A program made the position numbers and the translations under genes. The notes under the pieces were generated by a model that saw only the letters and a list, made by a program, of their open reading frames with translations, searched no databases and was not told the origin of the DNA. A stretch of DNA of 64,000 bases from Anaerocolumna cellulosilytica (GTDB lineage Bacteria; Bacillota; Clostridia; Lachnospirales; Lachnospiraceae), in the NCBI RefSeq assembly GCF_014218335.1, contig NZ_AP023367.1, forward strand, positions 4,025,501 through 4,089,500, written 5' to 3'. This document shows positions 1 through 64,000 of the stretch, one piece after another. Each line of letters begins with the position of its first letter. The first letter of the stretch is position 1.

Positions 1-986
1 GTATCATATTCTGTATTTAACTTAGGAAAATACAAAATACCTTTTAAATTAAAAGGATAATCCATATTCAGGTGTATCCAGAATAAAGGTTCTTTATAAT
101 CATGGAATACATTGCGATAAAATTCTTTGTACTCTTCTTCTGTACAGTCATTTGGGTGCTTTGTCCAAAGAGGCGTTGTATTATTTATCGGTTCAGGTTT
201 TTTCTTCTCTTTCTTTTTGGGTTCCGCTGTTTCTTCATCCTTATCGGAATCATCACCAGCTTCTGCAACATTACCTTCTTCATCTACAGTAGCGTCAATA
301 ATGTCTTCTGCTTTTTCTTCCTCTTCTTCACTTTCTTCCTCTTCCACCGGTGCATTAGCATTCAGGAAATAAATCTCAACTGGCATAAAGGAACAGTATT
401 TCTGGATGACTTCTTTAGCACGGTATTCATTAGAAAATTCATAGCTGTCTTCATTCAGATACAGAGTAATTTCAGTGCCTCGAAGCTCACGACTGCCTTC
501 ACCCATAGTAAATTCGGTACCGCCTTCAGATTCCCAGTGTACACTTTGTGCACCTTCTTGCCAAGACAATGTATCGATAGTTACTTTATCAGCAACCATG
601 AAAGCAGAATAAAATCCAAGACCAAAATGTCCGATAATCTGTTCTTCGCTGGCTTTGTCCTTATATTTGTTTAAAAAGTCAGTTGCACCGGAAAAAGCAA
701 TCTGGTTAATGTATTCTTTTACTTCATCCGCTGTCATACCAACACCGTTATCAATAAACTTTAATGTCTTTTCTTCCGGGTTCACAATGACTTCAATTTT
801 AAATTTATTGTCTTCTGGTAAAGAAGTTTCTCCCATAAGCTCTAGCTTCTTTAATTTGGTAATTGCATCACTACCGTTAGATACTAATTCTCGAAAGAAA
901 ATATCATGGTCGGAATATAGCCATTTTTTAATAATAGGAAAAATATTTTCGGAATTAATTGATAAACTGCCGTGTTCATTTGTCAT
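1..986 (-). CDS. htpG: HSP90-family chaperone HtpG (N-terminal part; 3' end outside window)
   Basis: ATP-dependent cytosolic chaperone. The 328 visible residues hold the GHKL ATPase domain: ELVSNGSDA near residue 34-42 (Mg-binding Asn), DNGVGM near 79-84 and GHFGLGFYSAF near 119-129. The middle domain begins with PLWTKHP and EEEYKEFYR (about 271-290). Between the two lies an acidic and lysine-rich stretch (about residues 213-266), at the place where eukaryotic Hsp90 has its charged linker; E. coli HtpG is short there. The start is ATG at 986, preceded by AAAGGAG. CIRCE and a sigma-A promoter lie upstream, so HrcA control is expected. The C-terminal dimerisation domain is beyond base 1. The identification is secure. 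Confidence 0.97.
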   Translation of the reverse strand, partial: MTNEHGSLSINSENIFPIIKKWLYSDHDIFFRELVSNGSDAITKLKKLELMGETSLPEDNKFKIEVIVNPEEKTLKFIDNGVGMTADEVKEYINQIAFSGATDFLNKYKDKASEEQIIGHFGLGFYSAFMVADKVTIDTLSWQEGAQSVHWESEGGTEFTMGEGSRELRGTEITLYLNEDSYEFSNEYRAKEVIQKYCSFMPVEIYFLNANAPVEEEESEEEEEKAEDIIDATVDEEGNVAEAGDDSDKDEETAEPKKKEKKKPEPINNTTPLWTKHPNDCTEEEYKEFYRNVFHDYKEPLFWIHLNMDYPFNLKGILYFPKLNTEYD

Positions 987-1018
987 TTTTACGCTCTCCT
1001 TTACAAATCTTCTCTCAT

Positions 1019-1092
1019 ATTTTTATTTCTCATTTTTTGAGAAATTCTTCTCATTCTGAGAAATTTTTCTCAGACGAGCTATTTTTCTCAGA
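1019..1092 (-). promoter_or_regulatory. htpG leader with repeated TGAGAA motif and hairpin
   Basis: Between the htpG promoter and its start codon the minus strand carries four TGAGAA copies (plus-strand coordinates 1027-1032, 1048-1053, 1067-1072, 1085-1090), spaced 18 to 21 bases apart. One forms a perfect 18-base palindrome at 1056-1073 (CTGAGAAA facing TTTCTCAG). The transcript would have an unusually long, repetitive, hairpin-forming leader. Its function is unknown. It might be a second operator, an RNA thermosensor or an mRNA stability element. Confidence 0.5.
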
Positions 1093-1116
1093 ATTAGAAT
1101 TTTTCTTATGAGAATA

Positions 1117-1145
1117 ATATTAATACGCTTGTTTAAATTTGTCAA
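1117..1145 (-). promoter_or_regulatory. Sigma-A promoter of htpG
   Basis: On the minus strand TTGACA (1140-1145) and TAATAT (1117-1122) are separated by exactly 17 bases, a near-consensus housekeeping promoter. It lies seven bases downstream of the CIRCE palindrome and reads towards htpG, leaving a leader of roughly 120 bases. Confidence 0.85.
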
Positions 1146-1152
1146 GAAGAAA

Positions 1153-1179
1153 TTAGCACTCATTTCACGTGAGTGCTAA
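1153..1179. promoter_or_regulatory. CIRCE operator (HrcA binding site)
   Basis: TTAGCACTC, nine bases, then GAGTGCTAA: an exact match to the CIRCE inverted repeat recognised by the heat-shock repressor HrcA. It sits just upstream of the -35 box of the htpG promoter. In many Firmicutes htpG is not in the HrcA regulon, so the placement is informative here. Confidence 0.95.
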
Positions 1180-1190
1180 CAAAATGAATT

Positions 1191-1688
1191 TTACATTTCT
1201 TCCACAGGAATTTCATGGTATTTCAAAAATAGTTTTAAATCAGAATCCCAAACATATTCTAAGGATTTATCTAGTGTAAAGGTCTTTAAAGAAGTGCCAG
1301 TAGTCAAAATTAAGACATTCTTTTCATAGCGAATATTTAGAAAGAGTCCATTAATTTCCTCTGGCGTAAATGCCAATCCTGATTTTTTCAAAACATTTTC
1401 TGTATAGGCAGGAGATAAAAGCATTACTAATTTTATAACTTTGGGCAGTTTGTTTCCTTTAACCAGGGAATATATAAAAGGTTTTATTTCACTCCAAAGG
1501 CTGTATTTTCTATCTCCTAAGACCTCCAGTTCATCATTATTATAATAATCACGGTTTAGTTTACCATCAATGTGTACTTGATGAAAAGTATATATTTCTG
1601 CTTCGGAAACCAGAAAATTATCAAAGATATTTTGGATAAGAAGGTTAGACATAAAGGCTTTTACGTCAATAATTTTTAATGAAACCAT
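1191..1688 (-). CDS. DUF5721-like protein of unknown function
   Basis: A 165-residue soluble protein with no signal peptide or membrane segment. The opening (MVSLKIIDVKAFMSNLL) and the pattern of alternating strands resemble a small family found almost only in Lachnospiraceae (DUF5721 from memory). No catalytic motif is visible. It ends just before CIRCE, reads in the same direction as htpG, and stands alone. An acidic C-terminus (IPVEEM) closes the protein. The function is not known. Confidence 0.7.
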   Translation of the reverse strand: MVSLKIIDVKAFMSNLLIQNIFDNFLVSEAEIYTFHQVHIDGKLNRDYYNNDELEVLGDRKYSLWSEIKPFIYSLVKGNKLPKVIKLVMLLSPAYTENVLKKSGLAFTPEEINGLFLNIRYEKNVLILTTGTSLKTFTLDKSLEYVWDSDLKLFLKYHEIPVEEM

Positions 1689-1768
1689 GCATATTTCCTC
1701 CTGTAATGCAAATACTATGAACCCATATAATTATTCATGGCAGGACTTTAAGCAAGGAGGATTAAATT

Positions 1769-1963
1769 ATGTACTTTGACCATTCCAAAAGAAGCTATTA
1801 TCGTTTTCCCAGTAAAAATCGTGTAACTGACTTTGACTCTCAAACCCCCTACTATTTCCCAGATAAGTACTCCTTTCGAGGAGACGATTTAATGGGAAGC
1901 CTGAGGGATGCAAATTACAATAATTACGAAGATGTTCAGGATAATCAAGGTGCATCCTTTTAG
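1769..1963 (+). CDS. Small tyrosine- and asparagine-rich protein
   Basis: A 64-residue ORF preceded by a strong ribosome binding site (AAGGAGG, eight bases before ATG). The product is hydrophilic and rich in Tyr, Asp, Asn, Arg and Ser, with no cysteine and no membrane segment. It is divergent from the DUF5721 gene. An ORF on the opposite strand has no ribosome binding site, so I prefer this one. I do not recognise the family. Confidence 0.55.
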   Translation: MYFDHSKRSYYRFPSKNRVTDFDSQTPYYFPDKYSFRGDDLMGSLRDANYNNYEDVQDNQGASF

Positions 1964-2020
1964 TGTATAATCAAAATACACATAACCTAAGCTTATAAGC
2001 CTATTATTTTAAACATTTGA

Positions 2021-2126
2021 GAGCATGTTTGAAAAATACTTGTGCTGTACCAACTACTTAACTTTATAACATCAATACCCTTAATGAAGAGTAGGCAAAC
2101 AGTGCAATGATTTTTTAAACAGGCTC
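2021..2126. repeat. Imperfect inverted-repeat element
   Basis: GAGCATGTTTGAAAAA (2021-2036) faces TTTTTTAAACAGGCTC (2111-2126) across about 75 bases. The arms match in 13 or more of 16 positions. It fills the intergenic space between the small plus-strand gene and the traX-like gene. It could be a small non-autonomous element or a weak terminator for the minus-strand gene. Confidence 0.35.
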
Positions 2127-2171
2127 TAAGGGACTGTTACTCTTTATGCTGTTATTATTAAAACAATTTCC

Positions 2172-2858
2172 TTAAACTATTACTACACGAATGAAATATA
2201 ATATCAAAAGGTGTATCGGATAAAAAGCATAAAATACATATTTATTAATCTTAGGCCCTCTCTCTCCATTATAAAACCAGATGAAAATCATCGCCAAAAT
2301 TGCATACGATTGTAAATCTCCTATTAATATTACATTCATAAAAATCATTATAAGAGCCTGTAATACTTTACTTCTTCTAAAAATATACAAACCTACAATC
2401 AAAAGAACACCTGCAAAATTATAATCTACCGCCAGTAAAAGAGCCGCTATGCAGCCTACTGCAACGACCACTACTTCACTTAGGCTGCATAAGAACATTC
2501 TGTTTTTCATTTTATTGTCTATTAAATGAATAAGATAGATAACCAGCAGTCCTATAAATAAGGTAAAATAGATATTTTGGTGATAAAAGTTAGGAAATTG
2601 ATTGTAAAAAGCAAGATCAAAGGGAATCTCAGACAGTAATGCAAAAACACCTAATCGCAATAAATATTTTCTTACATTATGGGTATGAAGAAATCCTTCT
2701 ACCAGTAAAAAACAAAATATAGGAAAGGATACTCTTCCGATGGTTCTGCATATTATAAATTCACTACTTCCATACTCTAAAAATATTGCTGCGCTGTGAT
2801 CTAATAACATAGTAAGCATAGCAATTAATTTCAGTACAAATCCGTTCACCTTTAACAC
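2172..2858 (-). CDS. TraX family membrane protein
   Basis: A 228-residue polytopic membrane protein. The N-terminal segment (KLIAMLTMLLDHSAAIF), then RTIGRVSFPIFCFLLVEG and SEIPFDLAF are hallmarks of the TraX family (PF05857). The family is named after the F-plasmid pilin N-acetylase, but chromosomal Firmicutes members are thought to be integral membrane acyltransferase-like proteins of unknown substrate. The start is GTG at 2858 with AAAGG seven bases upstream. It follows the GH13 gene in the same direction with a gap of 76 bases, so the two may share a transcript. Confidence 0.85.
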   Translation of the reverse strand: MLKVNGFVLKLIAMLTMLLDHSAAIFLEYGSSEFIICRTIGRVSFPIFCFLLVEGFLHTHNVRKYLLRLGVFALLSEIPFDLAFYNQFPNFYHQNIYFTLFIGLLVIYLIHLIDNKMKNRMFLCSLSEVVVVAVGCIAALLLAVDYNFAGVLLIVGLYIFRRSKVLQALIMIFMNVILIGDLQSYAILAMIFIWFYNGERGPKINKYVFYAFYPIHLLILYFIRVVIV

Positions 2859-2934
2859 CTGTTTAACCTTTCGTCCATAAATTTTGTCTGTCCTAATTCT
2901 TTTATTTCTTTTTTTAAAATAAATTCCAATTCTT

Positions 2935-4785
2935 CTACTTACTTATAAAAATTATAACAGTTCTTGACGGCACCTGATATATCCCTTGGTTTTCAAGAAG
3001 CATTGTTAAGGTTTGTTCTTCCTCCGTATTCCAATATATATACCACTTGGTACCAGGCGCAGAAGGCGGCAGTTTAAAACTTTGCACTTCCCAGTGGAAA
3101 TTTATAGCAATATAAAAACAGTTGTCCTTATCCTGACGGTTTCGCATTACATAATGGCCTGCAAGATGAATACCTAGAACTCTGCTATAGAATGAATAAT
3201 CAGGAACCCAAGGCACCACACCATGAAAGGAGACATCTGAAAAACCACAGGACATATAATCTATGCAGCGAGGCTGCTGCTCCATGCGAAATACTGGATG
3301 TTCTTTACGTATTTGTATCAACTTTTGAACCGTATGGAATATATCTTCTGTATTTTTTAATATATCCCAATCCAACCAGGATAAATCGTTGTCCTGACAA
3401 TAGGCATTATTGTTACCTTGTTGTGAATTGCCGAATTCATCTCCCGCTAATATTAAGGGAGTTCCCTGACTAAGAAAAAGCAGCGTTAGTGCGTTTCGAA
3501 TCTGCTTTCTTCTTAGCGCCACTATTTTTTTATTTTTAGTAACGCCTTCTTTTCCGCAGTTCCAACTGTAATTATATTCCATTCCATCCAGATTCTTTTC
3601 CCCATTTGCCTCATTATGTCTGATATCATAAGATACTAAATCCATCAGTGTAAAACCGTCATGATTGGTAATATAATTTACAACGCCCCATTGTTCGGGA
3701 TTTTTCAAGAACCGCTTGCTGAATTCTTCTACCTGTCCCTCTTCACTTCGTAGAAAACGTTTTACAGTTACCGAAAAACCCTGATTGTATTCTGAAAGAT
3801 TTTTAAAAACCGGCAGCTTATACGCTTCATATGAATACCTGCCCTCCCAGGATTCGGTCATAAGCTTTATATTTCCCAAAAGAGGATCTGCTGCCGCTAA
3901 GGCCACGGACTGCCCATCCCCAACTAACCGAAATCCATCTATATGATACTGACGAACCCAGTGTCTTAAACATTCCTGAATCAGTACCGAATTGGTGCCC
4001 GGTGCGAAGTTCATTTCCATGAAAACCTCCATACCGTTATTATGAATGGCTTGTACCATATCTTTAAACTCTTTCATTACCTGATGCGGTCTAAAAGCAT
4101 AAGAAGCTTTGGGGGCAAAATATAAATTATCTTCACTATATCCCCAATAATTAAGTTTTTCCTTACCACCAATTCCCCTGGCTGTAAGAGTCTCATTATA
4201 TTCATATGCAGGCATTAGAAGTATACTGTTTATCCCTAGTTCTTTTAGATAAGGTATTTTCTCCGATATACCAAGAAAGGTACCCTTATGCTTTACTTCG
4301 GAGGAAGGGTGTATCGTAAAACCTCTTACATGAAGCTTATATATAATTAACTGAGTATAAGAGATACTGCATCTTCCCTCTTCTTTCCAGGGGTAATCTT
4401 CCTCTGGAAAACCAGAAAGCAATTTCGTATCTCTGCTATTCAATCCATATTGGTCTCTGCCATAAAGAAGAAAAGTATAAGGGTCTGTTATTGCTTTTTC
4501 TCCTGCTTGATATTCAAATGCCAAGTCCGAAAAGTCTGAAACATTGGTAATACTGCACTTTTGACGATTCCATTCTAACCGAACAGCAAATACATGACCG
4601 GTTTTGTATTCTTTATCCAAGTATATGGTATCCAGACATTCTCCAGTAGATAGACGGTACAAATTTAGACAGCAGGCAGCAAATTCCGGCAGGCTAAGCG
4701 AGAAATTAACACTATTTTTACAAAAAGAAACCCCAAAAGGGTAGGGTTCTCCTTTTTTTATCCTTAGACCTATTTTTGATTTCAT
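2935..4785 (-). CDS. GH13 debranching-enzyme-like protein lacking the catalytic nucleophile
   Basis: A 616-residue protein with the layout of isoamylase/GlgX-type GH13 enzymes: an N-terminal beta-sandwich (about 1-110), then a (beta/alpha)8 barrel with LNYWGYSEDNLYF (about 210-225) and ITNHDGFTL around His375-Asp376. The region II motif, normally GFRFD with the nucleophile Asp, reads DGFRLV (residues 283-288), so Val288 occupies the nucleophile position. Region I (normally DVVYNHT) reads MEMNFAPG. The acid Glu311 (MTESWEG) and region IV HD are kept. By family knowledge such a protein should not hydrolyse glucans by the normal mechanism. It may bind or scaffold glycogen. The reading frame is intact, so it is not a decaying gene. 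Confidence 0.85.
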   Translation of the reverse strand: MKSKIGLRIKKGEPYPFGVSFCKNSVNFSLSLPEFAACCLNLYRLSTGECLDTIYLDKEYKTGHVFAVRLEWNRQKCSITNVSDFSDLAFEYQAGEKAITDPYTFLLYGRDQYGLNSRDTKLLSGFPEEDYPWKEEGRCSISYTQLIIYKLHVRGFTIHPSSEVKHKGTFLGISEKIPYLKELGINSILLMPAYEYNETLTARGIGGKEKLNYWGYSEDNLYFAPKASYAFRPHQVMKEFKDMVQAIHNNGMEVFMEMNFAPGTNSVLIQECLRHWVRQYHIDGFRLVGDGQSVALAAADPLLGNIKLMTESWEGRYSYEAYKLPVFKNLSEYNQGFSVTVKRFLRSEEGQVEEFSKRFLKNPEQWGVVNYITNHDGFTLMDLVSYDIRHNEANGEKNLDGMEYNYSWNCGKEGVTKNKKIVALRRKQIRNALTLLFLSQGTPLILAGDEFGNSQQGNNNAYCQDNDLSWLDWDILKNTEDIFHTVQKLIQIRKEHPVFRMEQQPRCIDYMSCGFSDVSFHGVVPWVPDYSFYSRVLGIHLAGHYVMRNRQDKDNCFYIAINFHWEVQSFKLPPSAPGTKWYIYWNTEEEQTLTMLLENQGIYQVPSRTVIIFISK

Positions 4786-4896
4786 CTGCTGCCCCTTTCC
4801 ATAAATAACTTTATGCTATGTAATTACGGCATTCATTTTAAAAACTTAGTGTTTTTACATATTATACCAGAAGTTATTATAGAAAACAATGACTCT

Positions 4897-5559
4897 CTAC
4901 ATGTGCAGACGCTTTTTCAGCTCCTCCCAGATATTTTCCCACTCAAAGAGCAGTACTGCTGCCAGAGATAAAATACTGCAAGATACCGAGATAACAGAAG
5001 GATATTTTACCTGAAGCAGATTACACAACAAAAAGATTACCGGAAGGATACCAAAGATACCATCTAATAAAATATAGATAATAAAATCTCGTACTCCCAA
5101 ATGCAGTACCTTGGCTGATATATACATTACAATCATAGCTACTACACAAGCAATGGGGAAAACATAATCCAGAGACCAGCCAATCCATCCGGTTCTCCAA
5201 TCCCAAATCACTGCAAGTATGGATATGACTGCAACCTGCCAGATAATACTTTTCGGTACATTATGACGTTTGCGAATAACCATGGCAAGACTAATCCATA
5301 CACAAAGAATTCCTGCAATAATAAACATAGGCCAGTTAACCTGTACAGGGAACAGAGCATTCACTGCAAAACTGAGTACTATAATACATATGGATAAAAA
5401 CACCATTACCCTTAAAATCAGGTTATATTGATAGGAAGTTGGTATAGCCGGAACTATCTCCTCTTCTTCCCTGCCCTCACCAGTCAGAACATTCTGACAC
5501 AGGGGGCAATATTTCCGATTCCCTCGGATATGCACTTTACAATGTTCACAAAATTGCAT
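4897..5559 (-). CDS. DUF6320-type zinc-ribbon membrane protein
   Basis: A 220-residue protein beginning with a zinc ribbon (CEHCKVHIRGNRKYCPLC; four Cys within residues 4-21), followed by an acidic spacer and about six hydrophobic segments. The layout matches DUF6320 proteins of Lachnospiraceae (family name from memory). The start is ATG at 5559 after GGGAGGAG. It lies 14 bases downstream of the acyltransferase gene and is almost certainly cotranscribed with it, which suggests the two act together, perhaps in making or moving an acylated envelope molecule. Confidence 0.75.
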   Translation of the reverse strand: MQFCEHCKVHIRGNRKYCPLCQNVLTGEGREEEEIVPAIPTSYQYNLILRVMVFLSICIIVLSFAVNALFPVQVNWPMFIIAGILCVWISLAMVIRKRHNVPKSIIWQVAVISILAVIWDWRTGWIGWSLDYVFPIACVVAMIVMYISAKVLHLGVRDFIIYILLDGIFGILPVIFLLCNLLQVKYPSVISVSCSILSLAAVLLFEWENIWEELKKRLHM

Positions 5560-5573
5560 AACCTACTCCTCCC

Positions 5574-6833
5574 TTAATAATTTGCAGAAACTGTTACCTC
5601 TATTCCTTTTAAAGCCAGTGTCTGGAAAAAGGTCTTTTGTATATCTGCTTCGGCATAGGGTGATGTAAAACTGACTACTAGTCTGTCCCCATAGGAACAC
5701 ATGCATACCTGAGGACGTATGGCACTGGTAAAAACATCAAATTCTTTGATAAAAGGTGCATACTCGGCAGGCATGGTAACCTTACCGATGTTAGATAATG
5801 CAGCTGTTATCCCACGATTGTTAATATAGTTGGCAAGCCGCAAGGTTAAGTCCTTAAAAACAAGTGGAACTGCCCTTGTAAATGCATTGTGTTCAAGGGC
5901 TGCCAGCCGTTCTATGTGATTTTTTAACTTATCGGGTGATAATTCCCGGGTGAAGCTTTTTTGGACTTCTAAAACTAATGCTTCAAAATCGGTGCTATTT
6001 TTCCCAAAATCATAGGAAATATGGATAGTACTAAAGAAGTTTCGTGCAGATTCCGACTCAAAGTAGTTCCGTAAATTAACTGGTACCGACAGAACCACCG
6101 GTAATTTACGCCCTTGTTCTGTCATGTTCTTATATATAGAATACATGAAAAGTGCAGTTAAATACACCGTTAAAGTCGTATTATATTCATGTGCCGCAGC
6201 AAGCACTGCTTTTACAGACATGGAACCCTCGATTAGCTGCATACGATTCTCTTCTTTTCTGGTACCTCTGATATGGTAAGCTCTTGGACCAAGGTTTCCT
6301 TTGGATATTTTCATACCGGTATAGTGTTTTTGAAAGCTGTCATCCATCTTCTGACGGACGGACGCTTCATATTCCGCCTTTGGTATATTCCCTTTAAGCT
6401 CCTCCTTATATTTACGAATAAAATATTGATGTAATAAGGTTTTTAAAAACCACAAAGCACCGGTTCCATCAGATAAGGCATGATAAATCTCAAGACTCAC
6501 CCTATTTTTATAGTAAAAAACCCGGAATAAAAGAGTTCTCCTGCTTTCCTGATAAAGCCTTGCGCACACGGGTTTACCCTCTTCTTCTACTACCGGACGG
6601 ATGGAACTGCTTTCCAAATAATACCAAAACACACCCCTTCTTAGTACAGACTTATACAAAGGGAATATCTCTATGGTTTCATCCAATGCCTCCTGTAATA
6701 AATCCGGTTCTACTTTACTCATAAGTTCACAAGCAAAACGAAATACCTTTGTATCCTTCTCATTGCTGGTAGCAGGAAATATCTTGGCAGCATTATCAAG
6801 TCTTGTCCATTCGACTCTTTTACGACCTTTCAT
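5574..6833 (-). CDS. Condensation/acyltransferase superfamily protein (HxxxDG)
   Basis: A 419-residue cytosolic protein of the CoA-dependent acyltransferase fold (alcohol acetyltransferase, PapA5 and NRPS condensation type). The catalytic HxxxDG motif is His118-Ala-Leu-Ser-Asp122-Gly123. The C-terminal half has the second-lobe pattern with SVPVNLRNYF and ALSNIGKV, matching the DFG-like bridge region. Substrates cannot be told from sequence; such enzymes acylate hydroxyl or amino groups using CoA or carrier-bound acyl donors. The start is ATG at 6833 with AAAGG upstream. It precedes the DUF6320 gene in a two-gene operon. Confidence 0.8.
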   Translation of the reverse strand: MKGRKRVEWTRLDNAAKIFPATSNEKDTKVFRFACELMSKVEPDLLQEALDETIEIFPLYKSVLRRGVFWYYLESSSIRPVVEEEGKPVCARLYQESRRTLLFRVFYYKNRVSLEIYHALSDGTGALWFLKTLLHQYFIRKYKEELKGNIPKAEYEASVRQKMDDSFQKHYTGMKISKGNLGPRAYHIRGTRKEENRMQLIEGSMSVKAVLAAAHEYNTTLTVYLTALFMYSIYKNMTEQGRKLPVVLSVPVNLRNYFESESARNFFSTIHISYDFGKNSTDFEALVLEVQKSFTRELSPDKLKNHIERLAALEHNAFTRAVPLVFKDLTLRLANYINNRGITAALSNIGKVTMPAEYAPFIKEFDVFTSAIRPQVCMCSYGDRLVVSFTSPYAEADIQKTFFQTLALKGIEVTVSANY

Positions 6834-6948
6834 AGTTACACCTTTATAGCAAACCCTTTGGGGGGTTCCTTTCTATCTTGTTATCCGTATATTAATATAT
6901 GATTTATTAATACGATTTGTTTTATACTTCTTAGCATGTAGAATTTAA

Positions 6949-6965
6949 GTCCGAACCAATCGGAC
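6949..6965. promoter_or_regulatory. Short perfect inverted repeat, possible operator
   Basis: GTCCGA, five bases, TCGGAC, in the 198-base gap between the acyltransferase gene and the downstream end of the ABC exporter operon. There is no adjacent U-run, so an operator for the acyltransferase operon is more likely than a terminator. The regulator is unknown. Confidence 0.35.
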
Positions 6966-7031
6966 GGCACACTAGTACTAAGAGACGATAGAAATAATTA
7001 TAACATCCCCAAATAAGCAAGGCAAGACATA

Positions 7032-8813
7032 TTATAACTGATAATTAACTGCTTGTGAGTTAAATAGTTTATAATACATGCTATCTTTGTTCTCCATAAG
7101 CTTTCTATGGCTGTCAAAATCTGAAATAACACCCTTATCAAGCACTAATATTTTATCGCAGAAAACACTACTGGACATACGATGAGAAATATAAAGAGCT
7201 GTCTTTCCCCCTACCAGCTGATTAAATTTTTCATATATTTCCGCCTCAGCCAGAGGATCCAGGGCACTGGTGGGTTCATCTAAGATTATAAGGGATGCTT
7301 TTTTATATAATGCTCTTGCGATGGCAACTTTCTGACCTTCTCCACCTGACATCTCAATACCGTTTTCATCATAGGACTTTCCAAACAAGGAGTCTGCTCC
7401 CTGAGGCAATGTACTGATTTTATCCTGCAAACCTACCTGGTTAAGTATTTCCATAACATGATTTCTGTCATTCTCTCTGGCAACACCTGCTATGTTTTCA
7501 TGAATAGAGAATGCAAATAGTTTATAATCTTGAAACACAGCGGCGACTGTCTTCATATAGCTGGAGAATTCATACTCATATATATCCTGTCCATTAATGT
7601 ATATCTTACCGGAAGTTGGTCGATATAGCCTGCAAAGCAATTTAACGATTGTTGACTTACCGGCACCATTAATACCAACAATAGAAATTTTCTCTCCTTT
7701 CTTTATCTGAAAGGATATTCCTTTTAGTACCAATGCAGTACTGCCTGGGTAGGAAAAAGTAACATTTTCAAAACTTAACGTTTCTATCTCACCCTTAAAA
7801 CTTATTGTTCCTTCCTGCTTTTCTTCATCCGGTAATGCCATAAATTCCATAAAGGGTTCCAGATATCCCAACATCTGAATTACTGTCATTACATTCTTCC
7901 CAAAAGCAGTTGTTGCTGTTGTAAAATTTACTGCTGCCGAAACATACATCGTAAAAGAGCCTATTCCAATTCTAGCACCAAATACATCGGATATAACACG
8001 TAATCCTACATATCCATAGGATAGAGCAGCCTGCAAGTCATTTATAATACCATATAAAGACAAAAATAATCCCTGCTTTTTATGGTAGGCTGTAAACCAG
8101 TTGTTAATTTCATTATTGTATTCACCGACTCGGTCTGTCAACATATCTCCCATATGAAATAGCCGAATATCTTTTTGAAGTTTATCATTATAAGCCAAGC
8201 CTACATAATAGCCATATTTACGGTTTATAGGAATAATATCTTGAAAAAACTGCATCTGGTACTTCGCAAAAAATCGCTGAAACAAAAGAGTAATACCAAT
8301 GGTGGCACCTAGCAAGATAATAAAAACCGGACTTAGTGTAAACATAACTGCCAGTAAACTAACGATAGTAAACATATTTTTCATGGAATCAGCAACGTTA
8401 TTGATTAGATTTTCCAAGGCGCTTTGATTATTTGCAGCAAACACAGCACGCTCTTTTAAATCCAGATAATACGGATTTTCCAGAAAGGAAAATTCCACAT
8501 TCATAATTTTTGCCGCCATGGCTTCATTCATTTTTTCTTTCATATAAATGTTCTTAATAACCATTAACCGTTTCATCGTCAAGGTAAAGAAAGCAAAAAA
8601 TACATTAGACAGTACTACACCTGCACCTAGGAATAGCAGCTTTTTTTCATCCCGGTTTCCAATCAGTTCATCAATTAAATGCTTGGGCAGAATAACATTA
8701 ATTAATATCTGCCCTGTACTGGCCAAAGAGTTCAAGCATAACAGTATAAAATACATAGGAGATATACGAAAGCACATTACCATAAATCTTTTTAGGCTAT
8801 TAATCTGATACAT
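7032..8813 (-). CDS. ABC exporter half-transporter (second subunit)
   Basis: A 593-residue fused permease-ATPase. Residues 1-320 hold the exporter-type membrane domain, and residues 340-593 the nucleotide-binding domain with Walker A GINGAGKST, signature MSGGEGQK, Walker B LIILDEP and H-loop ISHR. Catalytic residues are all present. It overlaps the preceding ABC gene by 14 bases and its ribosome binding site (AAGGAG) lies inside that gene, so coupled translation is likely. The two probably form a heterodimeric exporter. The substrate is unknown; peptide, lipid or drug are all possible. Confidence 0.9.
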   Translation of the reverse strand: MYQINSLKRFMVMCFRISPMYFILLCLNSLASTGQILINVILPKHLIDELIGNRDEKKLLFLGAGVVLSNVFFAFFTLTMKRLMVIKNIYMKEKMNEAMAAKIMNVEFSFLENPYYLDLKERAVFAANNQSALENLINNVADSMKNMFTIVSLLAVMFTLSPVFIILLGATIGITLLFQRFFAKYQMQFFQDIIPINRKYGYYVGLAYNDKLQKDIRLFHMGDMLTDRVGEYNNEINNWFTAYHKKQGLFLSLYGIINDLQAALSYGYVGLRVISDVFGARIGIGSFTMYVSAAVNFTTATTAFGKNVMTVIQMLGYLEPFMEFMALPDEEKQEGTISFKGEIETLSFENVTFSYPGSTALVLKGISFQIKKGEKISIVGINGAGKSTIVKLLCRLYRPTSGKIYINGQDIYEYEFSSYMKTVAAVFQDYKLFAFSIHENIAGVARENDRNHVMEILNQVGLQDKISTLPQGADSLFGKSYDENGIEMSGGEGQKVAIARALYKKASLIILDEPTSALDPLAEAEIYEKFNQLVGGKTALYISHRMSSSVFCDKILVLDKGVISDFDSHRKLMENKDSMYYKLFNSQAVNYQL

Positions 8814-10680
8814 TCTGCACTACTCCTTCCTTATAATATTTCCCTTGGACAACAAACATCTTGTAATAATCCCCTCTATTCTCCATTAGTTCCGCATGGC
8901 TGCCGTATTCTTTTAATCCATCCCTGTCAAATAGGGCAATCTTATCACAAAATTTTGTACTGGCAAGTCGATGTGATATATAAAGGGCGGTTTTTCCCGC
9001 TATTAGTTCACTGAAATTCTGATAAATTTCTGCTTCAGCCAAAGCATCTAACGCTGCTGTTGGTTCATCCATGATAACCATGTTCCCATTCTTATACAAG
9101 GCTCTTGCAATAGCAAGCTTTTGGCTTTCACCACCGGAGAACTCTACTCCGTCATCTTCAATCACCTTAAGCATAGTATGCTTATAGCCTTTTGGAAGAT
9201 TTTCTATTTTTTCTAAAAGTCCTACTTTTTCAATCGCTTTTTTTACCCTGGCCAAATCAACCTTACCGGAGGAACATGCTACATTCTCTGTAATATTAAA
9301 GGCTAGAATATTTACATCTTGAAAAACAACTGAAAACATAGAGAACAGTTCCTCTTTATTATAATCCCTTATGGGCACTCCATTGATACGGATTTCACCT
9401 TCTGTAACATCAAAAAGCCCTGTCATTAATTTTACAAGTGTACTTTTTCCGGCTCCGTTGATTCCTACGATTGCTAATTTTTCACCCTTATGTATAGTAA
9501 AGTTAAAGTTTTTAATAATATAATTATCTGTGTCCGGATACTTAAAACTGACATTATCAAATATAATTTCTAACGTATCATTTTTAACTGCCTTTTTATC
9601 ACCCCCCTTTTCCCCCATATCACATTCCATAAAGGTATAATAATCATATACATATTGTCCTTCATTTAGGATAAAAGAGAACTGTTCTATTGCTGTTTTT
9701 AAGAGGAGGCTCAATACTGTTACTGCACCAAGATACATAGAAAAATCTGCAATGGACATTCCGTGAATTACTTTATATATCAATATGCCATAGGTAAGCG
9801 AATTACTAATCAGTAAGAAGCCTAAATCCAGAAAACCAAGTCGATACTCCCGGTTTTTTATTATTTTTTGAATTCCTATATAATTGTGTATCTCTTTGTC
9901 ATAGTTTTCTAAAATCCTATGTTTGAACTGATATAAACGGATATCCTTACCATAACCAAAATCATGAGTGGTATTATAATAGTATCTTTTTTTCCGCTCA
10001 CTGTGGGCAATGGCTTCCTTTCTGGCGTATTGAAACTTATGTACCTGACGGTTAATATAAATACCCATCAGTATATTACTAATTAAGCCAGCTAATATGA
10101 AAAAATGTAAACGCCCTATGAAAACGGTCAGTATAAGTATAGTGATTACCTCTGCCGGCAGTTTGAACAATTTATGATAAACCCCTTCTACCCCATTATC
10201 ATTACTGCTGGTAGCCTCTAAGGCCCTTCCGTTTTTCTCAAAGAATTTCGCATCCTCCATATATTTATAATCAATACTCACAAGCTTTTTAAAGGTATCT
10301 CTAATATAATCAATCCTTAACTTAGTGATACAAGGATACGAAAGGTTCTCTATATAGTTTTTTAAAAATCCAAAGACTATGCTAAGTCCTAAATATATAC
10401 CTATTATTATTAAAACTCCATTATAACTACCGGTACCTGCTATTTCATCAATAAGGTACTTGGGAAATAGAATCGCTATGAATGGATAGACTGCTCCGGT
10501 TATGGTATAGATAAGAAAGTATACAAATATAGTTTTATTATGGTCTTTTACATTCAAAAGCAGTCGCTTTAACATATCTCCAACTGGATATTTCTCTAAG
10601 TTTTCTTCTTTCAACTTAAACTCCCATCCGTGTGCTTTAGCACACATTCTAATCAAGCTGTTAAAAATCTTGTTAAACAT
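8800..10680 (-). CDS. ABC exporter half-transporter (first subunit)
   Basis: A 626-residue fused permease-ATPase, paralogous to its downstream neighbour. An N-terminal amphipathic segment precedes the membrane domain (about 40-340). The ATPase domain (about 370-626) has GINGAGKST, FSGGESQK, VIMDEP and ISHR. Both half-transporters keep a catalytic Glu after Walker B, unlike heterodimers with one dead site. The gene starts three bases after the stop of the ArsR-type regulator, so the three genes form one operon in which the regulator comes first. Confidence 0.9.
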   Translation of the reverse strand: MFNKIFNSLIRMCAKAHGWEFKLKEENLEKYPVGDMLKRLLLNVKDHNKTIFVYFLIYTITGAVYPFIAILFPKYLIDEIAGTGSYNGVLIIIGIYLGLSIVFGFLKNYIENLSYPCITKLRIDYIRDTFKKLVSIDYKYMEDAKFFEKNGRALEATSSNDNGVEGVYHKLFKLPAEVITILILTVFIGRLHFFILAGLISNILMGIYINRQVHKFQYARKEAIAHSERKKRYYYNTTHDFGYGKDIRLYQFKHRILENYDKEIHNYIGIQKIIKNREYRLGFLDLGFLLISNSLTYGILIYKVIHGMSIADFSMYLGAVTVLSLLLKTAIEQFSFILNEGQYVYDYYTFMECDMGEKGGDKKAVKNDTLEIIFDNVSFKYPDTDNYIIKNFNFTIHKGEKLAIVGINGAGKSTLVKLMTGLFDVTEGEIRINGVPIRDYNKEELFSMFSVVFQDVNILAFNITENVACSSGKVDLARVKKAIEKVGLLEKIENLPKGYKHTMLKVIEDDGVEFSGGESQKLAIARALYKNGNMVIMDEPTAALDALAEAEIYQNFSELIAGKTALYISHRLASTKFCDKIALFDRDGLKEYGSHAELMENRGDYYKMFVVQGKYYKEGVVQNVSD

Positions 10681-10683
10681 CTT

Positions 10684-11823
10684 TTATACAGTTACTGCCA
10701 GTCTTTTTATAGTCTCACCTAATTCTGTAAGCTTTACAGGATTTAAGCTATAATATACTTTTTTTGCTTTTTCAATATTTACAGTAATACAGACCATTTC
10801 AGACTGTAGAAGTATATTCATATGATGGGATACAGTTGCCGGAGTAAGCTTAAGGGCATCTGCCATCTCTTGTAAATACAGTTCTTTGCCTGATAACAGG
10901 TGTAATATTTTTAACCTGGTAGCATCACCTATGGCTTTCAAATCTGCTGTCAACTGCGTGTCATTAAACTCATTCATATTTTTTCTTTTTAGCAGATCAT
11001 TGAGATAGATGCCGATTATAAATTGTCTTGTGTTCACTTTGCTGGTGACGGTTAACTGGTTAAAACAAATAATAGTCGGCTGAATCTTACAAGCAACCTC
11101 CGTTTCAAAACGAAGTGTTTTATTGTCTTCCAATCCTTTGTAAAAAGCATCCTTATCCTTCATTAATTCCACATAATTCTCAAAATCCTCCTGAATAACC
11201 GAAAAGTGTGCTTTAACGATTTCAGAAGCAGCTTTTAAAAACTGCTGCATTTCATTAAAAACCTTATATCTGTCACTATAAAGTTCTATCATGCGCAGCT
11301 TGAATCCATCATCTACTTCCATTTTACGAAGTACACTGATTATATCCGAAATATTTGAAATCTTAAATTTATCTGATAAAATCTCTCTTGTATCCAGCTC
11401 CAGTATATCTTTAACCAATGAATCAATCATTTCATCGATATCTGTCACGGACAAATCTTTCTCTAACCTCTCCTGGTTGTTATGTACCAGACAGGAAAGC
11501 AATGATAAATTATCTTTCTCAAATTCTGTCTTAACAAAATACGGCTTTAAAACCGGATACTTCTCCAATAAATTCAAGTTGTCCTCTGTTACTCTTTTCT
11601 TAAACTCAATTAGCTTTAATAGATATTCCTTCATTTGAATATCATTCATTCCAAACTTTTCAGAGTTATTAATGACCTCCTGAATCCTTGTGTTCTCCAC
11701 GTCTAAAATACTCTCAACAGCCTCTAGCATCCATAAGGGTGTTTTTTGAATCACATAGTTTTCCACATCATTCACCTCATCTAATCTTTTAGATATACTA
11801 TCATAAATTTTGATGTTTATCAA
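10684..11823 (-). CDS. ArsR-type winged-helix regulator with long N-terminal domain
   Basis: A 379-residue protein whose last 95 residues form an ArsR-like winged helix (ADLKAIGDATRLKILHLL, then LTPATVSHHMNILLQ as recognition helix). The N-terminal 280 residues are helical, polar and without a recognised domain; this large extension is seen in a Firmicutes subgroup of ArsR proteins next to ABC exporters. It probably senses a ligand of the exporter and controls the operon. The start appears to be TTG at 11823 without a good ribosome binding site, so the true start is uncertain. Confidence 0.8.
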   Translation of the reverse strand: MINIKIYDSISKRLDEVNDVENYVIQKTPLWMLEAVESILDVENTRIQEVINNSEKFGMNDIQMKEYLLKLIEFKKRVTEDNLNLLEKYPVLKPYFVKTEFEKDNLSLLSCLVHNNQERLEKDLSVTDIDEMIDSLVKDILELDTREILSDKFKISNISDIISVLRKMEVDDGFKLRMIELYSDRYKVFNEMQQFLKAASEIVKAHFSVIQEDFENYVELMKDKDAFYKGLEDNKTLRFETEVACKIQPTIICFNQLTVTSKVNTRQFIIGIYLNDLLKRKNMNEFNDTQLTADLKAIGDATRLKILHLLSGKELYLQEMADALKLTPATVSHHMNILLQSEMVCITVNIEKAKKVYYSLNPVKLTELGETIKRLAVTV

Positions 11824-11913
11824 CTACTTTTTATGTACATCTAAAATCAATCATAGATATCAATCTAACATAACAATGAATAGGCCTGCAGAAACGGTAA
11901 GCTTCCTGATAAC

Positions 11914-11943
11914 AAAAAAGCAGAAACAATAAAATGTCTCTGC
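11914..11943 (-). terminator. Intrinsic terminator after the ABC-2 operon
   Basis: On the minus strand GCAGAGACA and TGTTTCTGC form a stem with a six-base AT loop, followed by a run of six T. It lies 33 bases past the stop of the ABC-2 permease gene and before the ArsR-type gene. Confidence 0.7.
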
Positions 11944-11975
11944 CTCTTTAACAATATTAATTTTGAATATTCGTA

Positions 11976-13181
11976 TTATATTTGTATGTCTCTTTTCTTA
12001 AATACCACCAATGAAATGGTTAAAAATACTACCGTAGAAATAACTGATACGATAATTACCGTCGGCAAAGTAAATGCTAAAGACCCGGTATATGATATAA
12101 TTCTACCGGAGAGAATTCCTTCAATTTCCGTATACTGCAAGAAGATGAAAGCAGATAGTCTACGGTAAGTAGTTGATAACATATAGACAATATTTGTTCC
12201 AAGAATAGTTGAGATAGCAACAGTTATTGATACAACACTGGACTTAACCAAAGTGGATATCATAAAAATAAAGGTGACCATAACAACAATAAATAGACCT
12301 TGCAAAAACAGCCCTCGCAGCAGGTACTCTGACAGTGAAATATAATGTCCCGAACCCATAATCTGACTCAGAACCTCTTTTCCATTCTCAATAATATATT
12401 CATATTGTACACCTACTAACATCGGTCTGGCAAAGCTTCCAAAACCTTTCACCAGTCCAACTCCCAAAAAGAAGACAAACTGCGTAAGCATAATTAACCC
12501 AAGGGAACTAAAAAGCATTACAATATATTTACTCAGTAATACCTTAATCCTGCTAACCGGCTGAATTAATAAAAATTTTAAAGTGGCCGGGTTATATTCG
12601 TTGGACACACAGTCCGCATTAAATAGTATTAAACCAAAAGCCAGAAAAACAGAAGCTACTAAAATAATATTCCCTACGTAATAATTGATTCCGGTGTTAT
12701 AGGATTCATCATCCGGTCTTACATTATGCTCCAGGCTCATTGTAAGACGTTCTAATTCCTGTTCAAGATATGCCTTTGAATCCTGGTTGCTCTCATCTTC
12801 TAAATCCGCTTGTATATTTTCTATCCGTTCTTTTGCATACTCTCTCCAGTCAAATTCACTCCTAACTTCAAGATCTAACTTGGCTTGCTCTAACTGTTCT
12901 TCCAAACTGGTTAGATATGCTCTTGCACTTATAATTTCCTCTTTTACATCTTCTGTTTCATTTTCTTCTAACCCGCTGACATAAGTTTGCTGGTAAGAAA
13001 TTTCTGACTCCAGGTTGGATATCCGGTATTCCGGGCTGTTGTATTTTAAATAGTTTCTCTCCTGTGTTTCACTGACATATACCAGCACACCAGATAATAA
13101 TACAAATAAAGCTAATATAATATAGGTCTTTTTCTTAGAAAATAGTTTTACAAATTCATTTATTACTAATCCTTTAAACAT
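11976..13181 (-). CDS. ABC-2 type permease subunit
   Basis: A 401-residue membrane protein with one N-terminal membrane segment (residues 17-36), a long charged extracytoplasmic coiled-coil region (about 45-155, rich in Glu and Gln), and five further hydrophobic segments at the C-terminus. This is the usual plan of ABC-2 permeases paired with soluble ATPases (bacitracin, lantibiotic or Na+ exporters). Its start codon overlaps the stop of the ATPase gene (TAATG), so translation is coupled. The substrate is unknown. Confidence 0.85.
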   Translation of the reverse strand: MFKGLVINEFVKLFSKKKTYIILALFVLLSGVLVYVSETQERNYLKYNSPEYRISNLESEISYQQTYVSGLEENETEDVKEEIISARAYLTSLEEQLEQAKLDLEVRSEFDWREYAKERIENIQADLEDESNQDSKAYLEQELERLTMSLEHNVRPDDESYNTGINYYVGNIILVASVFLAFGLILFNADCVSNEYNPATLKFLLIQPVSRIKVLLSKYIVMLFSSLGLIMLTQFVFFLGVGLVKGFGSFARPMLVGVQYEYIIENGKEVLSQIMGSGHYISLSEYLLRGLFLQGLFIVVMVTFIFMISTLVKSSVVSITVAISTILGTNIVYMLSTTYRRLSAFIFLQYTEIEGILSGRIISYTGSLAFTLPTVIIVSVISTVVFLTISLVVFKKRDIQI

Positions 13182-14086
13182 TATCTGATACCTCCCCTGA
13201 TTAATTCCATATACCGTTCTTCCAGCTCTTTGAAATGCTTAGCAAAGGAATCAACTTCTATTCCGGCATCCACTATATCCTTAAGGACTTCGCTGGATTT
13301 TCTTTCTGAAAGCTCCAGTGTGTAGCCGATTGGGTTCTCAATTACGGATACGATTCCTTCAATCCCTGATAGTATGTTATATGTTCTTTCCTCTTTTATG
13401 GTTTCCAAACTAAACACCAGTGAGTCATACATCAAATCCATGCTTTCTACAGAAGTTATTATGCCATCTTCAATAAAGGCTACTGTATCACAAAGATTTT
13501 GAATTTCACCAAGAATATGAGAAGATACGAATACTGCCATTCCTTCTTTCTCTGCCAATTCCTTTAGAATTTCTCTAAGTTCTACAATGCCGTTAGGATC
13601 TAATCCATTGGTAGGCTCATCTAGAATCAGCAGTTTGGGATTCGACAGCAGTGCTGCTGCAAGACCTAGTCTTTGTTTCATACCCAGAGAGTATTTCTTC
13701 ATCTTATCTTTGATACGTCCCTCTAAACCAACCAGTTTTACAATTTCATCAATTCTATTTTTTGAAATACCACGTATTCTTGCTATCTGCATTAAATTCT
13801 CATAACCGGATAAATAACTGTAAAGCTCTGGGGATTCTACGACTGCTCCGATATGCTTTAAAGCGGCTTCCCGGTTCTTTTTGATATCATTTCCCATTAT
13901 GGTAATAGAACCACTGTCCATAGATATTAAATCTACCAGCATTTTAATGGTTGTTGTCTTACCGGAACCGTTGGGTCCTAAAAATCCAAAAATTTCTCCT
14001 TCCTTAATTGTAAAGGAAATCCCTTTTATAATTGATCTTTTACCAAATTTTTTTTGAAGGTTATCCACTTTTAAAACTTCCACCAT
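13181..14086 (-). CDS. ABC transporter ATP-binding subunit (BcrA/CcmA type)
   Basis: A soluble ATPase of 301 residues if translation starts at ATG 14086 (MVEVLKVDNLQKKFG). The longer frame reaches 14239, but its extra residues run through a diverged copy of the repeat described below, and AAAGGA stands 13 bases before the proposed ATG. Motifs: Walker A GPNGSGKTT, signature YSLGMKQR, Walker B LLILDEP, switch SSHIL. The C-terminal 80 residues match the accessory region of BcrA-type ATPases. It pairs with the downstream ABC-2 permease. Confidence 0.9.
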   Translation of the reverse strand: MVEVLKVDNLQKKFGKRSIIKGISFTIKEGEIFGFLGPNGSGKTTTIKMLVDLISMDSGSITIMGNDIKKNREAALKHIGAVVESPELYSYLSGYENLMQIARIRGISKNRIDEIVKLVGLEGRIKDKMKKYSLGMKQRLGLAAALLSNPKLLILDEPTNGLDPNGIVELREILKELAEKEGMAVFVSSHILGEIQNLCDTVAFIEDGIITSVESMDLMYDSLVFSLETIKEERTYNILSGIEGIVSVIENPIGYTLELSERKSSEVLKDIVDAGIEVDSFAKHFKELEERYMELIRGGIR

Positions 14087-14172
14087 ATTAATAACCATAT
14101 CCTTTCCGATATCTGCACACTTTGTCGGCAAGCACACATTTGTGTAAAATTGCTTTCTAGATTCACACAAAT

Positions 14173-14210
14173 CTCTCTGCATACTACAAACTAGCTTGCG
14201 GTACTGCACA
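14173..14210 (-). repeat. Diverged copy of dispersed palindromic repeat (copy 3)
   Basis: On the minus strand this segment agrees with the copy at 52800-52838 in about 24 of 38 positions, with two long matching blocks (GCAGTA, CGCAAGCT) and TATGCA. A short GAAAG-N5-CTTTC stem with T-run precedes it, as a similar terminator-like stem precedes copy 2. It lies in the leader of the ABC ATPase gene. Confidence 0.5.
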
Positions 14211-14275
14211 AAAAGAAAGATTTGCTTTCCAGCTTCCAAAGATTCTGCAACTTCCTGTTTTTCCTATACTTAAGT

Positions 14276-14304
14276 ATTCTACCGTTAAATACCATTCTAA
14301 ACAA
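14276..14304 (-). promoter_or_regulatory. Promoter of the ABC-2 transporter operon
   Basis: Minus strand TTGTTT (14299-14304), 17 bases, TAGAAT (14276-14281). This puts the transcript start near 14270 and supports the downstream start codon for the ATPase, leaving a leader of about 180 bases that contains the repeat copy. Confidence 0.55.
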
Positions 14305-14473
14305 CTTAAAAAGTCTTACGATTTTCTTAATGCACTTTTATACTCGTTAATATCCATCTGGTTTACATTCCTAAAATGATGTTCGTAAGTCTCAAAGTGA
14401 AGTACTAAGAACAGATCAATGGGCTTTTAGACACAATATGGCGTAGTATTCCTAGAAAAATCTATAAAAACAC

Positions 14474-14701
14474 TTGCAAAATAGTAAATATACGATAAAA
14501 TAGAAATGAATGTTTACCACTTATAGCCCATAGCCAGGTAAGGTACACAATAGAAAAGCAGGGTGACTGCATTTTAACCTAGCAAATGCATATTTGTACC
14601 TGACACACAGATGGGAGTCAAGGTGAAAGAAAATATATAGAAGAAAGGACGCCACTTATTAATTCTTTAGCCTTTTTTGTGGCAATTAAATGGTGTATTA
14701 A
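14474..14701 (+). promoter_or_regulatory. Promoter and long leader of the ABC-F gene
   Basis: TTGCAA (14474-14479), 16 bases, TAAAAT (14496-14501) would start a leader of about 195 bases. The leader can form GCAG-N5-CTGC (near 14560) and GCCAC...GTGGC (near 14652-14684), the latter enclosing a T-rich stretch just before the start codon. No convincing leader ORF was found. The gap upstream (14305-14473) shows nothing else. Confidence 0.4.
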
Positions 14702-16336
14702 ATGATACAAGCAAGTAATGTAACTTTGAGGCTTGGCAAGAGAGCCTTATTTGAGGATGTAAATATTAAATTTACTGAAGGAAACTGTTATGGTTTAATC
14801 GGTGCAAACGGTGCAGGAAAATCTACGTTCCTAAAGATTTTGTCCGGACAGATAGAGGCAAGTAAAGGAGATATTTTAATAACTCCCGGACAAAGATTAT
14901 CTTTCTTACAACAAGATCACTTTAAATATGACCAGTATGATGTTTTGAATACGGTTATTATGGGGAATCAAAGATTATATGAAATAATGAAAGAAAAAGA
15001 TGCCATCTATGCTAAAGAAGATTTTACAGAAGCAGACGGTATTAAAGCCAGTGAATTAGAAGGTGAATTCGCTTCCTTAAACGGTTGGGAAGCGGAAGCA
15101 GATGCCTCAACTTTATTAAACGGTCTAGGCATAGATACTGGCCTTCATTCCAAGTTAATGAGTGAACTAAGTGGTGGTGAGAAGGTTAAGGTCTTACTTG
15201 CCCAGGCTCTTTTTGGTAATCCTGACATCCTTTTATTGGATGAGCCTACCAACCATTTGGATTTAGAAGCCATCCGTTGGTTAGAAGAATTCTTAATCAA
15301 CTTTGAAAATACAGTAATCGTAGTATCCCATGACCGATACTTCCTCAATAAGGTATGTACTCATACGGCTGACATTGATTACGCTAAAATCCAGCTTTAT
15401 GCCGGTAACTATGACTTTTGGTATGAATCCAGCCAGTTAATGGTTAAGCAAATGAAAGAAGCCAATAAAAAGAAGGAAGAAAAAATTAAAGAGCTTCAGG
15501 AATTTATTCAGCGGTTTAGCGCCAATGCTTCTAAATCAAAGCAGGCCACTTCCCGTAAGAAAGCACTTGAAAAAATTGAACTGGATGACATCCGTCCTTC
15601 CAGCCGTAAATACCCATACATTGATTTTAGACCACACCGCGAAATCGGAAATGAAGTCTTAACCGTAACTAACTTATCAAAAACCATTGATGGTGTTAAA
15701 GTACTTGATAATATCTCTTTTACTATTAACAAAGATGATAAAGTTGCTTTCGTGGGACCTAACACCCAGGCAACAACTGTTTTATTCCGTATCCTTGCAG
15801 GGGATTTAGAACCCGATGAAGGAACTTATAAATGGGGAATCACCACTACTCAGTCTTACTTCCCAAAAGATAACACAAAAGACTTTGATACTGATGATAT
15901 TATTGTTGACTGGCTTATGCCATATTCTCCTGAAAAGGATGTTACTTATGTACGTGGCTTCTTAGGACGTATGCTCTTTGCTGGTGAAGAGGGTGTCAAA
16001 AAAGTTCGCGTTCTTTCCGGTGGTGAAAAGGTTAGAGTTATGTTATCCAAAATGATGATTGTTGGTGCCAATGCATTAATTATGGACGAACCTACAAACC
16101 ATTTGGACATGGAATCCATTACTGCTTTAAACAATGGATTAATAAAATTCCCGGGTGTTATATTATTTACTTCCCAGGATCACCAGTTTATACAAACCAT
16201 TGCAAACCGTATTATGGAACTTACTCCAAACGGCCTGATTGACAAAGTAACTACGTACGACGAATACCTGGACAGCGATGAATTTGCACGTAAAAGACAA
16301 GTAATGCAGATTGACCGTACCGAAGATGAGATGTAA
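14702..16336 (+). CDS. ABC-F protein of YkpA/YbiT type with degenerate second ATP site
   Basis: A 544-residue soluble protein with two ABC ATPase domains joined by a charged linker (about 235-300). Such proteins act on the ribosome. Domain 1 has intact GANGAGKST, LSGGE and LLLDEPTNHLD. In domain 2 the Walker A reads GPNTQATT (residues 352-359), so the P-loop Lys is Thr358, and the switch motif reads FTSQDHQF, with Gln at the usual His; signature (LSGGE) and Walker B (IMDEPTNHLD) are kept. The YkpA sequence as I recall it keeps both the Lys and the His. A weak ribosome binding site precedes ATG 14702. A strong bidirectional terminator follows. Confidence 0.9.
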   Translation: MIQASNVTLRLGKRALFEDVNIKFTEGNCYGLIGANGAGKSTFLKILSGQIEASKGDILITPGQRLSFLQQDHFKYDQYDVLNTVIMGNQRLYEIMKEKDAIYAKEDFTEADGIKASELEGEFASLNGWEAEADASTLLNGLGIDTGLHSKLMSELSGGEKVKVLLAQALFGNPDILLLDEPTNHLDLEAIRWLEEFLINFENTVIVVSHDRYFLNKVCTHTADIDYAKIQLYAGNYDFWYESSQLMVKQMKEANKKKEEKIKELQEFIQRFSANASKSKQATSRKKALEKIELDDIRPSSRKYPYIDFRPHREIGNEVLTVTNLSKTIDGVKVLDNISFTINKDDKVAFVGPNTQATTVLFRILAGDLEPDEGTYKWGITTTQSYFPKDNTKDFDTDDIIVDWLMPYSPEKDVTYVRGFLGRMLFAGEEGVKKVRVLSGGEKVRVMLSKMMIVGANALIMDEPTNHLDMESITALNNGLIKFPGVILFTSQDHQFIQTIANRIMELTPNGLIDKVTTYDEYLDSDEFARKRQVMQIDRTEDEM

Positions 16337-16420
16337 TTATTATACAAAACTTCACAAAGGTTTCTTATGTTGACTTTGCCCTATCTTAGATAAGGACGCC
16401 CGCAGTGAATTAATTTATAG

Positions 16421-16470
16421 TAAAATCCCTCTCTGCTATCCCTATGAGATGCAGAGAGGGATTTTATTAT
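16421..16470. terminator. Bidirectional terminator
   Basis: AAAATCCCTCTCTGC (16422-16436) and its exact complement (16451-16465) form a 15-base-pair stem with U-runs on both strands. It lies between the convergent ABC-F and nucleotidyltransferase genes. Confidence 0.95.
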
Positions 16471-17258
16471 TACTTTATAGAATTTTGAAATAATACTGCA
16501 TGCAAATTATCCTTAATCCACTGCAAAAACTTTAAGTCGAAAACCCCTATTATTTCCTCCGAAAGATTCTCAAGGACAAATTCAAGAATCCTGATTATAT
16601 ATGCATTCGCTATAGTAAACCCCTCTGGAGTAAGATTTTTATACGCCCCTTCAACCCAGTTATACTGTTCCTCTGGAATCAACTCATTCAGCTTTTTTAA
16701 GCCGAGATAAGCATACTCTTTATCATAAATATAACGAAGTAGTATTGCTGCATTTGCCACTGCTTCATCCATAATTCTGGCAGTCCATGCATAATTTTTT
16801 CTTTGATAGGCACTATCGGCCTCCACAAAATAATATAAGGTATTATTAAAACAATTGACAAGCTGTTCTTTACTCAGCCTTTTTGTCTCCACCTTATACT
16901 CTCCAAATAAATTATCCGGATCATAATAAACCTTAATCGGTTCTCCATAGCAGGGAAAATCCTCCTTTGTAACCGTATACAGATCAAAATGCAGTACATC
17001 TGAAAATATGGCTAAGGTCTGTTTCATGCCAAAATCATTCTCTGTAGTATAAACAATCGAATTATAAGCATTAAGATATGAAAGCCTTCTTTCAAGAAAA
17101 GATTCATAATTTTTCTTTGTTACTACCGCATACATGTCCACATCAGAATATGCATCATCATCGCCACGTCCAATGGATCCTTTTAAAAGAATGGCTTCAC
17201 ACAGTCCGTCCTGTATGATCTTACTTCCAACAGCTTCAATCGCTTTATATGTTTTCAT
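16470..17258 (-). CDS. Nucleotidyltransferase-domain protein
   Basis: A 262-residue protein whose N-terminal half carries the DNA polymerase beta-like nucleotidyltransferase motif GSIGRGDDDAYSDVDMY (about residues 23-39), with the paired Asp residues needed for metal binding. The C-terminal half is helical, as in aminoglycoside or streptomycin adenylyltransferase-like proteins. It could inactivate a drug or modify another small molecule; the substrate is not clear. ATG 17258 has GGGA six bases upstream; ATG 17270 is in frame but has none. It stands alone. Confidence 0.8.
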   Translation of the reverse strand: MKTYKAIEAVGSKIIQDGLCEAILLKGSIGRGDDDAYSDVDMYAVVTKKNYESFLERRLSYLNAYNSIVYTTENDFGMKQTLAIFSDVLHFDLYTVTKEDFPCYGEPIKVYYDPDNLFGEYKVETKRLSKEQLVNCFNNTLYYFVEADSAYQRKNYAWTARIMDEAVANAAILLRYIYDKEYAYLGLKKLNELIPEEQYNWVEGAYKNLTPEGFTIANAYIIRILEFVLENLSEEIIGVFDLKFLQWIKDNLHAVLFQNSIK

Positions 17259-17463
17259 CGTTATTCCCATCTGCGTACTTTAATACGCACCTAAATCAAT
17301 ACTTGCTAGTGAGCATCAATCGAACTTATTATTCTTTACAACGTTTATTCTACTAAATTATTCTAGCATATTCAATTACCAATTTACCTGCACTTTGATT
17401 GATTCCCAAAAAATCTGAACTTCAAAATCCCAGCCATCTAAGAATAAATCACTCAGAAAGCAA

Positions 17464-17508
17464 TCAAAAAAAGCTCCATGACTTTTAGAAATAAAAAAGT
17501 CATGGAGC
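17464..17508 (-). terminator. Intrinsic terminator of the phospholipase-like gene
   Basis: On the minus strand GCTCCATGACTTTT pairs with its complement (plus positions 17473-17486 and 17495-17508), followed by seven T. It lies 13 bases past the stop codon of the downstream-reading gene. Confidence 0.9.
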
Positions 17509-17520
17509 AGGTAAGCTTTT

Positions 17521-18117
17521 TTAAGCAGCTTCCATTTCTCCAATACCAAGCTGCAGATAATTAAACTCAAAAATCTTTAAGATAGCATCGACTACCTTAT
17601 GGCATAATTCTACAATGTACATACAGTCGTTCTTTATCTTACCAACCACTTTTAAATACTCTTCATGCATTTGTCTTATGAATTGGAGAATCTCTTCTAC
17701 CGTTTCCATGGTATGGCTCTTGTCTCTAGCCTTAATTGCATCTTCACTCTTGACATACTCTTTTAACGCAAACTTTAAATCACGCTCATAAAGACAGTGC
17801 TCCTTCATAGTTCCGGTAAAGGATCTATTATGGGGATAGGTAAAATAGTCTGCAATGTAGTGTGTTATTACGCCCAAATGCCTGGTATAATAGCGGGTTA
17901 ACCCTCTTTCTGCTTCGTAATCATCCGTTATCTTCTTAATTTCATTCTCTAGGATTTCAAAGGTTTCATCTATAGTGTGTCTCCTAGTAATAAAAGAGGG
18001 GACACAATCAGGGAGTATACTTCCTATATAAAAAGACTTTTTATGGTTAAATAAGCCTTCCACATTCATGCTTTTTATTAAATATTTCGCTAATGAGATA
18101 TGTGATTTTTTTCTCAT
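17521..18117 (-). CDS. Zinc-dependent phospholipase C family protein
   Basis: A 198-residue all-helical protein of the Zn_dep_PLPC type (PF00882). Candidate zinc ligands are visible: an early His (KKSHISLA), IGSILPDCVPSF with Asp, RRHTIDE, and HLGVITHYIADYFTYPHN, which contains the HxxxxxHxxxDxxxxPH pattern of the family. There is no signal peptide, so unlike the Clostridium alpha-toxins it should stay inside the cell. ATG 18117 is preceded by GGGGGA; an upstream in-frame ATG at 18129 lies before that site. It stands alone. Confidence 0.85.
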   Translation of the reverse strand: MRKKSHISLAKYLIKSMNVEGLFNHKKSFYIGSILPDCVPSFITRRHTIDETFEILENEIKKITDDYEAERGLTRYYTRHLGVITHYIADYFTYPHNRSFTGTMKEHCLYERDLKFALKEYVKSEDAIKARDKSHTMETVEEILQFIRQMHEEYLKVVGKIKNDCMYIVELCHKVVDAILKIFEFNYLQLGIGEMEAA

Positions 18118-18341
18118 AAAGTCCCCCATTCATTCGGTCATATAATTCAGTTAACTTACCTTGAGTCATCTATCAGCCTTGCAAATCGACATATCATGAC
18201 GCTGATAATAATATTTATTTTACTACTAAAATGGTTATTACACAATAGTAAAATATCTGTAAAATAAGAATTAATAAATTCTAATCAATAAGATGATTTA
18301 CGAAACAATTGACCACTTGTATTAAAATATAACTATGAATA

Positions 18342-18664
18342 TTGACATTACCACAATATTCATGTAGAATTGGAGTAATTGTACAAAAATGCAATTGATA
18401 ACACATAAACCAATGGCACTTATAACAACTGCCTCCGACATACACTATACCTGAGGCTTAGCACAGGGGCAGGCACATAGATACAATATTCTTACATGTA
18501 TATACTATGTGTAAATCCTCTTATTTAACATAAAAACCGCTCAATATAGGTTAAAGAAAATAACACAACATAACATTTTTCGATTTCTCACCATGATATA
18601 TTATGCTAAGAGCCTATATACCGTTATACTTGCCAACAACTTAAGAATTAGGAGATGATAATTT
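18342..18664 (+). promoter_or_regulatory. Promoter and structured 290-base leader of the CNNM gene
   Basis: TTGACA (18342-18347), 17 bases, TAGAAT (18365-18370). The leader contains CTGCCTC (18429-18435), GAGGC (18453-18457) and GGCAG (18468-18472), which allow two mutually exclusive stems, followed by a strong hairpin CACATAG...CTATGTG (18474-18511). A metal-sensing riboswitch would fit a CNNM gene, but I could not match a known class. The rest of the gap from 18118 shows nothing. Confidence 0.45.
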
Positions 18665-19954
18665 TTGGACCCGAGTGAAGTCACGCAACTGGTTATATTA
18701 GGTATTCTATTGATACTATCAGCTTTTTTTTCATCCGCTGAAACCTCTCTTACTACGGTAAACAAGTTAAGAATCCGTAGCTTAGCCGAAGATAATGTAA
18801 AGGAGGGACTGATAGTGAATAAGCTGATTGAAAATCCGTCAAAGATGTTAAGTTCAATATTAATCGGTAATAATATTGTCAATTTGACTGCCTCATCAAT
18901 TGCCACTGCTCTCGCCATTAATCATTTTAACAGTGTCGGTGTTGGTATTGTAACTGGAATACTAACAGTTCTGATATTAATTTTTGGTGAAATTATGCCA
19001 AAAACTGTAGCAACTATTTATTCAGAAAAATTATCTTTAAAGTATGGACGAGTTATTTATTTATTAACAAAGCTAATGACACCAATTATTTTTTTAATTA
19101 ATAAGATATCCTTGGTTTTTTTAATGCTTTTACACATCAATCCACATGCAAAACCCTCTGTTATTACAGAGGATGAATTACGAACTATTGTTGATGTCAG
19201 TCATGAGGAGGGCGTCATTGAAAGCGAAGAACGGCAAATGATTACAAATGTTGTGGATTTTGGTGATTCTCTCGCAAAGGATGTTATGATTCCCAGAGTC
19301 GATATGGCTTTTGCTGAAGTTTCTTTAACCTACGAAGAACTTGTAAATATATTTTCCATCGACAAATATACAAGGCTTCCGGTATTCAGTGAAAACCGGG
19401 ATAATATAATTGGAATTGTAAATTTAAAGGACATCTTTTTTTACCAGGGAGACAAGAAAGATTTTTGCATTAAAGATATTATGAGAGAACCCTATTTTAC
19501 CTACGAATATAAGAAAACGTCAGAGCTCTTAAAAGAAATGAGACGGGATTCCATTCCTCTTACCATTGTATTAGATGAATACGGTGCAACTGCCGGATTA
19601 ATAACATTAGAAGACCTTTTAGAAGAGATTGTCGGTGAGATTAGAGACGAATATGATGACGACGAAGAAGATGCAATTTGTAAAATTGGTGATAACGAAT
19701 ATCTTGCAGATGGTAATACGAAATTAGATGAAATTAACGAAATTATTGGTTTGAACCTGGAATCCGATGACTATGATTCTATCGCCGGACACTTAATCTA
19801 TCTATTGGATCATCTTCCCGAAGCCGGGGAAAGTGTCACAGATAACAACGTTGTGTATACTGTCCATGCAGTTGAAAAGAATCGTATCGATAAGGTACAT
19901 CTAGTTGTGCTCTATCAAAATCCCCAGGATGGAGACAAAATTCTAGTAAACTAA
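18665..19954 (+). CDS. CNNM/CorC family transporter (hemolysin family)
   Basis: A 429-residue membrane protein. A CNNM (DUF21) domain with four hydrophobic segments (about 1-190, including FFSSAETSLTTVN and ILIFGEIMPKT) is followed by two CBS domains (about 205-330; MIPRVDM and VVLDEYGATAGLITLEDLLEEIVG) and a CorC_HlyC domain (about 345-425). Family members export or regulate Mg2+ and related divalent cations. The start is TTG at 18665, with AGGAG ten bases upstream; no better ATG exists. A structured leader precedes and a terminator follows, so it is monocistronic. Confidence 0.93.
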   Translation: MDPSEVTQLVILGILLILSAFFSSAETSLTTVNKLRIRSLAEDNVKEGLIVNKLIENPSKMLSSILIGNNIVNLTASSIATALAINHFNSVGVGIVTGILTVLILIFGEIMPKTVATIYSEKLSLKYGRVIYLLTKLMTPIIFLINKISLVFLMLLHINPHAKPSVITEDELRTIVDVSHEEGVIESEERQMITNVVDFGDSLAKDVMIPRVDMAFAEVSLTYEELVNIFSIDKYTRLPVFSENRDNIIGIVNLKDIFFYQGDKKDFCIKDIMREPYFTYEYKKTSELLKEMRRDSIPLTIVLDEYGATAGLITLEDLLEEIVGEIRDEYDDDEEDAICKIGDNEYLADGNTKLDEINEIIGLNLESDDYDSIAGHLIYLLDHLPEAGESVTDNNVVYTVHAVEKNRIDKVHLVVLYQNPQDGDKILVN

Positions 19955-19985
19955 AAGTTTCTATAAATAACGATTAGTACAAGAA

Positions 19986-20030
19986 CTGCTGCCCCTAACA
20001 TTACGTTAGTCAGGCAGCGGTTTCTTTTTA
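19986..20030 (+). terminator. Intrinsic terminator after the CNNM gene
   Basis: CTGCTGCC (19986-19993) pairs with GGCAGCGG (20013-20020), with an inner TAAC/GTTA step, followed by TTTCTTTTT. Confidence 0.85.
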
Positions 20031-20159
20031 AGTCTAAACTTTGAGAGGTTATTTGCATAAATAAAGACCAAAAAGAAACCATAAAAATATGATAAGGTCA
20101 TAGAATGGATATAAAAGAACACTATAAATAGCAGACTAAAGTTACTATTTACCTTTCCT

Positions 20160-21101
20160 CTACTCCTCCTTCCAATTTATTTCTTCACTTTTATTAAATA
20201 TCATAGTAACAGCTTTACGTAATTCTCTCATGAAACCATAATTGGGGTTCTTCCGTTTGCAATTGTAATTGCTTGACAGGAACTCAACAACGGTTCCTTT
20301 TAAGACTGCCTCCTGATACTCTATATTGTATGGTATGACTGCTAAATCCGATTTATTTATAGAATAGGTTTTGGATATTTTTTGAATGTTTAAATTAGAT
20401 GTTTTATGATACCTGCTAAATAAGAAGACACTTTTATCTAGGATTGAAGAATAATTGTCAAAGAAATATTTTATCATGGATGAATTTTGAACCAAATTTA
20501 CAACAACCAAATCAACTTCTTCAAGAATATACTTAGAACTAAGATTATTTTCATTAGATGTATCAATATATATAATATCAGCAAATTTTTCTGATGCCTT
20601 TAAGATTTTCCCTATATTATCATTTAACTGGTAATCAAATATGTAGCGATTTAGATAATGATTAACAGGGATATAGTATAGATAATTATCCAGTATTTCC
20701 ATGGATGCTTCCTTGATGATTACCGATGTATCTTTTATATTCTCATAGTAATTCTTTTTATCACCTGAATCTTTCAGTTCCCAAAGAGGATTTCTCTCTC
20801 TGCCTCCAACCGTTATTGGTATATTATCCATAGGATTACCGGATAAATCGTAAGACTCTCCTGCGGAAAATTCGTTTAAAATATAATCCATTCCTGCGTT
20901 ACCGCACTTAGTATTACCATTGTCCTTAAACTGATGGGTCTGCTGGTATCTTAATATATTTCCCAGCCTGTTTTTCTGATAGTGATTTTCAATCAGTACA
21001 GACTTACAAGAATACTCTATCGTTGCAGCTATGCTGATACTTGCCAAATTACTGCTTACACCAATGCCCCCCTTAGCGCTGCTCCAAAAAGCAATTTTCA
21101 T
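20160..21101 (-). CDS. Orphan ParA/MinD-like protein with altered P-loop
   Basis: A 313-residue protein of the SIMIBI class. The N-terminus reads KIAFWSSAKGGIGVSSN: the ParA/MinD signature Lys (Lys10) is present, but the P-loop Lys of KGGxGK is Val15. A switch-like segment IIYIDTSNEN (about 175) and LVVVNLVQNSSMIKYF follow, as in CpaE/TadZ-type proteins, which also have atypical Walker A motifs. No type IV pilus, Tad or plasmid partition gene is nearby. A role in positioning or in regulating a secretion system elsewhere is a guess. AAGGGG precedes ATG 21101. Confidence 0.7.
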   Translation of the reverse strand: MKIAFWSSAKGGIGVSSNLASISIAATIEYSCKSVLIENHYQKNRLGNILRYQQTHQFKDNGNTKCGNAGMDYILNEFSAGESYDLSGNPMDNIPITVGGRERNPLWELKDSGDKKNYYENIKDTSVIIKEASMEILDNYLYYIPVNHYLNRYIFDYQLNDNIGKILKASEKFADIIYIDTSNENNLSSKYILEEVDLVVVNLVQNSSMIKYFFDNYSSILDKSVFLFSRYHKTSNLNIQKISKTYSINKSDLAVIPYNIEYQEAVLKGTVVEFLSSNYNCKRKNPNYGFMRELRKAVTMIFNKSEEINWKEE

Positions 21102-21436
21102 ACTTTTCCCCTTTTCGATATTAAATTATTAGGTATAAAAATAGCTTTTACATATCACTTCCACCTCACTTTTTGAATTTGTACTGGATTCTTGAAATGA
21201 AATAATAGATTAATAGAATAAAGATTTAAGATATATTTATAATAATTGATTTTTGATATATTGTAAAGTAAATTGTAGAATAAGAATTTATAGGATTCCT
21301 GTCTATCTAGAGGCTGGTTAAAGTAAAAATTAATAAAAGCTCTGTCCCAGTGTACTCTCAGACTGATATCTGGACTAATTACCAATCTGACAATACACTA
21401 TGCAGCCTATTCCTTACATTCTTTTGTTTCATTTCA
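21102..21436. other. Intergenic region without a recognised gene
   Basis: A 335-base AT-rich gap upstream of the ParA-like gene. A TTG-initiated frame on the minus strand (21155-21385) has no ribosome binding site and a composition typical of chance ORFs. No promoter or hairpin stands out. Confidence 0.6.
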
Positions 21437-21589
21437 TCAGAATAATATTTCAGATTTTTTCTTAAGTAATTTCCCGCCGCTGATAATCATTAAAACACCG
21501 CCTGCTATGCCAGCTACAATAAATAAAATTCCCATAACTAAATTACCAACGCCAACTGATTTCATTGTATTATAGATTTTTTCACTCAT
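21437..21589 (-). CDS. 50-residue single-pass membrane protein
   Basis: A short ORF with a clear ribosome binding site (AGGAG, six bases before ATG 21589). The product has a polar N-terminus (MSEKIYNTMKSVG), one glycine-rich hydrophobic helix (about residues 16-37) and a lysine-rich end (LLKKKSEILF). This is the shape of a small membrane protein with a cytosolic basic tail. It begins 44 bases after the pyrE stop without an intervening terminator, so it may be carried on the pyr transcript. The family is not recognised. Confidence 0.65.
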   Translation of the reverse strand: MSEKIYNTMKSVGVGNLVMGILFIVAGIAGGVLMIISGGKLLKKKSEILF

Positions 21590-21633
21590 ACTTGGCTCCT
21601 ATCTGCTGCTTATGCAATTATTAAATCTCTTTA

Positions 21634-22314
21634 CTACTCCGCTTTGGCACCATACTGCTCGTAATATGCCTCAATAGCTGCTTTCAGGGTATCATCAATC
21701 ACGATATTACCATTATAAGGCTTATTATATAAATGTTCAACCACTTCTTCCATGGTAACGATTGCTGCTGTTTTCAACCCATAAACTTCCTCAATTTCCT
21801 CTAGTGCACTTTTATTTCCTTGGCCTCTTTCCATACGGTCAACCGAAACTATCAGACCTAAAGCATTAACCTCTCCCTGTGCTTTTAAAATCGGCATGGT
21901 TTCCGCAATTGAAGTACCCGCAGTCGTTACATCCTCAATAATAATAACTTTATCTTTATCAAGAATTGGTCCTCCAAGTAAGATTCCCTTATCGCCATGA
22001 TCCTTTACCTCTTTTCGATTTGAACAATAGCGGATTTCCTTATCATAAAATTCACTGATTGCCATGGAAGCTGTAACACTTAGAGGGATTCCCTTATAAG
22101 CGGGACCAAATAATACATCAAAATCAAGTCCGAACTTAGATTCAATCGCTTTTGCATAATATTTTCCTAACTTACGCAATTGGGAACCTGTCCTATAGTT
22201 TCCGGCATTAATAAAAAATGGGGTCTTTCTTCCGCTCTTGGTCACAAAATCACCAAAGGTAAGAACTCCACAGTCTACCATAAATTCTATAAATTCCTGC
22301 TTGTATTGTTCCAT
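21634..22314 (-). CDS. pyrE: Orotate phosphoribosyltransferase
   Basis: Converts orotate and PRPP to OMP in pyrimidine synthesis. About 226 residues with the type I phosphoribosyltransferase PRPP loop VIIEDVTTAGTS (near residue 110-121) and the orotate-binding segment GRKTPFFINAGNYRTG. The start is ATG 22314 (MEQYKQEF) because GGAGG lies seven bases upstream; the in-frame ATG at 22329 overlaps that site. It follows pyrD by about 20 bases as the last pyr gene of a pyrK-pyrD-pyrE operon. Confidence 0.95.
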   Translation of the reverse strand: MEQYKQEFIEFMVDCGVLTFGDFVTKSGRKTPFFINAGNYRTGSQLRKLGKYYAKAIESKFGLDFDVLFGPAYKGIPLSVTASMAISEFYDKEIRYCSNRKEVKDHGDKGILLGGPILDKDKVIIIEDVTTAGTSIAETMPILKAQGEVNALGLIVSVDRMERGQGNKSALEEIEEVYGLKTAAIVTMEEVVEHLYNKPYNGNIVIDDTLKAAIEAYYEQYGAKAE

Positions 22315-22334
22315 TTTTTTATCCTCCATATATT

Positions 22335-23240
22335 TTATTGATTAACACAACCAATTATTTCCAAAATATCATCAATATTATTTTTTTTCATATATTCTTC
22401 AATTCCCTGAATCACCTCTAAGGTTGCTCTAGGATTATTAAAGTTAGCTGTTCCGACTGCCACGGCAGTCGCACCTGCCATAAGGAATTCTAGTGCATCC
22501 TCCCAGGTCATAATACCACCCATACCAATAATCGGAAGTTTTATAGCATTGGCAACCTGATTAACCATCCGTACTGCAACCGGCTTTATTGCCGGACCGG
22601 AAAGTCCGCCAGTTTTATTAGCTAATACAAATTTTCTCTTATGGATATCTATTTTCATCCCAGTTAACGTATTAATTAAAGATACAGCATCCGCACCACC
22701 TGCTTCCGCTGCCTTTGCTGTCTCAGCAATATCTGTTACATTGGGACTTAACTTCATTATAACAGGCTGATGGGCATACTTTTTGATTTCCTTAGTTATT
22801 GCTTCAACGGAACAGGGATTTTGTCCAAATGCAATTCCGCCTTCCTTAACATTAGGACAGGATATATTAATCTCTAGCATATCCACAGAGGAATCTCCCA
22901 GCTTTTCAACCACTTCACAATAATCTTCTGTAGTCTTACCGCATACATTTACAATTATTTTACTGGTGTATTTTTTAAGAAAAGGCAGATCCCGCTTCAT
23001 AAAAACATCAACTCCCGGATTCTGAAGGCCAATGGCATTGAGCATCCCGCCATATGTTTCCGCAATCCTGGGCGTCTGGTTACCTGTCCAGGGGATACTG
23101 GATACGCCTTTTGTTGTAACTGCACCAAGCTTGTTTAAATCCACGTAATCACTATATTCAATACCCGAGCCAAAGGTTCCGGAAGCAGTTGTTACCGGAT
23201 TCTGCCACTCTATTCCGGCTATATTTACTTTCGTATTCAT
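22335..23240 (-). CDS. pyrD: Dihydroorotate dehydrogenase B, catalytic subunit
   Basis: A 301-residue FMN enzyme of class 1B, oxidising dihydroorotate to orotate. Seen: NPVTTASGTFGSG at the N-terminus, KGVSSIPWTGNQTPR, and the catalytic-Cys motif LEINISCPNVKEGG typical of class 1 enzymes, then IIGMGGIMTWEDALEFLMAGA for FMN phosphate binding. Class 1B enzymes work with PyrK and use NAD+, in keeping with pyrK directly upstream. The start ATG 23240 follows GGAGTAGGA. Confidence 0.96.
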   Translation of the reverse strand: MNTKVNIAGIEWQNPVTTASGTFGSGIEYSDYVDLNKLGAVTTKGVSSIPWTGNQTPRIAETYGGMLNAIGLQNPGVDVFMKRDLPFLKKYTSKIIVNVCGKTTEDYCEVVEKLGDSSVDMLEINISCPNVKEGGIAFGQNPCSVEAITKEIKKYAHQPVIMKLSPNVTDIAETAKAAEAGGADAVSLINTLTGMKIDIHKRKFVLANKTGGLSGPAIKPVAVRMVNQVANAIKLPIIGMGGIMTWEDALEFLMAGATAVAVGTANFNNPRATLEVIQGIEEYMKKNNIDDILEIIGCVNQ

Positions 23241-23315
23241 TCCTACTCCAATCTAAAGCGTCTAAACGCCTATTTATTCATACGAGCTCCTATTGTATCC
23301 ACATTATACAAGTTT

Positions 23316-24083
23316 CTACAACTCAATTTCTTCACCAGAAAATACCGGTCCTTCTTTACAGATTCTTGTATTGTTCACGTTAGTGTGATGATCTTTTTCC
23401 TTGGTTTTACAAACACAGGCAAGACAGGCTCCAATACCGCAAGCCATTCGTTCCTCTAAAGATAAATACGTCTTTATTCCCCTTTCAACTCCATAGGCTT
23501 GAATTCCCTTAAGCATAGGTGTCGGTCCGCAGGCGTATAGAAGTTCCCCCTCCAGTCCGTTTTCCCGAATAGCATCCAGTACATTTCCTTTCGTACCAAG
23601 ACTTCCATCTTCTGTAGCTATATATACTTTTCCGTAAGGTAAAAATTCTTCCTTTAAAAAGGTGGTATCACGATATCCTAACACAATATTCTTTTCGCCC
23701 GGTATCTGTTTAGCCAGTTCAAGCATGGGAGGAATACCAATTCCTCCTCCTATGAGGATTACTTTTTTCTCTTCTAAAGGAAATCCATTCCCAAGAGGTC
23801 CCATAACTTCAATGCTGTCACCAATATGATATCCGGAGATTTCTTCCGTCCCCTGTCCTGCTACCCGGTAAACCAGCCTCAATTCCCCTTTTACATGATT
23901 AATTTCACAAATACTGATTGGTCTTGGAAGCAGCCTGTTTCCACTTTTACAATAAAGGGAAAGAAACTGTCCGGGCTTTGCCTCTGCTGTAATCTCCTCA
24001 TCCCTTACCCACATACTGAATATACCTTCATCTAACTGAGTTTTGTCTGTGATTACAACGTTTTTCTTATACGATCTGGCCAT
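23316..24083 (-). CDS. pyrK: Dihydroorotate dehydrogenase B, electron transfer subunit
   Basis: A 255-residue iron-sulfur flavoprotein that passes electrons from PyrD to NAD+. The FAD-binding segment is LLPRPISIC (about 52-60), the NAD-binding segment VILIGGGIGIPPMLELA, and the [2Fe-2S] cysteines lie in CGIGACLACVC plus a later Cys (TRICKEGPVF). Translation starts at ATG 24083 (MARSYKK) with AGGAG nine bases upstream; an ATG three codons earlier overlaps that site. First gene of the pyrK-pyrD-pyrE operon. Confidence 0.95.
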   Translation of the reverse strand: MARSYKKNVVITDKTQLDEGIFSMWVRDEEITAEAKPGQFLSLYCKSGNRLLPRPISICEINHVKGELRLVYRVAGQGTEEISGYHIGDSIEVMGPLGNGFPLEEKKVILIGGGIGIPPMLELAKQIPGEKNIVLGYRDTTFLKEEFLPYGKVYIATEDGSLGTKGNVLDAIRENGLEGELLYACGPTPMLKGIQAYGVERGIKTYLSLEERMACGIGACLACVCKTKEKDHHTNVNNTRICKEGPVFSGEEIEL

Positions 24084-24156
24084 ACACTTCATCTCCTATA
24101 TCTTGGCTTCCCAGGATTTTTTCGTTCCTTACAGGTTCTAAATCTTAATCTTATAC

Positions 24157-24185
24157 ATTATAAACGAAAACATATGCTTGTACAA
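24157..24185 (-). promoter_or_regulatory. Promoter of the pyrK-pyrD-pyrE operon
   Basis: Minus strand TTGTAC (24180-24185), 17 bases, TATAAT (24157-24162). The leader of about 65 bases shows no obvious PyrR attenuator. Confidence 0.75.
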
Positions 24186-24240
24186 GTATTAATTAGACGT
24201 TCCCGTAATTTCAAAATCTGATAGTAAGAAAAATACATGA

Positions 24241-24276
24241 AAAGCGGCAGCCGACTATACCGTCAGCGCCGCTTTA
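24241..24276 (-). terminator. Intrinsic terminator after the DUF2087 gene
   Basis: AAAGCGGC (24242-24249) pairs with GCCGCTTT (24269-24276), with an inner GCTGAC/GTCGGC extension, followed on the minus strand by a short T-rich run. Confidence 0.7.
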
Positions 24277-24294
24277 TAAATAAATTACAGTTTT

Positions 24295-24573
24295 TTAAAT
24301 ATTACTGATTTTAGAATCATTCTTCCAGTACTTAGAGCCGTCACTGGCTCGTTTTAGAAACTGCATGTCGATAAGCCCTCGTCGCAGTAAGAAAAAATCC
24401 TCAAAAGTATGCCATCTTTTAATGATTTCATTCACCTCTTTTTCCGAGTAAAAAACACCTGTTTCAAACTTTTCACTCAGATAAACCAGTACAGCAATTT
24501 TAAACTGATTTTTCGCAGGCCATATTTTGATTTTATGATTCTCATCTAAAAACCGTTCTATATTTGCATCCAT
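24295..24573 (-). CDS. DUF2087 domain protein
   Basis: A 92-residue protein made almost entirely of one DUF2087 module (WPAKNQFKIAVLVYLSEKF, then YSEKEVNEIIKRWH and FFLLRRGLIDMQFLKRASDGSKYW), a winged-helix-like unit often found at the end of regulators. It lies 40 bases downstream of a larger regulator ending in the same module, so the pair look like a duplication. Whether it binds DNA is unknown. GGGGGG precedes ATG 24573. Confidence 0.85.
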   Translation of the reverse strand: MDANIERFLDENHKIKIWPAKNQFKIAVLVYLSEKFETGVFYSEKEVNEIIKRWHTFEDFFLLRRGLIDMQFLKRASDGSKYWKNDSKISNI

Positions 24574-24613
24574 TCCATATCCCCCCTATCTTGGCTGCTT
24601 ATAAGTTACTCAT

Positions 24614-25363
24614 TTATTTTAGCCAGTACTCTGTGCAATCCTTTGTTCTATCCATAAAACCATATTCAATAAGATACCTTCGCAACGTAACAAAATCTTC
24701 ATAGACCTTTTTTAATATTTCATTTAACTCACTTTCCTGATATCGCTTTCCATACTCAAACAACTCCGTTATTTTCTTTAAAATAATAATTTTTTTCTTT
24801 TGTTTTACCGGAAACTTAGAAAGTCTTAAAGGAGTTAAAGAAGAAAAAGCCGTTTTTATAATCTTCTCACCTTCTTCTTCCGTGGTAATATATCTGTCAT
24901 CTACCATAGTTGCAGAATTATGTATGGAGACCAGTTTTTCTGCTGCTGTTGGTTCTCCAAATACCAATTCATAAGCCGCCAGATACATCTTCGCCTGTTT
25001 TGCCTTCTCCCGAAACATAAATTTTTGATGGCGTATGGTAGAAGGTGAAACACCAAGCTCTCCGGCAATTTCATTATCCGATTGTCCCTTATAAATTAAT
25101 CTTAAAATAGCTATCTGATTCTCTGTTAGTGTAAGATATTTATTCTCTTTTTCCAAGAGAGCTGAAAACTGTCCGTGATGTTCTGATTTGATATGAAATT
25201 TTACAGCAAGACGGCTTTCAAAAAAACGCCCATCAATGTGATGTATCTCTCCGTCAATAAATTCTCTACCACAGTGATTGCAGATATATTTTTTATCTTT
25301 TTCCTCAAAGCGGAACCCATCTTTAATCTCATCTATGGTATATTCCATAACTTCCTGTTTCAT
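24614..25363 (-). CDS. LuxR-type HTH regulator with C-terminal DUF2087 module
   Basis: A 249-residue regulator. The N-terminal part has a CxxC...H..H zinc-finger-like pattern (YICNHCGREF, IHHIDGR), followed by a LuxR/GerE-like helix-turn-helix (LTENQIAILRLIYKGQ, then NEIAGELGVSPSTIRHQ, about 95-130) and a DUF2087 module at the C-terminus ending TEYWLK. ATG 25363 is chosen because GGAGG lies seven bases upstream; an in-frame codon at 25387 lacks one. It is the first gene of a two-gene operon and is likely autoregulated through the inverted repeat over its promoter. Confidence 0.85.
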   Translation of the reverse strand: MKQEVMEYTIDEIKDGFRFEEKDKKYICNHCGREFIDGEIHHIDGRFFESRLAVKFHIKSEHHGQFSALLEKENKYLTLTENQIAILRLIYKGQSDNEIAGELGVSPSTIRHQKFMFREKAKQAKMYLAAYELVFGEPTAAEKLVSIHNSATMVDDRYITTEEEGEKIIKTAFSSLTPLRLSKFPVKQKKKIIILKKITELFEYGKRYQESELNEILKKVYEDFVTLRRYLIEYGFMDRTKDCTEYWLK

Positions 25364-25408
25364 AGCAAACCTCCATCTATATACCATGAATAGTTTATTT
25401 ATTTTATA

Positions 25409-25442
25409 GACATATTATAGATTTGTTTATAAAATATGTCAA
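25409..25442 (-). promoter_or_regulatory. Consensus promoter with overlapping inverted repeat
   Basis: Minus strand TTGACA (25437-25442), 17 bases, TATAAT (25414-25419). GACATATT (25409-25416) and AATATGTC (25433-25440) form an inverted repeat covering both hexamers, a good operator candidate for the adjacent LuxR/DUF2087 regulator. Confidence 0.7.
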
Positions 25443-25463
25443 CATATTTATTATGTTTTTATA

Positions 25464-26411
25464 TTATCCCTGTTCTTTGATAATATAGATGGGTCTCTTC
25501 TTTACTTCCAGATAAGTTTTTGACAGATACTGTCCCAATATTCCCATGCTAAATAATTGTATTCCGCTTAAAAACAGAATTATGCAGGTCATAGATGTCC
25601 AGCCAAAAGCTGATTTCGCCCCACAAAGTTTTCGAAAAACAATAATAAATATACTAATAAAAGAAACTATACATAAAAAGATACCCACAAAGGAGGCAAA
25701 TGCAAAAGGCAGGGTCGAAAAAGCAGTAATTCCTTCAAAGGAATATAAAAGCAATTTCCAAAAAGACCATTTTGATTCTCCGGCAGCTCTTTTTATATTA
25801 TTATAGGACATCCATTTAGTTCGAAAACCTACCCAGCCAAAAATACCTTTAGAAAAACGATTATATTCCCCCATGTTTAAAATAGCATCTACCATCTGTC
25901 GTTTCATCATTCGAAAGTCTCTGGCTCCGTCTATAATATTTGTTTTTGAAATCCGATTCATTAACCTGTAAAATCTTCTGGCAAAGAACGATCTGACCTT
26001 TGGTTCACCCTGTCTATTGACTCTTCTGGTTGCTACCGAATCACAATCCTCCCCTTTTAAAAGGGAGTACATTTTGTCAAGTAAATAGGGAGGATCCTGT
26101 AAGTCGGCATCCATAAGAACAATATAATTACCTGCACTGAACTTAAGACCTGCTAATATAGCTGCTTCTTTCCCAAAGTTTCTTGAAAAGGCAAGATAAT
26201 GTACCCTTTTATCCTTCTCCTGGTATTTCTTAATTAATCCAAGCGTATTATCTTTAGAACCATCATCCACAAAAATCAGCTCAAAGTCCACCTCATTCAT
26301 ACGCTTCATAACCTTTTCCATTTCCCTATAGAATAAAGACAATACCTTGGCTTCATTAAAACAGGGTATAACTACTGATATTTTATCCAAATGTAACACT
26401 CCTTCTGTCAT
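25464..26411 (-). CDS. GT2 polyprenol-phosphate glycosyltransferase (GtrB/CsbB type)
   Basis: A 315-residue membrane-anchored glycosyltransferase. The GT2 catalytic domain (about 8-230) shows VVIPCFNEA, VDDGSKDNT and the DxD motif MDADLQDPP; two C-terminal hydrophobic hairpin segments (about 240-300) are as in GtrB, DPM1 and CsbB. These enzymes load a sugar on undecaprenyl phosphate on the inner face of the membrane. It lies 33 bases downstream of the YfhO gene, a partnership known from Bacillus (CsbB/YfhO), so the two very likely work in sequence. ATG 26411 follows AAGGAG. Confidence 0.9.
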   Translation of the reverse strand: MTEGVLHLDKISVVIPCFNEAKVLSLFYREMEKVMKRMNEVDFELIFVDDGSKDNTLGLIKKYQEKDKRVHYLAFSRNFGKEAAILAGLKFSAGNYIVLMDADLQDPPYLLDKMYSLLKGEDCDSVATRRVNRQGEPKVRSFFARRFYRLMNRISKTNIIDGARDFRMMKRQMVDAILNMGEYNRFSKGIFGWVGFRTKWMSYNNIKRAAGESKWSFWKLLLYSFEGITAFSTLPFAFASFVGIFLCIVSFISIFIIVFRKLCGAKSAFGWTSMTCIILFLSGIQLFSMGILGQYLSKTYLEVKKRPIYIIKEQG

Positions 26412-26444
26412 ACAATCTCCTTAAATCAGCTGTGAAAATTTCTT

Positions 26445-29117
26445 TCATTTCTCACTTGTTCTGTTCTTATACCACAAAAAGATAAATAAGCACCAACCTG
26501 CTGCCGATATGACCGCTCCTGCTTTCAGATAAGGAGTTGTATAAATAAGTTCTATATTATAGGTCCCCTTATGAAGAGGCAAAGCCATATACATAATATT
26601 AGCAGGTAACAGCCTTTGTTCTTCGTGATTTACATAAGCCTTCCAGCCCTTACTATAGGGTATGGAAAAGTATAAAAGACTATCCTTTACTATATCTATC
26701 TTACCGGATACTGTGTTATTACCTAAGCGAACCTCTTTCAGTTGGTTTTGAAGCCTTTCCTGTACCATTTCCTTGTAAGTCCTGACTGGTACGGTGAACA
26801 CTTCCAGCTCTCCTAAGTGATAACGTCCGGGCTGGTTAAAAGATATTTCGCAATAATTCATTGCTGCACTAGAATATCCCAAATTAATAAGATAATCCTC
26901 TTTTCCAAAGTATGCATTATTTGTTTTATTTCTTATATGAATTGTCTTGGTAACACCTTTATCTCCTTTAACTTTAAGAGTAACTGCTAAAGCCTCCTGT
27001 TCATTAATATGGAAACCCTCCAGTCTTAAATAAGTCTCAGCATCAGCTACACCATTAAAATCTATCCGTAACTTTGCTCCCTTCTCCTTAACTATAAGAT
27101 AATCTCCCATTGGTTTTATCTGCCCCTCATACCTATAGTTTACCTTGTGTTCGGTAAATGAATAACCATCGGCTCCTAATCGTCCGGTTAAAGAATGAAG
27201 CGAAATTCCCACTGGTATTTCTTCTAAAACGCCCCCTCGAAGTTGAGCCTCCTGCTTTCGAATAGCAGAAAGCGCCTCATATCCCTCCCTCAGCATATAA
27301 GAGTCATAGGTGAATCCAAGGGATAATTGATTCTTGTTTTTATATAAATAATAAGTCTTATCCTCCGTTTTTAAAGATGATACATACTTGTAATCATAGG
27401 GTACGGATTTCTTTTTCGTTGTTACAAAATACTTAACCCCTGCAAGAGATGATACACTGACGCGAGCATCAAAATTATCAAATCGGTATGCTGCCCTTTG
27501 AGACGCCAACTCCAAACCCGACATATACTCTGTTACCCGTTTGTTCATTACACTATAGTAACCAGATACATCATAAAAATCCATTGTCAGCCCTTCATTC
27601 AAAAAGTGGTCACCATAAGTCTCCACCCGGTAAAAATCGTCGCTTGCAATAATTGGCAGCATACTTACTGCTGACGCTCCTATCCTAGAATCCACTTCTC
27701 TATACTTTACAAATTCACTGACATAGTCCCCATATCGGGAATCATTAACTAAAAAGCCATTGATAGATAGATTACAGCAGATGAGAATAAATAAAAATCC
27801 CTTTACCAGTTTTTTATTACCAGTTACCGATAACAGCACCAGACAAAGCACTGAAAGTACTAAAAAGATACAGGCAATAAGAATATAGACGGTTGGCCTT
27901 AGAATACCAACTATGGCATAAAGTACACTCTCTGTCACTATCAGTACTAACTCTCTTTTATTCATATTCTCTACTTCTTGAAAAGAGGCAGCAAATATAA
28001 AAGCTGCTAAAAAGCTATAAGCAAATTCCCATCGATTACTGATATAGGCAAAACCATTCATGGTATAACCAAAAGAAGGAAACATAAGTCCTGCTGTTAA
28101 TATAAGAAAAGACCATTTTAGCCCTCTATAGTTTTTTCTGGTAAAAATGATTGCCACTGCCGCCGGTATTACCGCCCCGTAGGTAAGTATCGTCCAATAA
28201 CCTCCCGTTGTATTGGCGGCTAAGAAAGACTGAACCAAAAGCCCATAATAATGAAAAGGATACAAAAAAAGATTCTGTTCATAGCCACTGTTCAGTCTTC
28301 CGTTATTTAAAAAAGCCCCACATACCGGAAGAAATATAAAAGCTGCCATAAGAACTCCAAGGATATAAAACAAAATGGCTTTCCTGGCAACCTTCAAGAA
28401 AGATTTATGAGCCAATGGCAGCATACTCTTCTTACTGTATTCATAAGACCGGAAGAGACCATAACCAAATACAAGAATAGTAAGCATATAGAAAAAGTAA
28501 AAATTACTGACTGCGCTGAGAAAAACCATAAGAGTAAAGAATCCTGGTTTATTTTTTTTCAATAACCTCTCAACTCCAACCAGTAATAACGGTAAATAAA
28601 TCATTGGGTTTATGAAAAAAGGATGCCTGACAGCAGAAAAAAACACATAGCCACAAAATACATACAACAAACTCCCAAGTAAAGCAGGATACCAGCATAT
28701 ATTTCTTACCTTGCAATACTTCATAAAACTAAGTCCTGATAGATATAAACGCAGCAAAATTAAAACAGTATACAACACTTCTATATTTTCCTTCGGTACA
28801 AAAACCGATAGTAGATTCAGCGGATCTCCTATGGCGTAGTAATGTAACGTAGTTATGGTATCAAACCCCATACCTATTTTAAAGTCCACCATTGGAAAAC
28901 CCTTTCCTTGAAATATACCTTTTAGTAGTTCACTAAAATACACTAAGGAAGGGTAATGCTGATTAATCCCATCATATTCCCACACCATTGATTTACTTTC
29001 CAGAATAAATGGAAGATATATCACGCTTATGAGCACCAGAAATACAGCTGAATATAGTAACACTAAGGTTAAACTACTTTTATATTTTGTTTTTACGGTC
29101 TGCATTAAATGTTCCAT
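26445..29117 (-). CDS. YfhO family GT-C-like membrane protein
   Basis: A protein of about 890 residues with roughly a dozen membrane segments in the first 480 residues, a large extracytoplasmic domain (about 480-860) and a final membrane helix. It matches the YfhO family (PF09586); the first loop holds EYDGINQHYPSLVYF with acidic residues as in GT-C enzymes. In Bacillus and Listeria YfhO-like proteins transfer sugars from a lipid carrier to lipoteichoic acid outside the membrane. ATG 29117 (MEHLMQ) is preceded by AGGGAG; the frame extends 15 codons further without a better site. Confidence 0.9.
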   Translation of the reverse strand: MEHLMQTVKTKYKSSLTLVLLYSAVFLVLISVIYLPFILESKSMVWEYDGINQHYPSLVYFSELLKGIFQGKGFPMVDFKIGMGFDTITTLHYYAIGDPLNLLSVFVPKENIEVLYTVLILLRLYLSGLSFMKYCKVRNICWYPALLGSLLYVFCGYVFFSAVRHPFFINPMIYLPLLLVGVERLLKKNKPGFFTLMVFLSAVSNFYFFYMLTILVFGYGLFRSYEYSKKSMLPLAHKSFLKVARKAILFYILGVLMAAFIFLPVCGAFLNNGRLNSGYEQNLFLYPFHYYGLLVQSFLAANTTGGYWTILTYGAVIPAAVAIIFTRKNYRGLKWSFLILTAGLMFPSFGYTMNGFAYISNRWEFAYSFLAAFIFAASFQEVENMNKRELVLIVTESVLYAIVGILRPTVYILIACIFLVLSVLCLVLLSVTGNKKLVKGFLFILICCNLSINGFLVNDSRYGDYVSEFVKYREVDSRIGASAVSMLPIIASDDFYRVETYGDHFLNEGLTMDFYDVSGYYSVMNKRVTEYMSGLELASQRAAYRFDNFDARVSVSSLAGVKYFVTTKKKSVPYDYKYVSSLKTEDKTYYLYKNKNQLSLGFTYDSYMLREGYEALSAIRKQEAQLRGGVLEEIPVGISLHSLTGRLGADGYSFTEHKVNYRYEGQIKPMGDYLIVKEKGAKLRIDFNGVADAETYLRLEGFHINEQEALAVTLKVKGDKGVTKTIHIRNKTNNAYFGKEDYLINLGYSSAAMNYCEISFNQPGRYHLGELEVFTVPVRTYKEMVQERLQNQLKEVRLGNNTVSGKIDIVKDSLLYFSIPYSKGWKAYVNHEEQRLLPANIMYMALPLHKGTYNIELIYTTPYLKAGAVISAAGWCLFIFLWYKNRTSEK

Positions 29118-29261
29118 TCGTCTACTCCCTGCAACAAAACTTTTACTTATTCCTACAAACATATAGAAAATCTACTAGTATTCACGCCTTTGTAACTCTA
29201 CTCTCGTTTATATGGAATTATTTTCAAAACTTAGAATGCCCTAAGTTTGAGAATAATTATA

Positions 29262-29291
29262 TTAGACACCCTAATTAATATGTGTTATAAT
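29262..29291 (+). promoter_or_regulatory. Promoter of the cyclophilin gene
   Basis: TTAGAC (29262-29267), 18 bases, TATAAT (29286-29291), with the start codon 40 bases downstream. Confidence 0.6.
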
Positions 29292-29330
29292 TGTCCAATG
29301 TAAACATTTGATTTCAGAAAGGATAAAAAA

Positions 29331-29855
29331 ATGGCAGAGAAAAATCCTATTGTTACAATAGAAATGGGAAATGGTGATATAATTAAAATTGAATTATATC
29401 CAGATATCGCACCAAATACAGTTAATAATTTCATTTCTTTAGTACAGAATAAGTTTTATGACGGTCTTATCTTTCACAGAGTTATCCGTGGATTTATGCT
29501 TCAGGGAGGAGATCCAGAAGGAACCGGAATGGGTGGCCCTGGTTACTCCATAAAAGGTGAATTCTCATACAATCAATTTGAAAACAATTTAAAACACACT
29601 GCCGGCGTTATTTCCATGGCAAGATCTCAAATGCCAAACTCAGCAGGTTCCCAATTTTTTATTATGCACAAAGATTCTCCTCACTTAGATGGCTCTTATG
29701 CAGCTTTTGGTAAAGTTACAGAGGGTCTTGATGTAGTAAATAAAATAGCTGAGGTTAAAACAGATTATTCCGACAAGCCGGAAACTCCTCAGGTAATGAA
29801 AACAGTAACTGTTGAATTATTTGGCGAAACATATAACGAACCGGAAAAAATGTAA
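29331..29855 (+). CDS. Cyclophilin-type peptidyl-prolyl cis-trans isomerase
   Basis: A 174-residue cytosolic cyclophilin. Active-site signatures: FHRVIRGFMLQGGDPEGTG (the conserved Arg and Gln), ISMARSQMPNSAGSQFFI and the closing HLDGSYAAFGKV. Length and lack of a signal peptide match the PpiB group, which aids folding of cytosolic proteins. The site AAAGGA stands seven bases before ATG 29331. It has its own promoter and terminator. Confidence 0.95.
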   Translation: MAEKNPIVTIEMGNGDIIKIELYPDIAPNTVNNFISLVQNKFYDGLIFHRVIRGFMLQGGDPEGTGMGGPGYSIKGEFSYNQFENNLKHTAGVISMARSQMPNSAGSQFFIMHKDSPHLDGSYAAFGKVTEGLDVVNKIAEVKTDYSDKPETPQVMKTVTVELFGETYNEPEKM

Positions 29856-29882
29856 TTAAAACCAAACAATTATAGGATCTTT

Positions 29883-29922
29883 GCGACATAGCTGCTAAAC
29901 CCTTGCACTTATGTCGCTTTTT
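29883..29922 (+). terminator. Intrinsic terminator after the cyclophilin gene
   Basis: GCGACATA (29883-29890) pairs with TATGTCGC (29910-29917), followed by TTTTTC. Confidence 0.85.
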
Positions 29923-29968
29923 CAATAACTGCTTATATTTAAATTAATAATAGAAAGGAATGCGCACT

Positions 29969-31762
29969 ATGATTAAAACAAGAATACAGCATCTACGTGC
30001 CTTACTGGCTGAAAATCAAATAGATGCTTATATTGTACCTACCTCTGATTTCCATGAATCCGAATACGTAGGAGAATATTTTAAAGCCAGAAAATATATG
30101 TCGGGCTTTACCGGGTCTGCCGGAACTTTAGTTGTTACAACGGAAGAAGCCGGTCTTTGGACGGACGGCAGATACTTTATTCAGGCCGCAAGGCAGCTAA
30201 GTGATACCGGCATTACCTTATTTAAAATGGGTGAAGAGGGTGTCCCTTCTATTGAGGAATTCTTAAAAGATAAGCTTCCAAAGAATGGCGTATTAGGTTT
30301 TGATGGACGTATTATTAATGCCAGATTCGGAAAAAATCTAATGCAAAAATTAGAAGCTAAGAACATATCCATTCAATATGAGAAAGATTTAGTCGATTTC
30401 ATCTGGACTGACCGCCCTGAATTGTCTAAAGAGCCAGCTTTTCTATTAGATATAAAATACTCCGGAAAAGCTTCCGCTGATAAACTATTGGCATTAAGAG
30501 ATGAAATGAAGAAAAAGGGAGCAACCGTTCATATTCTTACCACTCTGGATGACATTGCATGGTTATTTAATATCAGGGGTAATGATATCGCCTATAATCC
30601 AGTTGTACTCTCCTATGCTGTCATTACTCTTGATAAGGCTTATCTCTTCGTGGATGAGGACAAATTATCTGAGGATATTAAAACACAATTTACAACTGAT
30701 AAAATAGAAGTTAAGGATTATCTTGCTATTTATGATTTCGTAAAGGACATTTCATCTACTGAAATTATCCTGTTAGATTCAAAAAAAGTCAACTATGCAA
30801 TCTATAACAATCTGAAATCAGAAGTCAAAATTATCGATGAAGTCAATCCTACCGTTTTAGCCAAAGCCACTAAAAATCCGGTAGAAATTGAAAATTTGAG
30901 AAAAGCTCATATAAAAGATGGTGTAGCCGTTACAAAATTTATGTACTGGCTTAAAAATAATATCGGAAAAACTGAAATTACTGAAATATCTGCCAGTGAT
31001 TATCTGGAAGAACGTCGCAAGGAGCAGGAGGGTTTTATTGAATTAAGCTTTGATACCATCTGCGCTTATAATTCCAATGCCGCCATGATGCACTACTCTG
31101 CAAGTCCGGATAGTCATGCCGTGTTACAACCGGAGGGCCTATTGTTAGTAGATTCCGGTGGTCAGTATTATGAAGGTACCACTGATATTACCAGAACTGT
31201 GGTACTTGGTGAAATAAGTAATGAAGTAAAACGACATTTCACTGCTGTTTTACGCAGTATGTTAAATCTGGCTGATGCCCGTTTTTTACATGGGTGTATC
31301 GGACTTAATCTAGATATTCTGGCGAGAGGGCCTCTCTGGGAAATGAATCTGGATTATAAATGCGGAACTGGGCATGGCGTAGGTTATCTATTAAATGTCC
31401 ATGAAGCACCTAATGGTTTCCGATGGAGAAAGGTTCCGGAACGAGATGACGGCTGTGTACTGGAGGAGGGCATGGTAACTACCGACGAACCCGGTGTTTA
31501 TATCGAAGGCAGTCATGGTATCCGTACCGAAAATGAACTGGTGTGCCATCGTGGTGAAAAAAATGAATATGGTCAATTTATGTATTTTGAGCACATCACC
31601 TTTGCTCCCATAGACCTTGATGCAGTGGATACCAGCTATATGTCTAAGACCGAAATCAAGCGTTTAAATGATTACCACCAACAAGTATATGAAAAATTAT
31701 CTCCCTATCTGACCGCCGAAGAATGCCAGTGGCTGAAGGAGTACACAAGAGCTGTAGAATAA
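29969..31762 (+). CDS. pepP: Xaa-Pro aminopeptidase (M24B)
   Basis: A 597-residue cytosolic metalloprotease of the three-domain aminopeptidase P type: two creatinase-like N-terminal domains (about 1-310) and a C-terminal pita-bread domain. Metal ligands are in VDSGGQYYEGTTDITRT (two Asp), GTGHGVGYLLNVHE (His), and TDEPGVYIEG and GIRTENEL (two Glu). It removes N-terminal residues preceding proline. ATG 29969 has AAAGGA nine bases upstream; an ATG at 29960 touches that site. It is followed directly by the T-box promoter. Confidence 0.93.
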   Translation: MIKTRIQHLRALLAENQIDAYIVPTSDFHESEYVGEYFKARKYMSGFTGSAGTLVVTTEEAGLWTDGRYFIQAARQLSDTGITLFKMGEEGVPSIEEFLKDKLPKNGVLGFDGRIINARFGKNLMQKLEAKNISIQYEKDLVDFIWTDRPELSKEPAFLLDIKYSGKASADKLLALRDEMKKKGATVHILTTLDDIAWLFNIRGNDIAYNPVVLSYAVITLDKAYLFVDEDKLSEDIKTQFTTDKIEVKDYLAIYDFVKDISSTEIILLDSKKVNYAIYNNLKSEVKIIDEVNPTVLAKATKNPVEIENLRKAHIKDGVAVTKFMYWLKNNIGKTEITEISASDYLEERRKEQEGFIELSFDTICAYNSNAAMMHYSASPDSHAVLQPEGLLLVDSGGQYYEGTTDITRTVVLGEISNEVKRHFTAVLRSMLNLADARFLHGCIGLNLDILARGPLWEMNLDYKCGTGHGVGYLLNVHEAPNGFRWRKVPERDDGCVLEEGMVTTDEPGVYIEGSHGIRTENELVCHRGEKNEYGQFMYFEHITFAPIDLDAVDTSYMSKTEIKRLNDYHQQVYEKLSPYLTAEECQWLKEYTRAVE

Positions 31763-31771
31763 AAAATATCA

Positions 31772-31800
31772 TTGACAGTCCCAGCTTCTTCTGCTATACT
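31772..31800 (+). promoter_or_regulatory. Promoter of the T-box controlled transcript
   Basis: TTGACA (31772-31777), 17 bases, TATACT (31795-31800), directly ahead of the T-box leader. Confidence 0.85.
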
Positions 31801-31830
31801 CATATAAAATTCATAGTAAAACACTAGGAA

Positions 31831-32108
31831 TGAGAGAGTAAGCATTATGTAATCTTACAGAGAGCTTTTGGTGGTGAAAAAAAAGCAGATAAATTGTGCT
31901 GAAGATGGCTCAGGAGTGGCGCCCCAAACTGCTATGCATCAATACTGTATAGTACTTAGGCAGCGACAGGATTGCCTGTTATAGCAAGCGGGTATACGCA
32001 TTAAAAAATGCCGTACTCTCTGAGGTCTCGTATCGAAAGGTACAGATAAATTGAAGTGGTAACGCGGGCTTATACTCGTCTTCTGTTAAGGAAGACGAGT
32101 TTTTTATT
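31831..32108 (+). ncRNA. T-box riboswitch, probably tRNA-Met responsive
   Basis: Stem I closes with AGAGAGTA (31833-31840) and TACTCTCT (32014-32021). The T-box sequence AAGTGGTAACGCGGG is at 32054-32068, and the terminator ACTCGTCTTC...GAAGACGAGT with a T-run is at 32074-32106. The T-box carries UGGU, which pairs with a tRNA 3' end having discriminator A. The specifier region reads AAAAAATGCCG (32004-32013), containing both ATG (Met) and TGC (Cys); since tRNA-Cys has discriminator U and tRNA-Met has A, Met is favoured. Stem I is long (about 190 bases). It controls the cystathionine-type gene that follows. Confidence 0.9.
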
Positions 32109-32236
32109 TATATATAAACCTTGCTGTTGTAAAGCAATAAAGCAGATGCTTTCCTAACAATACATTACATTCTTACAACTCTTACTTATAACCCACTATG
32201 GATTCAACAGATAATGCAATTAAGGAGGAAACTATT

Positions 32237-33370
32237 ATGGATTTTAATACCCTCTGTATACATGGAGCAGAGAATAATACACACTCTACAGGAGCTATCA
32301 GTGTTCCCATCTACCAGTCAGCAACCTTTGCCCATCCCGGCGTAGGTCAAAGTTCCGGTTATGATTACTCCCGTTTACAAAACCCCACCAGGGAATATTT
32401 AGAAAAATGTGTTGCCGCTTTAGAAAGAGGGGTTGATGCGTTGGCATTTTCTACCGGAATGGCTGCAATCACCGCCTTTATGGAACTCTTTTCGATAGGA
32501 GACCACATTATTGCCTCCGGTGATTTATATGGAGGAACGGTAAGGCTTTTTGAAAATATTTCACGTAAAAACGGTTTAACCTTTGATTTTGTTGATACCT
32601 CGGATATAGAAGGTGTTAAAGCTCTAATCCGTCTTGAAACTAAAGCAATATTTGTCGAAACTCCTACCAATCCAATGATGCAGGTTACTGATATTAAAGC
32701 AGTTGCAGAGCTGGCTAAAGCACATAATCTACTAGTCGCTGTTGATAATACATTTCTTACTCCCTTCTATCAGCTTCCTTTAACTCTTGGTGCAGATATC
32801 GTTATTCACAGCGGAACGAAATATTTAAGCGGTCACAACGATACACTGGCCGGCTTTTTAGTAACAAATCGTGAAGATTTATCCGAAAAATTAAGATACA
32901 TTTATAAAACCACAGGAGCCTGTCTCTCTCCCTTTGACAGCTGGCTTTTAATCCGCGGAATTAAGACTCTTTCTCTGCGCATGGAACGACAACAGGAAAA
33001 TGCTCTAAAGATTGCTGAATGGCTTACAACGCAAGAAAAAGTAAGAAAAGTGTTTTATATCGGTTTAAAAAATCATCCCGGTTATGAAATTTCCACTAGG
33101 CAGGCTACCGGATTTGGCTCTATGATATCCTTTGAAGTAGACACTGAATCTACTGCAAAACAAATACTGGAAGGAATTCAGGTAATTTTGTATGCAGAAA
33201 GTCTTGGTGGTGTGGAAACACTGATTACTTATCCCATGCTACAAACTCATGCCGATGTACCGGAGGAAGAACGTCTGTCCAGAGGAATTAATAACTGCCT
33301 TCTGCGTATGTCTGTGGGCATTGAGAATGTAGATGATTTAATTGCTGACCTGAAACAGGCTTTACAATAA
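32237..33370 (+). CDS. Trans-sulfuration PLP enzyme (cystathionine synthase/lyase family)
   Basis: A 377-residue PLP-dependent enzyme of the Cys/Met metabolism family (PF01053). Visible: FNTLCIHGAEN start, YDYSRLQNPTREYLE, VAVDNTFLTPFYQ and the PLP-lysine motif IHSGTKYLSGHNDTLAG. It could be cystathionine gamma-synthase, gamma-lyase or O-acetylhomoserine sulfhydrylase; sequence alone does not decide. The T-box and the MalY-like gene downstream favour a methionine-forming role. ATG 32237 (MDFNTL) is preceded by AAGGAGG; the frame opens 13 codons earlier without a site. Confidence 0.9.
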   Translation: MDFNTLCIHGAENNTHSTGAISVPIYQSATFAHPGVGQSSGYDYSRLQNPTREYLEKCVAALERGVDALAFSTGMAAITAFMELFSIGDHIIASGDLYGGTVRLFENISRKNGLTFDFVDTSDIEGVKALIRLETKAIFVETPTNPMMQVTDIKAVAELAKAHNLLVAVDNTFLTPFYQLPLTLGADIVIHSGTKYLSGHNDTLAGFLVTNREDLSEKLRYIYKTTGACLSPFDSWLLIRGIKTLSLRMERQQENALKIAEWLTTQEKVRKVFYIGLKNHPGYEISTRQATGFGSMISFEVDTESTAKQILEGIQVILYAESLGGVETLITYPMLQTHADVPEEERLSRGINNCLLRMSVGIENVDDLIADLKQALQ

Positions 33371-33378
33371 TAAAACAA

Positions 33379-33518
33379 TAGGCAATTGTGAAACTGCTAT
33401 TTTATGCGTTGTAACAGTCAAAATCACCCAAACAGGTTCCGATGCAGTGGCAAGTCACCTTTATTTTGGTGATTTTGCCTAGTTCCAACCTATAGACCTG
33501 CCGATTCACAATCGCCTA
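33379..33518. repeat. Nested palindromic element of about 140 bases
   Basis: The outer arms TAGGCAATTGTGAA (33379-33392) and TTCACAATCGCCTA (33505-33518) match in 13 of 14 positions; the inner arms CAAAATCACC (33419-33428) and GGTGATTTTG (33468-33477) match exactly, and AGGTT/AACCT lie between. It fills the gap between two genes that may be cotranscribed and could fold into a branched structure. There is no U-run typical of a terminator. Confidence 0.6.
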
Positions 33519-33548
33519 TAAAGAAATAAAGACAAAAGGAGAACACAA

Positions 33549-34724
33549 ATGTCATTTGATTTTAATGAACTGATAGATAGAAAAAATACTAATTCTATAA
33601 AATATGATTTTGCGGCTGAACGTGGAAAGCCGACTGATGTAATTCCCCTGTGGGTTGCTGATATGGATTTTAAAACGGTACCTCAGGTAACAGAGGCACT
33701 GGTTGAAGCAAGCAGACATGGTATCTTTGGATATTCCGAAGTGAAAGATGAGTATTTTAACGTTTTAAAACAATGGTTTTCTACCCACTACCGTTGGAAT
33801 ATCGAAAGAAAATGGCTGGTAAAAACTCCCGGTGTGGTATATGCTATAGCCATGGCTGTACGTGCTTATACCAAAAAAGGGGATAGTATTTTGATTCAAA
33901 GACCTGTTTACTATCCTTTTTCTGAAACTATTTTATCCAATGGACGTAAGCTTATTAATAGTCCCCTGGTTTATGAGAACGGTACCTACCATATAGACTT
34001 TGAAGACTTTGAACAAAAAATAGCAGAAAACCAGGTGAGATTGTTTATATTATGTAACCCTCACAATCCAGTGGGTAAAGTATGGAACCGGGATGAATTG
34101 GAACGACTTGGAGATATCTGCTTAAAGCATAATGTATTAGTGGTATCTGATGAGATTCATGCAGATTTTATCTATCCGGGAAAAGAACACCTTCCTTTTG
34201 CAAACCTAAGAGAAGAATATAAGGCTATTACCATTACCTGTACTGCTCCCAGCAAAACCTTTAACCTTGCAGGATTACAAGTATCCAATGTGCTAATTCC
34301 AAATCCGGTGTTAAAGGCCGCCTTTAAAAGCGAGATAACAAAGAGTGGTTACAGTCAGCTGAATAATATGGGACTTATTGCCTGCAAAGCGGCTTATGAA
34401 TATGGTGAAGAATGGCTTATCGGATTAAAAGATTACTTATATGAGAATCTACAGTTTATAAAAGAATTTGTAAAGACAAATCTGCCTCAGCTTACCCTTG
34501 TTGAACCGGAAGGCACTTACCTGCTCTGGATTGATTTTACCGGTTTAGGTTTATCAGAAACTGATTTAGAAAAGTTAATCATAGATAAAGCTAAATTATG
34601 GTTGGATGCCGGAACCATGTTCGGTCCGGAAGGCCTTGGTTTTCAACGATTTAATATTGCATGCACTCGTAAAACGTTGGAACAGGCTTTCCATCAGTTA
34701 AAAGCTGCCATTGATTCAATATAG
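33549..34724 (+). CDS. MalY/PatB family aminotransferase-like cystathionine beta-lyase
   Basis: A 391-residue fold-type I PLP enzyme. Features: IPLWVADMDFKT near residue 35, IFGYSEV, LCNPHNPVGKVW, VVSDEIHADFIYPG and the PLP lysine in TAPSKTFNLAGLQVS. This set is typical of MalY/PatB C-S lyases, which cleave cystathionine to homocysteine; MalY of E. coli also affects maltose regulation. Its place behind the T-box controlled trans-sulfuration gene suggests the two give Cys-to-Met conversion. AAAGGAG precedes ATG 33549. Confidence 0.9.
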   Translation: MSFDFNELIDRKNTNSIKYDFAAERGKPTDVIPLWVADMDFKTVPQVTEALVEASRHGIFGYSEVKDEYFNVLKQWFSTHYRWNIERKWLVKTPGVVYAIAMAVRAYTKKGDSILIQRPVYYPFSETILSNGRKLINSPLVYENGTYHIDFEDFEQKIAENQVRLFILCNPHNPVGKVWNRDELERLGDICLKHNVLVVSDEIHADFIYPGKEHLPFANLREEYKAITITCTAPSKTFNLAGLQVSNVLIPNPVLKAAFKSEITKSGYSQLNNMGLIACKAAYEYGEEWLIGLKDYLYENLQFIKEFVKTNLPQLTLVEPEGTYLLWIDFTGLGLSETDLEKLIIDKAKLWLDAGTMFGPEGLGFQRFNIACTRKTLEQAFHQLKAAIDSI

Positions 34725-34766
34725 TATTCCTTTCAATTAGAGTCTGCCTTAATAGCAAAACAAAAA

Positions 34767-34871
34767 GATGTCTAAAAAGCCATAAATCTTCAAAAACATA
34801 CCAAATATAGTTTATGTGAAAAGACTTGCTGTATTTGGTATGTTTTGATTATAAATGGAATTTAAGACATC
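34767..34871. terminator. Large nested palindrome acting as bidirectional terminator
   Basis: The outer arms GATGTCT (34767-34773) and AGACATC (34865-34871), and the inner arms AAAACATACCAAATA (34793-34807) and its exact complement (34832-34846), lie between convergent genes. The inner stem ends in a T-run on both strands. The outer arms make it longer than a usual terminator, so it may also be a mobile palindrome. Confidence 0.7.
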
Positions 34872-34905
34872 CTTATTTTTCGCTGTAATGAAAATCCATC
34901 ATTGA

Positions 34906-35832
34906 TTACTTTCTTGTTAAAGCACCCATTATATCTTCACGCATATCTATAACCGCCTGTCTGGATGCATCGGCATAAGCAGTCGGTCCGAATTTCTCAT
35001 ATTGTGCTTGTTTATAAGCAGCAATAATGCCTCTGGATGAACTCACAATGGCACCAAGACCATCCTTGTTAAAGTAAGGAGCTAAATCTTCTGCCTTACC
35101 GCCCTGTGCGCCATAGCCAGGCACCAGTATATAGTTCTTTGGCATAATCTTACGTAGTGCTTTACCCATTTCAGGATACGTGGCTCCTACCACTGCTCCG
35201 ATGTAGCTATAGGAGTCTCCCAGATGCATTTCACCCCAGCTGGCTACCTTTTCACCAACTAACTCATAAAGAGGGCGTTCTCCCACCAACTGATCCTGGA
35301 ATTCCCCGCTGGAGGGATTGGAAGTCTTAACCAGTATAAATAAACCTTTCTTCTCTTCCTTGCATACGTTAATAAAAGGAACAATTCCATCGGAGCCTAA
35401 ATAAGGATTTACCGTTACAAAATCCTCATCAAATCCATAAAAGGATTTACCGCCTATAGTAACCTTACCCAGATGTCCTGTTGCATAAGCTTCAGAAGTT
35501 GAACCAATATCTCCTCTTTTTATATCACCGATTACTACCAAGTCTTTTTCCTTGCAGTACTCTACTGTCTTTTTAAAAGCAATCAGACCTTCAATACCAA
35601 ATTGTTCATACATGGCAATCTGCGGTTTCACAGCAGGAATCAAATCATAGGTAGCATCAATAATGGCTTTATTAAATTGCCAGATGGCTTCTGCTGCACC
35701 TAAAAGATTTTCTCCCTTTTCCCGAAAGGCTTTTTCCTTAACCTGCTCCGGTATATAAGAAAGCATAGGATCAAGGCCTATAACGATGGGTGCTTTATTT
35801 TTTTCAATTTTGCGTATCAGTTTGTTAATCAT
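34906..35832 (-). CDS. pyrF: Orotidine 5'-phosphate decarboxylase (type 2)
   Basis: Converts OMP to UMP, the last step of de novo UMP synthesis. About 308 residues, the longer type 2 form. Visible: IVIGLDPMLSYIP at the start and the catalytic Asp-Lys-Asp motif VVIGDIKRGDIGSTSEAYA, plus VPGYGAQGGKAED near the C-terminus. ATG 35832 (MINKLIRK) is preferred; ATG 35844 directly abuts the AAAGGGC site. It follows pyrC by 27 bases and shares its transcript. Confidence 0.94.
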   Translation of the reverse strand: MINKLIRKIEKNKAPIVIGLDPMLSYIPEQVKEKAFREKGENLLGAAEAIWQFNKAIIDATYDLIPAVKPQIAMYEQFGIEGLIAFKKTVEYCKEKDLVVIGDIKRGDIGSTSEAYATGHLGKVTIGGKSFYGFDEDFVTVNPYLGSDGIVPFINVCKEEKKGLFILVKTSNPSSGEFQDQLVGERPLYELVGEKVASWGEMHLGDSYSYIGAVVGATYPEMGKALRKIMPKNYILVPGYGAQGGKAEDLAPYFNKDGLGAIVSSSRGIIAAYKQAQYEKFGPTAYADASRQAVIDMREDIMGALTRK

Positions 35833-35859
35833 AAAAATAATCATGCCCTTTCTTTTGTT

Positions 35860-37134
35860 TTATTCCTGATATACTATTTCACCATCTACAATAGTAAACT
35901 TAACTTTACCACTTACTCTTTTTCCATGAAAAGGCGTATTCTTACCCATAGAAACAAACGCATTGACATCTATTACATAGGTTTCGTGGGGGTCTGCTAT
36001 CACAACATCGGCGACTTTGCCTACCGCCAGACTTCCTTTATCAATTCCTAAAACCTTTGCAGGGTTTAAACTCATCTTTTCTACCAGCTGCATAGGTGTC
36101 AGATACCCTTCCTGAACCAATTCTGTTATAGTGAGCGCGTAAGCTGTCTCTAGCCCTACAATACCAAAAGGAGCTTCTAACATGGATTTAGCCTTTTCTT
36201 CCTCACTATGAGGTGCATGATCTGTAGCGATAACATCCATAATATTATCTCTTAAGGCTTCTTTTAAAGCCTGTACATCTGCACGGCCTCTTAAGGGTGG
36301 ATTCATCTTATAATTAGCATCATCACCTGGTATCTCATCATCTGCCATCGTAAAATGATGGGGGCATACTTCGCCAGTTATAGGAAGCCTCTCCTCTTTT
36401 GCTAACTTAACCATAGTCACACTGTCTTTTGTGGAACAATGGCACAGATGAAGTCTAACACCCGTATCCTTTGCTAATATAATATCTCTGACAGCAATGA
36501 TATCCTCTACACTGTTACTAATACCCGGCATACCGAGTTCTCTTGCTTTTGCTCCCTCATTTAATACGCCCTTTTGTACCAAATCCTTGTCTTCACAATG
36601 TGCGAATACAGCTATTCCTGCTTCCTTGGCTTCTGTCATTGCCTTTTTGTAAAGAACTGTATTCATAACAGATTTTCCATCTTCGCTAATGGCAACAACT
36701 CCCGCTCCTGCCATTGCCTCAATGTCAGTCAACTGGGTTCCTTCCTGTCCTTTCGTTACCGCACCAATGGGAAGAATATGAACAACTGCTTCCTCTTTCG
36801 CTTTTAACTGAAGATATTCTACCATGTATTTACTGTCGATAGCAGGATTTGTGTTGGGCATAGGACATATTGTGGTATATCCCCCTTTCGCTGCTGCCAT
36901 AGCACCAGTTGCAATGGTTTCCTTGTATTCATAACCCGGTTCCCTAAGATGTACATGCAAGTCTATGAACCCCGGCATAACACTGAATCCCGTTGCATCA
37001 ATAACCTGCTCTGCATCCTCACTTAAGTACTCTCCTACCTTCTGAATCAAACCATCTTTTATAAAAATATCTCGAATTCCTTCTGTTCCCGTTGCCGGAT
37101 CCAGAAGATGACCATTTTTAATTAATATTGACAC
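35860..37134 (-). CDS. pyrC: Dihydroorotase (class I)
   Basis: A 424-residue zinc amidohydrolase that closes carbamoyl aspartate to dihydroorotate. Metal-binding motifs: LHVHLREPG (residue ~60), HCEDKDL, HLCHCST and ATDHAPHSEEEK, all intact. The start is GTG 37134 with AAAGGAG seven bases upstream. It is cotranscribed with pyrF and probably with the Nudix-like gene upstream. pyrB, carA and carB are not in the window, and pyrK-pyrD-pyrE lie 11 kb away in another operon. Confidence 0.95.
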   Translation of the reverse strand: MSILIKNGHLLDPATGTEGIRDIFIKDGLIQKVGEYLSEDAEQVIDATGFSVMPGFIDLHVHLREPGYEYKETIATGAMAAAKGGYTTICPMPNTNPAIDSKYMVEYLQLKAKEEAVVHILPIGAVTKGQEGTQLTDIEAMAGAGVVAISEDGKSVMNTVLYKKAMTEAKEAGIAVFAHCEDKDLVQKGVLNEGAKARELGMPGISNSVEDIIAVRDIILAKDTGVRLHLCHCSTKDSVTMVKLAKEERLPITGEVCPHHFTMADDEIPGDDANYKMNPPLRGRADVQALKEALRDNIMDVIATDHAPHSEEEKAKSMLEAPFGIVGLETAYALTITELVQEGYLTPMQLVEKMSLNPAKVLGIDKGSLAVGKVADVVIADPHETYVIDVNAFVSMGKNTPFHGKRVSGKVKFTIVDGEIVYQE

Positions 37135-37188
37135 GGTAATCTCCTTTTCAAACGAATTATAAGCTATGACGAGTAAACTATAAGAATA

Positions 37189-37584
37189 TTACAGCTCTGC
37201 TCTTTCAATATCTTCTATAACAGCCTTATTGCTGATAGAATTGCCAAGCTCTTCTTTTGCTATCCATTTATATTCATTTAAGTCCTCGGAAAGTACTACA
37301 CTATCCTGGGTACTAACGCATAGGAAGCTGATACCGATGTTACAAACATCACCTACCATAAAAGACCAAGTGTAAAGAATACGGTTTAAATGTACAGTCA
37401 AACCTGTTTTTTCAAAGATAATTCTTAAAACTCCCTTTTCCGGGTTTTCTCCGAATTCTAATTTTCCATCAATAAATTCCCACTGATAAGGGTCTATAAT
37501 CCTGTCATCATACCACTTTTTAACCAATAAGTATTTATCTTCATGCTGCACAATACCTTTAACCATTATTTTATACTTTTCCAT
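37189..37584 (-). CDS. Nudix-fold protein with degenerate Nudix box
   Basis: A 131-residue Nudix-like protein. The box GKLEFGENPEKGVLRIIFEK keeps Gly1, Glu7, Arg15, Glu19 and the later Gly, but the REUxEE core reads RIIFEK, so two of the three Glu that bind metal are lost (Ile and Lys). Hydrolysis is therefore doubtful, and a sensor or regulator role is possible. ATG 37584 (MEKYKIM) follows AGGAGG; seven in-frame codons upstream overlap that site. It is the first gene ahead of pyrC and pyrF. Confidence 0.8.
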   Translation of the reverse strand: MEKYKIMVKGIVQHEDKYLLVKKWYDDRIIDPYQWEFIDGKLEFGENPEKGVLRIIFEKTGLTVHLNRILYTWSFMVGDVCNIGISFLCVSTQDSVVLSEDLNEYKWIAKEELGNSISNKAVIEDIERAEL

Positions 37585-37651
37585 AGACTTTCCTCCTTCA
37601 AACACCTATAAATACACGCATAATGAATATTCTGCAAAAATTCTTCTTACT

Positions 37652-37680
37652 ATTATAACTGAACAGTTCTTGGAATACAA
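37652..37680 (-). promoter_or_regulatory. Promoter of the nudix-pyrC-pyrF operon
   Basis: Minus strand TTGTAT (37675-37680), 17 bases, TATAAT (37652-37657), about 70 bases ahead of the Nudix-like gene. Confidence 0.65.
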
Positions 37681-37812
37681 CTGATTAAGAATATATAGGT
37701 TGAAAAAACAATAAAAATGACATATCCATTATTTTTGCTCGTATAAACTAATCGTAATTGCATATCCTAAGTTTAAATTATTATTAAATAAATTAATAAG
37801 GAGGGTATGAAC

Positions 37813-38010
37813 ATGGATAATCCCGATGGCATGAATTTAATCCCCCCTGTACTGGGGCTCTTGTTAAATGATGATATTTTGGCTAGAAATGCTTTCTTAG
37901 ATATGGAGGATTCACGCAGAGATTATTTGTTAAGAAATGCAGAGGATTTTCAATCTAAGGAAGAACTAGAACGTTATCTATATCATTTTGAACATGATAA
38001 TTTCAAATAA
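37813..38010 (+). CDS. Small acidic protein of unknown function
   Basis: A 65-residue soluble protein rich in Asp, Glu and Leu, probably helical (SKEELERYLYHFEHD at the end), opening with a PDGMNLIPPVLGLLL segment. It has a strong ribosome binding site (AAGGAGG, eight bases before ATG 37813; an ATG at 37807 touches it) and its own terminator. The family is not recognised. Confidence 0.65.
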   Translation: MDNPDGMNLIPPVLGLLLNDDILARNAFLDMEDSRRDYLLRNAEDFQSKEELERYLYHFEHDNFK

Positions 38011-38056
38011 GCTGTCAACACTATCAAGAGATACTGTAAGGATTGTTAGGGTTTAT

Positions 38057-38106
38057 AAAAAGGTCATTACGATTGTCTATAAACGACTCTCGTAATGACC
38101 TTTTTT
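38057..38106. terminator. Bidirectional terminator
   Basis: AAAAGGTCATTACGA and TCGTAATGACCTTTT form a 15-base-pair stem between the small acidic protein gene and the convergent beta-glucosidase gene, with U-runs on both sides. Confidence 0.93.
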
Positions 38107-38107
38107 A

Positions 38108-41374
<3,267 letters not shown>

Positions 41375-41499
41375 CTATCTCCTTTTCTTAAGATTTAGGC
41401 ATACTTAAATCAATAAGTGCGCCGATTTATATAAAAGAAATTCTGAGAGCTCTCTATGCATGGAATTTCCCTTATTGATTGATTATTCTCGGTTATTAA

Positions 41500-42336
41500 C
41501 TAATTGTCCTGCTGAATTAACCTTGCTATATGCAGCATAAAGTACATCATTTCGTCACAGTCCATTTTACTGTCAAACTTACTTTCTAAATAGGTTTTTA
41601 TTCTTAAAGAGCACTCATAAATGTCCGGATATTTACTTTTAACCTGCTCAAATAAAAAACCATCCGAAGTATCATTGTTACGCTGATGAATCCGCTGTAA
41701 AAAGAAACGGATATGAACGATAAATCGATTGAAACTTACAGATTTTTCATCCAATTCAATTTTAAAATGAAACTGAATAATACTTAATATATCCTGAATG
41801 ACTTTCGTAGCCATTACCGTATTACGAATTGCTTCACCATCCTGCTGCCCATTTACAAAATGCATGGCAATAAAGCTTGCTTCATCTTCATTTAACTTTA
41901 CATTCTCGTAATGTTCTATCAGTTCAAGGGAGTTAAGGGCAGCTTTAAACTCTTTCGGATAGAATTTTTTTACCTCCCATAAGAGGGCGTTCTGAATCAT
42001 ATTATTCTGTTGAAAACGTGTTAAAGAATAGTTAATATGAGACAATAAGCCTATATAAATAGAATCATTAAACTTACAGTTTAAGTCTCTTTCTGCATTG
42101 TCAATCATTAGTTTTGTTAATTCCAAATAATTAGCAGGAACATCCCCAATTAGTTCCACTAATTTATTTGCTGTATCTTCTGTATCCAATTTAAAAATTT
42201 TTTCAATCTGTTCTTTATTAACTGTATCCCCCGCTTTTTTATTAAATCCAATCCCCTTGCCCAATATCATCTTTTCAGACTTTTTCTCATCTGTAGCCAA
42301 AATAATATTGTTGTTTAAAACCTTTTTCACAAACAT
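41500..42336 (-). CDS. licT: LicT/BglG family transcription antiterminator
   Basis: A 278-residue RNA-binding regulator: CAT domain (1-58; MFVKKVLNNNIILATDEK) and two PTS regulation domains (about 65-170 and 170-278) with the conserved His in LLSHINYSLTR and MHFVNG. When not inhibited by the permease it binds the RAT hairpin upstream and prevents termination. The promoter, RAT and terminator are directly upstream, so the operon is autoregulated. GGAGG precedes ATG 42336. Confidence 0.95.
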   Translation of the reverse strand: MFVKKVLNNNIILATDEKKSEKMILGKGIGFNKKAGDTVNKEQIEKIFKLDTEDTANKLVELIGDVPANYLELTKLMIDNAERDLNCKFNDSIYIGLLSHINYSLTRFQQNNMIQNALLWEVKKFYPKEFKAALNSLELIEHYENVKLNEDEASFIAMHFVNGQQDGEAIRNTVMATKVIQDILSIIQFHFKIELDEKSVSFNRFIVHIRFFLQRIHQRNNDTSDGFLFEQVKSKYPDIYECSLRIKTYLESKFDSKMDCDEMMYFMLHIARLIQQDN

Positions 42337-42353
42337 ACCATCACCTCCTGAAC

Positions 42354-42426
42354 GAAAAAAAACCTAAACCATATCCTTATATATTTTTGGGTACAAAAAT
42401 AAAAATATACAAGGATATGGTTTAGG
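42354..42426 (-). terminator. Conditional terminator ahead of licT
   Basis: CCTAAACCATATCCTT and its complement (plus positions 42411-42426 and 42363-42378) form a 16-base-pair stem followed by eight T on the minus strand. It overlaps the RAT site, so folding is exclusive. Confidence 0.92.
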
Positions 42427-42451
42427 CATTGCCTTTTGTAAGTTACAAACC
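42419..42451 (-). promoter_or_regulatory. RAT antiterminator site
   Basis: The minus strand begins GGTTTGTAACT and ends TGCCTAAACC, matching the LicT/BglG recognition hairpin (GGxTTGTxACT...GGCAAxACC), and shares its 3' half with the 5' arm of the terminator. Confidence 0.85.
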
Positions 42452-42465
42452 TAAAGCATATTACA

Positions 42466-42494
42466 ATTATAACTGGTAAAATAAACAATGTCAA
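42466..42494 (-). promoter_or_regulatory. Promoter of the beta-glucoside operon
   Basis: Minus strand TTGACA (42489-42494), 17 bases, TATAAT (42466-42471): full consensus. The RAT site begins about 15 bases downstream. Confidence 0.93.
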
Positions 42495-42559
42495 TACGTA
42501 AATTTTCAATACTGTAGTTAACTTTACTAAAAGAAGGATTTTAATCTTACCCTTAAGTG

Positions 42560-42587
42560 TTCAAGCTTTCTAGTTTTATGTTATAAT
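42560..42587 (+). promoter_or_regulatory. Possible promoter of the two-component genes
   Basis: TTCAAG (42560-42565), 16 bases, TATAAT (42582-42587), about 90 bases before the response regulator. The -35 box is weak. Confidence 0.4.
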
Positions 42588-42679
42588 TATAATATAGTTT
42601 GAATTGTTTACTATAAATTATAATTTAAAGTCAAGCTCTTACTTAGACATATAGGGCTCTAATAGAAACGGAGAAAATT

Positions 42680-43342
42680 ATGGGACACATACTTGTTGTT
42701 GAGGATGAAGAGAACATTCGTGATTTAATTCTTATGAATCTGTCCATGGTGGGACATACCAGTGTAGCAGCAGCCGACGGCATTGAAGCAATCAAATCCT
42801 TACGTTCTGCTGCCTTTGATTTATGTCTTTTGGATGTAATGCTGCCCGGTACGGATGGTTTTACCTTGCTTAAAAACTTTCAGGATGCAAATGTTCCAGT
42901 TATCTTTCTGACTGCAAAAGGCTCCTTACCAGATCGGGTGAAAGGTTTAAATCTTGGAGCTGAAGACTATATTGTAAAGCCATTTGAAACCCTTGAATTA
43001 CTTGCTAGAATTGACGTGGTTCTTAGAAGAAACGGTAAGCAAAAGTATGTTTTTTATTGCAAAGGTGTGGAGGTGCGCTTTATGGAACGTCTGGTATTTA
43101 AAAATAAAATACCAATTGAATTAACTGCGCAGGAGTATGCTCTGCTTGAAGTTTTAGTCCAAAATAGAAATCTGGCTCTAACAAGAGAACAATTATTAGC
43201 CTCTGCCTGGGGCTATGATTATATCGGTGAAACCCGTACTGTTGATATGCATATTCAAAGGCTGCGGAAAAAGTTAGGCTGGGATGACGTTATTAAAACT
43301 GTATACAAATTCGGGTACAGACTGGAGGAACCTATAGAATGA
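42680..43342 (+). CDS. OmpR-family response regulator
   Basis: A 220-residue regulator with a receiver domain (Asp9-Glu10, phosphoacceptor Asp52 in CLLDVMLPG, FLTAKGS, Lys in IVKPFE) and a C-terminal winged helix (ELTAQEYALLEVLVQNRN, RTVDMHIQRLRKKLG). It overlaps the histidine kinase gene by four bases (ATGA). GGAG precedes ATG 42680. Targets are unknown; the lipoprotein gene downstream is a candidate. Confidence 0.95.
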   Translation: MGHILVVEDEENIRDLILMNLSMVGHTSVAAADGIEAIKSLRSAAFDLCLLDVMLPGTDGFTLLKNFQDANVPVIFLTAKGSLPDRVKGLNLGAEDYIVKPFETLELLARIDVVLRRNGKQKYVFYCKGVEVRFMERLVFKNKIPIELTAQEYALLEVLVQNRNLALTREQLLASAWGYDYIGETRTVDMHIQRLRKKLGWDDVIKTVYKFGYRLEEPIE

Positions 43343-44733
43343 AATTATGGCTAAAAATCTTTTTAAGTATTCTGCTTCTTTCCCTAACTACTCTTTTTAT
43401 CAGTACCTGGTTTGTAATAAACAAAAATCATATCAATAATTTAAACAGGGAACAGGAGCGTTCGCTAAATGAATTAGAACTAATTCGTATATCCTTAGAA
43501 AGCAATGTTGATTTTACTTCCTCTTCTATAGATTCTATAAAGACCATTATAAACCGCTACGGAGAATATTATGGGCAAAAGGGCATCTATCTATTGCTGT
43601 ACCAGGACAATGAATATATTTATAACCAGCTTAAGACATTAGATACATCTTCCTACGAAACCTTATTATCTGTAACCCTCAACCATCGGATGGTACAGGT
43701 ACTAAACGGTGGAACACTGCGATATATGCTGGTGTCTGATTTACTTTCAGAAAAAAATAGGACTGTACTGCTCTATTGTCGTGATATAAACGAAATATAT
43801 GAAGCTAGAAACCAAAGCATCAAGCTTATCTTCTCCCTTGCTCTACTGCTAAGTGTAATACTTGGCATTATTTCTTATTATTACTCCCGCTGGCTTACCA
43901 GACCTTTAGCGGTCCTCCAAAAAGGTGCAAAGGCTGTTGCCTCCGGTGATTACAGTATCCGTATTACTGAAACCGATTCGGATTTTTCATCTGTTGCAGA
44001 AGCATTCAACCAGATGGCCGGAAATGTAAACAGGCACACGAGGGAACTAAAAGAACGCGCCAGAGAACGTCAGGAATTTATTGATGATTTGTCCCATGAA
44101 ATGAATACTCCTTTGACTTCAATTCAAGGCTACTCTGAATTTTTACTAAGTGCAAATGCAACAGAAGTACAGAAACGCCGGGCAGTACAAAACATTCATA
44201 CAGATGCAAAACGCATGCGGGAAATGTATGATAAACTTATGGCATTAACTTTCGCCAGAGAACATGCTCTTTTACTTTACTCTGTAAATATACCGGAGCT
44301 GTTAGATACCTTAAAAGAAAGCTTTAAACCGACCTTCATACAGCATCAGATTGTCTTTAAAGCAGAAACAACATTAGAGACTTTGAAGGCCGACCGTATA
44401 CTTCTCCAGATGCTCTTAACCAATCTTATCAATAACAGTCTCCAAGCTGTACAGTCAGGGGGTATGATTCATCTTCTGGCCTATGAAAAAGAAAATAAAC
44501 CCGTAATAGAAGTAACTGACAACGGCTGCGGTATTCCTAAGGACAAAATCACTGAGATAATAAAACCTTTTGTCCGGGTAGATAAATCCCGTTCCAGAAA
44601 AACCGGTGGTGCTGGTCTGGGTCTTGCACTGGTAAGCCGAATTGCTGACCTGCATAAAGCAGAGATACTCATTGATTCTGAATTGGGGAAAGGCACTACT
44701 GTAAGAATTATATTTTCTACTTCTATGGACTAA
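43339..44733 (+). CDS. Sensor histidine kinase
   Basis: A 464-residue membrane kinase with two membrane helices (about 5-27 and 163-183) flanking a sensor domain without a recognised fold, then HAMP (about 185-240), the phospho-His in DDLSHEMNTPL, N-box NLINNSLQAV, G1 DNGCGIP and G2 GGAGLGLAL. All catalytic motifs are present. It is translationally coupled to the response regulator. The signal is unknown. Confidence 0.95.
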   Translation: MKLWLKIFLSILLLSLTTLFISTWFVINKNHINNLNREQERSLNELELIRISLESNVDFTSSSIDSIKTIINRYGEYYGQKGIYLLLYQDNEYIYNQLKTLDTSSYETLLSVTLNHRMVQVLNGGTLRYMLVSDLLSEKNRTVLLYCRDINEIYEARNQSIKLIFSLALLLSVILGIISYYYSRWLTRPLAVLQKGAKAVASGDYSIRITETDSDFSSVAEAFNQMAGNVNRHTRELKERARERQEFIDDLSHEMNTPLTSIQGYSEFLLSANATEVQKRRAVQNIHTDAKRMREMYDKLMALTFAREHALLLYSVNIPELLDTLKESFKPTFIQHQIVFKAETTLETLKADRILLQMLLTNLINNSLQAVQSGGMIHLLAYEKENKPVIEVTDNGCGIPKDKITEIIKPFVRVDKSRSRKTGGAGLGLALVSRIADLHKAEILIDSELGKGTTVRIIFSTSMD

Positions 44734-44865
44734 ATAATAAAAATTTACAACTTTGTTACAAGCTGATTGATACTCTGATAATCCTATCCCTTACACTGTT
44801 TACAGATAACCCAAACGTTATCAGAAACGAATTAACAAGAAAACGGAAGAAGGAAGGAAACTTTT

Positions 44866-45717
44866 ATGAAAAAAAATCTACTTATTACCTTATCACTCAC
44901 AGTACTCGCCATTTCAGGCTGCTCCAAAGCTGATGTAGAGAAGCAGCCTGTTGTTATTGGCAATACCGCACAACTTAATGTCTCCACTGCTCCTGAGGCC
45001 TCACAAACAGCAGACGCAGCTGACACGCAAGAGGATAAATCCAAGGAGGATACAAAGATAAGTGAAGAGATGAAAGAAAACGAAACTATAAAAGGAACAA
45101 CAACCAATACAGTTGATAACCCCGCAGAAGAGCAACAGCTGCAGGCAGAAGAAGTAGCTCGTGAAGAAGCAGCCCGTCAAGCTGAAAAAGAAAGACTGTC
45201 TCAGAACAAGCCAAAAGAATCTTCTGAGGCAGATCCCCCCCTGCTAGTGGAGGTTGAAGGCATAAAGGAAGCCGTACCGGGAAAAATATTAAAAAGTGAG
45301 GACGGCTTCGAAATCACTTATGATTCAGAACGTTTTAAACACACGAAAGAAGGAGATGTAGACAGCTTTGCAGCTGATAATACAGACCCGGCCATCTACC
45401 CCTATATTTATGTGAATGTCAGCCGAATAAAGAATACAACTGCAAGAGAACACGCCGCTAAAATTATTACAGAATCAGAAGCCGCCAAATACCAAAGCAT
45501 GGATACTACCTATTCTTCTACCATAGGAAAAAATTACGACTGCATACAAATAACGCTGCAAGCAGGTCGTGAATGGAACTCTGTAATCCGTAATTATTAT
45601 ATAATAGAAGCAGATAAGGCTGTATATCTCGTTGAAACACAATACTTCTTAGAAGCGGAAGAAGGATATGGAGCACGGATACAGGCGATGTTAAATACTT
45701 TTTACATCCCTGATTAA
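44866..45717 (+). CDS. Lipoprotein with disordered linker and C-terminal beta domain
   Basis: A 283-residue protein with a lipoprotein signal peptide (lipobox LAISGC, Cys20). Residues 20-130 are rich in Glu, Gln, Thr and Ala and probably disordered. The C-terminal part (about 140-283) alternates strands and looks like a compact beta domain (EITYDSERFKH, YIYVNVSRIKN, YYIIEADKAVYLVETQYF). It lies 130 bases past the kinase gene; an inverted repeat CTGATAA/TTATCAG in that gap may be an operator. It may act with the sensor kinase, but this is inferred only from position. GGAAGGA precedes ATG 44866. Confidence 0.75.
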   Translation: MKKNLLITLSLTVLAISGCSKADVEKQPVVIGNTAQLNVSTAPEASQTADAADTQEDKSKEDTKISEEMKENETIKGTTTNTVDNPAEEQQLQAEEVAREEAARQAEKERLSQNKPKESSEADPPLLVEVEGIKEAVPGKILKSEDGFEITYDSERFKHTKEGDVDSFAADNTDPAIYPYIYVNVSRIKNTTAREHAAKIITESEAAKYQSMDTTYSSTIGKNYDCIQITLQAGREWNSVIRNYYIIEADKAVYLVETQYFLEAEEGYGARIQAMLNTFYIPD

Positions 45718-45853
45718 TGCTACTACTTATAGACTTGTTACTAGCTATTATAGAAAATACTTTATTTAATACTTTTGTAATATTTATTTAATAACTTGTT
45801 AATATTTCCTTGGCATCCATAACTTACAGCTATCTAATCTAATATGCCTGTGC

Positions 45854-45878
45854 TATAATCAAAATTGTTCTAGAACAA
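45854..45878 (+). promoter_or_regulatory. -10 box with overlapping 14-base palindrome
   Basis: TATAAT at 45854-45859, followed five bases later by the perfect palindrome TTGTTCTAGAACAA (45865-45878) at the expected transcript start. The -35 region is not clear, which would suit an activated promoter. A short hairpin (CCGAT-ACAA-ATCGG) lies before the peptide gene. Confidence 0.5.
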
Positions 45879-45932
45879 GTAACAGCAACCCGATACAAAT
45901 CGGAGAAGTCATAATTTGAAGGAGGAAAAAGC

Positions 45933-46010
45933 ATGTGTTTCTATAACTTTGACTGCTCACAACTTTTAGAATTAATCCGCAAATGTTTAGGTGCTACTTG
46001 TAATAAATAA
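45933..46010 (+). CDS. 25-residue cysteine-containing peptide
   Basis: A short ORF with an optimal ribosome binding site (AAGGAGG, seven bases before ATG 45933). The peptide starts MCFYNFDCSQ, contains four Cys (residues 2, 8, 18, 23), and ends GATCNK. It has no signal peptide. A palindromic operator and -10 box stand upstream and a strong terminator downstream, so it is a complete small transcription unit. It could be a regulatory or leader peptide, a metal-binding peptide, or the readable part of a small RNA. Confidence 0.5.
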   Translation: MCFYNFDCSQLLELIRKCLGATCNK

Positions 46011-46075
46011 CTTGCCTATGATGCCCGTAAATTCCGGGTGTAATAAACGTAACGTCCTTTTATCAAAAGCAAAAT

Positions 46076-46170
46076 AATACCTGCCGTTAATCTAGGAAAC
46101 TCTTCCATCTTCTGGCTGTTACAATAAGCAGCCGGATGAAAGGCATTGATTAACGGCAGGTATTTTATTA
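46076..46170. terminator. Long-stem bidirectional terminator
   Basis: AATACCTGCCGTTAATC (46076-46092) and its exact complement (46148-46164) are separated by a loop containing a second stem (GGCTG...CAGCC). It serves the 25-residue peptide unit and the convergent RsiV-like gene. Confidence 0.85.
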
Positions 46171-46848
46171 TTTACAGCCTGGCATAGCGGCAGCCCCTTC
46201 ACCAAAGGGTATTAAAAAGGTTCGGATGCCGCTTACATAGGGAGCAATTTCATATAATTGAAAAAAGATAACTACTCCTTCCGGTACCAAATAAAAATTT
46301 CGCTCATTTATATTCTCCTTTACCAATACCGCATAGTCTTCAAAGTAATATTCATTTCCTTTTTTTATATCATTTTCAATCTGCTGATTGACGAATTCTA
46401 TAATATCTGACAGGTAATTCTTATTGTCGGGAAAAAAGTCACTAAGAGTCATTCTCTGCCCCTTTTGCAGATTCCAGGTATCTCCGCTGCGGGTGGTCAT
46501 TCCATGAGCACCACCAGTGAATTCATATCGGTCAAAGTACAGACTTAGCATACAATTTTGATTATAGGTTAATTGGTATTCAACTAAAACCTCATAGAGA
46601 TGGAACGGAAAATTATTGGCAGAGGCATACTCATAATCATCCACAGACATCTGATAAAGCTTCATCACATGGTATTTCTGATAGAGAGTAGCCTCTGCCT
46701 TGTAATATATGTTCAGTTTATTAATAAAAGGCTTAAACTTATCGGATGCAAATTGGGGGTAATAAATGGTGTAAGTAAGTGTTTTCTGATTCTTATAATA
46801 TAAATCGTTATGAATGCTGTCCTTTTTTTCAAGAATTCGGTAAACCAA
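46168..46848 (-). CDS. DUF4163/DUF3298 (RsiV-like) protein
   Basis: A 226-residue protein with the DUF4163 part (about 20-110) and DUF3298 part (about 120-215) as in the extracellular portion of RsiV and PdaC; FTGGAHGMTTRSGDTWNLQKG is the family hallmark. There is no signal peptide or membrane anchor in this frame, which is odd for the family. The start is TTG 46848 with AGGGAG nine bases upstream. No sigma factor gene is adjacent. Confidence 0.8.
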   Translation of the reverse strand: MVYRILEKKDSIHNDLYYKNQKTLTYTIYYPQFASDKFKPFINKLNIYYKAEATLYQKYHVMKLYQMSVDDYEYASANNFPFHLYEVLVEYQLTYNQNCMLSLYFDRYEFTGGAHGMTTRSGDTWNLQKGQRMTLSDFFPDNKNYLSDIIEFVNQQIENDIKKGNEYYFEDYAVLVKENINERNFYLVPEGVVIFFQLYEIAPYVSGIRTFLIPFGEGAAAMPGCK

Positions 46849-46921
46849 ACTATATGTCTCCCTAAAAATATCCTTAGGTTAGCATATGCTCTCTGACTGC
46901 ATATTGTTCATAAATGAAAGT

Positions 46922-48187
46922 CTATCTCCAGATTAACCAGATAAGAATATATCCGCAGATTACTGCTGATAAAGTAAATGGTATACTCATTTTCATAAAC
47001 TGACCTGCACTAACCTCATACCCTTCTTTCCTTAAGATACCAATACCTGTTATATTGGCAGAAGCACCTATTGGTGTAATATTCCCACCCAAAGTAGAAC
47101 CTATTAACAAGCCAAAATATAATATATAAGGATCAATTTGAAGAATGCCTGCTATCTGTGCTGTAACCGGAAGCATTGTGGCTACATATGGAATATTATC
47201 AATAAAGGCAGAAAATAATACCGAAGCCCACACAATCAAAGTAAAGATGACAAAAACATTATCACTAGCCTTAACAAACAGCTTGCTGATGTCTGATACA
47301 ATACCTGCTTCTGTAATTCCTCCGATTACAACAAATAAACCGGTCAGCAACAGAATGGTCTGAAAATCAATCTCTTTTATAGCGTCGGTTAATGTATTAA
47401 TATTTCTGGTAATAAAAAGCTTTCTCGTTATTCCAATTGCAAATAACACCATACATATAAGTCCATTTGTTATTGACGGTTTATTCTCAATAAAAGACGC
47501 AATAATTAGTAAAGCAACAATGCTGCATAAAAGTACAGTTGGAAAAAAGTCTGTGACTTTTGTTCTCTCCATGGCTTTTACCGGCTCTTTGTCCTTACGA
47601 AAAATAAATAAAAGTACTAAAGTTGAAACGAAAGCACCTATTTCAACTATCCAAAAGATACCCAGTCTTCCCTTAAAAAAGAAAAAGTCCATAAAATTCA
47701 TATCTGCATATCCGCCCAAAAGAATTGACGTAGTATCTCCCACCAGAGTTGCCGCTCCTTGCAGATTGGATGCTATGGATATTGCGATTACGCTGGAAAC
47801 CGGTGAAATATTGAGCTTTTTGGCAATGGTTAAAGCTACCGGTGCAACCATTAATACAGTGGCAACATTATCTACGAATGCTGAGATAATACCTGCAAAT
47901 AAGGCCAGTGAAACGATAGCCCATTTTACATTAGGGGTTTTTTCAATAATAAAATCAGCTAACAAGGAAGGCATCTTTGATTCGATAAATAAGGACACCA
48001 CCCCCATAGTACCTGCTATCATCATTATGACATTCCAATCAACTGTTACAAAAATCTTTTCAACTGGCAAAATGCCAAGAGCCACAAAAATAGCAGCAGA
48101 TGCTAACGCAATATAGGCTCTCAATTTGGGTAAGCTTAATAACAATACATATGTTAATGCAAATAGTATTAATGCCGTAGTTTTCAT
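46922..48187 (-). CDS. ArsB/NhaD superfamily ion permease
   Basis: A 421-residue membrane transporter of the ion transporter superfamily. The two inverted halves carry AFVDNVATVLMVAPVAL and AFIDNIPYVATMLPV, with Asp-Asn pairs seen in NhaD-type Na+/H+ antiporters, plus SNLQGAATLVGDTTS and GSTLGGNITPIGASANI. Arsenite, Na+ or dicarboxylate transport are all possible; the NhaD-like pairs favour cation antiport. ATG 48187 follows GGAGG; the longer frame to 48277 has no site. It is monocistronic. Confidence 0.85.
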   Translation of the reverse strand: MKTTALILFALTYVLLLSLPKLRAYIALASAAIFVALGILPVEKIFVTVDWNVIMMIAGTMGVVSLFIESKMPSLLADFIIEKTPNVKWAIVSLALFAGIISAFVDNVATVLMVAPVALTIAKKLNISPVSSVIAISIASNLQGAATLVGDTTSILLGGYADMNFMDFFFFKGRLGIFWIVEIGAFVSTLVLLFIFRKDKEPVKAMERTKVTDFFPTVLLCSIVALLIIASFIENKPSITNGLICMVLFAIGITRKLFITRNINTLTDAIKEIDFQTILLLTGLFVVIGGITEAGIVSDISKLFVKASDNVFVIFTLIVWASVLFSAFIDNIPYVATMLPVTAQIAGILQIDPYILYFGLLIGSTLGGNITPIGASANITGIGILRKEGYEVSAGQFMKMSIPFTLSAVICGYILIWLIWR

Positions 48188-48330
48188 TTCTTTCTCCTCC
48201 TTTGTACATACATTTCTTTTGTATACCTGCCATCGCACTGTTTCTGAATTACATTCTGAGATATTATAGCATAGCAAATTACTTAATACAACGGAAAGTA
48301 TAAAGAATTGTTATACAAGGTTGCGCAAAT

Positions 48331-48741
48331 TTATTTCTCCTTATTTGAAATTAAGCGGTTAATATACGCTGCCCGTTCTTTTTCCAGCATATTGAAATAA
48401 CTATGAATAAACGTATAAATAGCCACATACGCAGTTGTCATTATTATAAGATTTTTATAATGGAAAGAAAACCAGTGAAACACAAACGCTGTTGCCATAA
48501 AAAGTGCATACCCTAAAATTAATTCTGTTATAAAATATGTCTTGTAGCTTCTAAAATCAATATAGGAAAGCAAATAATCCATACCGTTAATTACTATTAA
48601 AAAACCAAACAATTGTAATATAGATAAAAAATATCCCTCATTGCTATTGTGAGTCACTATGTTATAAATCGCACTAAACAAGACCGAAAAAGTAAAGCCT
48701 ATGCAAATTCCCGGCAGATATGATTTCCATACTTTTCTCAT
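48331..48741 (-). CDS. DUF3021 membrane protein
   Basis: A 136-residue protein with four hydrophobic segments and a basic cytosolic tail (NMLEKERAAYINRLISNKEK), matching DUF3021. In Firmicutes these proteins are regularly encoded after a LytTR regulator and are thought to modulate it. Here the LytTR gene is upstream by 159 bases, with a repeat copy between. The ribosome binding site is weak (GGGT, before ATG 48741). Confidence 0.8.
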   Translation of the reverse strand: MRKVWKSYLPGICIGFTFSVLFSAIYNIVTHNSNEGYFLSILQLFGFLIVINGMDYLLSYIDFRSYKTYFITELILGYALFMATAFVFHWFSFHYKNLIIMTTAYVAIYTFIHSYFNMLEKERAAYINRLISNKEK

Positions 48742-48744
48742 AAA

Positions 48745-48834
48745 TTATACCCATTGCATATCGCAGGCAATCCGCGATATTGCCACATTATAAATCATGG
48801 CATCCTTTCCATTTAATTTTAAATCAATCTCCAT
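48745..48834 (-). CDS. Possible 29-residue upstream peptide
   Basis: A short ORF between the LytTR and DUF3021 genes starting at ATG 48834 with GAGG ten bases upstream. Its last part is read from the dispersed repeat and ends ACDMQWV, the same tail as one frame of the copy at 52800. It may be a real leader peptide or a by-product of the repeat. Confidence 0.25.
   Translation of the reverse strand: MEIDLKLNGKDAMIYNVAISRIACDMQWV
48749..48786 (-). repeat. Dispersed palindromic repeat (copy 1)
   Basis: On the minus strand it begins GTGGCAATATCGC and ends CCTGCGATATGCAATGGGT, forming a TATCGC/GCGATA stem. It lies seven bases before the DUF3021 start codon. Copy 2 (52800-52838) is nearly identical outside the loop and lies six bases before another start codon. 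Confidence 0.75.
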
Positions 48835-48900
48835 TATCCCGTATCCTCTTAGATATACTATTTTATTTAACCTAAGGATACTCTATCCTTTTTTAAACTA

Positions 48901-49338
48901 TCACCTTAACAGCTTCTCTTTTAATGTATCAATATAATTTCTGGATATAATGAGCCTTTCTCCATTTTTTAGAGCAGCTTCCATACGATGATTTGCATAT
49001 GGTTTAACACTTTTAATACAGGCAGTATTTACAAGACAACTTTTACTAATTCTTACAAACGAGGTGTTATATAGCTTTCCCTCCAAAGTTGTCAGACTGT
49101 CCTTGCTTTCGTAAATCTGACTTGTACTGTATAAAAAGGTCTTACCATCAACGGATTCAATATAAAATAAGGTTTCTACCGACAGATGAAATAATTCGCT
49201 TCCCTGATATCCCTGTAAGGAAAAGGTATATTGCCTGATATATTCAATCAGATGTTTCAATCGTTTATCAACCATGCCGCAGTTAATAACAATCTCATCC
49301 TCTATTTCGTTCATGCCTTCGTAAATGGTTAATTTCAT
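48901..49338 (-). CDS. LytTR-domain transcriptional regulator
   Basis: A 145-residue protein: a short N-terminal segment and a LytTR DNA-binding domain (about 45-145) with LFHLSVETLFYIESVDGKTF, FVRISKSCLVNTACIKSVKPY and LKNGERLIISRNYI. There is no receiver domain, so it is the stand-alone type that works with DUF3021 proteins. GGGAGG precedes ATG 49338. Such regulators usually bind direct repeats near their own or an adjacent transporter gene. Confidence 0.9.
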   Translation of the reverse strand: MKLTIYEGMNEIEDEIVINCGMVDKRLKHLIEYIRQYTFSLQGYQGSELFHLSVETLFYIESVDGKTFLYSTSQIYESKDSLTTLEGKLYNTSFVRISKSCLVNTACIKSVKPYANHRMEAALKNGERLIISRNYIDTLKEKLLR

Positions 49339-49526
49339 ATCCTGCCTCCCAGAGAACTAATTGTAAAAAGTATGGTGCTATTATATAAAAGGTACGTAAT
49401 TAATACAACCTCTAACGCTCAGAATGCCAAAAACTGAACTTGAAATACCCTGTTGTCAAATAGCCTTTCTAACTTAAAATGGCTATTGCTGCATAAATTG
49501 CTTCTCATAGTAGAGATACACATAGA

Positions 49527-49565
49527 AAACAGACTGGACATATCTCATAGATACCTGTCCAGTCT
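49527..49565 (-). terminator. Intrinsic terminator after the 41-residue peptide gene
   Basis: AGACTGGACA (49531-49540) and TGTCCAGTCT (49556-49565) form a ten-base-pair stem, followed by TTTTC on the minus strand and a T-rich run on the plus strand. Confidence 0.8.
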
Positions 49566-49636
49566 GCTATTTTATTCCGCTCATTTAACTCTAAGTAATC
49601 GTAACAACCATCTACCTGTGTAAGGGAGTTAGGGTG

Positions 49637-49762
49637 TTATGATATATCGTAGGTAAGTTTCTGATATCTTTTATAAAATTTACAACAGACTGTAGCTATA
49701 ATTGTACTGACAACAGCGAAAACACCGGTAATAATTGCAGCGGTAGATAAAATTTTTTTCAT
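49637..49762 (-). CDS. 41-residue membrane peptide with long leader
   Basis: A short ORF with a good ribosome binding site (AGAGG, five bases before ATG 49762). The peptide has a short basic start (MKKIL), a hydrophobic helix (about residues 5-27) containing CC at 26-27, and a polar tail (KFYKRYQKLTYDIS). A promoter lies 255 bases upstream and a terminator 72 bases downstream, so it forms its own transcription unit. The leader contains a CCGC-TTAG-GCGG hairpin just before the start. The family is not recognised. Confidence 0.55.
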   Translation of the reverse strand: MKKILSTAAIITGVFAVVSTIIATVCCKFYKRYQKLTYDIS

Positions 49763-50016
49763 AGTTTCCTCTCAATCCGCCGCCTAAGCGGCAATCAGGT
49801 GAACGTCATCAAGTTATCATGCAGTAGCTTTCATTGCATGCTACATCTTCCTTGCAACTGTGACTCTGCCTAAAATTAAGGTCTGACTCCATATACCGAT
49901 ACCACTTTACTATATATAATATATATATAAAGACATCTGGTATGTATAGAGTTAACAAAAGGGATAGTTCATATTCCGTTTCAGTAATGTAGTTAAATTA
50001 AAGTTTGTACACTTTT
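49763..50016 (-). other. Structured leader of the 41-residue peptide gene
   Basis: About 250 bases of predicted 5' leader on the minus strand, with GTAGC...GCTAC, GCATGCA...TGCATG and a GCCGC...GCGGC hairpin close to the start codon. No known riboswitch class was matched. An alternating AT tract (49911-49932) lies in the middle. Confidence 0.4.
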
Positions 50017-50045
50017 ATTATATTCCTGCTTTTAAAAATATACAA
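50017..50045 (-). promoter_or_regulatory. Promoter of the 41-residue peptide unit
   Basis: Minus strand TTGTAT (50040-50045), 17 bases, TATAAT (50017-50022). The 190 bases between it and the next terminator show no gene. Confidence 0.55.
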
Positions 50046-50232
50046 TATTCAAATTCAGCAAATCTTTAAATTTGACAAAATAAAACAAACCATGCCATTG
50101 CCTTTTTGATAATTGTTCACAATAATTTCAATAATCATTCAAACTCTATACACATGTGAACGTTATACTATATTCATAGATAAGGCAATAGAAAACTTAC
50201 AACCTAGCTAATATAAAACTTTTTTTCATAAA

Positions 50233-50256
50233 GGCCAGCAGGATTTCCTGCTGGCC
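50233..50256 (-). terminator. Hairpin terminator after the AgcS gene
   Basis: GGCCAGCAGGA and TCCTGCTGGCC form an 11-base-pair perfect stem with a two-base loop, followed by CTTT on the minus strand. It lies about 70 bases past the symporter stop codon. Confidence 0.75.
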
Positions 50257-50327
50257 ACTCCTCTTTTATATCGTCCTACTATTTATAAGGTGACCTATTG
50301 TTACCTCTTACTACTCTTTTGCTCTTC

Positions 50328-51719
50328 TTATTTTTTCGTTTGAAGAAAGGTAGAAAAGGACGTATCTTTTGGTCGAATTCGTTTGGCGTCTTTAAAGAAA
50401 TCACTGGTTAATTTAACAATTGTTGTACTGAGCGCAAACAATGCAATCAAATTAGGAATTGCCATTAATCCATTGAACAAGTCTGCTAATTCCCAAACTA
50501 CATCAACCTCTGCTATACATCCTACAAAAACCAATAGAACAAATACAATTTGATAGAGTCTGATAACTTTCACTCCTGCAATGTACTCCAGAGCCTTCTC
50601 TGCATAATAATACCATGCTATTATGGTAGCAAAGGCAAATAATACAATACCAATAGAAACTACATATTCCCCTCCAGGGATTGTATTTCTAAAAGCGGAT
50701 AAAGATATATGTGTACCATCCATACTGGAATCACTCCATAAACCACTTGTAATAATTACCAGAGCAGTAACAGTACACATTATTATTGTATCAAAAAAGA
50801 CTTCAAAAGCACCCCAACATCCCTGTCTTGCCGGATGGTCCGTATTAGCACTTGCATGGGCTATGGGTGCACTTCCAAGACCTGCTTCATTCGTAAAAAC
50901 ACCTCTTGCGATACCAATTCTCGCAGCGTACAGCATTGTTGAACCTGCAAATCCACCTACTGCTGCGCTTCCCTTAAATGCATCTGCAAATATCATCTGG
51001 ATGGCTGCCGGTATCTTTCCTGCATTTATAATTAAAACAATTACTGCTGCTATAATGTACATGGCTGCCATAAAAGGTACTAATGTTTCTGCTACCGCTG
51101 CAATTCTTTTAATTCCCCCGATAATAACCAGTCCCACCAATGCAGCCAGAATAATTCCTGTCACATAAGTTGATAAATGAAAAGATAATTTTAAACCACT
51201 AGAGACCGCATTGGCCTGTACCATGTTACCCACACCAAATGAAGCAAATACAGCAAACACACAAAATGCAACCGAAGTTTTTTTCCATCCAAGTCCTTTG
51301 CTGATATAGTACATAGGGCCTCCCACAAAATCCCCCTTTGCGTTCTTTTCACGATAGGCTACAGCTAAAGTGGTCTCGCAAAATTTTGTAACCATACCCA
51401 ATACAGCGCAAATCCACATCCAAAAGATAGCACCTGGCCCTCCGATACTGATTGCTATAGCAATTCCAACAATATTACCGGTTCCAACCGTTGCTGCAAG
51501 AGCCGTACATACTGCCTGAAATGGAGTAATGGTACCTTCTACATCATTTACTTGTTTTTTAAAAATAGTTTTTAATGTATTTGCCATTACCGTTCCAAAA
51601 CGGGTAAAGATAACTCCTTTAATACGTATGACCAAAAATACCCCAGTGCCCAACATAAGGATTAGCATTGGAATCCCCCATATAATATTGGTATTTAACC
51701 AGACAATCCAATCAAGCAT
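50328..51719 (-). CDS. Alanine/glycine:cation symporter (AgcS family)
   Basis: A 463-residue sodium:amino acid symporter (PF01235). Family features: TALAATVGTGNIVGIAIAISIGGPGAIFWMW, GDFVGGPMYYISKGLGW, and ARIGIARGVFTNEAGLGSAPIAHA. It imports Ala or Gly with Na+ or H+. ATG 51719 (MLDWIVWL) is preceded by GGGAGGAGG; the frame opens 24 codons earlier but that part spans the promoter. It is monocistronic. Confidence 0.94.
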   Translation of the reverse strand: MLDWIVWLNTNIIWGIPMLILMLGTGVFLVIRIKGVIFTRFGTVMANTLKTIFKKQVNDVEGTITPFQAVCTALAATVGTGNIVGIAIAISIGGPGAIFWMWICAVLGMVTKFCETTLAVAYREKNAKGDFVGGPMYYISKGLGWKKTSVAFCVFAVFASFGVGNMVQANAVSSGLKLSFHLSTYVTGIILAALVGLVIIGGIKRIAAVAETLVPFMAAMYIIAAVIVLIINAGKIPAAIQMIFADAFKGSAAVGGFAGSTMLYAARIGIARGVFTNEAGLGSAPIAHASANTDHPARQGCWGAFEVFFDTIIMCTVTALVIITSGLWSDSSMDGTHISLSAFRNTIPGGEYVVSIGIVLFAFATIIAWYYYAEKALEYIAGVKVIRLYQIVFVLLVFVGCIAEVDVVWELADLFNGLMAIPNLIALFALSTTIVKLTSDFFKDAKRIRPKDTSFSTFLQTKK

Positions 51720-51744
51720 AGCATTTCCTCCTCCCAAAATGTAT

Positions 51745-51774
51745 ATTATATCTATACCTTCTAATTTTAACCAA
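51745..51774 (-). promoter_or_regulatory. Promoter of the AgcS gene
   Basis: Minus strand TTGGTT (51769-51774), 18 bases, TATAAT (51745-51750), leaving a leader of about 20 bases. Confidence 0.55.
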
Positions 51775-51881
51775 TATCTATTATATTTCAATCTTGATAT
51801 TTTTTCAATTATTTTGTATAAATACTCAAAATTTTATAATTTACTTCGATACAGTATTACTAAATAAGAAGAAGTCATGCT

Positions 51882-52793
51882 TTAATCATTCTCTATAATT
51901 CTCTCGATTCGTTTTATTGCTTCTCTTGCTTCGGGAATTGGCCAGAGTGGATAGATATGACCCATATATTTCTTTTTAATGTAGTCAATTGCAATATTCT
52001 GCTGCTTCGCTTTTTTATATAGCCGATAAGAATCTACATATAGGATGTCATGTGTACCGGTAAAAACTGTCATTCTCCCAAGACCCCTAATATCACCGTA
52101 CAAGGGACTTACCATTGGATCTTTTTTGGATTTATGTCCTGCCCAGTATTCACCGCAGATACGCAGTCCGTTAGAAGTTAGCATGCTGTCCCTCGTTTCG
52201 ATATCCTGCACATAAGGAGATGACATAGTTACATCCAACCAAGGTGATATCATAATAAGTTCAGCCGGCTGCTTTACATTCCTGTTCTTTATCTGCTGTG
52301 CCATACCAAGTACTAAGCCACCCCCTGACGAATCACCCATGAAGATAATTTTTTCTTCCTTCACTGTTTTTGCAAATAATACATATAATCTCATTAACGC
52401 CTTATAGGCTACTTTTGCATTATGAAAGGGAATCTTCGGATATACAGGCACCCATATCTGGACAGCCGTATCCTTGGCTATTTTATTTAAAAATCTCCAA
52501 TGAAGGATTCGAGGCTGATGAAGAAATGCTCCTCCATGAAAATACATGATTTTACTCTTATATAGTTTGTTACTATTTTTTTTAGGATTTAAAATAATGT
52601 ATTCTACTCCATGATATGTTTCTTTTTTAATGTCAACTGAAAAACTTTTATAGGTAAGCTTATATGGTTCTTCCCCTCTCTTATAGATGGCCTGTACTGA
52701 CTTTTTATAAGTTAGTTTATTGCTGGTCATGCGTTTTCCCGGTATATGTGATATAATCTTTTCAACAGCAATACTGCTGATGCTTCTTCTCAT
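51882..52793 (-). CDS. Alpha/beta hydrolase (HSL-type esterase)
   Basis: About 303 residues of the hormone-sensitive-lipase group. Oxyanion-hole motif YFHGGAFLHQP, nucleophile Ser in MGDSSGGGL, acid Asp in GTHDILYVDS and His in MGHIYPLWP, so the triad is complete. It hydrolyses short-chain esters; the natural substrate is unknown. ATG 52793 (MRRSISS) is preferred: the frame extends to 52877, but those codons run through the dispersed repeat and a terminator-like stem. Confidence 0.85.
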   Translation of the reverse strand: MRRSISSIAVEKIISHIPGKRMTSNKLTYKKSVQAIYKRGEEPYKLTYKSFSVDIKKETYHGVEYIILNPKKNSNKLYKSKIMYFHGGAFLHQPRILHWRFLNKIAKDTAVQIWVPVYPKIPFHNAKVAYKALMRLYVLFAKTVKEEKIIFMGDSSGGGLVLGMAQQIKNRNVKQPAELIMISPWLDVTMSSPYVQDIETRDSMLTSNGLRICGEYWAGHKSKKDPMVSPLYGDIRGLGRMTVFTGTHDILYVDSYRLYKKAKQQNIAIDYIKKKYMGHIYPLWPIPEAREAIKRIERIIEND

Positions 52794-52799
52794 GTTTAC

Positions 52800-52838
52800 A
52801 CCCATTGCATATCGCAGGTAAGCTTGCGATACTGCCAC
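52800..52838 (-). repeat. Dispersed palindromic repeat (copy 2)
   Basis: On the minus strand GTGGCAGTATCGCAAGC leads to CCTGCGATATGCAATGGGT, with a TATCGC/GCGATA stem, six bases before the esterase start codon. A terminator-like GTGAAAG...CTTTCAC stem with seven T (52843-52896) stands directly upstream. Confidence 0.75.
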
Positions 52839-53069
52839 TAATAAAAAAAGTGAAAGTTTTCCTGTGGCGCCTTTCATATTCTTATTTTTCTTTCACTTTA
52901 GTTCTATCTGCAGCCATTGCAGGCCACATCTACGAATGCTATATAAATCTATTCTTTATACCGGTAAATGCTCCGCTCCCCACCCACACAAAGGGTTAAG
53001 TACCAGTATAAGGATAAGTTCATTATATACTAAGTTCAAAAATTTAACAATAAAAGGAGAACGGATACT

Positions 53070-53210
53070 ATGAGTTTCTTAAAAAAATCTTTAGCAAATG
53101 ATAAACTGCCCCTAAAGAACCGGTTGGTATTTCCTCCAATGGCAACTTCAGAATCCAATGAGGATGGAAAAGTAAGTAAAGGATTAATTGATTATTATGA
53201 CGAACTTTAA
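53070..53210 (+). pseudogene. N-terminal remnant of an Old Yellow Enzyme family oxidoreductase
   Basis: A 46-codon ORF with a good ribosome binding site (AAAGGAG). The peptide runs through LPLKNRLVFPPMATSESNEDG and ends KGLIDYYDEL, the first barrel strand and start of NADH:flavin oxidoreductases (usually 350 or more residues), then stops. No continuation is seen downstream. It is a truncated relic that keeps its expression signals. Confidence 0.75.
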
Positions 53211-53260
53211 ACTTATGTCCATTTGCTTCTACCTTTCAAAGTGTATTAAAATATTTTATT

Positions 53261-53300
53261 ACAATTCGTCCATGACCCAAATTAGCCATGGACGAATTGT
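53261..53300. terminator. Hairpin downstream of the AraC-type gene
   Basis: ACAATTCGTCCATG (53261-53274) and its exact complement (53287-53300) form a 14-base-pair stem, with an AT-rich minus-strand tail. Confidence 0.7.
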
Positions 53301-53331
53301 TTATAGCAGCTTTCTTATAACCTCTTCATGA

Positions 53332-54336
53332 TTAGCGTTTAAGCCATTGTTCCACCATCTTATAGTATTGATCCTTGGGTTCGGTATTGGCATAGTAAAA
53401 TTCTAATTTTTGCACCGGAAGAATTTTTCCGTCTACCTCTACAGGTTCCGTATTACGATATAGAAAATCATCTGTGTCATCCCCTGGACAATCACCATAA
53501 AACATACACCGGACTTTCATTCCTTCAAATATTACATCAAAGTATTTAAATCCTTTAAAACATTCTATTGCCTTTTTGTTGTATCCAAAAAAATCCTGTA
53601 TTATTTGCTCCTCGTTCCACTTAAAGGTTAAGCATATTTTCTCAAGTTTAAATTCTAACCCATGAGCGAATATCATTGTTTTACCATCCACTTTAAACTT
53701 AATTTTGCTTTGATTGAGTTTATCCGCCAGTGATAATAGAATATACCAATCCTCTTTCTGCTGCATATCCTCTACATGAATACAATATTGACACCTTACA
53801 TTCTCCATAGTTAATCCTCCTTTTACTTTGTAAATTTCATTATAACAAGTAAGAAGGTTTTCTTCCTGTTCTGAAGAGTTCAGATCTGTCAGTTTGGACA
53901 TTATATTTTCAGTTTCTATGTTATACCACCCACCCTGTATTTGTATGTTTATCTGTAACGAGTGGAATACTTTGATATTGGGATAGGCTCTTCTGACAAA
54001 GCTTGGCGGGAAACCATGAAATCGTGTAAATGCTTTAGTAAATGCCTCTGGTGTTTCATAACCATACTTGAGTGCCAAGTCAATAATATGTATATCAGAA
54101 CCTTTTAGTTCCAATCCTGCAAGTGAAAGCCGCCTGTTTCGCACATACTCCATTATAGTCATATTACAAACAATTCTAAATAAGTTATTAAGAGTAGAAA
54201 CACTCATATAAAATTGTTTTGCAATAGTATCCGGTGTTAATAATTCCAGCAGCTGCTCTTCTAAATAGTCTATAATGTTCTGTACCTTATCAATTGTAAT
54301 CGCATAATTATTCTCTTTATACATTTTCTTTGGCAT
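53332..54336 (-). CDS. AraC-family regulator with C-terminal accessory domain
   Basis: A 334-residue regulator with the AraC helix-turn-helix pair at the N-terminus (about 15-115; LTPDTIAKQFYMSVSTLNNLF, then IIDLALKYGYETPEAFTKAFTRFHGFPPS). The C-terminal 200 residues form a domain I do not recognise, starting with a CQYC motif (MENVRCQYCIHVED). The order (DNA-binding domain first) is that of Rob-like regulators. GGGGGA precedes ATG 54336. Confidence 0.88.
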   Translation of the reverse strand: MPKKMYKENNYAITIDKVQNIIDYLEEQLLELLTPDTIAKQFYMSVSTLNNLFRIVCNMTIMEYVRNRRLSLAGLELKGSDIHIIDLALKYGYETPEAFTKAFTRFHGFPPSFVRRAYPNIKVFHSLQINIQIQGGWYNIETENIMSKLTDLNSSEQEENLLTCYNEIYKVKGGLTMENVRCQYCIHVEDMQQKEDWYILLSLADKLNQSKIKFKVDGKTMIFAHGLEFKLEKICLTFKWNEEQIIQDFFGYNKKAIECFKGFKYFDVIFEGMKVRCMFYGDCPGDDTDDFLYRNTEPVEVDGKILPVQKLEFYYANTEPKDQYYKMVEQWLKR

Positions 54337-54393
54337 ATATCTTCCCCCTAATTTGGTAGTATCATTTTACTTTAGAAAGTACTGATATTCCTG

Positions 54394-54531
54394 TCATAGA
54401 AAGTTCAACTTTGTCAGAATCGGAGTACTTACACTCTCGGAATAATGATTTAACTCTTCCGGCCAACATAATATCTTAAGTCCTATGGCCTGCTTCATAT
54501 CGTTAGGACATAGTTTTCTTATTTTTATCAT
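54394..54531 (-). pseudogene. N-terminal remnant of a GNAT acetyltransferase
   Basis: A 45-codon frame opening MIKIRKLCPNDMKQAIGLKI and continuing LCWPEELNHY, the beginning of a GNAT N-acetyltransferase of 150-180 residues, then losing similarity and stopping. AGGGAG stands eight bases before ATG 54531. A promoter, leader peptide and terminator-like stem lie upstream, so the lost gene was probably attenuator-controlled. Confidence 0.65.
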
Positions 54532-54604
54532 ATATATCTCCCTGTATACTAAACTTTTTGCAGCTTTTTTGGTATATGCGTAACTTTCCTTCATAATTTT
54601 GGAC

Positions 54605-54631
54605 ACAAAAAAACTTGCCTGTCAGCAAGCC
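54605..54631 (-). terminator. Attenuator terminator upstream of the GNAT remnant
   Basis: Minus strand GCTTGC, six bases, GCAAG followed by seven T. It lies about 75 bases before the GNAT remnant, inside the transcript starting near 54772. A second hairpin GTATACAAAA/TTTTGTATAC (54663-54692) precedes it. Confidence 0.65.
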
Positions 54632-54698
54632 TGTTAATACAGTATTTGTGAAAGGGTGCGCTGTATACAAAAATAAAATGACTTTTGTATACTCCATA

Positions 54699-54728
54699 TT
54701 ATATGTTAATCGCCATCATTTTCTTCAT
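54699..54728 (-). CDS. Nine-residue leader peptide
   Basis: ATG AAG ... TAA encoding MKKMMAINI, with GGAG ten bases upstream, placed between a consensus promoter and two hairpins. Position and length are those of ribosome-stalling leader peptides that control resistance genes. Confidence 0.45.
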   Translation of the reverse strand: MKKMMAINI

Positions 54729-54778
54729 AATCTAATCACTCCATTCAAGTATAGACTCCATGAAATATCTATCGAAAT

Positions 54779-54807
54779 ATAATATAGCTTTTTACTGAAA
54801 ATGTCAA
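54779..54807 (-). promoter_or_regulatory. Promoter of the attenuated GNAT unit
   Basis: Minus strand TTGACA (54802-54807), 17 bases, TATTAT (54779-54784). The remaining gap to 54885 shows nothing else. Confidence 0.75.
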
Positions 54808-54884
54808 TCATTATCTCTAAGTTCCTATAGTATAAACTCCTGTTTTCCACTTGTCATTCTCCTAAATTTATAAAAGAAATAATA

Positions 54885-54924
54885 AGAAAACCACAATCCC
54901 AACATTCATCAATGGACATTGTGG
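54885..54924 (-). terminator. Intrinsic terminator after the XRE gene
   Basis: CCACAAT (54891-54897) and ATTGTGG (54918-54924) form a stem with further inner pairing, followed by TTTTCTT on the minus strand. Confidence 0.7.
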
Positions 54925-54986
54925 TCACTCCGCTAAAACAACTTACATACGTACAAAAGATATAGTCTTTAGCACCAAGTTACATA

Positions 54987-55205
54987 CTACTTTCTATTAT
55001 CACTTATTTCTTTTGTAAATGAAAATAACTCCTCCACACTTACTTCAAATACCTTTGCCAAATCCATAGCTAGTTTTAATGAAGGATTATATTGCCCCTT
55101 TTCTAAACGAACAATGGTTTCTCTCCTAACACCTACTAATTCAGCCAATTCATCTTGTTTCATATTCCTTATTGCTCTGTATTCTTTTAAATTCGTTAAC
55201 AGCAT
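54987..55205 (-). CDS. XRE-type regulator (small Cro/CI family)
   Basis: A 72-residue protein consisting of one helix-turn-helix ([36 protein letters not shown]). This type is encoded directly after a small membrane protein, here overlapping it by one base (TAATG), and is thought to repress its own operon. Two inverted repeats over and beside the promoter are likely binding sites. Confidence 0.92.
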
Positions 55206-55576
55206 TACTGTAAACCTATATCCATATTACCATATCCATCATAAAAAATAAGTAATATGCTTCTTATGCCTACAGCAATACACGCTGCACACGAAAAAAT
55301 ATTTGCCGAAATAATAATTTTGTTATTTCCAATTAATGAAAAAATCATAAGCGTAATAAGTAATAAGACCATGGTAATCTTATTTGCTCTATTTAAATTT
55401 TTTTCGACTAATTCATCGATTTTTTCGTATGGTCCGCAAAAAAGAACAATAACTGCCACTTCCAAAATGGTCACAATAAAATTAGGAATATAGAAAGGGA
55501 TGATTTCCAATCCGCCTAGTATAATTGCCAAAGATGCAATTAAAAAATGCTTATGCTTGTAATTCTTTTTTATCAT
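55205..55576 (-). CDS. Small four-helix membrane protein paired with XRE regulator
   Basis: A 123-residue protein with about four hydrophobic segments. A charged stretch ([17 protein letters not shown]) lies in the middle. ATG 55576 (MIKKNYKHK) follows GGGAGGG; the frame opens 14 codons earlier over the promoter. It is coupled to the XRE regulator gene. Its function is unknown; in similar pairs the membrane protein may modulate the regulator. Confidence 0.75.
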
Positions 55577-55598
55577 AAAACCCTCCCATAAAACTACT

Positions 55599-55660
55599 TG
55601 ATGTGACAATAATATCACATCAAATAATTTATGTCAAGATAAAAGTGATAAAAACATCAC
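55599..55660 (-). promoter_or_regulatory. Promoter with two operator-like inverted repeats
   Basis: Minus strand TTGACA (55632-55637), 17 bases, TATTAT (55609-55614). TGATGTGA-N8-TCACATCA (55599-55622) covers the -10 box, and GTGAT-N6-ATCAC (55645-55660) lies upstream of the -35 box. The shared half-site GTGAT suggests one dimeric repressor, probably the XRE protein encoded in the operon. Confidence 0.8.
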
Positions 55661-55995
55661 ATTAAAAATAACTATCTCTCATTCTGACCATTCAAATAAT
55701 TCTTTCATAATCTCTATTTACTCGGTTAATTTAAGAAGAGTATTTCCAACCAAGTCTAATTGAGCTGATAACGAATAGATATCATTCTGATACATTATTA
55801 TCTTACAAAGAAATTTTATGAGTAATAGGTATTACTTTAACCCTCCCAGTAATGTCGTACTGTATCGATACCTTGCAAAATTCTATAAGTTCACCCATGT
55901 ATATCTCTCTTTCATAACTTAGTAAGCAATTCAATGATACAGTACAACACAACGGCAAAGCCACGTAATATTTATTCAGAATGTAAATGAGTCAA
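55661..55995. other. Intergenic region without recognised content
   Basis: A 335-base AT-rich gap. No ORF with a ribosome binding site, no strong hairpin and no known RNA were found. Confidence 0.6.
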
Positions 55996-56841
55996 CTATT
56001 CCTTTACAACCGGATACCAAAGTTCATATGTATAGTTATCTTTTGGAAAATCATAATCAAAATAAACCTCAACATCAGGGATAGAATTATCTGCTCTTCT
56101 GTATCCGGAAGACGGAAACCATTCTCTCCATATACGATTCACTAACTCCATAAGTGCACCTTCTGCTTCAAAAATTGCCCAGGTTGCCTCAGGAATATCA
56201 ATCTGTTCTAATCCTTGAACCTTAGAATTTTTAGTCGATGCTGCAATATAGTAATCAAAGGTATGCTCACCATCAAAGTCGGTACACAAACCTAGCAACC
56301 CTTTTGGTTCACCATTTGATTGCTTTATGATTTTATCATAGGTTTCTTGGGGTAAATCACTCCAAAATTGAGGCACTAGATTTTCTATGGCATCATTTCT
56401 AAAGGTTTTTTTTACTCCAACAACTTTAAAAGCCTCTTTTTTTTCAATTCTACACTTCATTTTAAACTCTCCATTCAGTATTATTTGAAAAGTGATGCGA
56501 GGATAGGAATTTATAAAAATCTTCCGGCTTCTTGCATATTGAGGTGATACCTTATGTTGATTTTGAAAAGCTCTATTAAAAGCAGTTGGCGATGCATAGC
56601 CATATTTCAGAGCTATATCTATAATTTTTTCATCACTGTTTTGTAAATCTAGTGCAGCAAGCGAAAGACGTCGGCGCCTGATGTATTCACTTAACTGTAC
56701 ACCGGTAATAATGAAAAACATATTTGATAAATCATTACGAGAACAAAATGCCAGTTTAGCGGCATGATCAAAATCAATCACGTTACTCAAATTATCTTCA
56801 ATGTAATCAAGAGCCCTGTTCAACCGTATATTCCAATCCAA
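55996..56841 (-). CDS. AraC-family regulator with GyrI-like effector domain
   Basis: A 281-residue regulator of the Rob/SoxS-GyrI type: AraC helix-turn-helix pair at the N-terminus (about 8-105; KLAFCSRNDLSNMFFIITG, IIDIALKYGYASPTAFNRAFQNQHKVSPQ) and a GyrI-like small-molecule-binding domain (about 125-281; VVGVKKTFRND, WAIFEAEGAL, DVEVYFDYDF). Such proteins sense cationic drugs or bile-like compounds. TTG 56841 has AGGAG nine bases upstream; ATG 56850 touches the site. Confidence 0.9.
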   Translation of the reverse strand: MDWNIRLNRALDYIEDNLSNVIDFDHAAKLAFCSRNDLSNMFFIITGVQLSEYIRRRRLSLAALDLQNSDEKIIDIALKYGYASPTAFNRAFQNQHKVSPQYARSRKIFINSYPRITFQIILNGEFKMKCRIEKKEAFKVVGVKKTFRNDAIENLVPQFWSDLPQETYDKIIKQSNGEPKGLLGLCTDFDGEHTFDYYIAASTKNSKVQGLEQIDIPEATWAIFEAEGALMELVNRIWREWFPSSGYRRADNSIPDVEVYFDYDFPKDNYTYELWYPVVKE

Positions 56842-56926
56842 ATAGCACATCTCCTTTCATCCACAAGTATACCAGGAGAAAAAATTATAATCCTCTCTTC
56901 TGCCATGTTTATAAGAGAGTCTATGT

Positions 56927-58285
56927 TTAGTTTTCTTCTATGAAAAACGTCTCATAAGCCTTTATTGCTTTATCTCTCATATTAAAATCATAAATTCCAT
57001 TGTTTATTAACTTAATTGTAAAGAACATAGTCTCTGCAATAGAAATTTTGTAATCCTTAATAAAATCTTCATACGAATAATCCATTACATGTTCACAAAG
57101 ACACTGATAGTAATAAGCGAGCAAAGGTATTGCACTTTTTTTATCTGGTTCCATATGAAGAGCTAATAACATAGCTAAATCCTCTGTGCATAAACCTATT
57201 CTGACTGCCTGAAGCCCAACAAACTTAATTGTTCTATCATTTGTTTTTGACATAAATGTTTGGCCAGGATGGAGATCACCATGGATAATTGTAATATTTT
57301 TTCTAGAATTAAATCTTTCATCCATTAGTTTTGGATATTCCTCTCTTAAGTACTGGATAGCGTGCTGAAAATAATCGAGTTTTCCAGGCTCCGTATTATT
57401 TTCAAGATTCATCCATATTTTAGGTAATTTCCCTGATTCTTCGTTTTTTCTGTATTCTTTGTAATCCTTTTCTAAGCAGCTAATATGAGAAAAAATATTC
57501 TCTTTTGATTCTAATCTCCAGTCAAGTCGTATTTTTTCAAAGGCTTCCGTGTTTTCCCAGAAAATGGAGTGCAATTTAGCTGTCGCTGATAAGATGGCAT
57601 TATAGTTCTGTCTTATAATCTCACCATTTTCATTCATTTCATCAAAATCAAAACCTTGTATATAGCGATTTGATAAATCGTCCATGAGAACAGTCTTTTC
57701 TTTTAAATCAATATGATATATTTGTGGAATAGCCATGGTATACTCTTTGATAAAATTTAATACAAGCAATTCTTTATCATTTCTGCCATAAATTTTTTCG
57801 AGTAATTTCACTTCTTTTTGTGGGGCTGATATTATAATACTTACAATTGCATTACCATCTTTTTTAACCGGTTTACCCCTAGTAACTGAACAATATCCTA
57901 TATTGGGGAACGCTTTGTATACACCGTTTATAATAGTATCATTGTCTAGACCTAGACCGTTTTTTTCCTTTGATACATTTTCAATGTCCATTTTTTTCAT
58001 GACATATTTAGCTATATATTCAGCCTGTTGCTCCAAAATTGTTGGTTTATCTGCTTCAATTATCTCATCAAATGAATAAGCCGGCATAATAATTTCATCA
58101 ATAGTACATTGAAATATTTGTGATAGGACTGGTAACAAGGTAGTTTCCGGCAAGGTGTGGCCGTTTTCCCATTTGCTGATTGCCTGTGGTGAAACATGAA
58201 GCATCTCTGCAAGCTTTTCTTGGGGTAATAAAACACTCTTTCGTAGTGCAGCTATTTTAATTCCTACTTTTTTTGTATCTAACAT
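56927..58285 (-). CDS. XRE regulator fused to a degenerate APH-like kinase domain
   Basis: A 452-residue protein. Residues 1-65 form an XRE helix-turn-helix (LLPQEKLAEMLHVSPQAISKWENGHTLP). Residues 120-440 have the aminoglycoside phosphotransferase fold. The catalytic loop is HGDLHPGQ (335-342): the base Asp337 is present but the metal-binding Asn is Gln342, and the second motif, normally IDW or IDF, reads VGL (356-358), so the metal-binding Asp is Gly357. Kinase activity is doubtful; ligand sensing is more likely. AAGGAG precedes ATG 58285. Confidence 0.85.
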   Translation of the reverse strand: MLDTKKVGIKIAALRKSVLLPQEKLAEMLHVSPQAISKWENGHTLPETTLLPVLSQIFQCTIDEIIMPAYSFDEIIEADKPTILEQQAEYIAKYVMKKMDIENVSKEKNGLGLDNDTIINGVYKAFPNIGYCSVTRGKPVKKDGNAIVSIIISAPQKEVKLLEKIYGRNDKELLVLNFIKEYTMAIPQIYHIDLKEKTVLMDDLSNRYIQGFDFDEMNENGEIIRQNYNAILSATAKLHSIFWENTEAFEKIRLDWRLESKENIFSHISCLEKDYKEYRKNEESGKLPKIWMNLENNTEPGKLDYFQHAIQYLREEYPKLMDERFNSRKNITIIHGDLHPGQTFMSKTNDRTIKFVGLQAVRIGLCTEDLAMLLALHMEPDKKSAIPLLAYYYQCLCEHVMDYSYEDFIKDYKISIAETMFFTIKLINNGIYDFNMRDKAIKAYETFFIEEN

Positions 58286-58418
58286 AAATCTCTCTCCTTA
58301 CATTTTTATTCAACGTTGATACTATAATTATAGGTACTATCGGCAATAGAAACCATATTTAAAATAGCAAGAGAACTTAACTTTAAGTTAACCTTCCATT
58401 CAGTTTAATAATAAAATA

Positions 58419-58475
58419 AGGGCTTTACACAATTGAGATGTCTATGATAAGGTAACTCAATTCTGTAAACGCCCT
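58419..58475 (-). terminator. Long imperfect hairpin after the CPBP gene
   Basis: AGGGCTTTACACAATTGAG (58419-58437) pairs imperfectly with CTCAATTCTGTAAACGCCCT (58456-58475), followed by an AT-rich tail on the minus strand. Confidence 0.65.
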
Positions 58476-58539
58476 ATACAAATATTACTTATACTTCTTC
58501 ACTTAATGAGATTTTGTGATATATTGTTTTTTTGATAAT

Positions 58540-59244
58540 CTATCTGAATAACCCATTACACATATCCATAAATCCGTGAAATAATGTACCTGTCACTATT
58601 GAATTAAACTTTTTATATAAAAATACAAATAAAATATGCCAAAAAAATAATAAGAACAAGGTAATACTGTTATTGGAAATGTATTGAAACGTTTTCATAT
58701 TATACAAAGCCATTTGAAAAGGTATATGCATCGATGAAAATAGTATGCCAGTAACTACTGTCACAGCCATTTCATTATGTATCAGACCATGAAGCCTTGT
58801 CTGTATAAATCCCCTAAAAACCAACTCCTCAACAAATCCGATAATGATAAAGAAGTAAAATATTTTATATAAAATAGTAAGAGGTGGATTCCACTCTAGT
58901 CCTTTTATAATCCCAGGTATTAGTGAACATGTAAAGAGGAATAATGCACCTGTAATAAGTCCAACTACAATGGTTTTCTTGAGTTTGTGTTTTGTAACTC
59001 CAACACTACTTATTTTCTGACCACGCAACTTTACTATAAGAATAGTAGTTAACGCCAATACTATATTGAGCAACTCTCCAAGGTATATATGCTTTGATTG
59101 ATACAGATATCCCAAAAAATAATAAGATACATAAAGCAATATAAATAAGCCAAACGCTAACATACCGTCTATAGAATTATATTGTTTAACCTCCACATTG
59201 TAATTTTCATCCGATTTAAATATCCGAATTATTTTATCTCTCAT
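58540..59244 (-). CDS. CPBP family intramembrane metalloprotease
   Basis: A 234-residue protein with several membrane segments. The Abi/CPBP motifs are present: FVEELVFRGFIQTRL (EExxxR) and FSSMHIPF (His), with a later His (FWHILFVF). Members include Rce1-like prenyl proteases and bacteriocin self-immunity proteins. No bacteriocin gene is adjacent. ATG 59244 follows AGAGGA. Confidence 0.88.
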   Translation of the reverse strand: MRDKIIRIFKSDENYNVEVKQYNSIDGMLAFGLFILLYVSYYFLGYLYQSKHIYLGELLNIVLALTTILIVKLRGQKISSVGVTKHKLKKTIVVGLITGALFLFTCSLIPGIIKGLEWNPPLTILYKIFYFFIIIGFVEELVFRGFIQTRLHGLIHNEMAVTVVTGILFSSMHIPFQMALYNMKTFQYISNNSITLFLLFFWHILFVFLYKKFNSIVTGTLFHGFMDMCNGLFR

Positions 59245-59354
59245 GTAAATTTTCCTCTATTGTAAATTCTTTATATTAGGTATACACAAAACAAGTTGCT
59301 ATACTCAAATGTATTAATTTTTCATGCTTTGGTTAAATCATTTGAAACAACTTA

Positions 59355-59720
59355 TTACTTACGCACGACTATATCAAATTTTCCTTTACTATTTTCACCA
59401 TCAATACGAATTTTATAGTTTCCTGCTTCTAAAGAAAAAGTTTCTTTTTGCGAGCAATCTGTTTTAAATGTATAAAGGGTTTCACCATTTTCACTTTGTA
59501 ATGTAATTAATGCACTGCCTTCTTTGATGGACGATTTTACGAAAACTTTCACTTCATCTTGATAGTTAAGTTTAAATCCACTTTCCCTAGCAATCACTTC
59601 TGTTTGTTTTACATTTTTATGTATCTCAGCCAATAAAGTACTTGTATTCCATATATAATAGGAAATACTTGACAAAACCAGAAGTATACCGATGTAGATG
59701 CCTATTTTCTTTTTCCTCAT
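59355..59720 (-). CDS. Membrane-anchored small extracytoplasmic protein
   Basis: A 121-residue protein with an uncleaved-type N-terminal membrane anchor (basic MRKKKIGIY, then hydrophobic to about residue 25) and an extracytoplasmic beta-rich domain (SALITLQSENGETLYTFKTD, LEAGNYKIRIDGENSKGKFDIVV). The last part resembles small domains that sense or bind at the cell surface. ATG 59720 follows GAGGAG. It lies about 110 bases upstream of the CPBP gene in the same direction and may be cotranscribed. Confidence 0.65.
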   Translation of the reverse strand: MRKKKIGIYIGILLVLSSISYYIWNTSTLLAEIHKNVKQTEVIARESGFKLNYQDEVKVFVKSSIKEGSALITLQSENGETLYTFKTDCSQKETFSLEAGNYKIRIDGENSKGKFDIVVRK

Positions 59721-59991
59721 TAATGTTCTCCTCAAATGATTGCTTTTTTCTCATGATAGACATAGTCTTTTATAAGCACTGATACCTCATGTGCCGCTGC
59801 GGTTCTCAAATGTTTCAATTACCTAAAAATGTCACAACCAGAATCAATACCTATGAATTGCAAATCATTCATAGATAGTAATTGAAATTTATTCCATTAT
59901 ACATTTACTGATTTAGGAAGTCAATCAGTGAGGAGCATTCTTTTATGTTATTACTAACACCATTCAATTACATCTATGCAAATAAACACCA

Positions 59992-60108
59992 CTAGACACC
60001 GTTTTCATCAACATCTTGATAACCAATCTGTGCATCAAATGCCCTCTTATAAAACTCGAAAGCTTCGTCACTTCCCTTAACATAAATTTGCAATATGGCC
60101 CTAAACAT
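59992..60108 (-). pseudogene. N-terminal remnant of a VOC/PhnB-like protein
   Basis: A 38-codon frame opening MFRAILQIYVKGSDEAFEFY and continuing KRAFDAQIGY, the start of a PhnB/glyoxalase-type VOC protein (about 140 residues), ended by TAG. AGGAG stands seven bases upstream of ATG 60108. The remainder of the gene is missing. The rest of the gap (59721-59991) shows no other gene. Confidence 0.75.
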
Positions 60109-60181
60109 ACCGTATTCTCCTAGCATTTGATTTATTAGTAAAGTAGTTTTAATAATTCATATTGGACCTTTTATTTTGCCT

Positions 60182-61117
60182 TTATTCCTCGAGATAGCCA
60201 AAATTTCTAAGAAAACGTAGTTTCTCAATTGCAGTATATGATTTCCACCAAGTTTCACTAATTGCGAATTCCCTTGCATATGTACTGTTGTTGTCAAACC
60301 AAGTCCAGGTGATTCCCCAAACATCATTGGTAGGTAACGTTTCGATTAGATATTTTATTTCCTTCTCTACAACATCCTTATTCTCGTTGTAAAAAATACT
60401 TTGTGGATTTGTAATAAATTTTGACGGACGAACCCCATAATATTGCCATTTAGATACATCATTCTCTATAGAGTTTTTAACCAAATCCTTTAATCTTAGT
60501 TCTAATGAAGTATAATCATATTCATCAAATTTTAATTTCTTCAAAGCATCTATAAGCTGTACATATCCACCAATACCCATCTCTCCAAAACTATTGCAAG
60601 ATAACAGATTGTGCATTAAGTTTTTAACTAACACTGCTGTCTTTTGATATAGCATAGAACTTCGATCCGCATGGTTTAAGACGAATATTGATAATTGGGC
60701 AGTGACTCCGATACTTTCGGTTAAGTTTGCCTCCTCATTAAAATTCCACCATGGTGCATGTGGGAAGCCATCATTCGACGGTACACAAAATCTCCAACCA
60801 TATTCCTTTAAATCTTTTTCACTATGCAAATATTTCATAATCCCTTTATAAATCGGATGGTTTAAATCCATAAATTCAATATCATTTAAAATGCTTATAG
60901 CATATAAGGTTGTATAGGGTGTTGAATTCGGATTCCAATTATCAGGCTCTAGCGCATTTCCAAATCCACCATCTCCATTCTGATAAAAGGATAAAGCTGC
61001 TATTATATCTTCTTTGCCTCCCTTTTCAAAATAGTACCTCCATAAGCTAAGTTCAATGTCTCTTGCATTTTTATGTACCCATGTTTTTATCATATTATAA
61101 CTATTCTTTGATATCAT
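60182..61117 (-). CDS. Prenyltransferase/terpene-cyclase-like alpha-alpha toroid protein
   Basis: A 311-residue protein with repeated helical hairpins and QW/GGFG-like motifs (FYQNGDGGFGNALEPDN near residue 50), the pattern of the squalene cyclase/prenyltransferase alpha-alpha barrel. Firmicutes have many such proteins without known substrate. No DxDD cyclase motif is seen, so terpene cyclisation is unlikely. ATG 61117 is preceded by GAAGGG; an in-frame ATG at 61132 overlaps that site. Confidence 0.7.
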   Translation of the reverse strand: MISKNSYNMIKTWVHKNARDIELSLWRYYFEKGGKEDIIAALSFYQNGDGGFGNALEPDNWNPNSTPYTTLYAISILNDIEFMDLNHPIYKGIMKYLHSEKDLKEYGWRFCVPSNDGFPHAPWWNFNEEANLTESIGVTAQLSIFVLNHADRSSMLYQKTAVLVKNLMHNLLSCNSFGEMGIGGYVQLIDALKKLKFDEYDYTSLELRLKDLVKNSIENDVSKWQYYGVRPSKFITNPQSIFYNENKDVVEKEIKYLIETLPTNDVWGITWTWFDNNSTYAREFAISETWWKSYTAIEKLRFLRNFGYLEE

Positions 61118-61194
61118 AACTTTTCCCTTCATGCATTATTTTATAAGTTCCATATTACACTATAATCACATAGTTGTATTGTAAATTTGCGACA

Positions 61195-62037
61195 TCATTT
61201 TTTCGAACCTAATGCATACCGTTTTGCTTCACTAGGCAAAAGTTTATGAAATTTTTTAAAATCATGTGATAAATGTGATTGGTCTGTATAACCATAAAGA
61301 TGAACAGCATCTGCCATATTAAAATACTTATTAAATAAAATATCGTTCCAAATATTCTGATATCGAACCAACGAGGTGAGTTGCTTGGGAGAAACACCTA
61401 TGTAATCATTGAATATACGTTCTAATTGCCTGCTACTTATAAAAGTCTCATTTGCAAGTGCAGCTGCTTTAATATTGCCTTTATTTCTAAAAATGCAAAA
61501 TAATGCGGTTTCTAAATTATGATTAAATCGTTTTATATTTAACTCAGCAAGAAGAAATTTTTCAGCTATTTTAACCCGCTCCTTTAATGTAACTATATCA
61601 AATAGCAAGGGTTCTATGGCTGACTTTATTTTTGAATAGTGTTGTTCTGCATCAAAAACACTATTCCTAACACCAGCCATAGATTCATCAGAAAATAATA
61701 CAGCAGTCCATGCATAAAATCGAATCGCAAAAATAGAAGCTGTTTCCTCTTTGTCATTTTTTGAGGTGGCAATAAAAGCTTCATTATTTATTCCAATAAA
61801 GCTACTGTTTATGATATTTTCTGAATAATTTACTTTAAAAATAATATCCATACAGGTATCAGGTATTATCAACTCATTCGTTGTTATATCCTTTTTTATA
61901 TTAGTAATGGGTCTCTGGGTTCCCCAAAAACACTTAATATAAGGCTTTAAACTCTGACATGGAATCATCTCAATATATGTACTTTCATTTCTAAATGGTG
62001 TAGCAGTTATAGGGTTATATAAAGAATTAAATTGCAT
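61195..62037 (-). CDS. AraC-family regulator with DUF6597-like N-terminal domain
   Basis: A 280-residue regulator: an N-terminal cupin-like sensing domain (about 20-155; YIKCFWGTQRPI, IIPDTCMDIIFKVNY) and a C-terminal AraC helix-turn-helix pair (about 180-275; IKAAALANETFISSRQLERIF, MADAVHLYGYTDQSHLSHDFKKFHKLLPS). Domain order is opposite to the other two AraC proteins here. GAAGGGG precedes ATG 62037. The downstream gene is the toroid protein in the same direction, 77 bases away. Confidence 0.88.
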   Translation of the reverse strand: MQFNSLYNPITATPFRNESTYIEMIPCQSLKPYIKCFWGTQRPITNIKKDITTNELIIPDTCMDIIFKVNYSENIINSSFIGINNEAFIATSKNDKEETASIFAIRFYAWTAVLFSDESMAGVRNSVFDAEQHYSKIKSAIEPLLFDIVTLKERVKIAEKFLLAELNIKRFNHNLETALFCIFRNKGNIKAAALANETFISSRQLERIFNDYIGVSPKQLTSLVRYQNIWNDILFNKYFNMADAVHLYGYTDQSHLSHDFKKFHKLLPSEAKRYALGSKK

Positions 62038-62312
62038 TATGATTACCCCTTCTTAAGTAAATTCAAATCATCTGTTACTTCAAATTAATCTATCTTGATA
62101 ATAACTAATACATCTTCCATCATAAATCTAATTTCTATCTACTTTTACTATTCGATTTTACTCCCATATTTAACTTACTCCAACCAAGAAATAGTAGTCC
62201 CAAAAATACCACCCCATCAATAAAGAGAATAACAGTAATATGCTCCAATCATCAGTAAACTCTAGAAATAGATTCTTTATCTAAAACAAAAAGATTCGCT
62301 AGAGTAGAATTT

Positions 62313-63281
62313 TTATTTTTTCCGTGCCTTTATTATTACTGTATGATTAATTATTGTAGCTTTATGTTCAGAATAGTATTTACCCGTAACAGGTGCGGAA
62401 TCTGAGTAATCATCGGATTCTTCTATTACTCTTTCTATTTCAAAACCTGAACAGATAAGAGCATTTATGTATGAAGAAATCTTCCAGTTCCTAGTGGTAA
62501 AAGATTCTCCAAACTTGATCCACTGTCTCTCCTGTTCTTTCACATATGATTCAGTAATCAGGTACTCGCCGTCTTTCTCTTTTATGCACGGCAGTATTGG
62601 GTTATCCCATGAAAAGATGAATCTACCATTTGGCTTAAGATATTTAGAGATAAGTCCAAATACTTTATACAAGTCCTGCGCCCAACCAATGCCATATATA
62701 GAGTACACACAATCAAAGTGATGAAATGGAATTCCAGGGTTAACCTCCATTGGAGATAAAAAAAGAGTTGCTTTGACTTTGTTACTCTTTAAATTATCTT
62801 TTGCCGCTTCAATTTGTTTTTCCGAAATATCAAGTCCATATAATTCTTTCGCACCCTTTCCTGCTAAATATAGTAATGACCTTCCATCTCCGCATGCAAT
62901 TTCAAGAACAGATTTACCCTCTATATCATCAAACAGGCATAATTTATCTTCGGTAGGGGTGTAAGCACCATATTCAGGGAGAATGGTTCCTGTCCATCCA
63001 TTTTTTTGTGCAAGATTCCAGCCTTCGTTATTTTCAGTAAGATTGTCCTTCATTGCCCCCGGAATAACGTCATCTGCACTTTCTATCACACCATGAAAAA
63101 GGGTGTCTATCGTAACATGAAAATAATCTGCAATAATTGGAATCATGCTTATATCCGGATATGTGTTATCATTTTCCCATTTACTTATTGTCTGACATGA
63201 AACATTAAATTTTTCGGACAGTTCTTTCTGACTTACATTCTTCTGATTTCTAAGCTTCTTTATCGTCAAACCAATATTCAT
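62313..63281 (-). CDS. XRE regulator fused to a SAM-dependent methyltransferase
   Basis: A 322-residue protein. Residues 1-65 form an XRE helix-turn-helix (NVSQKELSEKFNVSCQTISKWENDNTYPD). Residues 95-320 form a class I methyltransferase with motif I VLEIACGDGRSLLYLA, GLDISEKQIEAA (motif II) and FDCVYSIYGIGW. SAM-binding residues are intact. The substrate is unknown. ATG 63281 has AAGGAG nine bases upstream; a TTG at 63290 lies next to the site. It is the second XRE-enzyme fusion within 6 kb. Confidence 0.88.
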   Translation of the reverse strand: MNIGLTIKKLRNQKNVSQKELSEKFNVSCQTISKWENDNTYPDISMIPIIADYFHVTIDTLFHGVIESADDVIPGAMKDNLTENNEGWNLAQKNGWTGTILPEYGAYTPTEDKLCLFDDIEGKSVLEIACGDGRSLLYLAGKGAKELYGLDISEKQIEAAKDNLKSNKVKATLFLSPMEVNPGIPFHHFDCVYSIYGIGWAQDLYKVFGLISKYLKPNGRFIFSWDNPILPCIKEKDGEYLITESYVKEQERQWIKFGESFTTRNWKISSYINALICSGFEIERVIEESDDYSDSAPVTGKYYSEHKATIINHTVIIKARKK

Positions 63282-63494
63282 TTCGTACAACTCCTTCTCG
63301 TTTAATTAAGTATAGTATAAATAAAAATTTCTTTATTAGCAATAAACGCATAGGAGATGTTAGGTAACGTGTCTGTTGATTTATTATGTATTGCTTTTTG
63401 ATATCATTGAATGAGTAAGAGCATATTAGAATTGTATTCGAGGCGAAAGGAGATAACCAATACTATTCTAAATTAAAATATAGCGTTTTAACAC

Positions 63495-63643
63495 TTACAT
63501 AAGGATTTGAATATCATGTTCCCTGTCTAAATGATATCCCAACTTTTCTGCTAAAGCTAATGAAGCCGTATTTGCTGCTGACCATGAGGGGTATATACCT
63601 CTCTTTAAACACTCCGTGATTAAAGTTGCCTTCTTCGTTTAAT
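63495..63643 (-). pseudogene. C-terminal remnant of a GNAT acetyltransferase
   Basis: On the minus strand a frame without a start codon reads LKRGIYPSWSAANTASLALA followed by EKLGYHLDREHD and a stop, the typical last helix-strand of GNAT proteins. The upstream part of the gene is missing. It cannot be the other end of the remnant at 54394-54531 without an 9 kb rearrangement. The rest of the 63.3-63.9 kb gap holds no other gene. Confidence 0.65.
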
Positions 63644-63876
63644 TTAATCATATAACTTCTCCGTTCACGTGAATACTATGTGAATTAGTACAATAACTTT
63701 GCCTATTATAGCACTTTCTTTTATGTTTTACAACTTATCCCAATAATGGTGTCAATCCCGTTTTGACTAAAATTCACTCAGTCCACTTAAGTTTTTTCAA
63801 ATGAATCAGGCTCTGAATAGTAGAATAAAAAGAACAAGAAAAGCTAGTGCACATTTGATGCACATATCAGCGCAAC

Positions 63877-63905
63877 AAAAAACCCCTTGAAAATCAAGGG
63901 GTTTT
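63877..63905 (-). terminator. Intrinsic terminator after tRNA-Gly
   Basis: AAAACCCCTTGA and TCAAGGGGTTTT form a 12-base-pair stem with a three-base loop, followed by T-rich sequence on the minus strand, directly behind the tRNA. Confidence 0.9.
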
Positions 63906-63909
63906 CTAA

Positions 63910-63980
63910 GCGCGAGACGGGATTCGAACCCGCGACCCTCGCCTTGGCAAGGCGATACTCCACCACTGAGCCACTCGCGC
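63910..63980 (-). tRNA. tRNA-Gly (anticodon GCC)
   Basis: On the minus strand the acceptor arms GCGCGAG and CTCGCGC enclose a D-arm (GGCTCAGTGG), anticodon loop TTGCCAA, and T-arm with GGTTCGAATCC. Length is 71 bases and the CCA end is not encoded. Confidence 0.97.
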
Positions 63981-64000
63981 ATTTCTAATATTTACATCTC

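What the first reader, a model, noticed from the sequence alone, without database searches (positions are those of the whole stretch)
14173..52838. Dispersed palindromic repeat, two copies placed directly before start codons
Copies at 48749-48786 and 52800-52838, and a diverged one at 14173-14210, are all oriented the same way relative to a downstream minus-strand gene. Two end six or seven bases before ATG and share CCTGCGATATGCAATGGGT. The stem TATCGC/GCGATA would sit next to the translation start. Copies 2 and 3 are preceded by a terminator-like stem. This suggests an interspersed element that carries, or invades, translation initiation regions and might regulate unrelated genes together. 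The genes are a DUF3021 protein, an esterase and an ABC ATPase.
Basis: seen in the sequence. Interest (0 to 1): 0.7.

Follow-up and report, generated by a model that had tools for sequence, protein, structure and literature searches.

The report
Structured RNA insert before start codons
A folded RNA element of about 106 bases has been copied many times around the genomes of some anaerobic bacteria, mostly into the few bases between a gene's ribosome-binding sequence and its start codon, where it seems to supply a replacement ribosome-binding site.

Summary
The window's genome (5.43 Mb; genus matching Anaerocolumna, Lachnospiraceae) has 149 covariance-model hits at E<=10, with only 150 candidates scored; even sampling suggests about 200 copies. 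The unit is a ~106-nt structured RNA: a pseudoknot (arm A/A' crossing GCCAC/GTGGC), a second, sequence-variable hairpin, and a weak Shine-Dalgarno(SD)-like tail. Of 75 distinct copies, 64 end at the start codon of an ORF of 60 aa or more (random positions 431 of 4000). Orthologous genes in congeners show empty sites: the unit lies between native SD and ATG. The native SD weakens as own-genome copies diverge, while an internal SD (AGAAAGGA) stays strong. Helices A and 2 covary. Related units occur in 14 other genera of the family; 21 of 23 inspected loci precede a start codon. No Rfam match; no mobilising enzyme found. Best reading: a non-autonomous dispersed element that inserts into ribosome-binding sites and brings its own folded, split one.

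The parts
52792..52905 (-). Full-length copy before the ATG at 52793-52791 of an alpha/beta-hydrolase (hormone-sensitive-lipase-like, below NCBIfam cut-offs)
   Evidence: R1 96.4 bits, E 7.9e-19; gene
52890..52899 (-). Pseudoknot arm A (AAAGTGAAAG) of the copy at 52792-52905
   Evidence: sequence; helix supported by covariation over 75 distinct copies
52870..52875 (-). Internal Shine-Dalgarno-like SD1 (GAAAGG)
   Evidence: SD1 anti-SD duplex <= -6 kcal/mol in 47 of 48 own-genome copies
52864..52868 (-). Arm B (GCCAC)
   Evidence: nearly invariant, pairs with B'
52847..52856 (-). Arm A' (CTTTCACTTT), pairs with A across B
52834..52838 (-). Arm B' (GTGGC)
52809..52832 (-). Hairpin 2 (GTATCGCAAG/CTGCGATAT)
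   Evidence: 8 of 9 pairs of this helix change on both sides somewhere in the alignment
52799..52806 (-). Tail AATGGGTG, weak SD next to the ATG
   Evidence: tail anti-SD duplex <= -6 kcal/mol in 28 of 48 own-genome copies, median -6.2
48741..48825 (-).
   Evidence: R1 56.1 bits
14614..14702 (+).
   Evidence: R1 48.6 bits; ORF; best NCBIfam match ABC-F family ATPase, 667.8 bits, below its cut-off of 762
14164..14266 (-).
   Evidence: R1 19.5 bits, E 0.029

Best explanation
It is a small, non-autonomous dispersed element of about 106 bp that inserts, in one orientation, into the short interval between a gene's native Shine-Dalgarno sequence and its start codon. Once there it acts at the RNA level as the gene's new ribosome-binding region. 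A pseudoknot (A/A' crossing B/B') and a second hairpin are looped out, so that a strong internal SD (AGAAAGGA) is brought towards the start codon, helped by a weak SD-like tail. The native SD upstream becomes redundant and decays. Each unit ends in an SD-like tail plus spacer, so the end of one unit is a target for the next; this would explain the tandem arrays. Shown: dispersal, SD-to-ATG placement, empty sites, covariation of helices A and 2, conserved SD1, native SD weaker in more diverged copies. Inferred: movement by insertion rather than another duplication route, use of SD1 by the ribosome through the fold, and self-targeting.
For: Dispersal: 149 hits at E<=10, 150 candidates scored; 16 hits at E<0.01 in 400 kb of evenly spaced own-genome stretches, one of them a related family-2 unit. 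Among 30 copies compared, pairs up to 90% identical have unrelated flanks. Tandem units of 105-108 bp in G010. Placement: 64 of 75 distinct copies at an ORF start against 431 of 4000 random positions; 19 of 20 fetched copies in G012/G008 before a long ORF; 21 of 23 inspected loci of the family-wide search. Empty sites: G006 ...GGCAGAATGAGAGGTAAACATG against G008 ...GGCAGAATGAGAGGTA[unit]ATG; three more genes. SD just 5' of arm A: relatives' median -7.7 kcal/mol (22 of 37 at <= -6) against -2.3 (5 of 37) in control windows. In the own genome it is strong in 14 of 48, SD1 in 47 of 48, and native SD weakens with falling model rank (Spearman 0.60, n 48; SD1 24 of 24 and 23 of 24 in the two halves). 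RNA level: 90.7% of cells paired against 34.5-52.4% for slid partners, 23 of 28 pairs with changes on both sides; G-U against A-C cells 66/22 (A) and 70/10 (hairpin 2), shuffles 76/40 and 106/52. Length from B' to ATG minus hairpin 2 is 13-17 nt in 57 of 68 copies. In orthologous copies 23 of 27 changed hairpin-2 cells keep pairing; stems change at 0.079 against 0.142 elsewhere.
Against: No mobilising enzyme found: the two Y1 transposase types and the one RT type whose ends could be delimited have unrelated ends; other enzymes were not searched. No terminal inverted repeats by eye and no clear target-site duplication (at most about 3 bp). No expression data. The unpaired length from B' to ATG (about 15 nt) is long for a classical SD spacer, so use of SD1 through the fold is unproven; the tail alone may serve, though it is strong in only 28 of 48 and 9 of 20 copies. 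B/B' is nearly invariant, and its G-U to A-C ratio (24/11) is as shuffled. On the first 18-copy alignment the number of pairs with changes on both sides was not above shuffles (119 of 500 as high). In orthologous copies A/A' is kept in only 14 of 28 changed cells. A'/SD1 pairing as a switch showed no covariation.
Confidence: 0.68

Rival explanations
1. A cis-regulatory RNA (riboswitch- or protein-binding leader) used by a very large regulon; the copies are kept because they regulate translation, and spread is a by-product of duplication.
For: RNA covariation and hairpin-2 pairing kept within orthologous loci; location at start codons; housekeeping genes included; four of eight comparable insertions shared by three species.
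Against: No common theme among the genes seen; many sites are not conserved within the genus (EngB: 1 filled, 12 readable orthologs without the unit; 5 of 5 G008 genes with at least one congener lacking it); tandem copies; no Rfam match.
Confidence: 0.2
2. A selfish MITE- or REP-like DNA repeat with random insertion; copies survive mainly at RBSs, and hairpins are needed only as single-stranded DNA for transposition.
For: Dispersal, tandem arrays, similar copies with unrelated flanks.
Against: Neutral intergenic sites should hold most survivors, yet 64 of 75 copies sit at ORF starts; hairpin 2 pairing is kept in situ; native SD decays while SD1 is kept; no TIR by eye and no matching Y1 or RT element.
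Confidence: 0.09
3. The unit is removed from the mRNA like a miniature intron, restoring the native SD-to-ATG spacing.
For: Exact placement between native SD and ATG, also for arrays of up to four units.
Against: The native SD weakens with divergence of the copy, which splicing would not allow; too small for group I or II catalytic cores (recalled); no Rfam match over the element.
Confidence: 0.03

Closest known systems
Pneumococcal BOX, RUP and SPRITE repeats (PMC3049150; abstract and passages seen)
   Same: Small, dispersed, structured repeats largely confined to a few related species; likely non-autonomous; BOX is modular and expressed as RNA.
   Different: The paper reports TIRs and TSDs for BOX and RUP, and over-representation of all three between convergent genes; here copies lie between SD and ATG, with no TIR seen and an internal SD.
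REP/BIME and PATE repeats mobilised by IS200/IS605-type Y1 transposases (recalled)
   Same: Subterminal hairpins, strict orientation relative to target, little or no TSD.
   Different: Y1 elements of this genome have other ends and lie after terminator-like hairpins; target here is the SD-ATG spacer; signs of RNA-level selection.
T4 gene 25/38-type RBS in which a hairpin between SD and AUG shortens the spacing (recalled)
   Same: Proposed working principle: looping out a structure to bring the SD to the AUG.
   Different: Those are single phage genes; here it is a dispersed pseudoknot element before many genes.
Mobile bypassing elements (byps) of yeast mitochondria (recalled; the one search returned 0 papers)
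   Same: Mobile structured insert tolerated at the level of translation.
   Different: Byps lie inside coding sequence and are hopped over during elongation; here the insert is before the start codon.

Membership tests
MITE | Terminal inverted repeats | tested here: not met
   by eye: unit ends GGTTGAAAG... and ...GGGTATAA (tandem units) are not inverted repeats
MITE | Target-site duplication | tested here: inconclusive
   empty/filled pairs allow at most about 3 bp
MITE | Autonomous transposon with the same ends in the genome | tested here: inconclusive
   only PF01797 and PF00078 searched, own genome only; ends compared for 2 Y1 types and 1 of 3 RT types, they differ; other transposases not tested
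IS200/IS605-derived repeats (REP, PATE) | Y1 transposase element with the same ends | tested here: not met
   4 Y1 copies of 2 types in the own genome, other ends; relatives not tested
Known structured RNA or riboswitch (Rfam 15) | Match to a family model over the element | tested here: not met
   window at gathering threshold, and 17 of 30 loci then held at E<=5: no match over the element
BOX/RUP/SPRITE | Over-represented between convergent genes | tested here: not met
   64 of 75 copies lie at ORF starts, so before a gene; feature as stated in PMC3049150
Group I or II intron, IStron | Catalytic RNA core | tested here: not met
   no Rfam match over the element; length about 106 nt
Dispersed, non-autonomous bacterial repeat (general kind) | Many copies at unrelated loci with empty sites in relatives | tested here: met

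The most novel reading that the evidence does not exclude
A new class of mobile element defined by its target: it homes to translation-initiation regions (the spacer between SD and AUG), and each insertion replaces the gene's ribosome-binding site with a portable, pseudoknotted split RBS. The insertion step may itself read the SD sequence, as DNA or as mRNA on the ribosome, and could use an undescribed enzyme or an RNA-level route. Some Lachnospiraceae lineages would thereby have had the translation start of a couple of hundred genes, housekeeping genes included, rewired.
Probability: 0.35. Interest if true: 0.92.

Novelty: new variant of a known kind. Interest (0 to 1): 0.78.

Why it matters
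Bacterial repeats are usually thought to survive by avoiding genes. This one sits at one of the most sensitive points of an mRNA, before housekeeping genes, and appears to take over initiation. It offers an estimated 200 natural experiments per genome on what a ribosome tolerates between SD and AUG, a possible portable RBS module, and a case where target choice, RNA structure and translation are tied together. It also affects annotation: ORF callers can extend genes into the element, as at window 52877.

Tried and rejected
Rejected: (1) terminator or DNA operator reading: pairing is kept by changes on both sides and G-U cells exceed A-C cells in A and hairpin 2. (2) Encoded N-terminal extension: only 8 of 68 copies are open in frame over 108 nt upstream of the start. 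(3) Bistable switch with A' covering SD1: no covariation beyond shuffles. (4) Known RNA family: none. (5) Mobilisation by the resident Y1 transposases or the paired RT element: ends differ. (6) Spread by phages or plasmids: no blastn match for one copy in either collection; two pattern scans of viral contigs gave 0 and 1 stretches. (7) Literature: 8 full-text searches (five returned 0 papers, one search listed 20 of 84) listed no paper whose title or abstract start names this element; only PMC3049150 was opened, abstract and passages only.

Limits: one search scored 150 candidates; searches scored at most 60 and 9 per genome with stricter filters, so copy numbers are lower bounds. The 75 copies are the hits at E<=1e-5 in sequence then held, partly chosen for being hit-rich, not a random draw. 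Random positions count internal in-frame start codons, so that control is lenient. Searches used 48 of 75 own-genome copies (27 dropped: arm A not recognised); the model includes a few flank positions, so rank and native SD are not fully independent. One search used 37 of 43 listed copies (6 dropped for no arm match); in at least six (L071, L079, L244, L287, L300, L307) the flank is the tail of a preceding unit rather than a native SD. In one search one row (L084, same site as L264) was left out of the groups. Two of ten G012 genes (L239, L240) gave no aligned ortholog, and some G009 alignments (L263, L269) were not usable. Gene conversion between copies could mimic in-situ conservation.
Full report
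WHAT WAS CHECKED. The 18-mer CTGCGATATGCAATGGGT (up to 3 mismatches) has 44 matches in the 5.43-Mb genome against 2 for the reversed control. Alignment of 18 copies showed a pseudoknot: arm A (GGTTGAAAG...) pairs with A' (...CTTTCAACC) across GCCAC, which itself pairs with GTGGC downstream of A'; then a second hairpin (GTATCGCAG/CTGCGATAT), then CAATGGGTGTAAAT and ATG. A covariance model, R1, with A/A' and hairpin 2 gave 149 matches at E<=10 in the own genome, with 150 of 4283 candidates scored. In 20 evenly spaced 20-kb stretches (400 kb) there were 16 hits at E<0.01, which extrapolates to roughly 200 copies per genome; one of the 16 (L192) belongs to the related family 2.

ORGANISM. 

PLACEMENT. 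Of 75 distinct own-genome copies (hits at E<=1e-5 in the sequence given), 64 end within 8 nt of the start of an ORF of at least 60 aa, 36 of them at the modal offset; the same rule is met by 431 of 4000 random positions. The 11 others include copies at starts that the rule missed (L058 and L211:1001, where an earlier GTG was chosen), short ORFs (55 aa at L037, 53 aa at L214), a LarC-like start 9 nt away (L213), and some with no gene start. In G012 and G008, 19 of 20 fetched copies precede a long ORF; the other (L236) meets a 15-aa frame. Downstream genes named by NCBIfam above cut-off are EngB/YsxC, RdgB, QueA, PurC, GltX, AroQ and GlyS; the window's esterase-like and ABC-F-like proteins match below cut-off and the third window protein has no match.

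INSERTION. In relatives a canonical SD often lies just 5' of arm A, for example AAGGAGGA, GAGAGGTAA and GGAGTACAAA. Orthologs without the unit show what was interrupted. For an spmB-like gene, G006 reads ...GGCAGAATGAGAGGTAAACATGAAATTT and G008 reads ...GGCAGAATGAGAGGTA[unit]ATGAAATTT, the unit's 3' end reading ...GCAGTGGTGTAAAC. Three G012 genes have clean empty sites in G011; for two of them further congeners also lack the unit. Of ten G012 genes queried, eight gave a usable ortholog; four of the eight show an empty or remnant site, and four are filled in all of G012, G014 and G011. All five queried G008 genes have at least one congener without the unit, and two of the five are filled in G006 as well; at L244 the upstream context differs, so that one is weak. 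EngB carries the unit in the own genome only; 12 other orthologs were readable and lack it (one of 14 loci could not be read, and one of 15 genomes had no match), and two of the 12 (L097, L099) have an RBS resembling the unit's SD1 part, so a decayed remnant there is possible. RdgB: among nine named contigs, most of them labelled Anaerocolumna, L114 and L116 carry variant units and L109-L113, L115 and L158 do not. G010 holds tandem units joined as ...GGGTATAA|GGTTGAAAG... with an SD-like sequence before the first in L089 and L093. Among 30 copies compared, pairs up to 90% identical have unrelated flanks. Any target-site duplication is at most about 3 bp.

RNA LEVEL. On 75 distinct copies, 90.7% of cells pair against 34.5-52.4% with slid partners; 23 of 28 pairs show changes on both sides, among them 12 of 12 of A/A' and 8 of 9 of hairpin 2. 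B/B' (3 of 7, few cells) is nearly invariant and says less. This alignment was fitted to a model holding A/A' and hairpin 2 but not B/B'. On the first, unfitted 18-copy alignment the percentage paired, the cells with double changes and the covariation score exceeded all 500 shuffles, but the number of pairs with double changes and of pair types did not. G-U cells outnumber A-C cells 66 to 22 in A/A', 70 to 10 in hairpin 2 and 24 to 11 in B/B'; shuffles expect 76 to 40, 106 to 52 and 27 to 11. Hairpin 2 differs in sequence between copies (ATAATACAT/ATGTATTAT, ATATCCTAAG/CTTAGGATAT) or is absent. The length from B' to the start minus hairpin 2 is 13-17 nt in 57 of 68 copies, including two without hairpin 2. 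Between orthologous copies, changed hairpin-2 cells keep pairing in 23 of 27 cases (one by a double change), A/A' cells in 14 of 28; stem positions change at 0.079 against 0.142 for others. Two results go against richer models: A'/SD1 pairing shows no covariation, and the element is seldom open in frame (8 of 68).

WHICH SD IS USED. In G012/G008, SD1 is strong in 19 of 20, the tail in 9 of 20, the native flank in 14 of 20 (control 4 of 20). Ordinary genes: 160 of 219 (median -9.3; control 35 of 219). A larger set of relatives gives 22 of 37 against 5 of 37 for the control window. Within the own genome the flank SD weakens as model rank falls (Spearman 0.60, p 5.5e-6, n 48; top half 9 of 24 strong, bottom half 5 of 24), while SD1 stays strong (24 of 24 and 23 of 24). 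The simplest reading is that the native SD loses its role after insertion and the unit's own SDs serve. Model rank stands in for age, which was not measured.

RELATIVES. Among 60 relatives plus the own genome, all 15 genomes of the genus and one other (G032) have matches; G003 and G004 have only 3 and 2, the other 13 have 29 to 60 with at most 60 candidates scored. In the family-wide search 17 of 397 genomes match at E<=1e-6, 14 of them outside the genus in 14 genera. Of 23 loci inspected (one of them from G009 in the genus), 21 precede an ATG of an ORF of at least 122 aa (rplR, dnaA, pheT and dapB recognised by eye, not searched) and two are followed by what looks like another unit. In five of these genera a short form lacks SD1 and the B arm; its tail is a strong SD in some copies (GGAGGTG, -14.2) and weaker in others (median of nine -6.9, range -3.9 to -14.2).

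WHAT REMAINS OPEN. No enzyme was found: the own genome has four Y1-transposase and four RT matches; the two Y1 types and the one RT type present in paired copies, whose ends could be seen, have other ends, and R1 gives no match better than E 0.12 in the eight loci. No match to one copy in phages or plasmids; one viral contig carries a family-2 plus family-1 array before a gene. Eight full-text searches of the held library listed no paper on it; absence there is not proof. The pneumococcal BOX/RUP/SPRITE paper (abstract and passages) describes the nearest kind of repeat found, with a different placement.

VERDICT. A real, abundant, RNA-structured dispersed element that lies between SD and start codon. 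Dispersal, placement, empty sites and covariation are shown; insertion mechanism and use of the fold by the ribosome are inferred.

Noticed in passing
L192:13470, L204:3321, L221:8, L227:5451, L207:14550: A related 'family 2' repeat (GTGTGAAAT-loop-ATTTCACACCCTGATTT + hairpin-2-like + CAATGGGAGC), partly in tandem and, in the copies seen in this genome, not at start codons.
   Followed up: partly
L016, L211:15483, L008, L007: Hybrid arrays: the element followed by GGTTGAATaaag...ATTCAACCCCTTGATTTGTACGCGAC...GTCGTAGATGGGAAC; in L016 and L211 a long frame follows (ketopantoate-reductase-like by eye in L016).
   Followed up: no
5' flanks of L067, L076, L245, L248: Several copies are preceded by another hairpin module of the type GCCGC..GCGGCATCATG.
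   Followed up: no
   Followed up: no
L097, L099 (engB upstream): Two congeners without the unit have an RBS AGGAAAGGAYACCACAAAAATG that resembles the unit's SD1-B part: decayed remnant or pre-existing site.
   Followed up: no
L333:200-520: A contig of viral contigs carries a family-2 plus family-1 array between an SD-like sequence and the ATG of an open frame.
   Followed up: partly
L279-L282, L284-L285: Two types of Y1-transposase element and an RT-bearing (group II intron-like) element, each in two copies, sit right after terminator-like hairpins (by eye).
   Followed up: no
window 31817-32086: T-box leader, plus strand.
   Followed up: no
window 52877-52793: The longest ORF of the esterase-like gene starts inside the element (ATG at 52877), a likely source of wrong gene starts in annotation.
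   Followed up: partly
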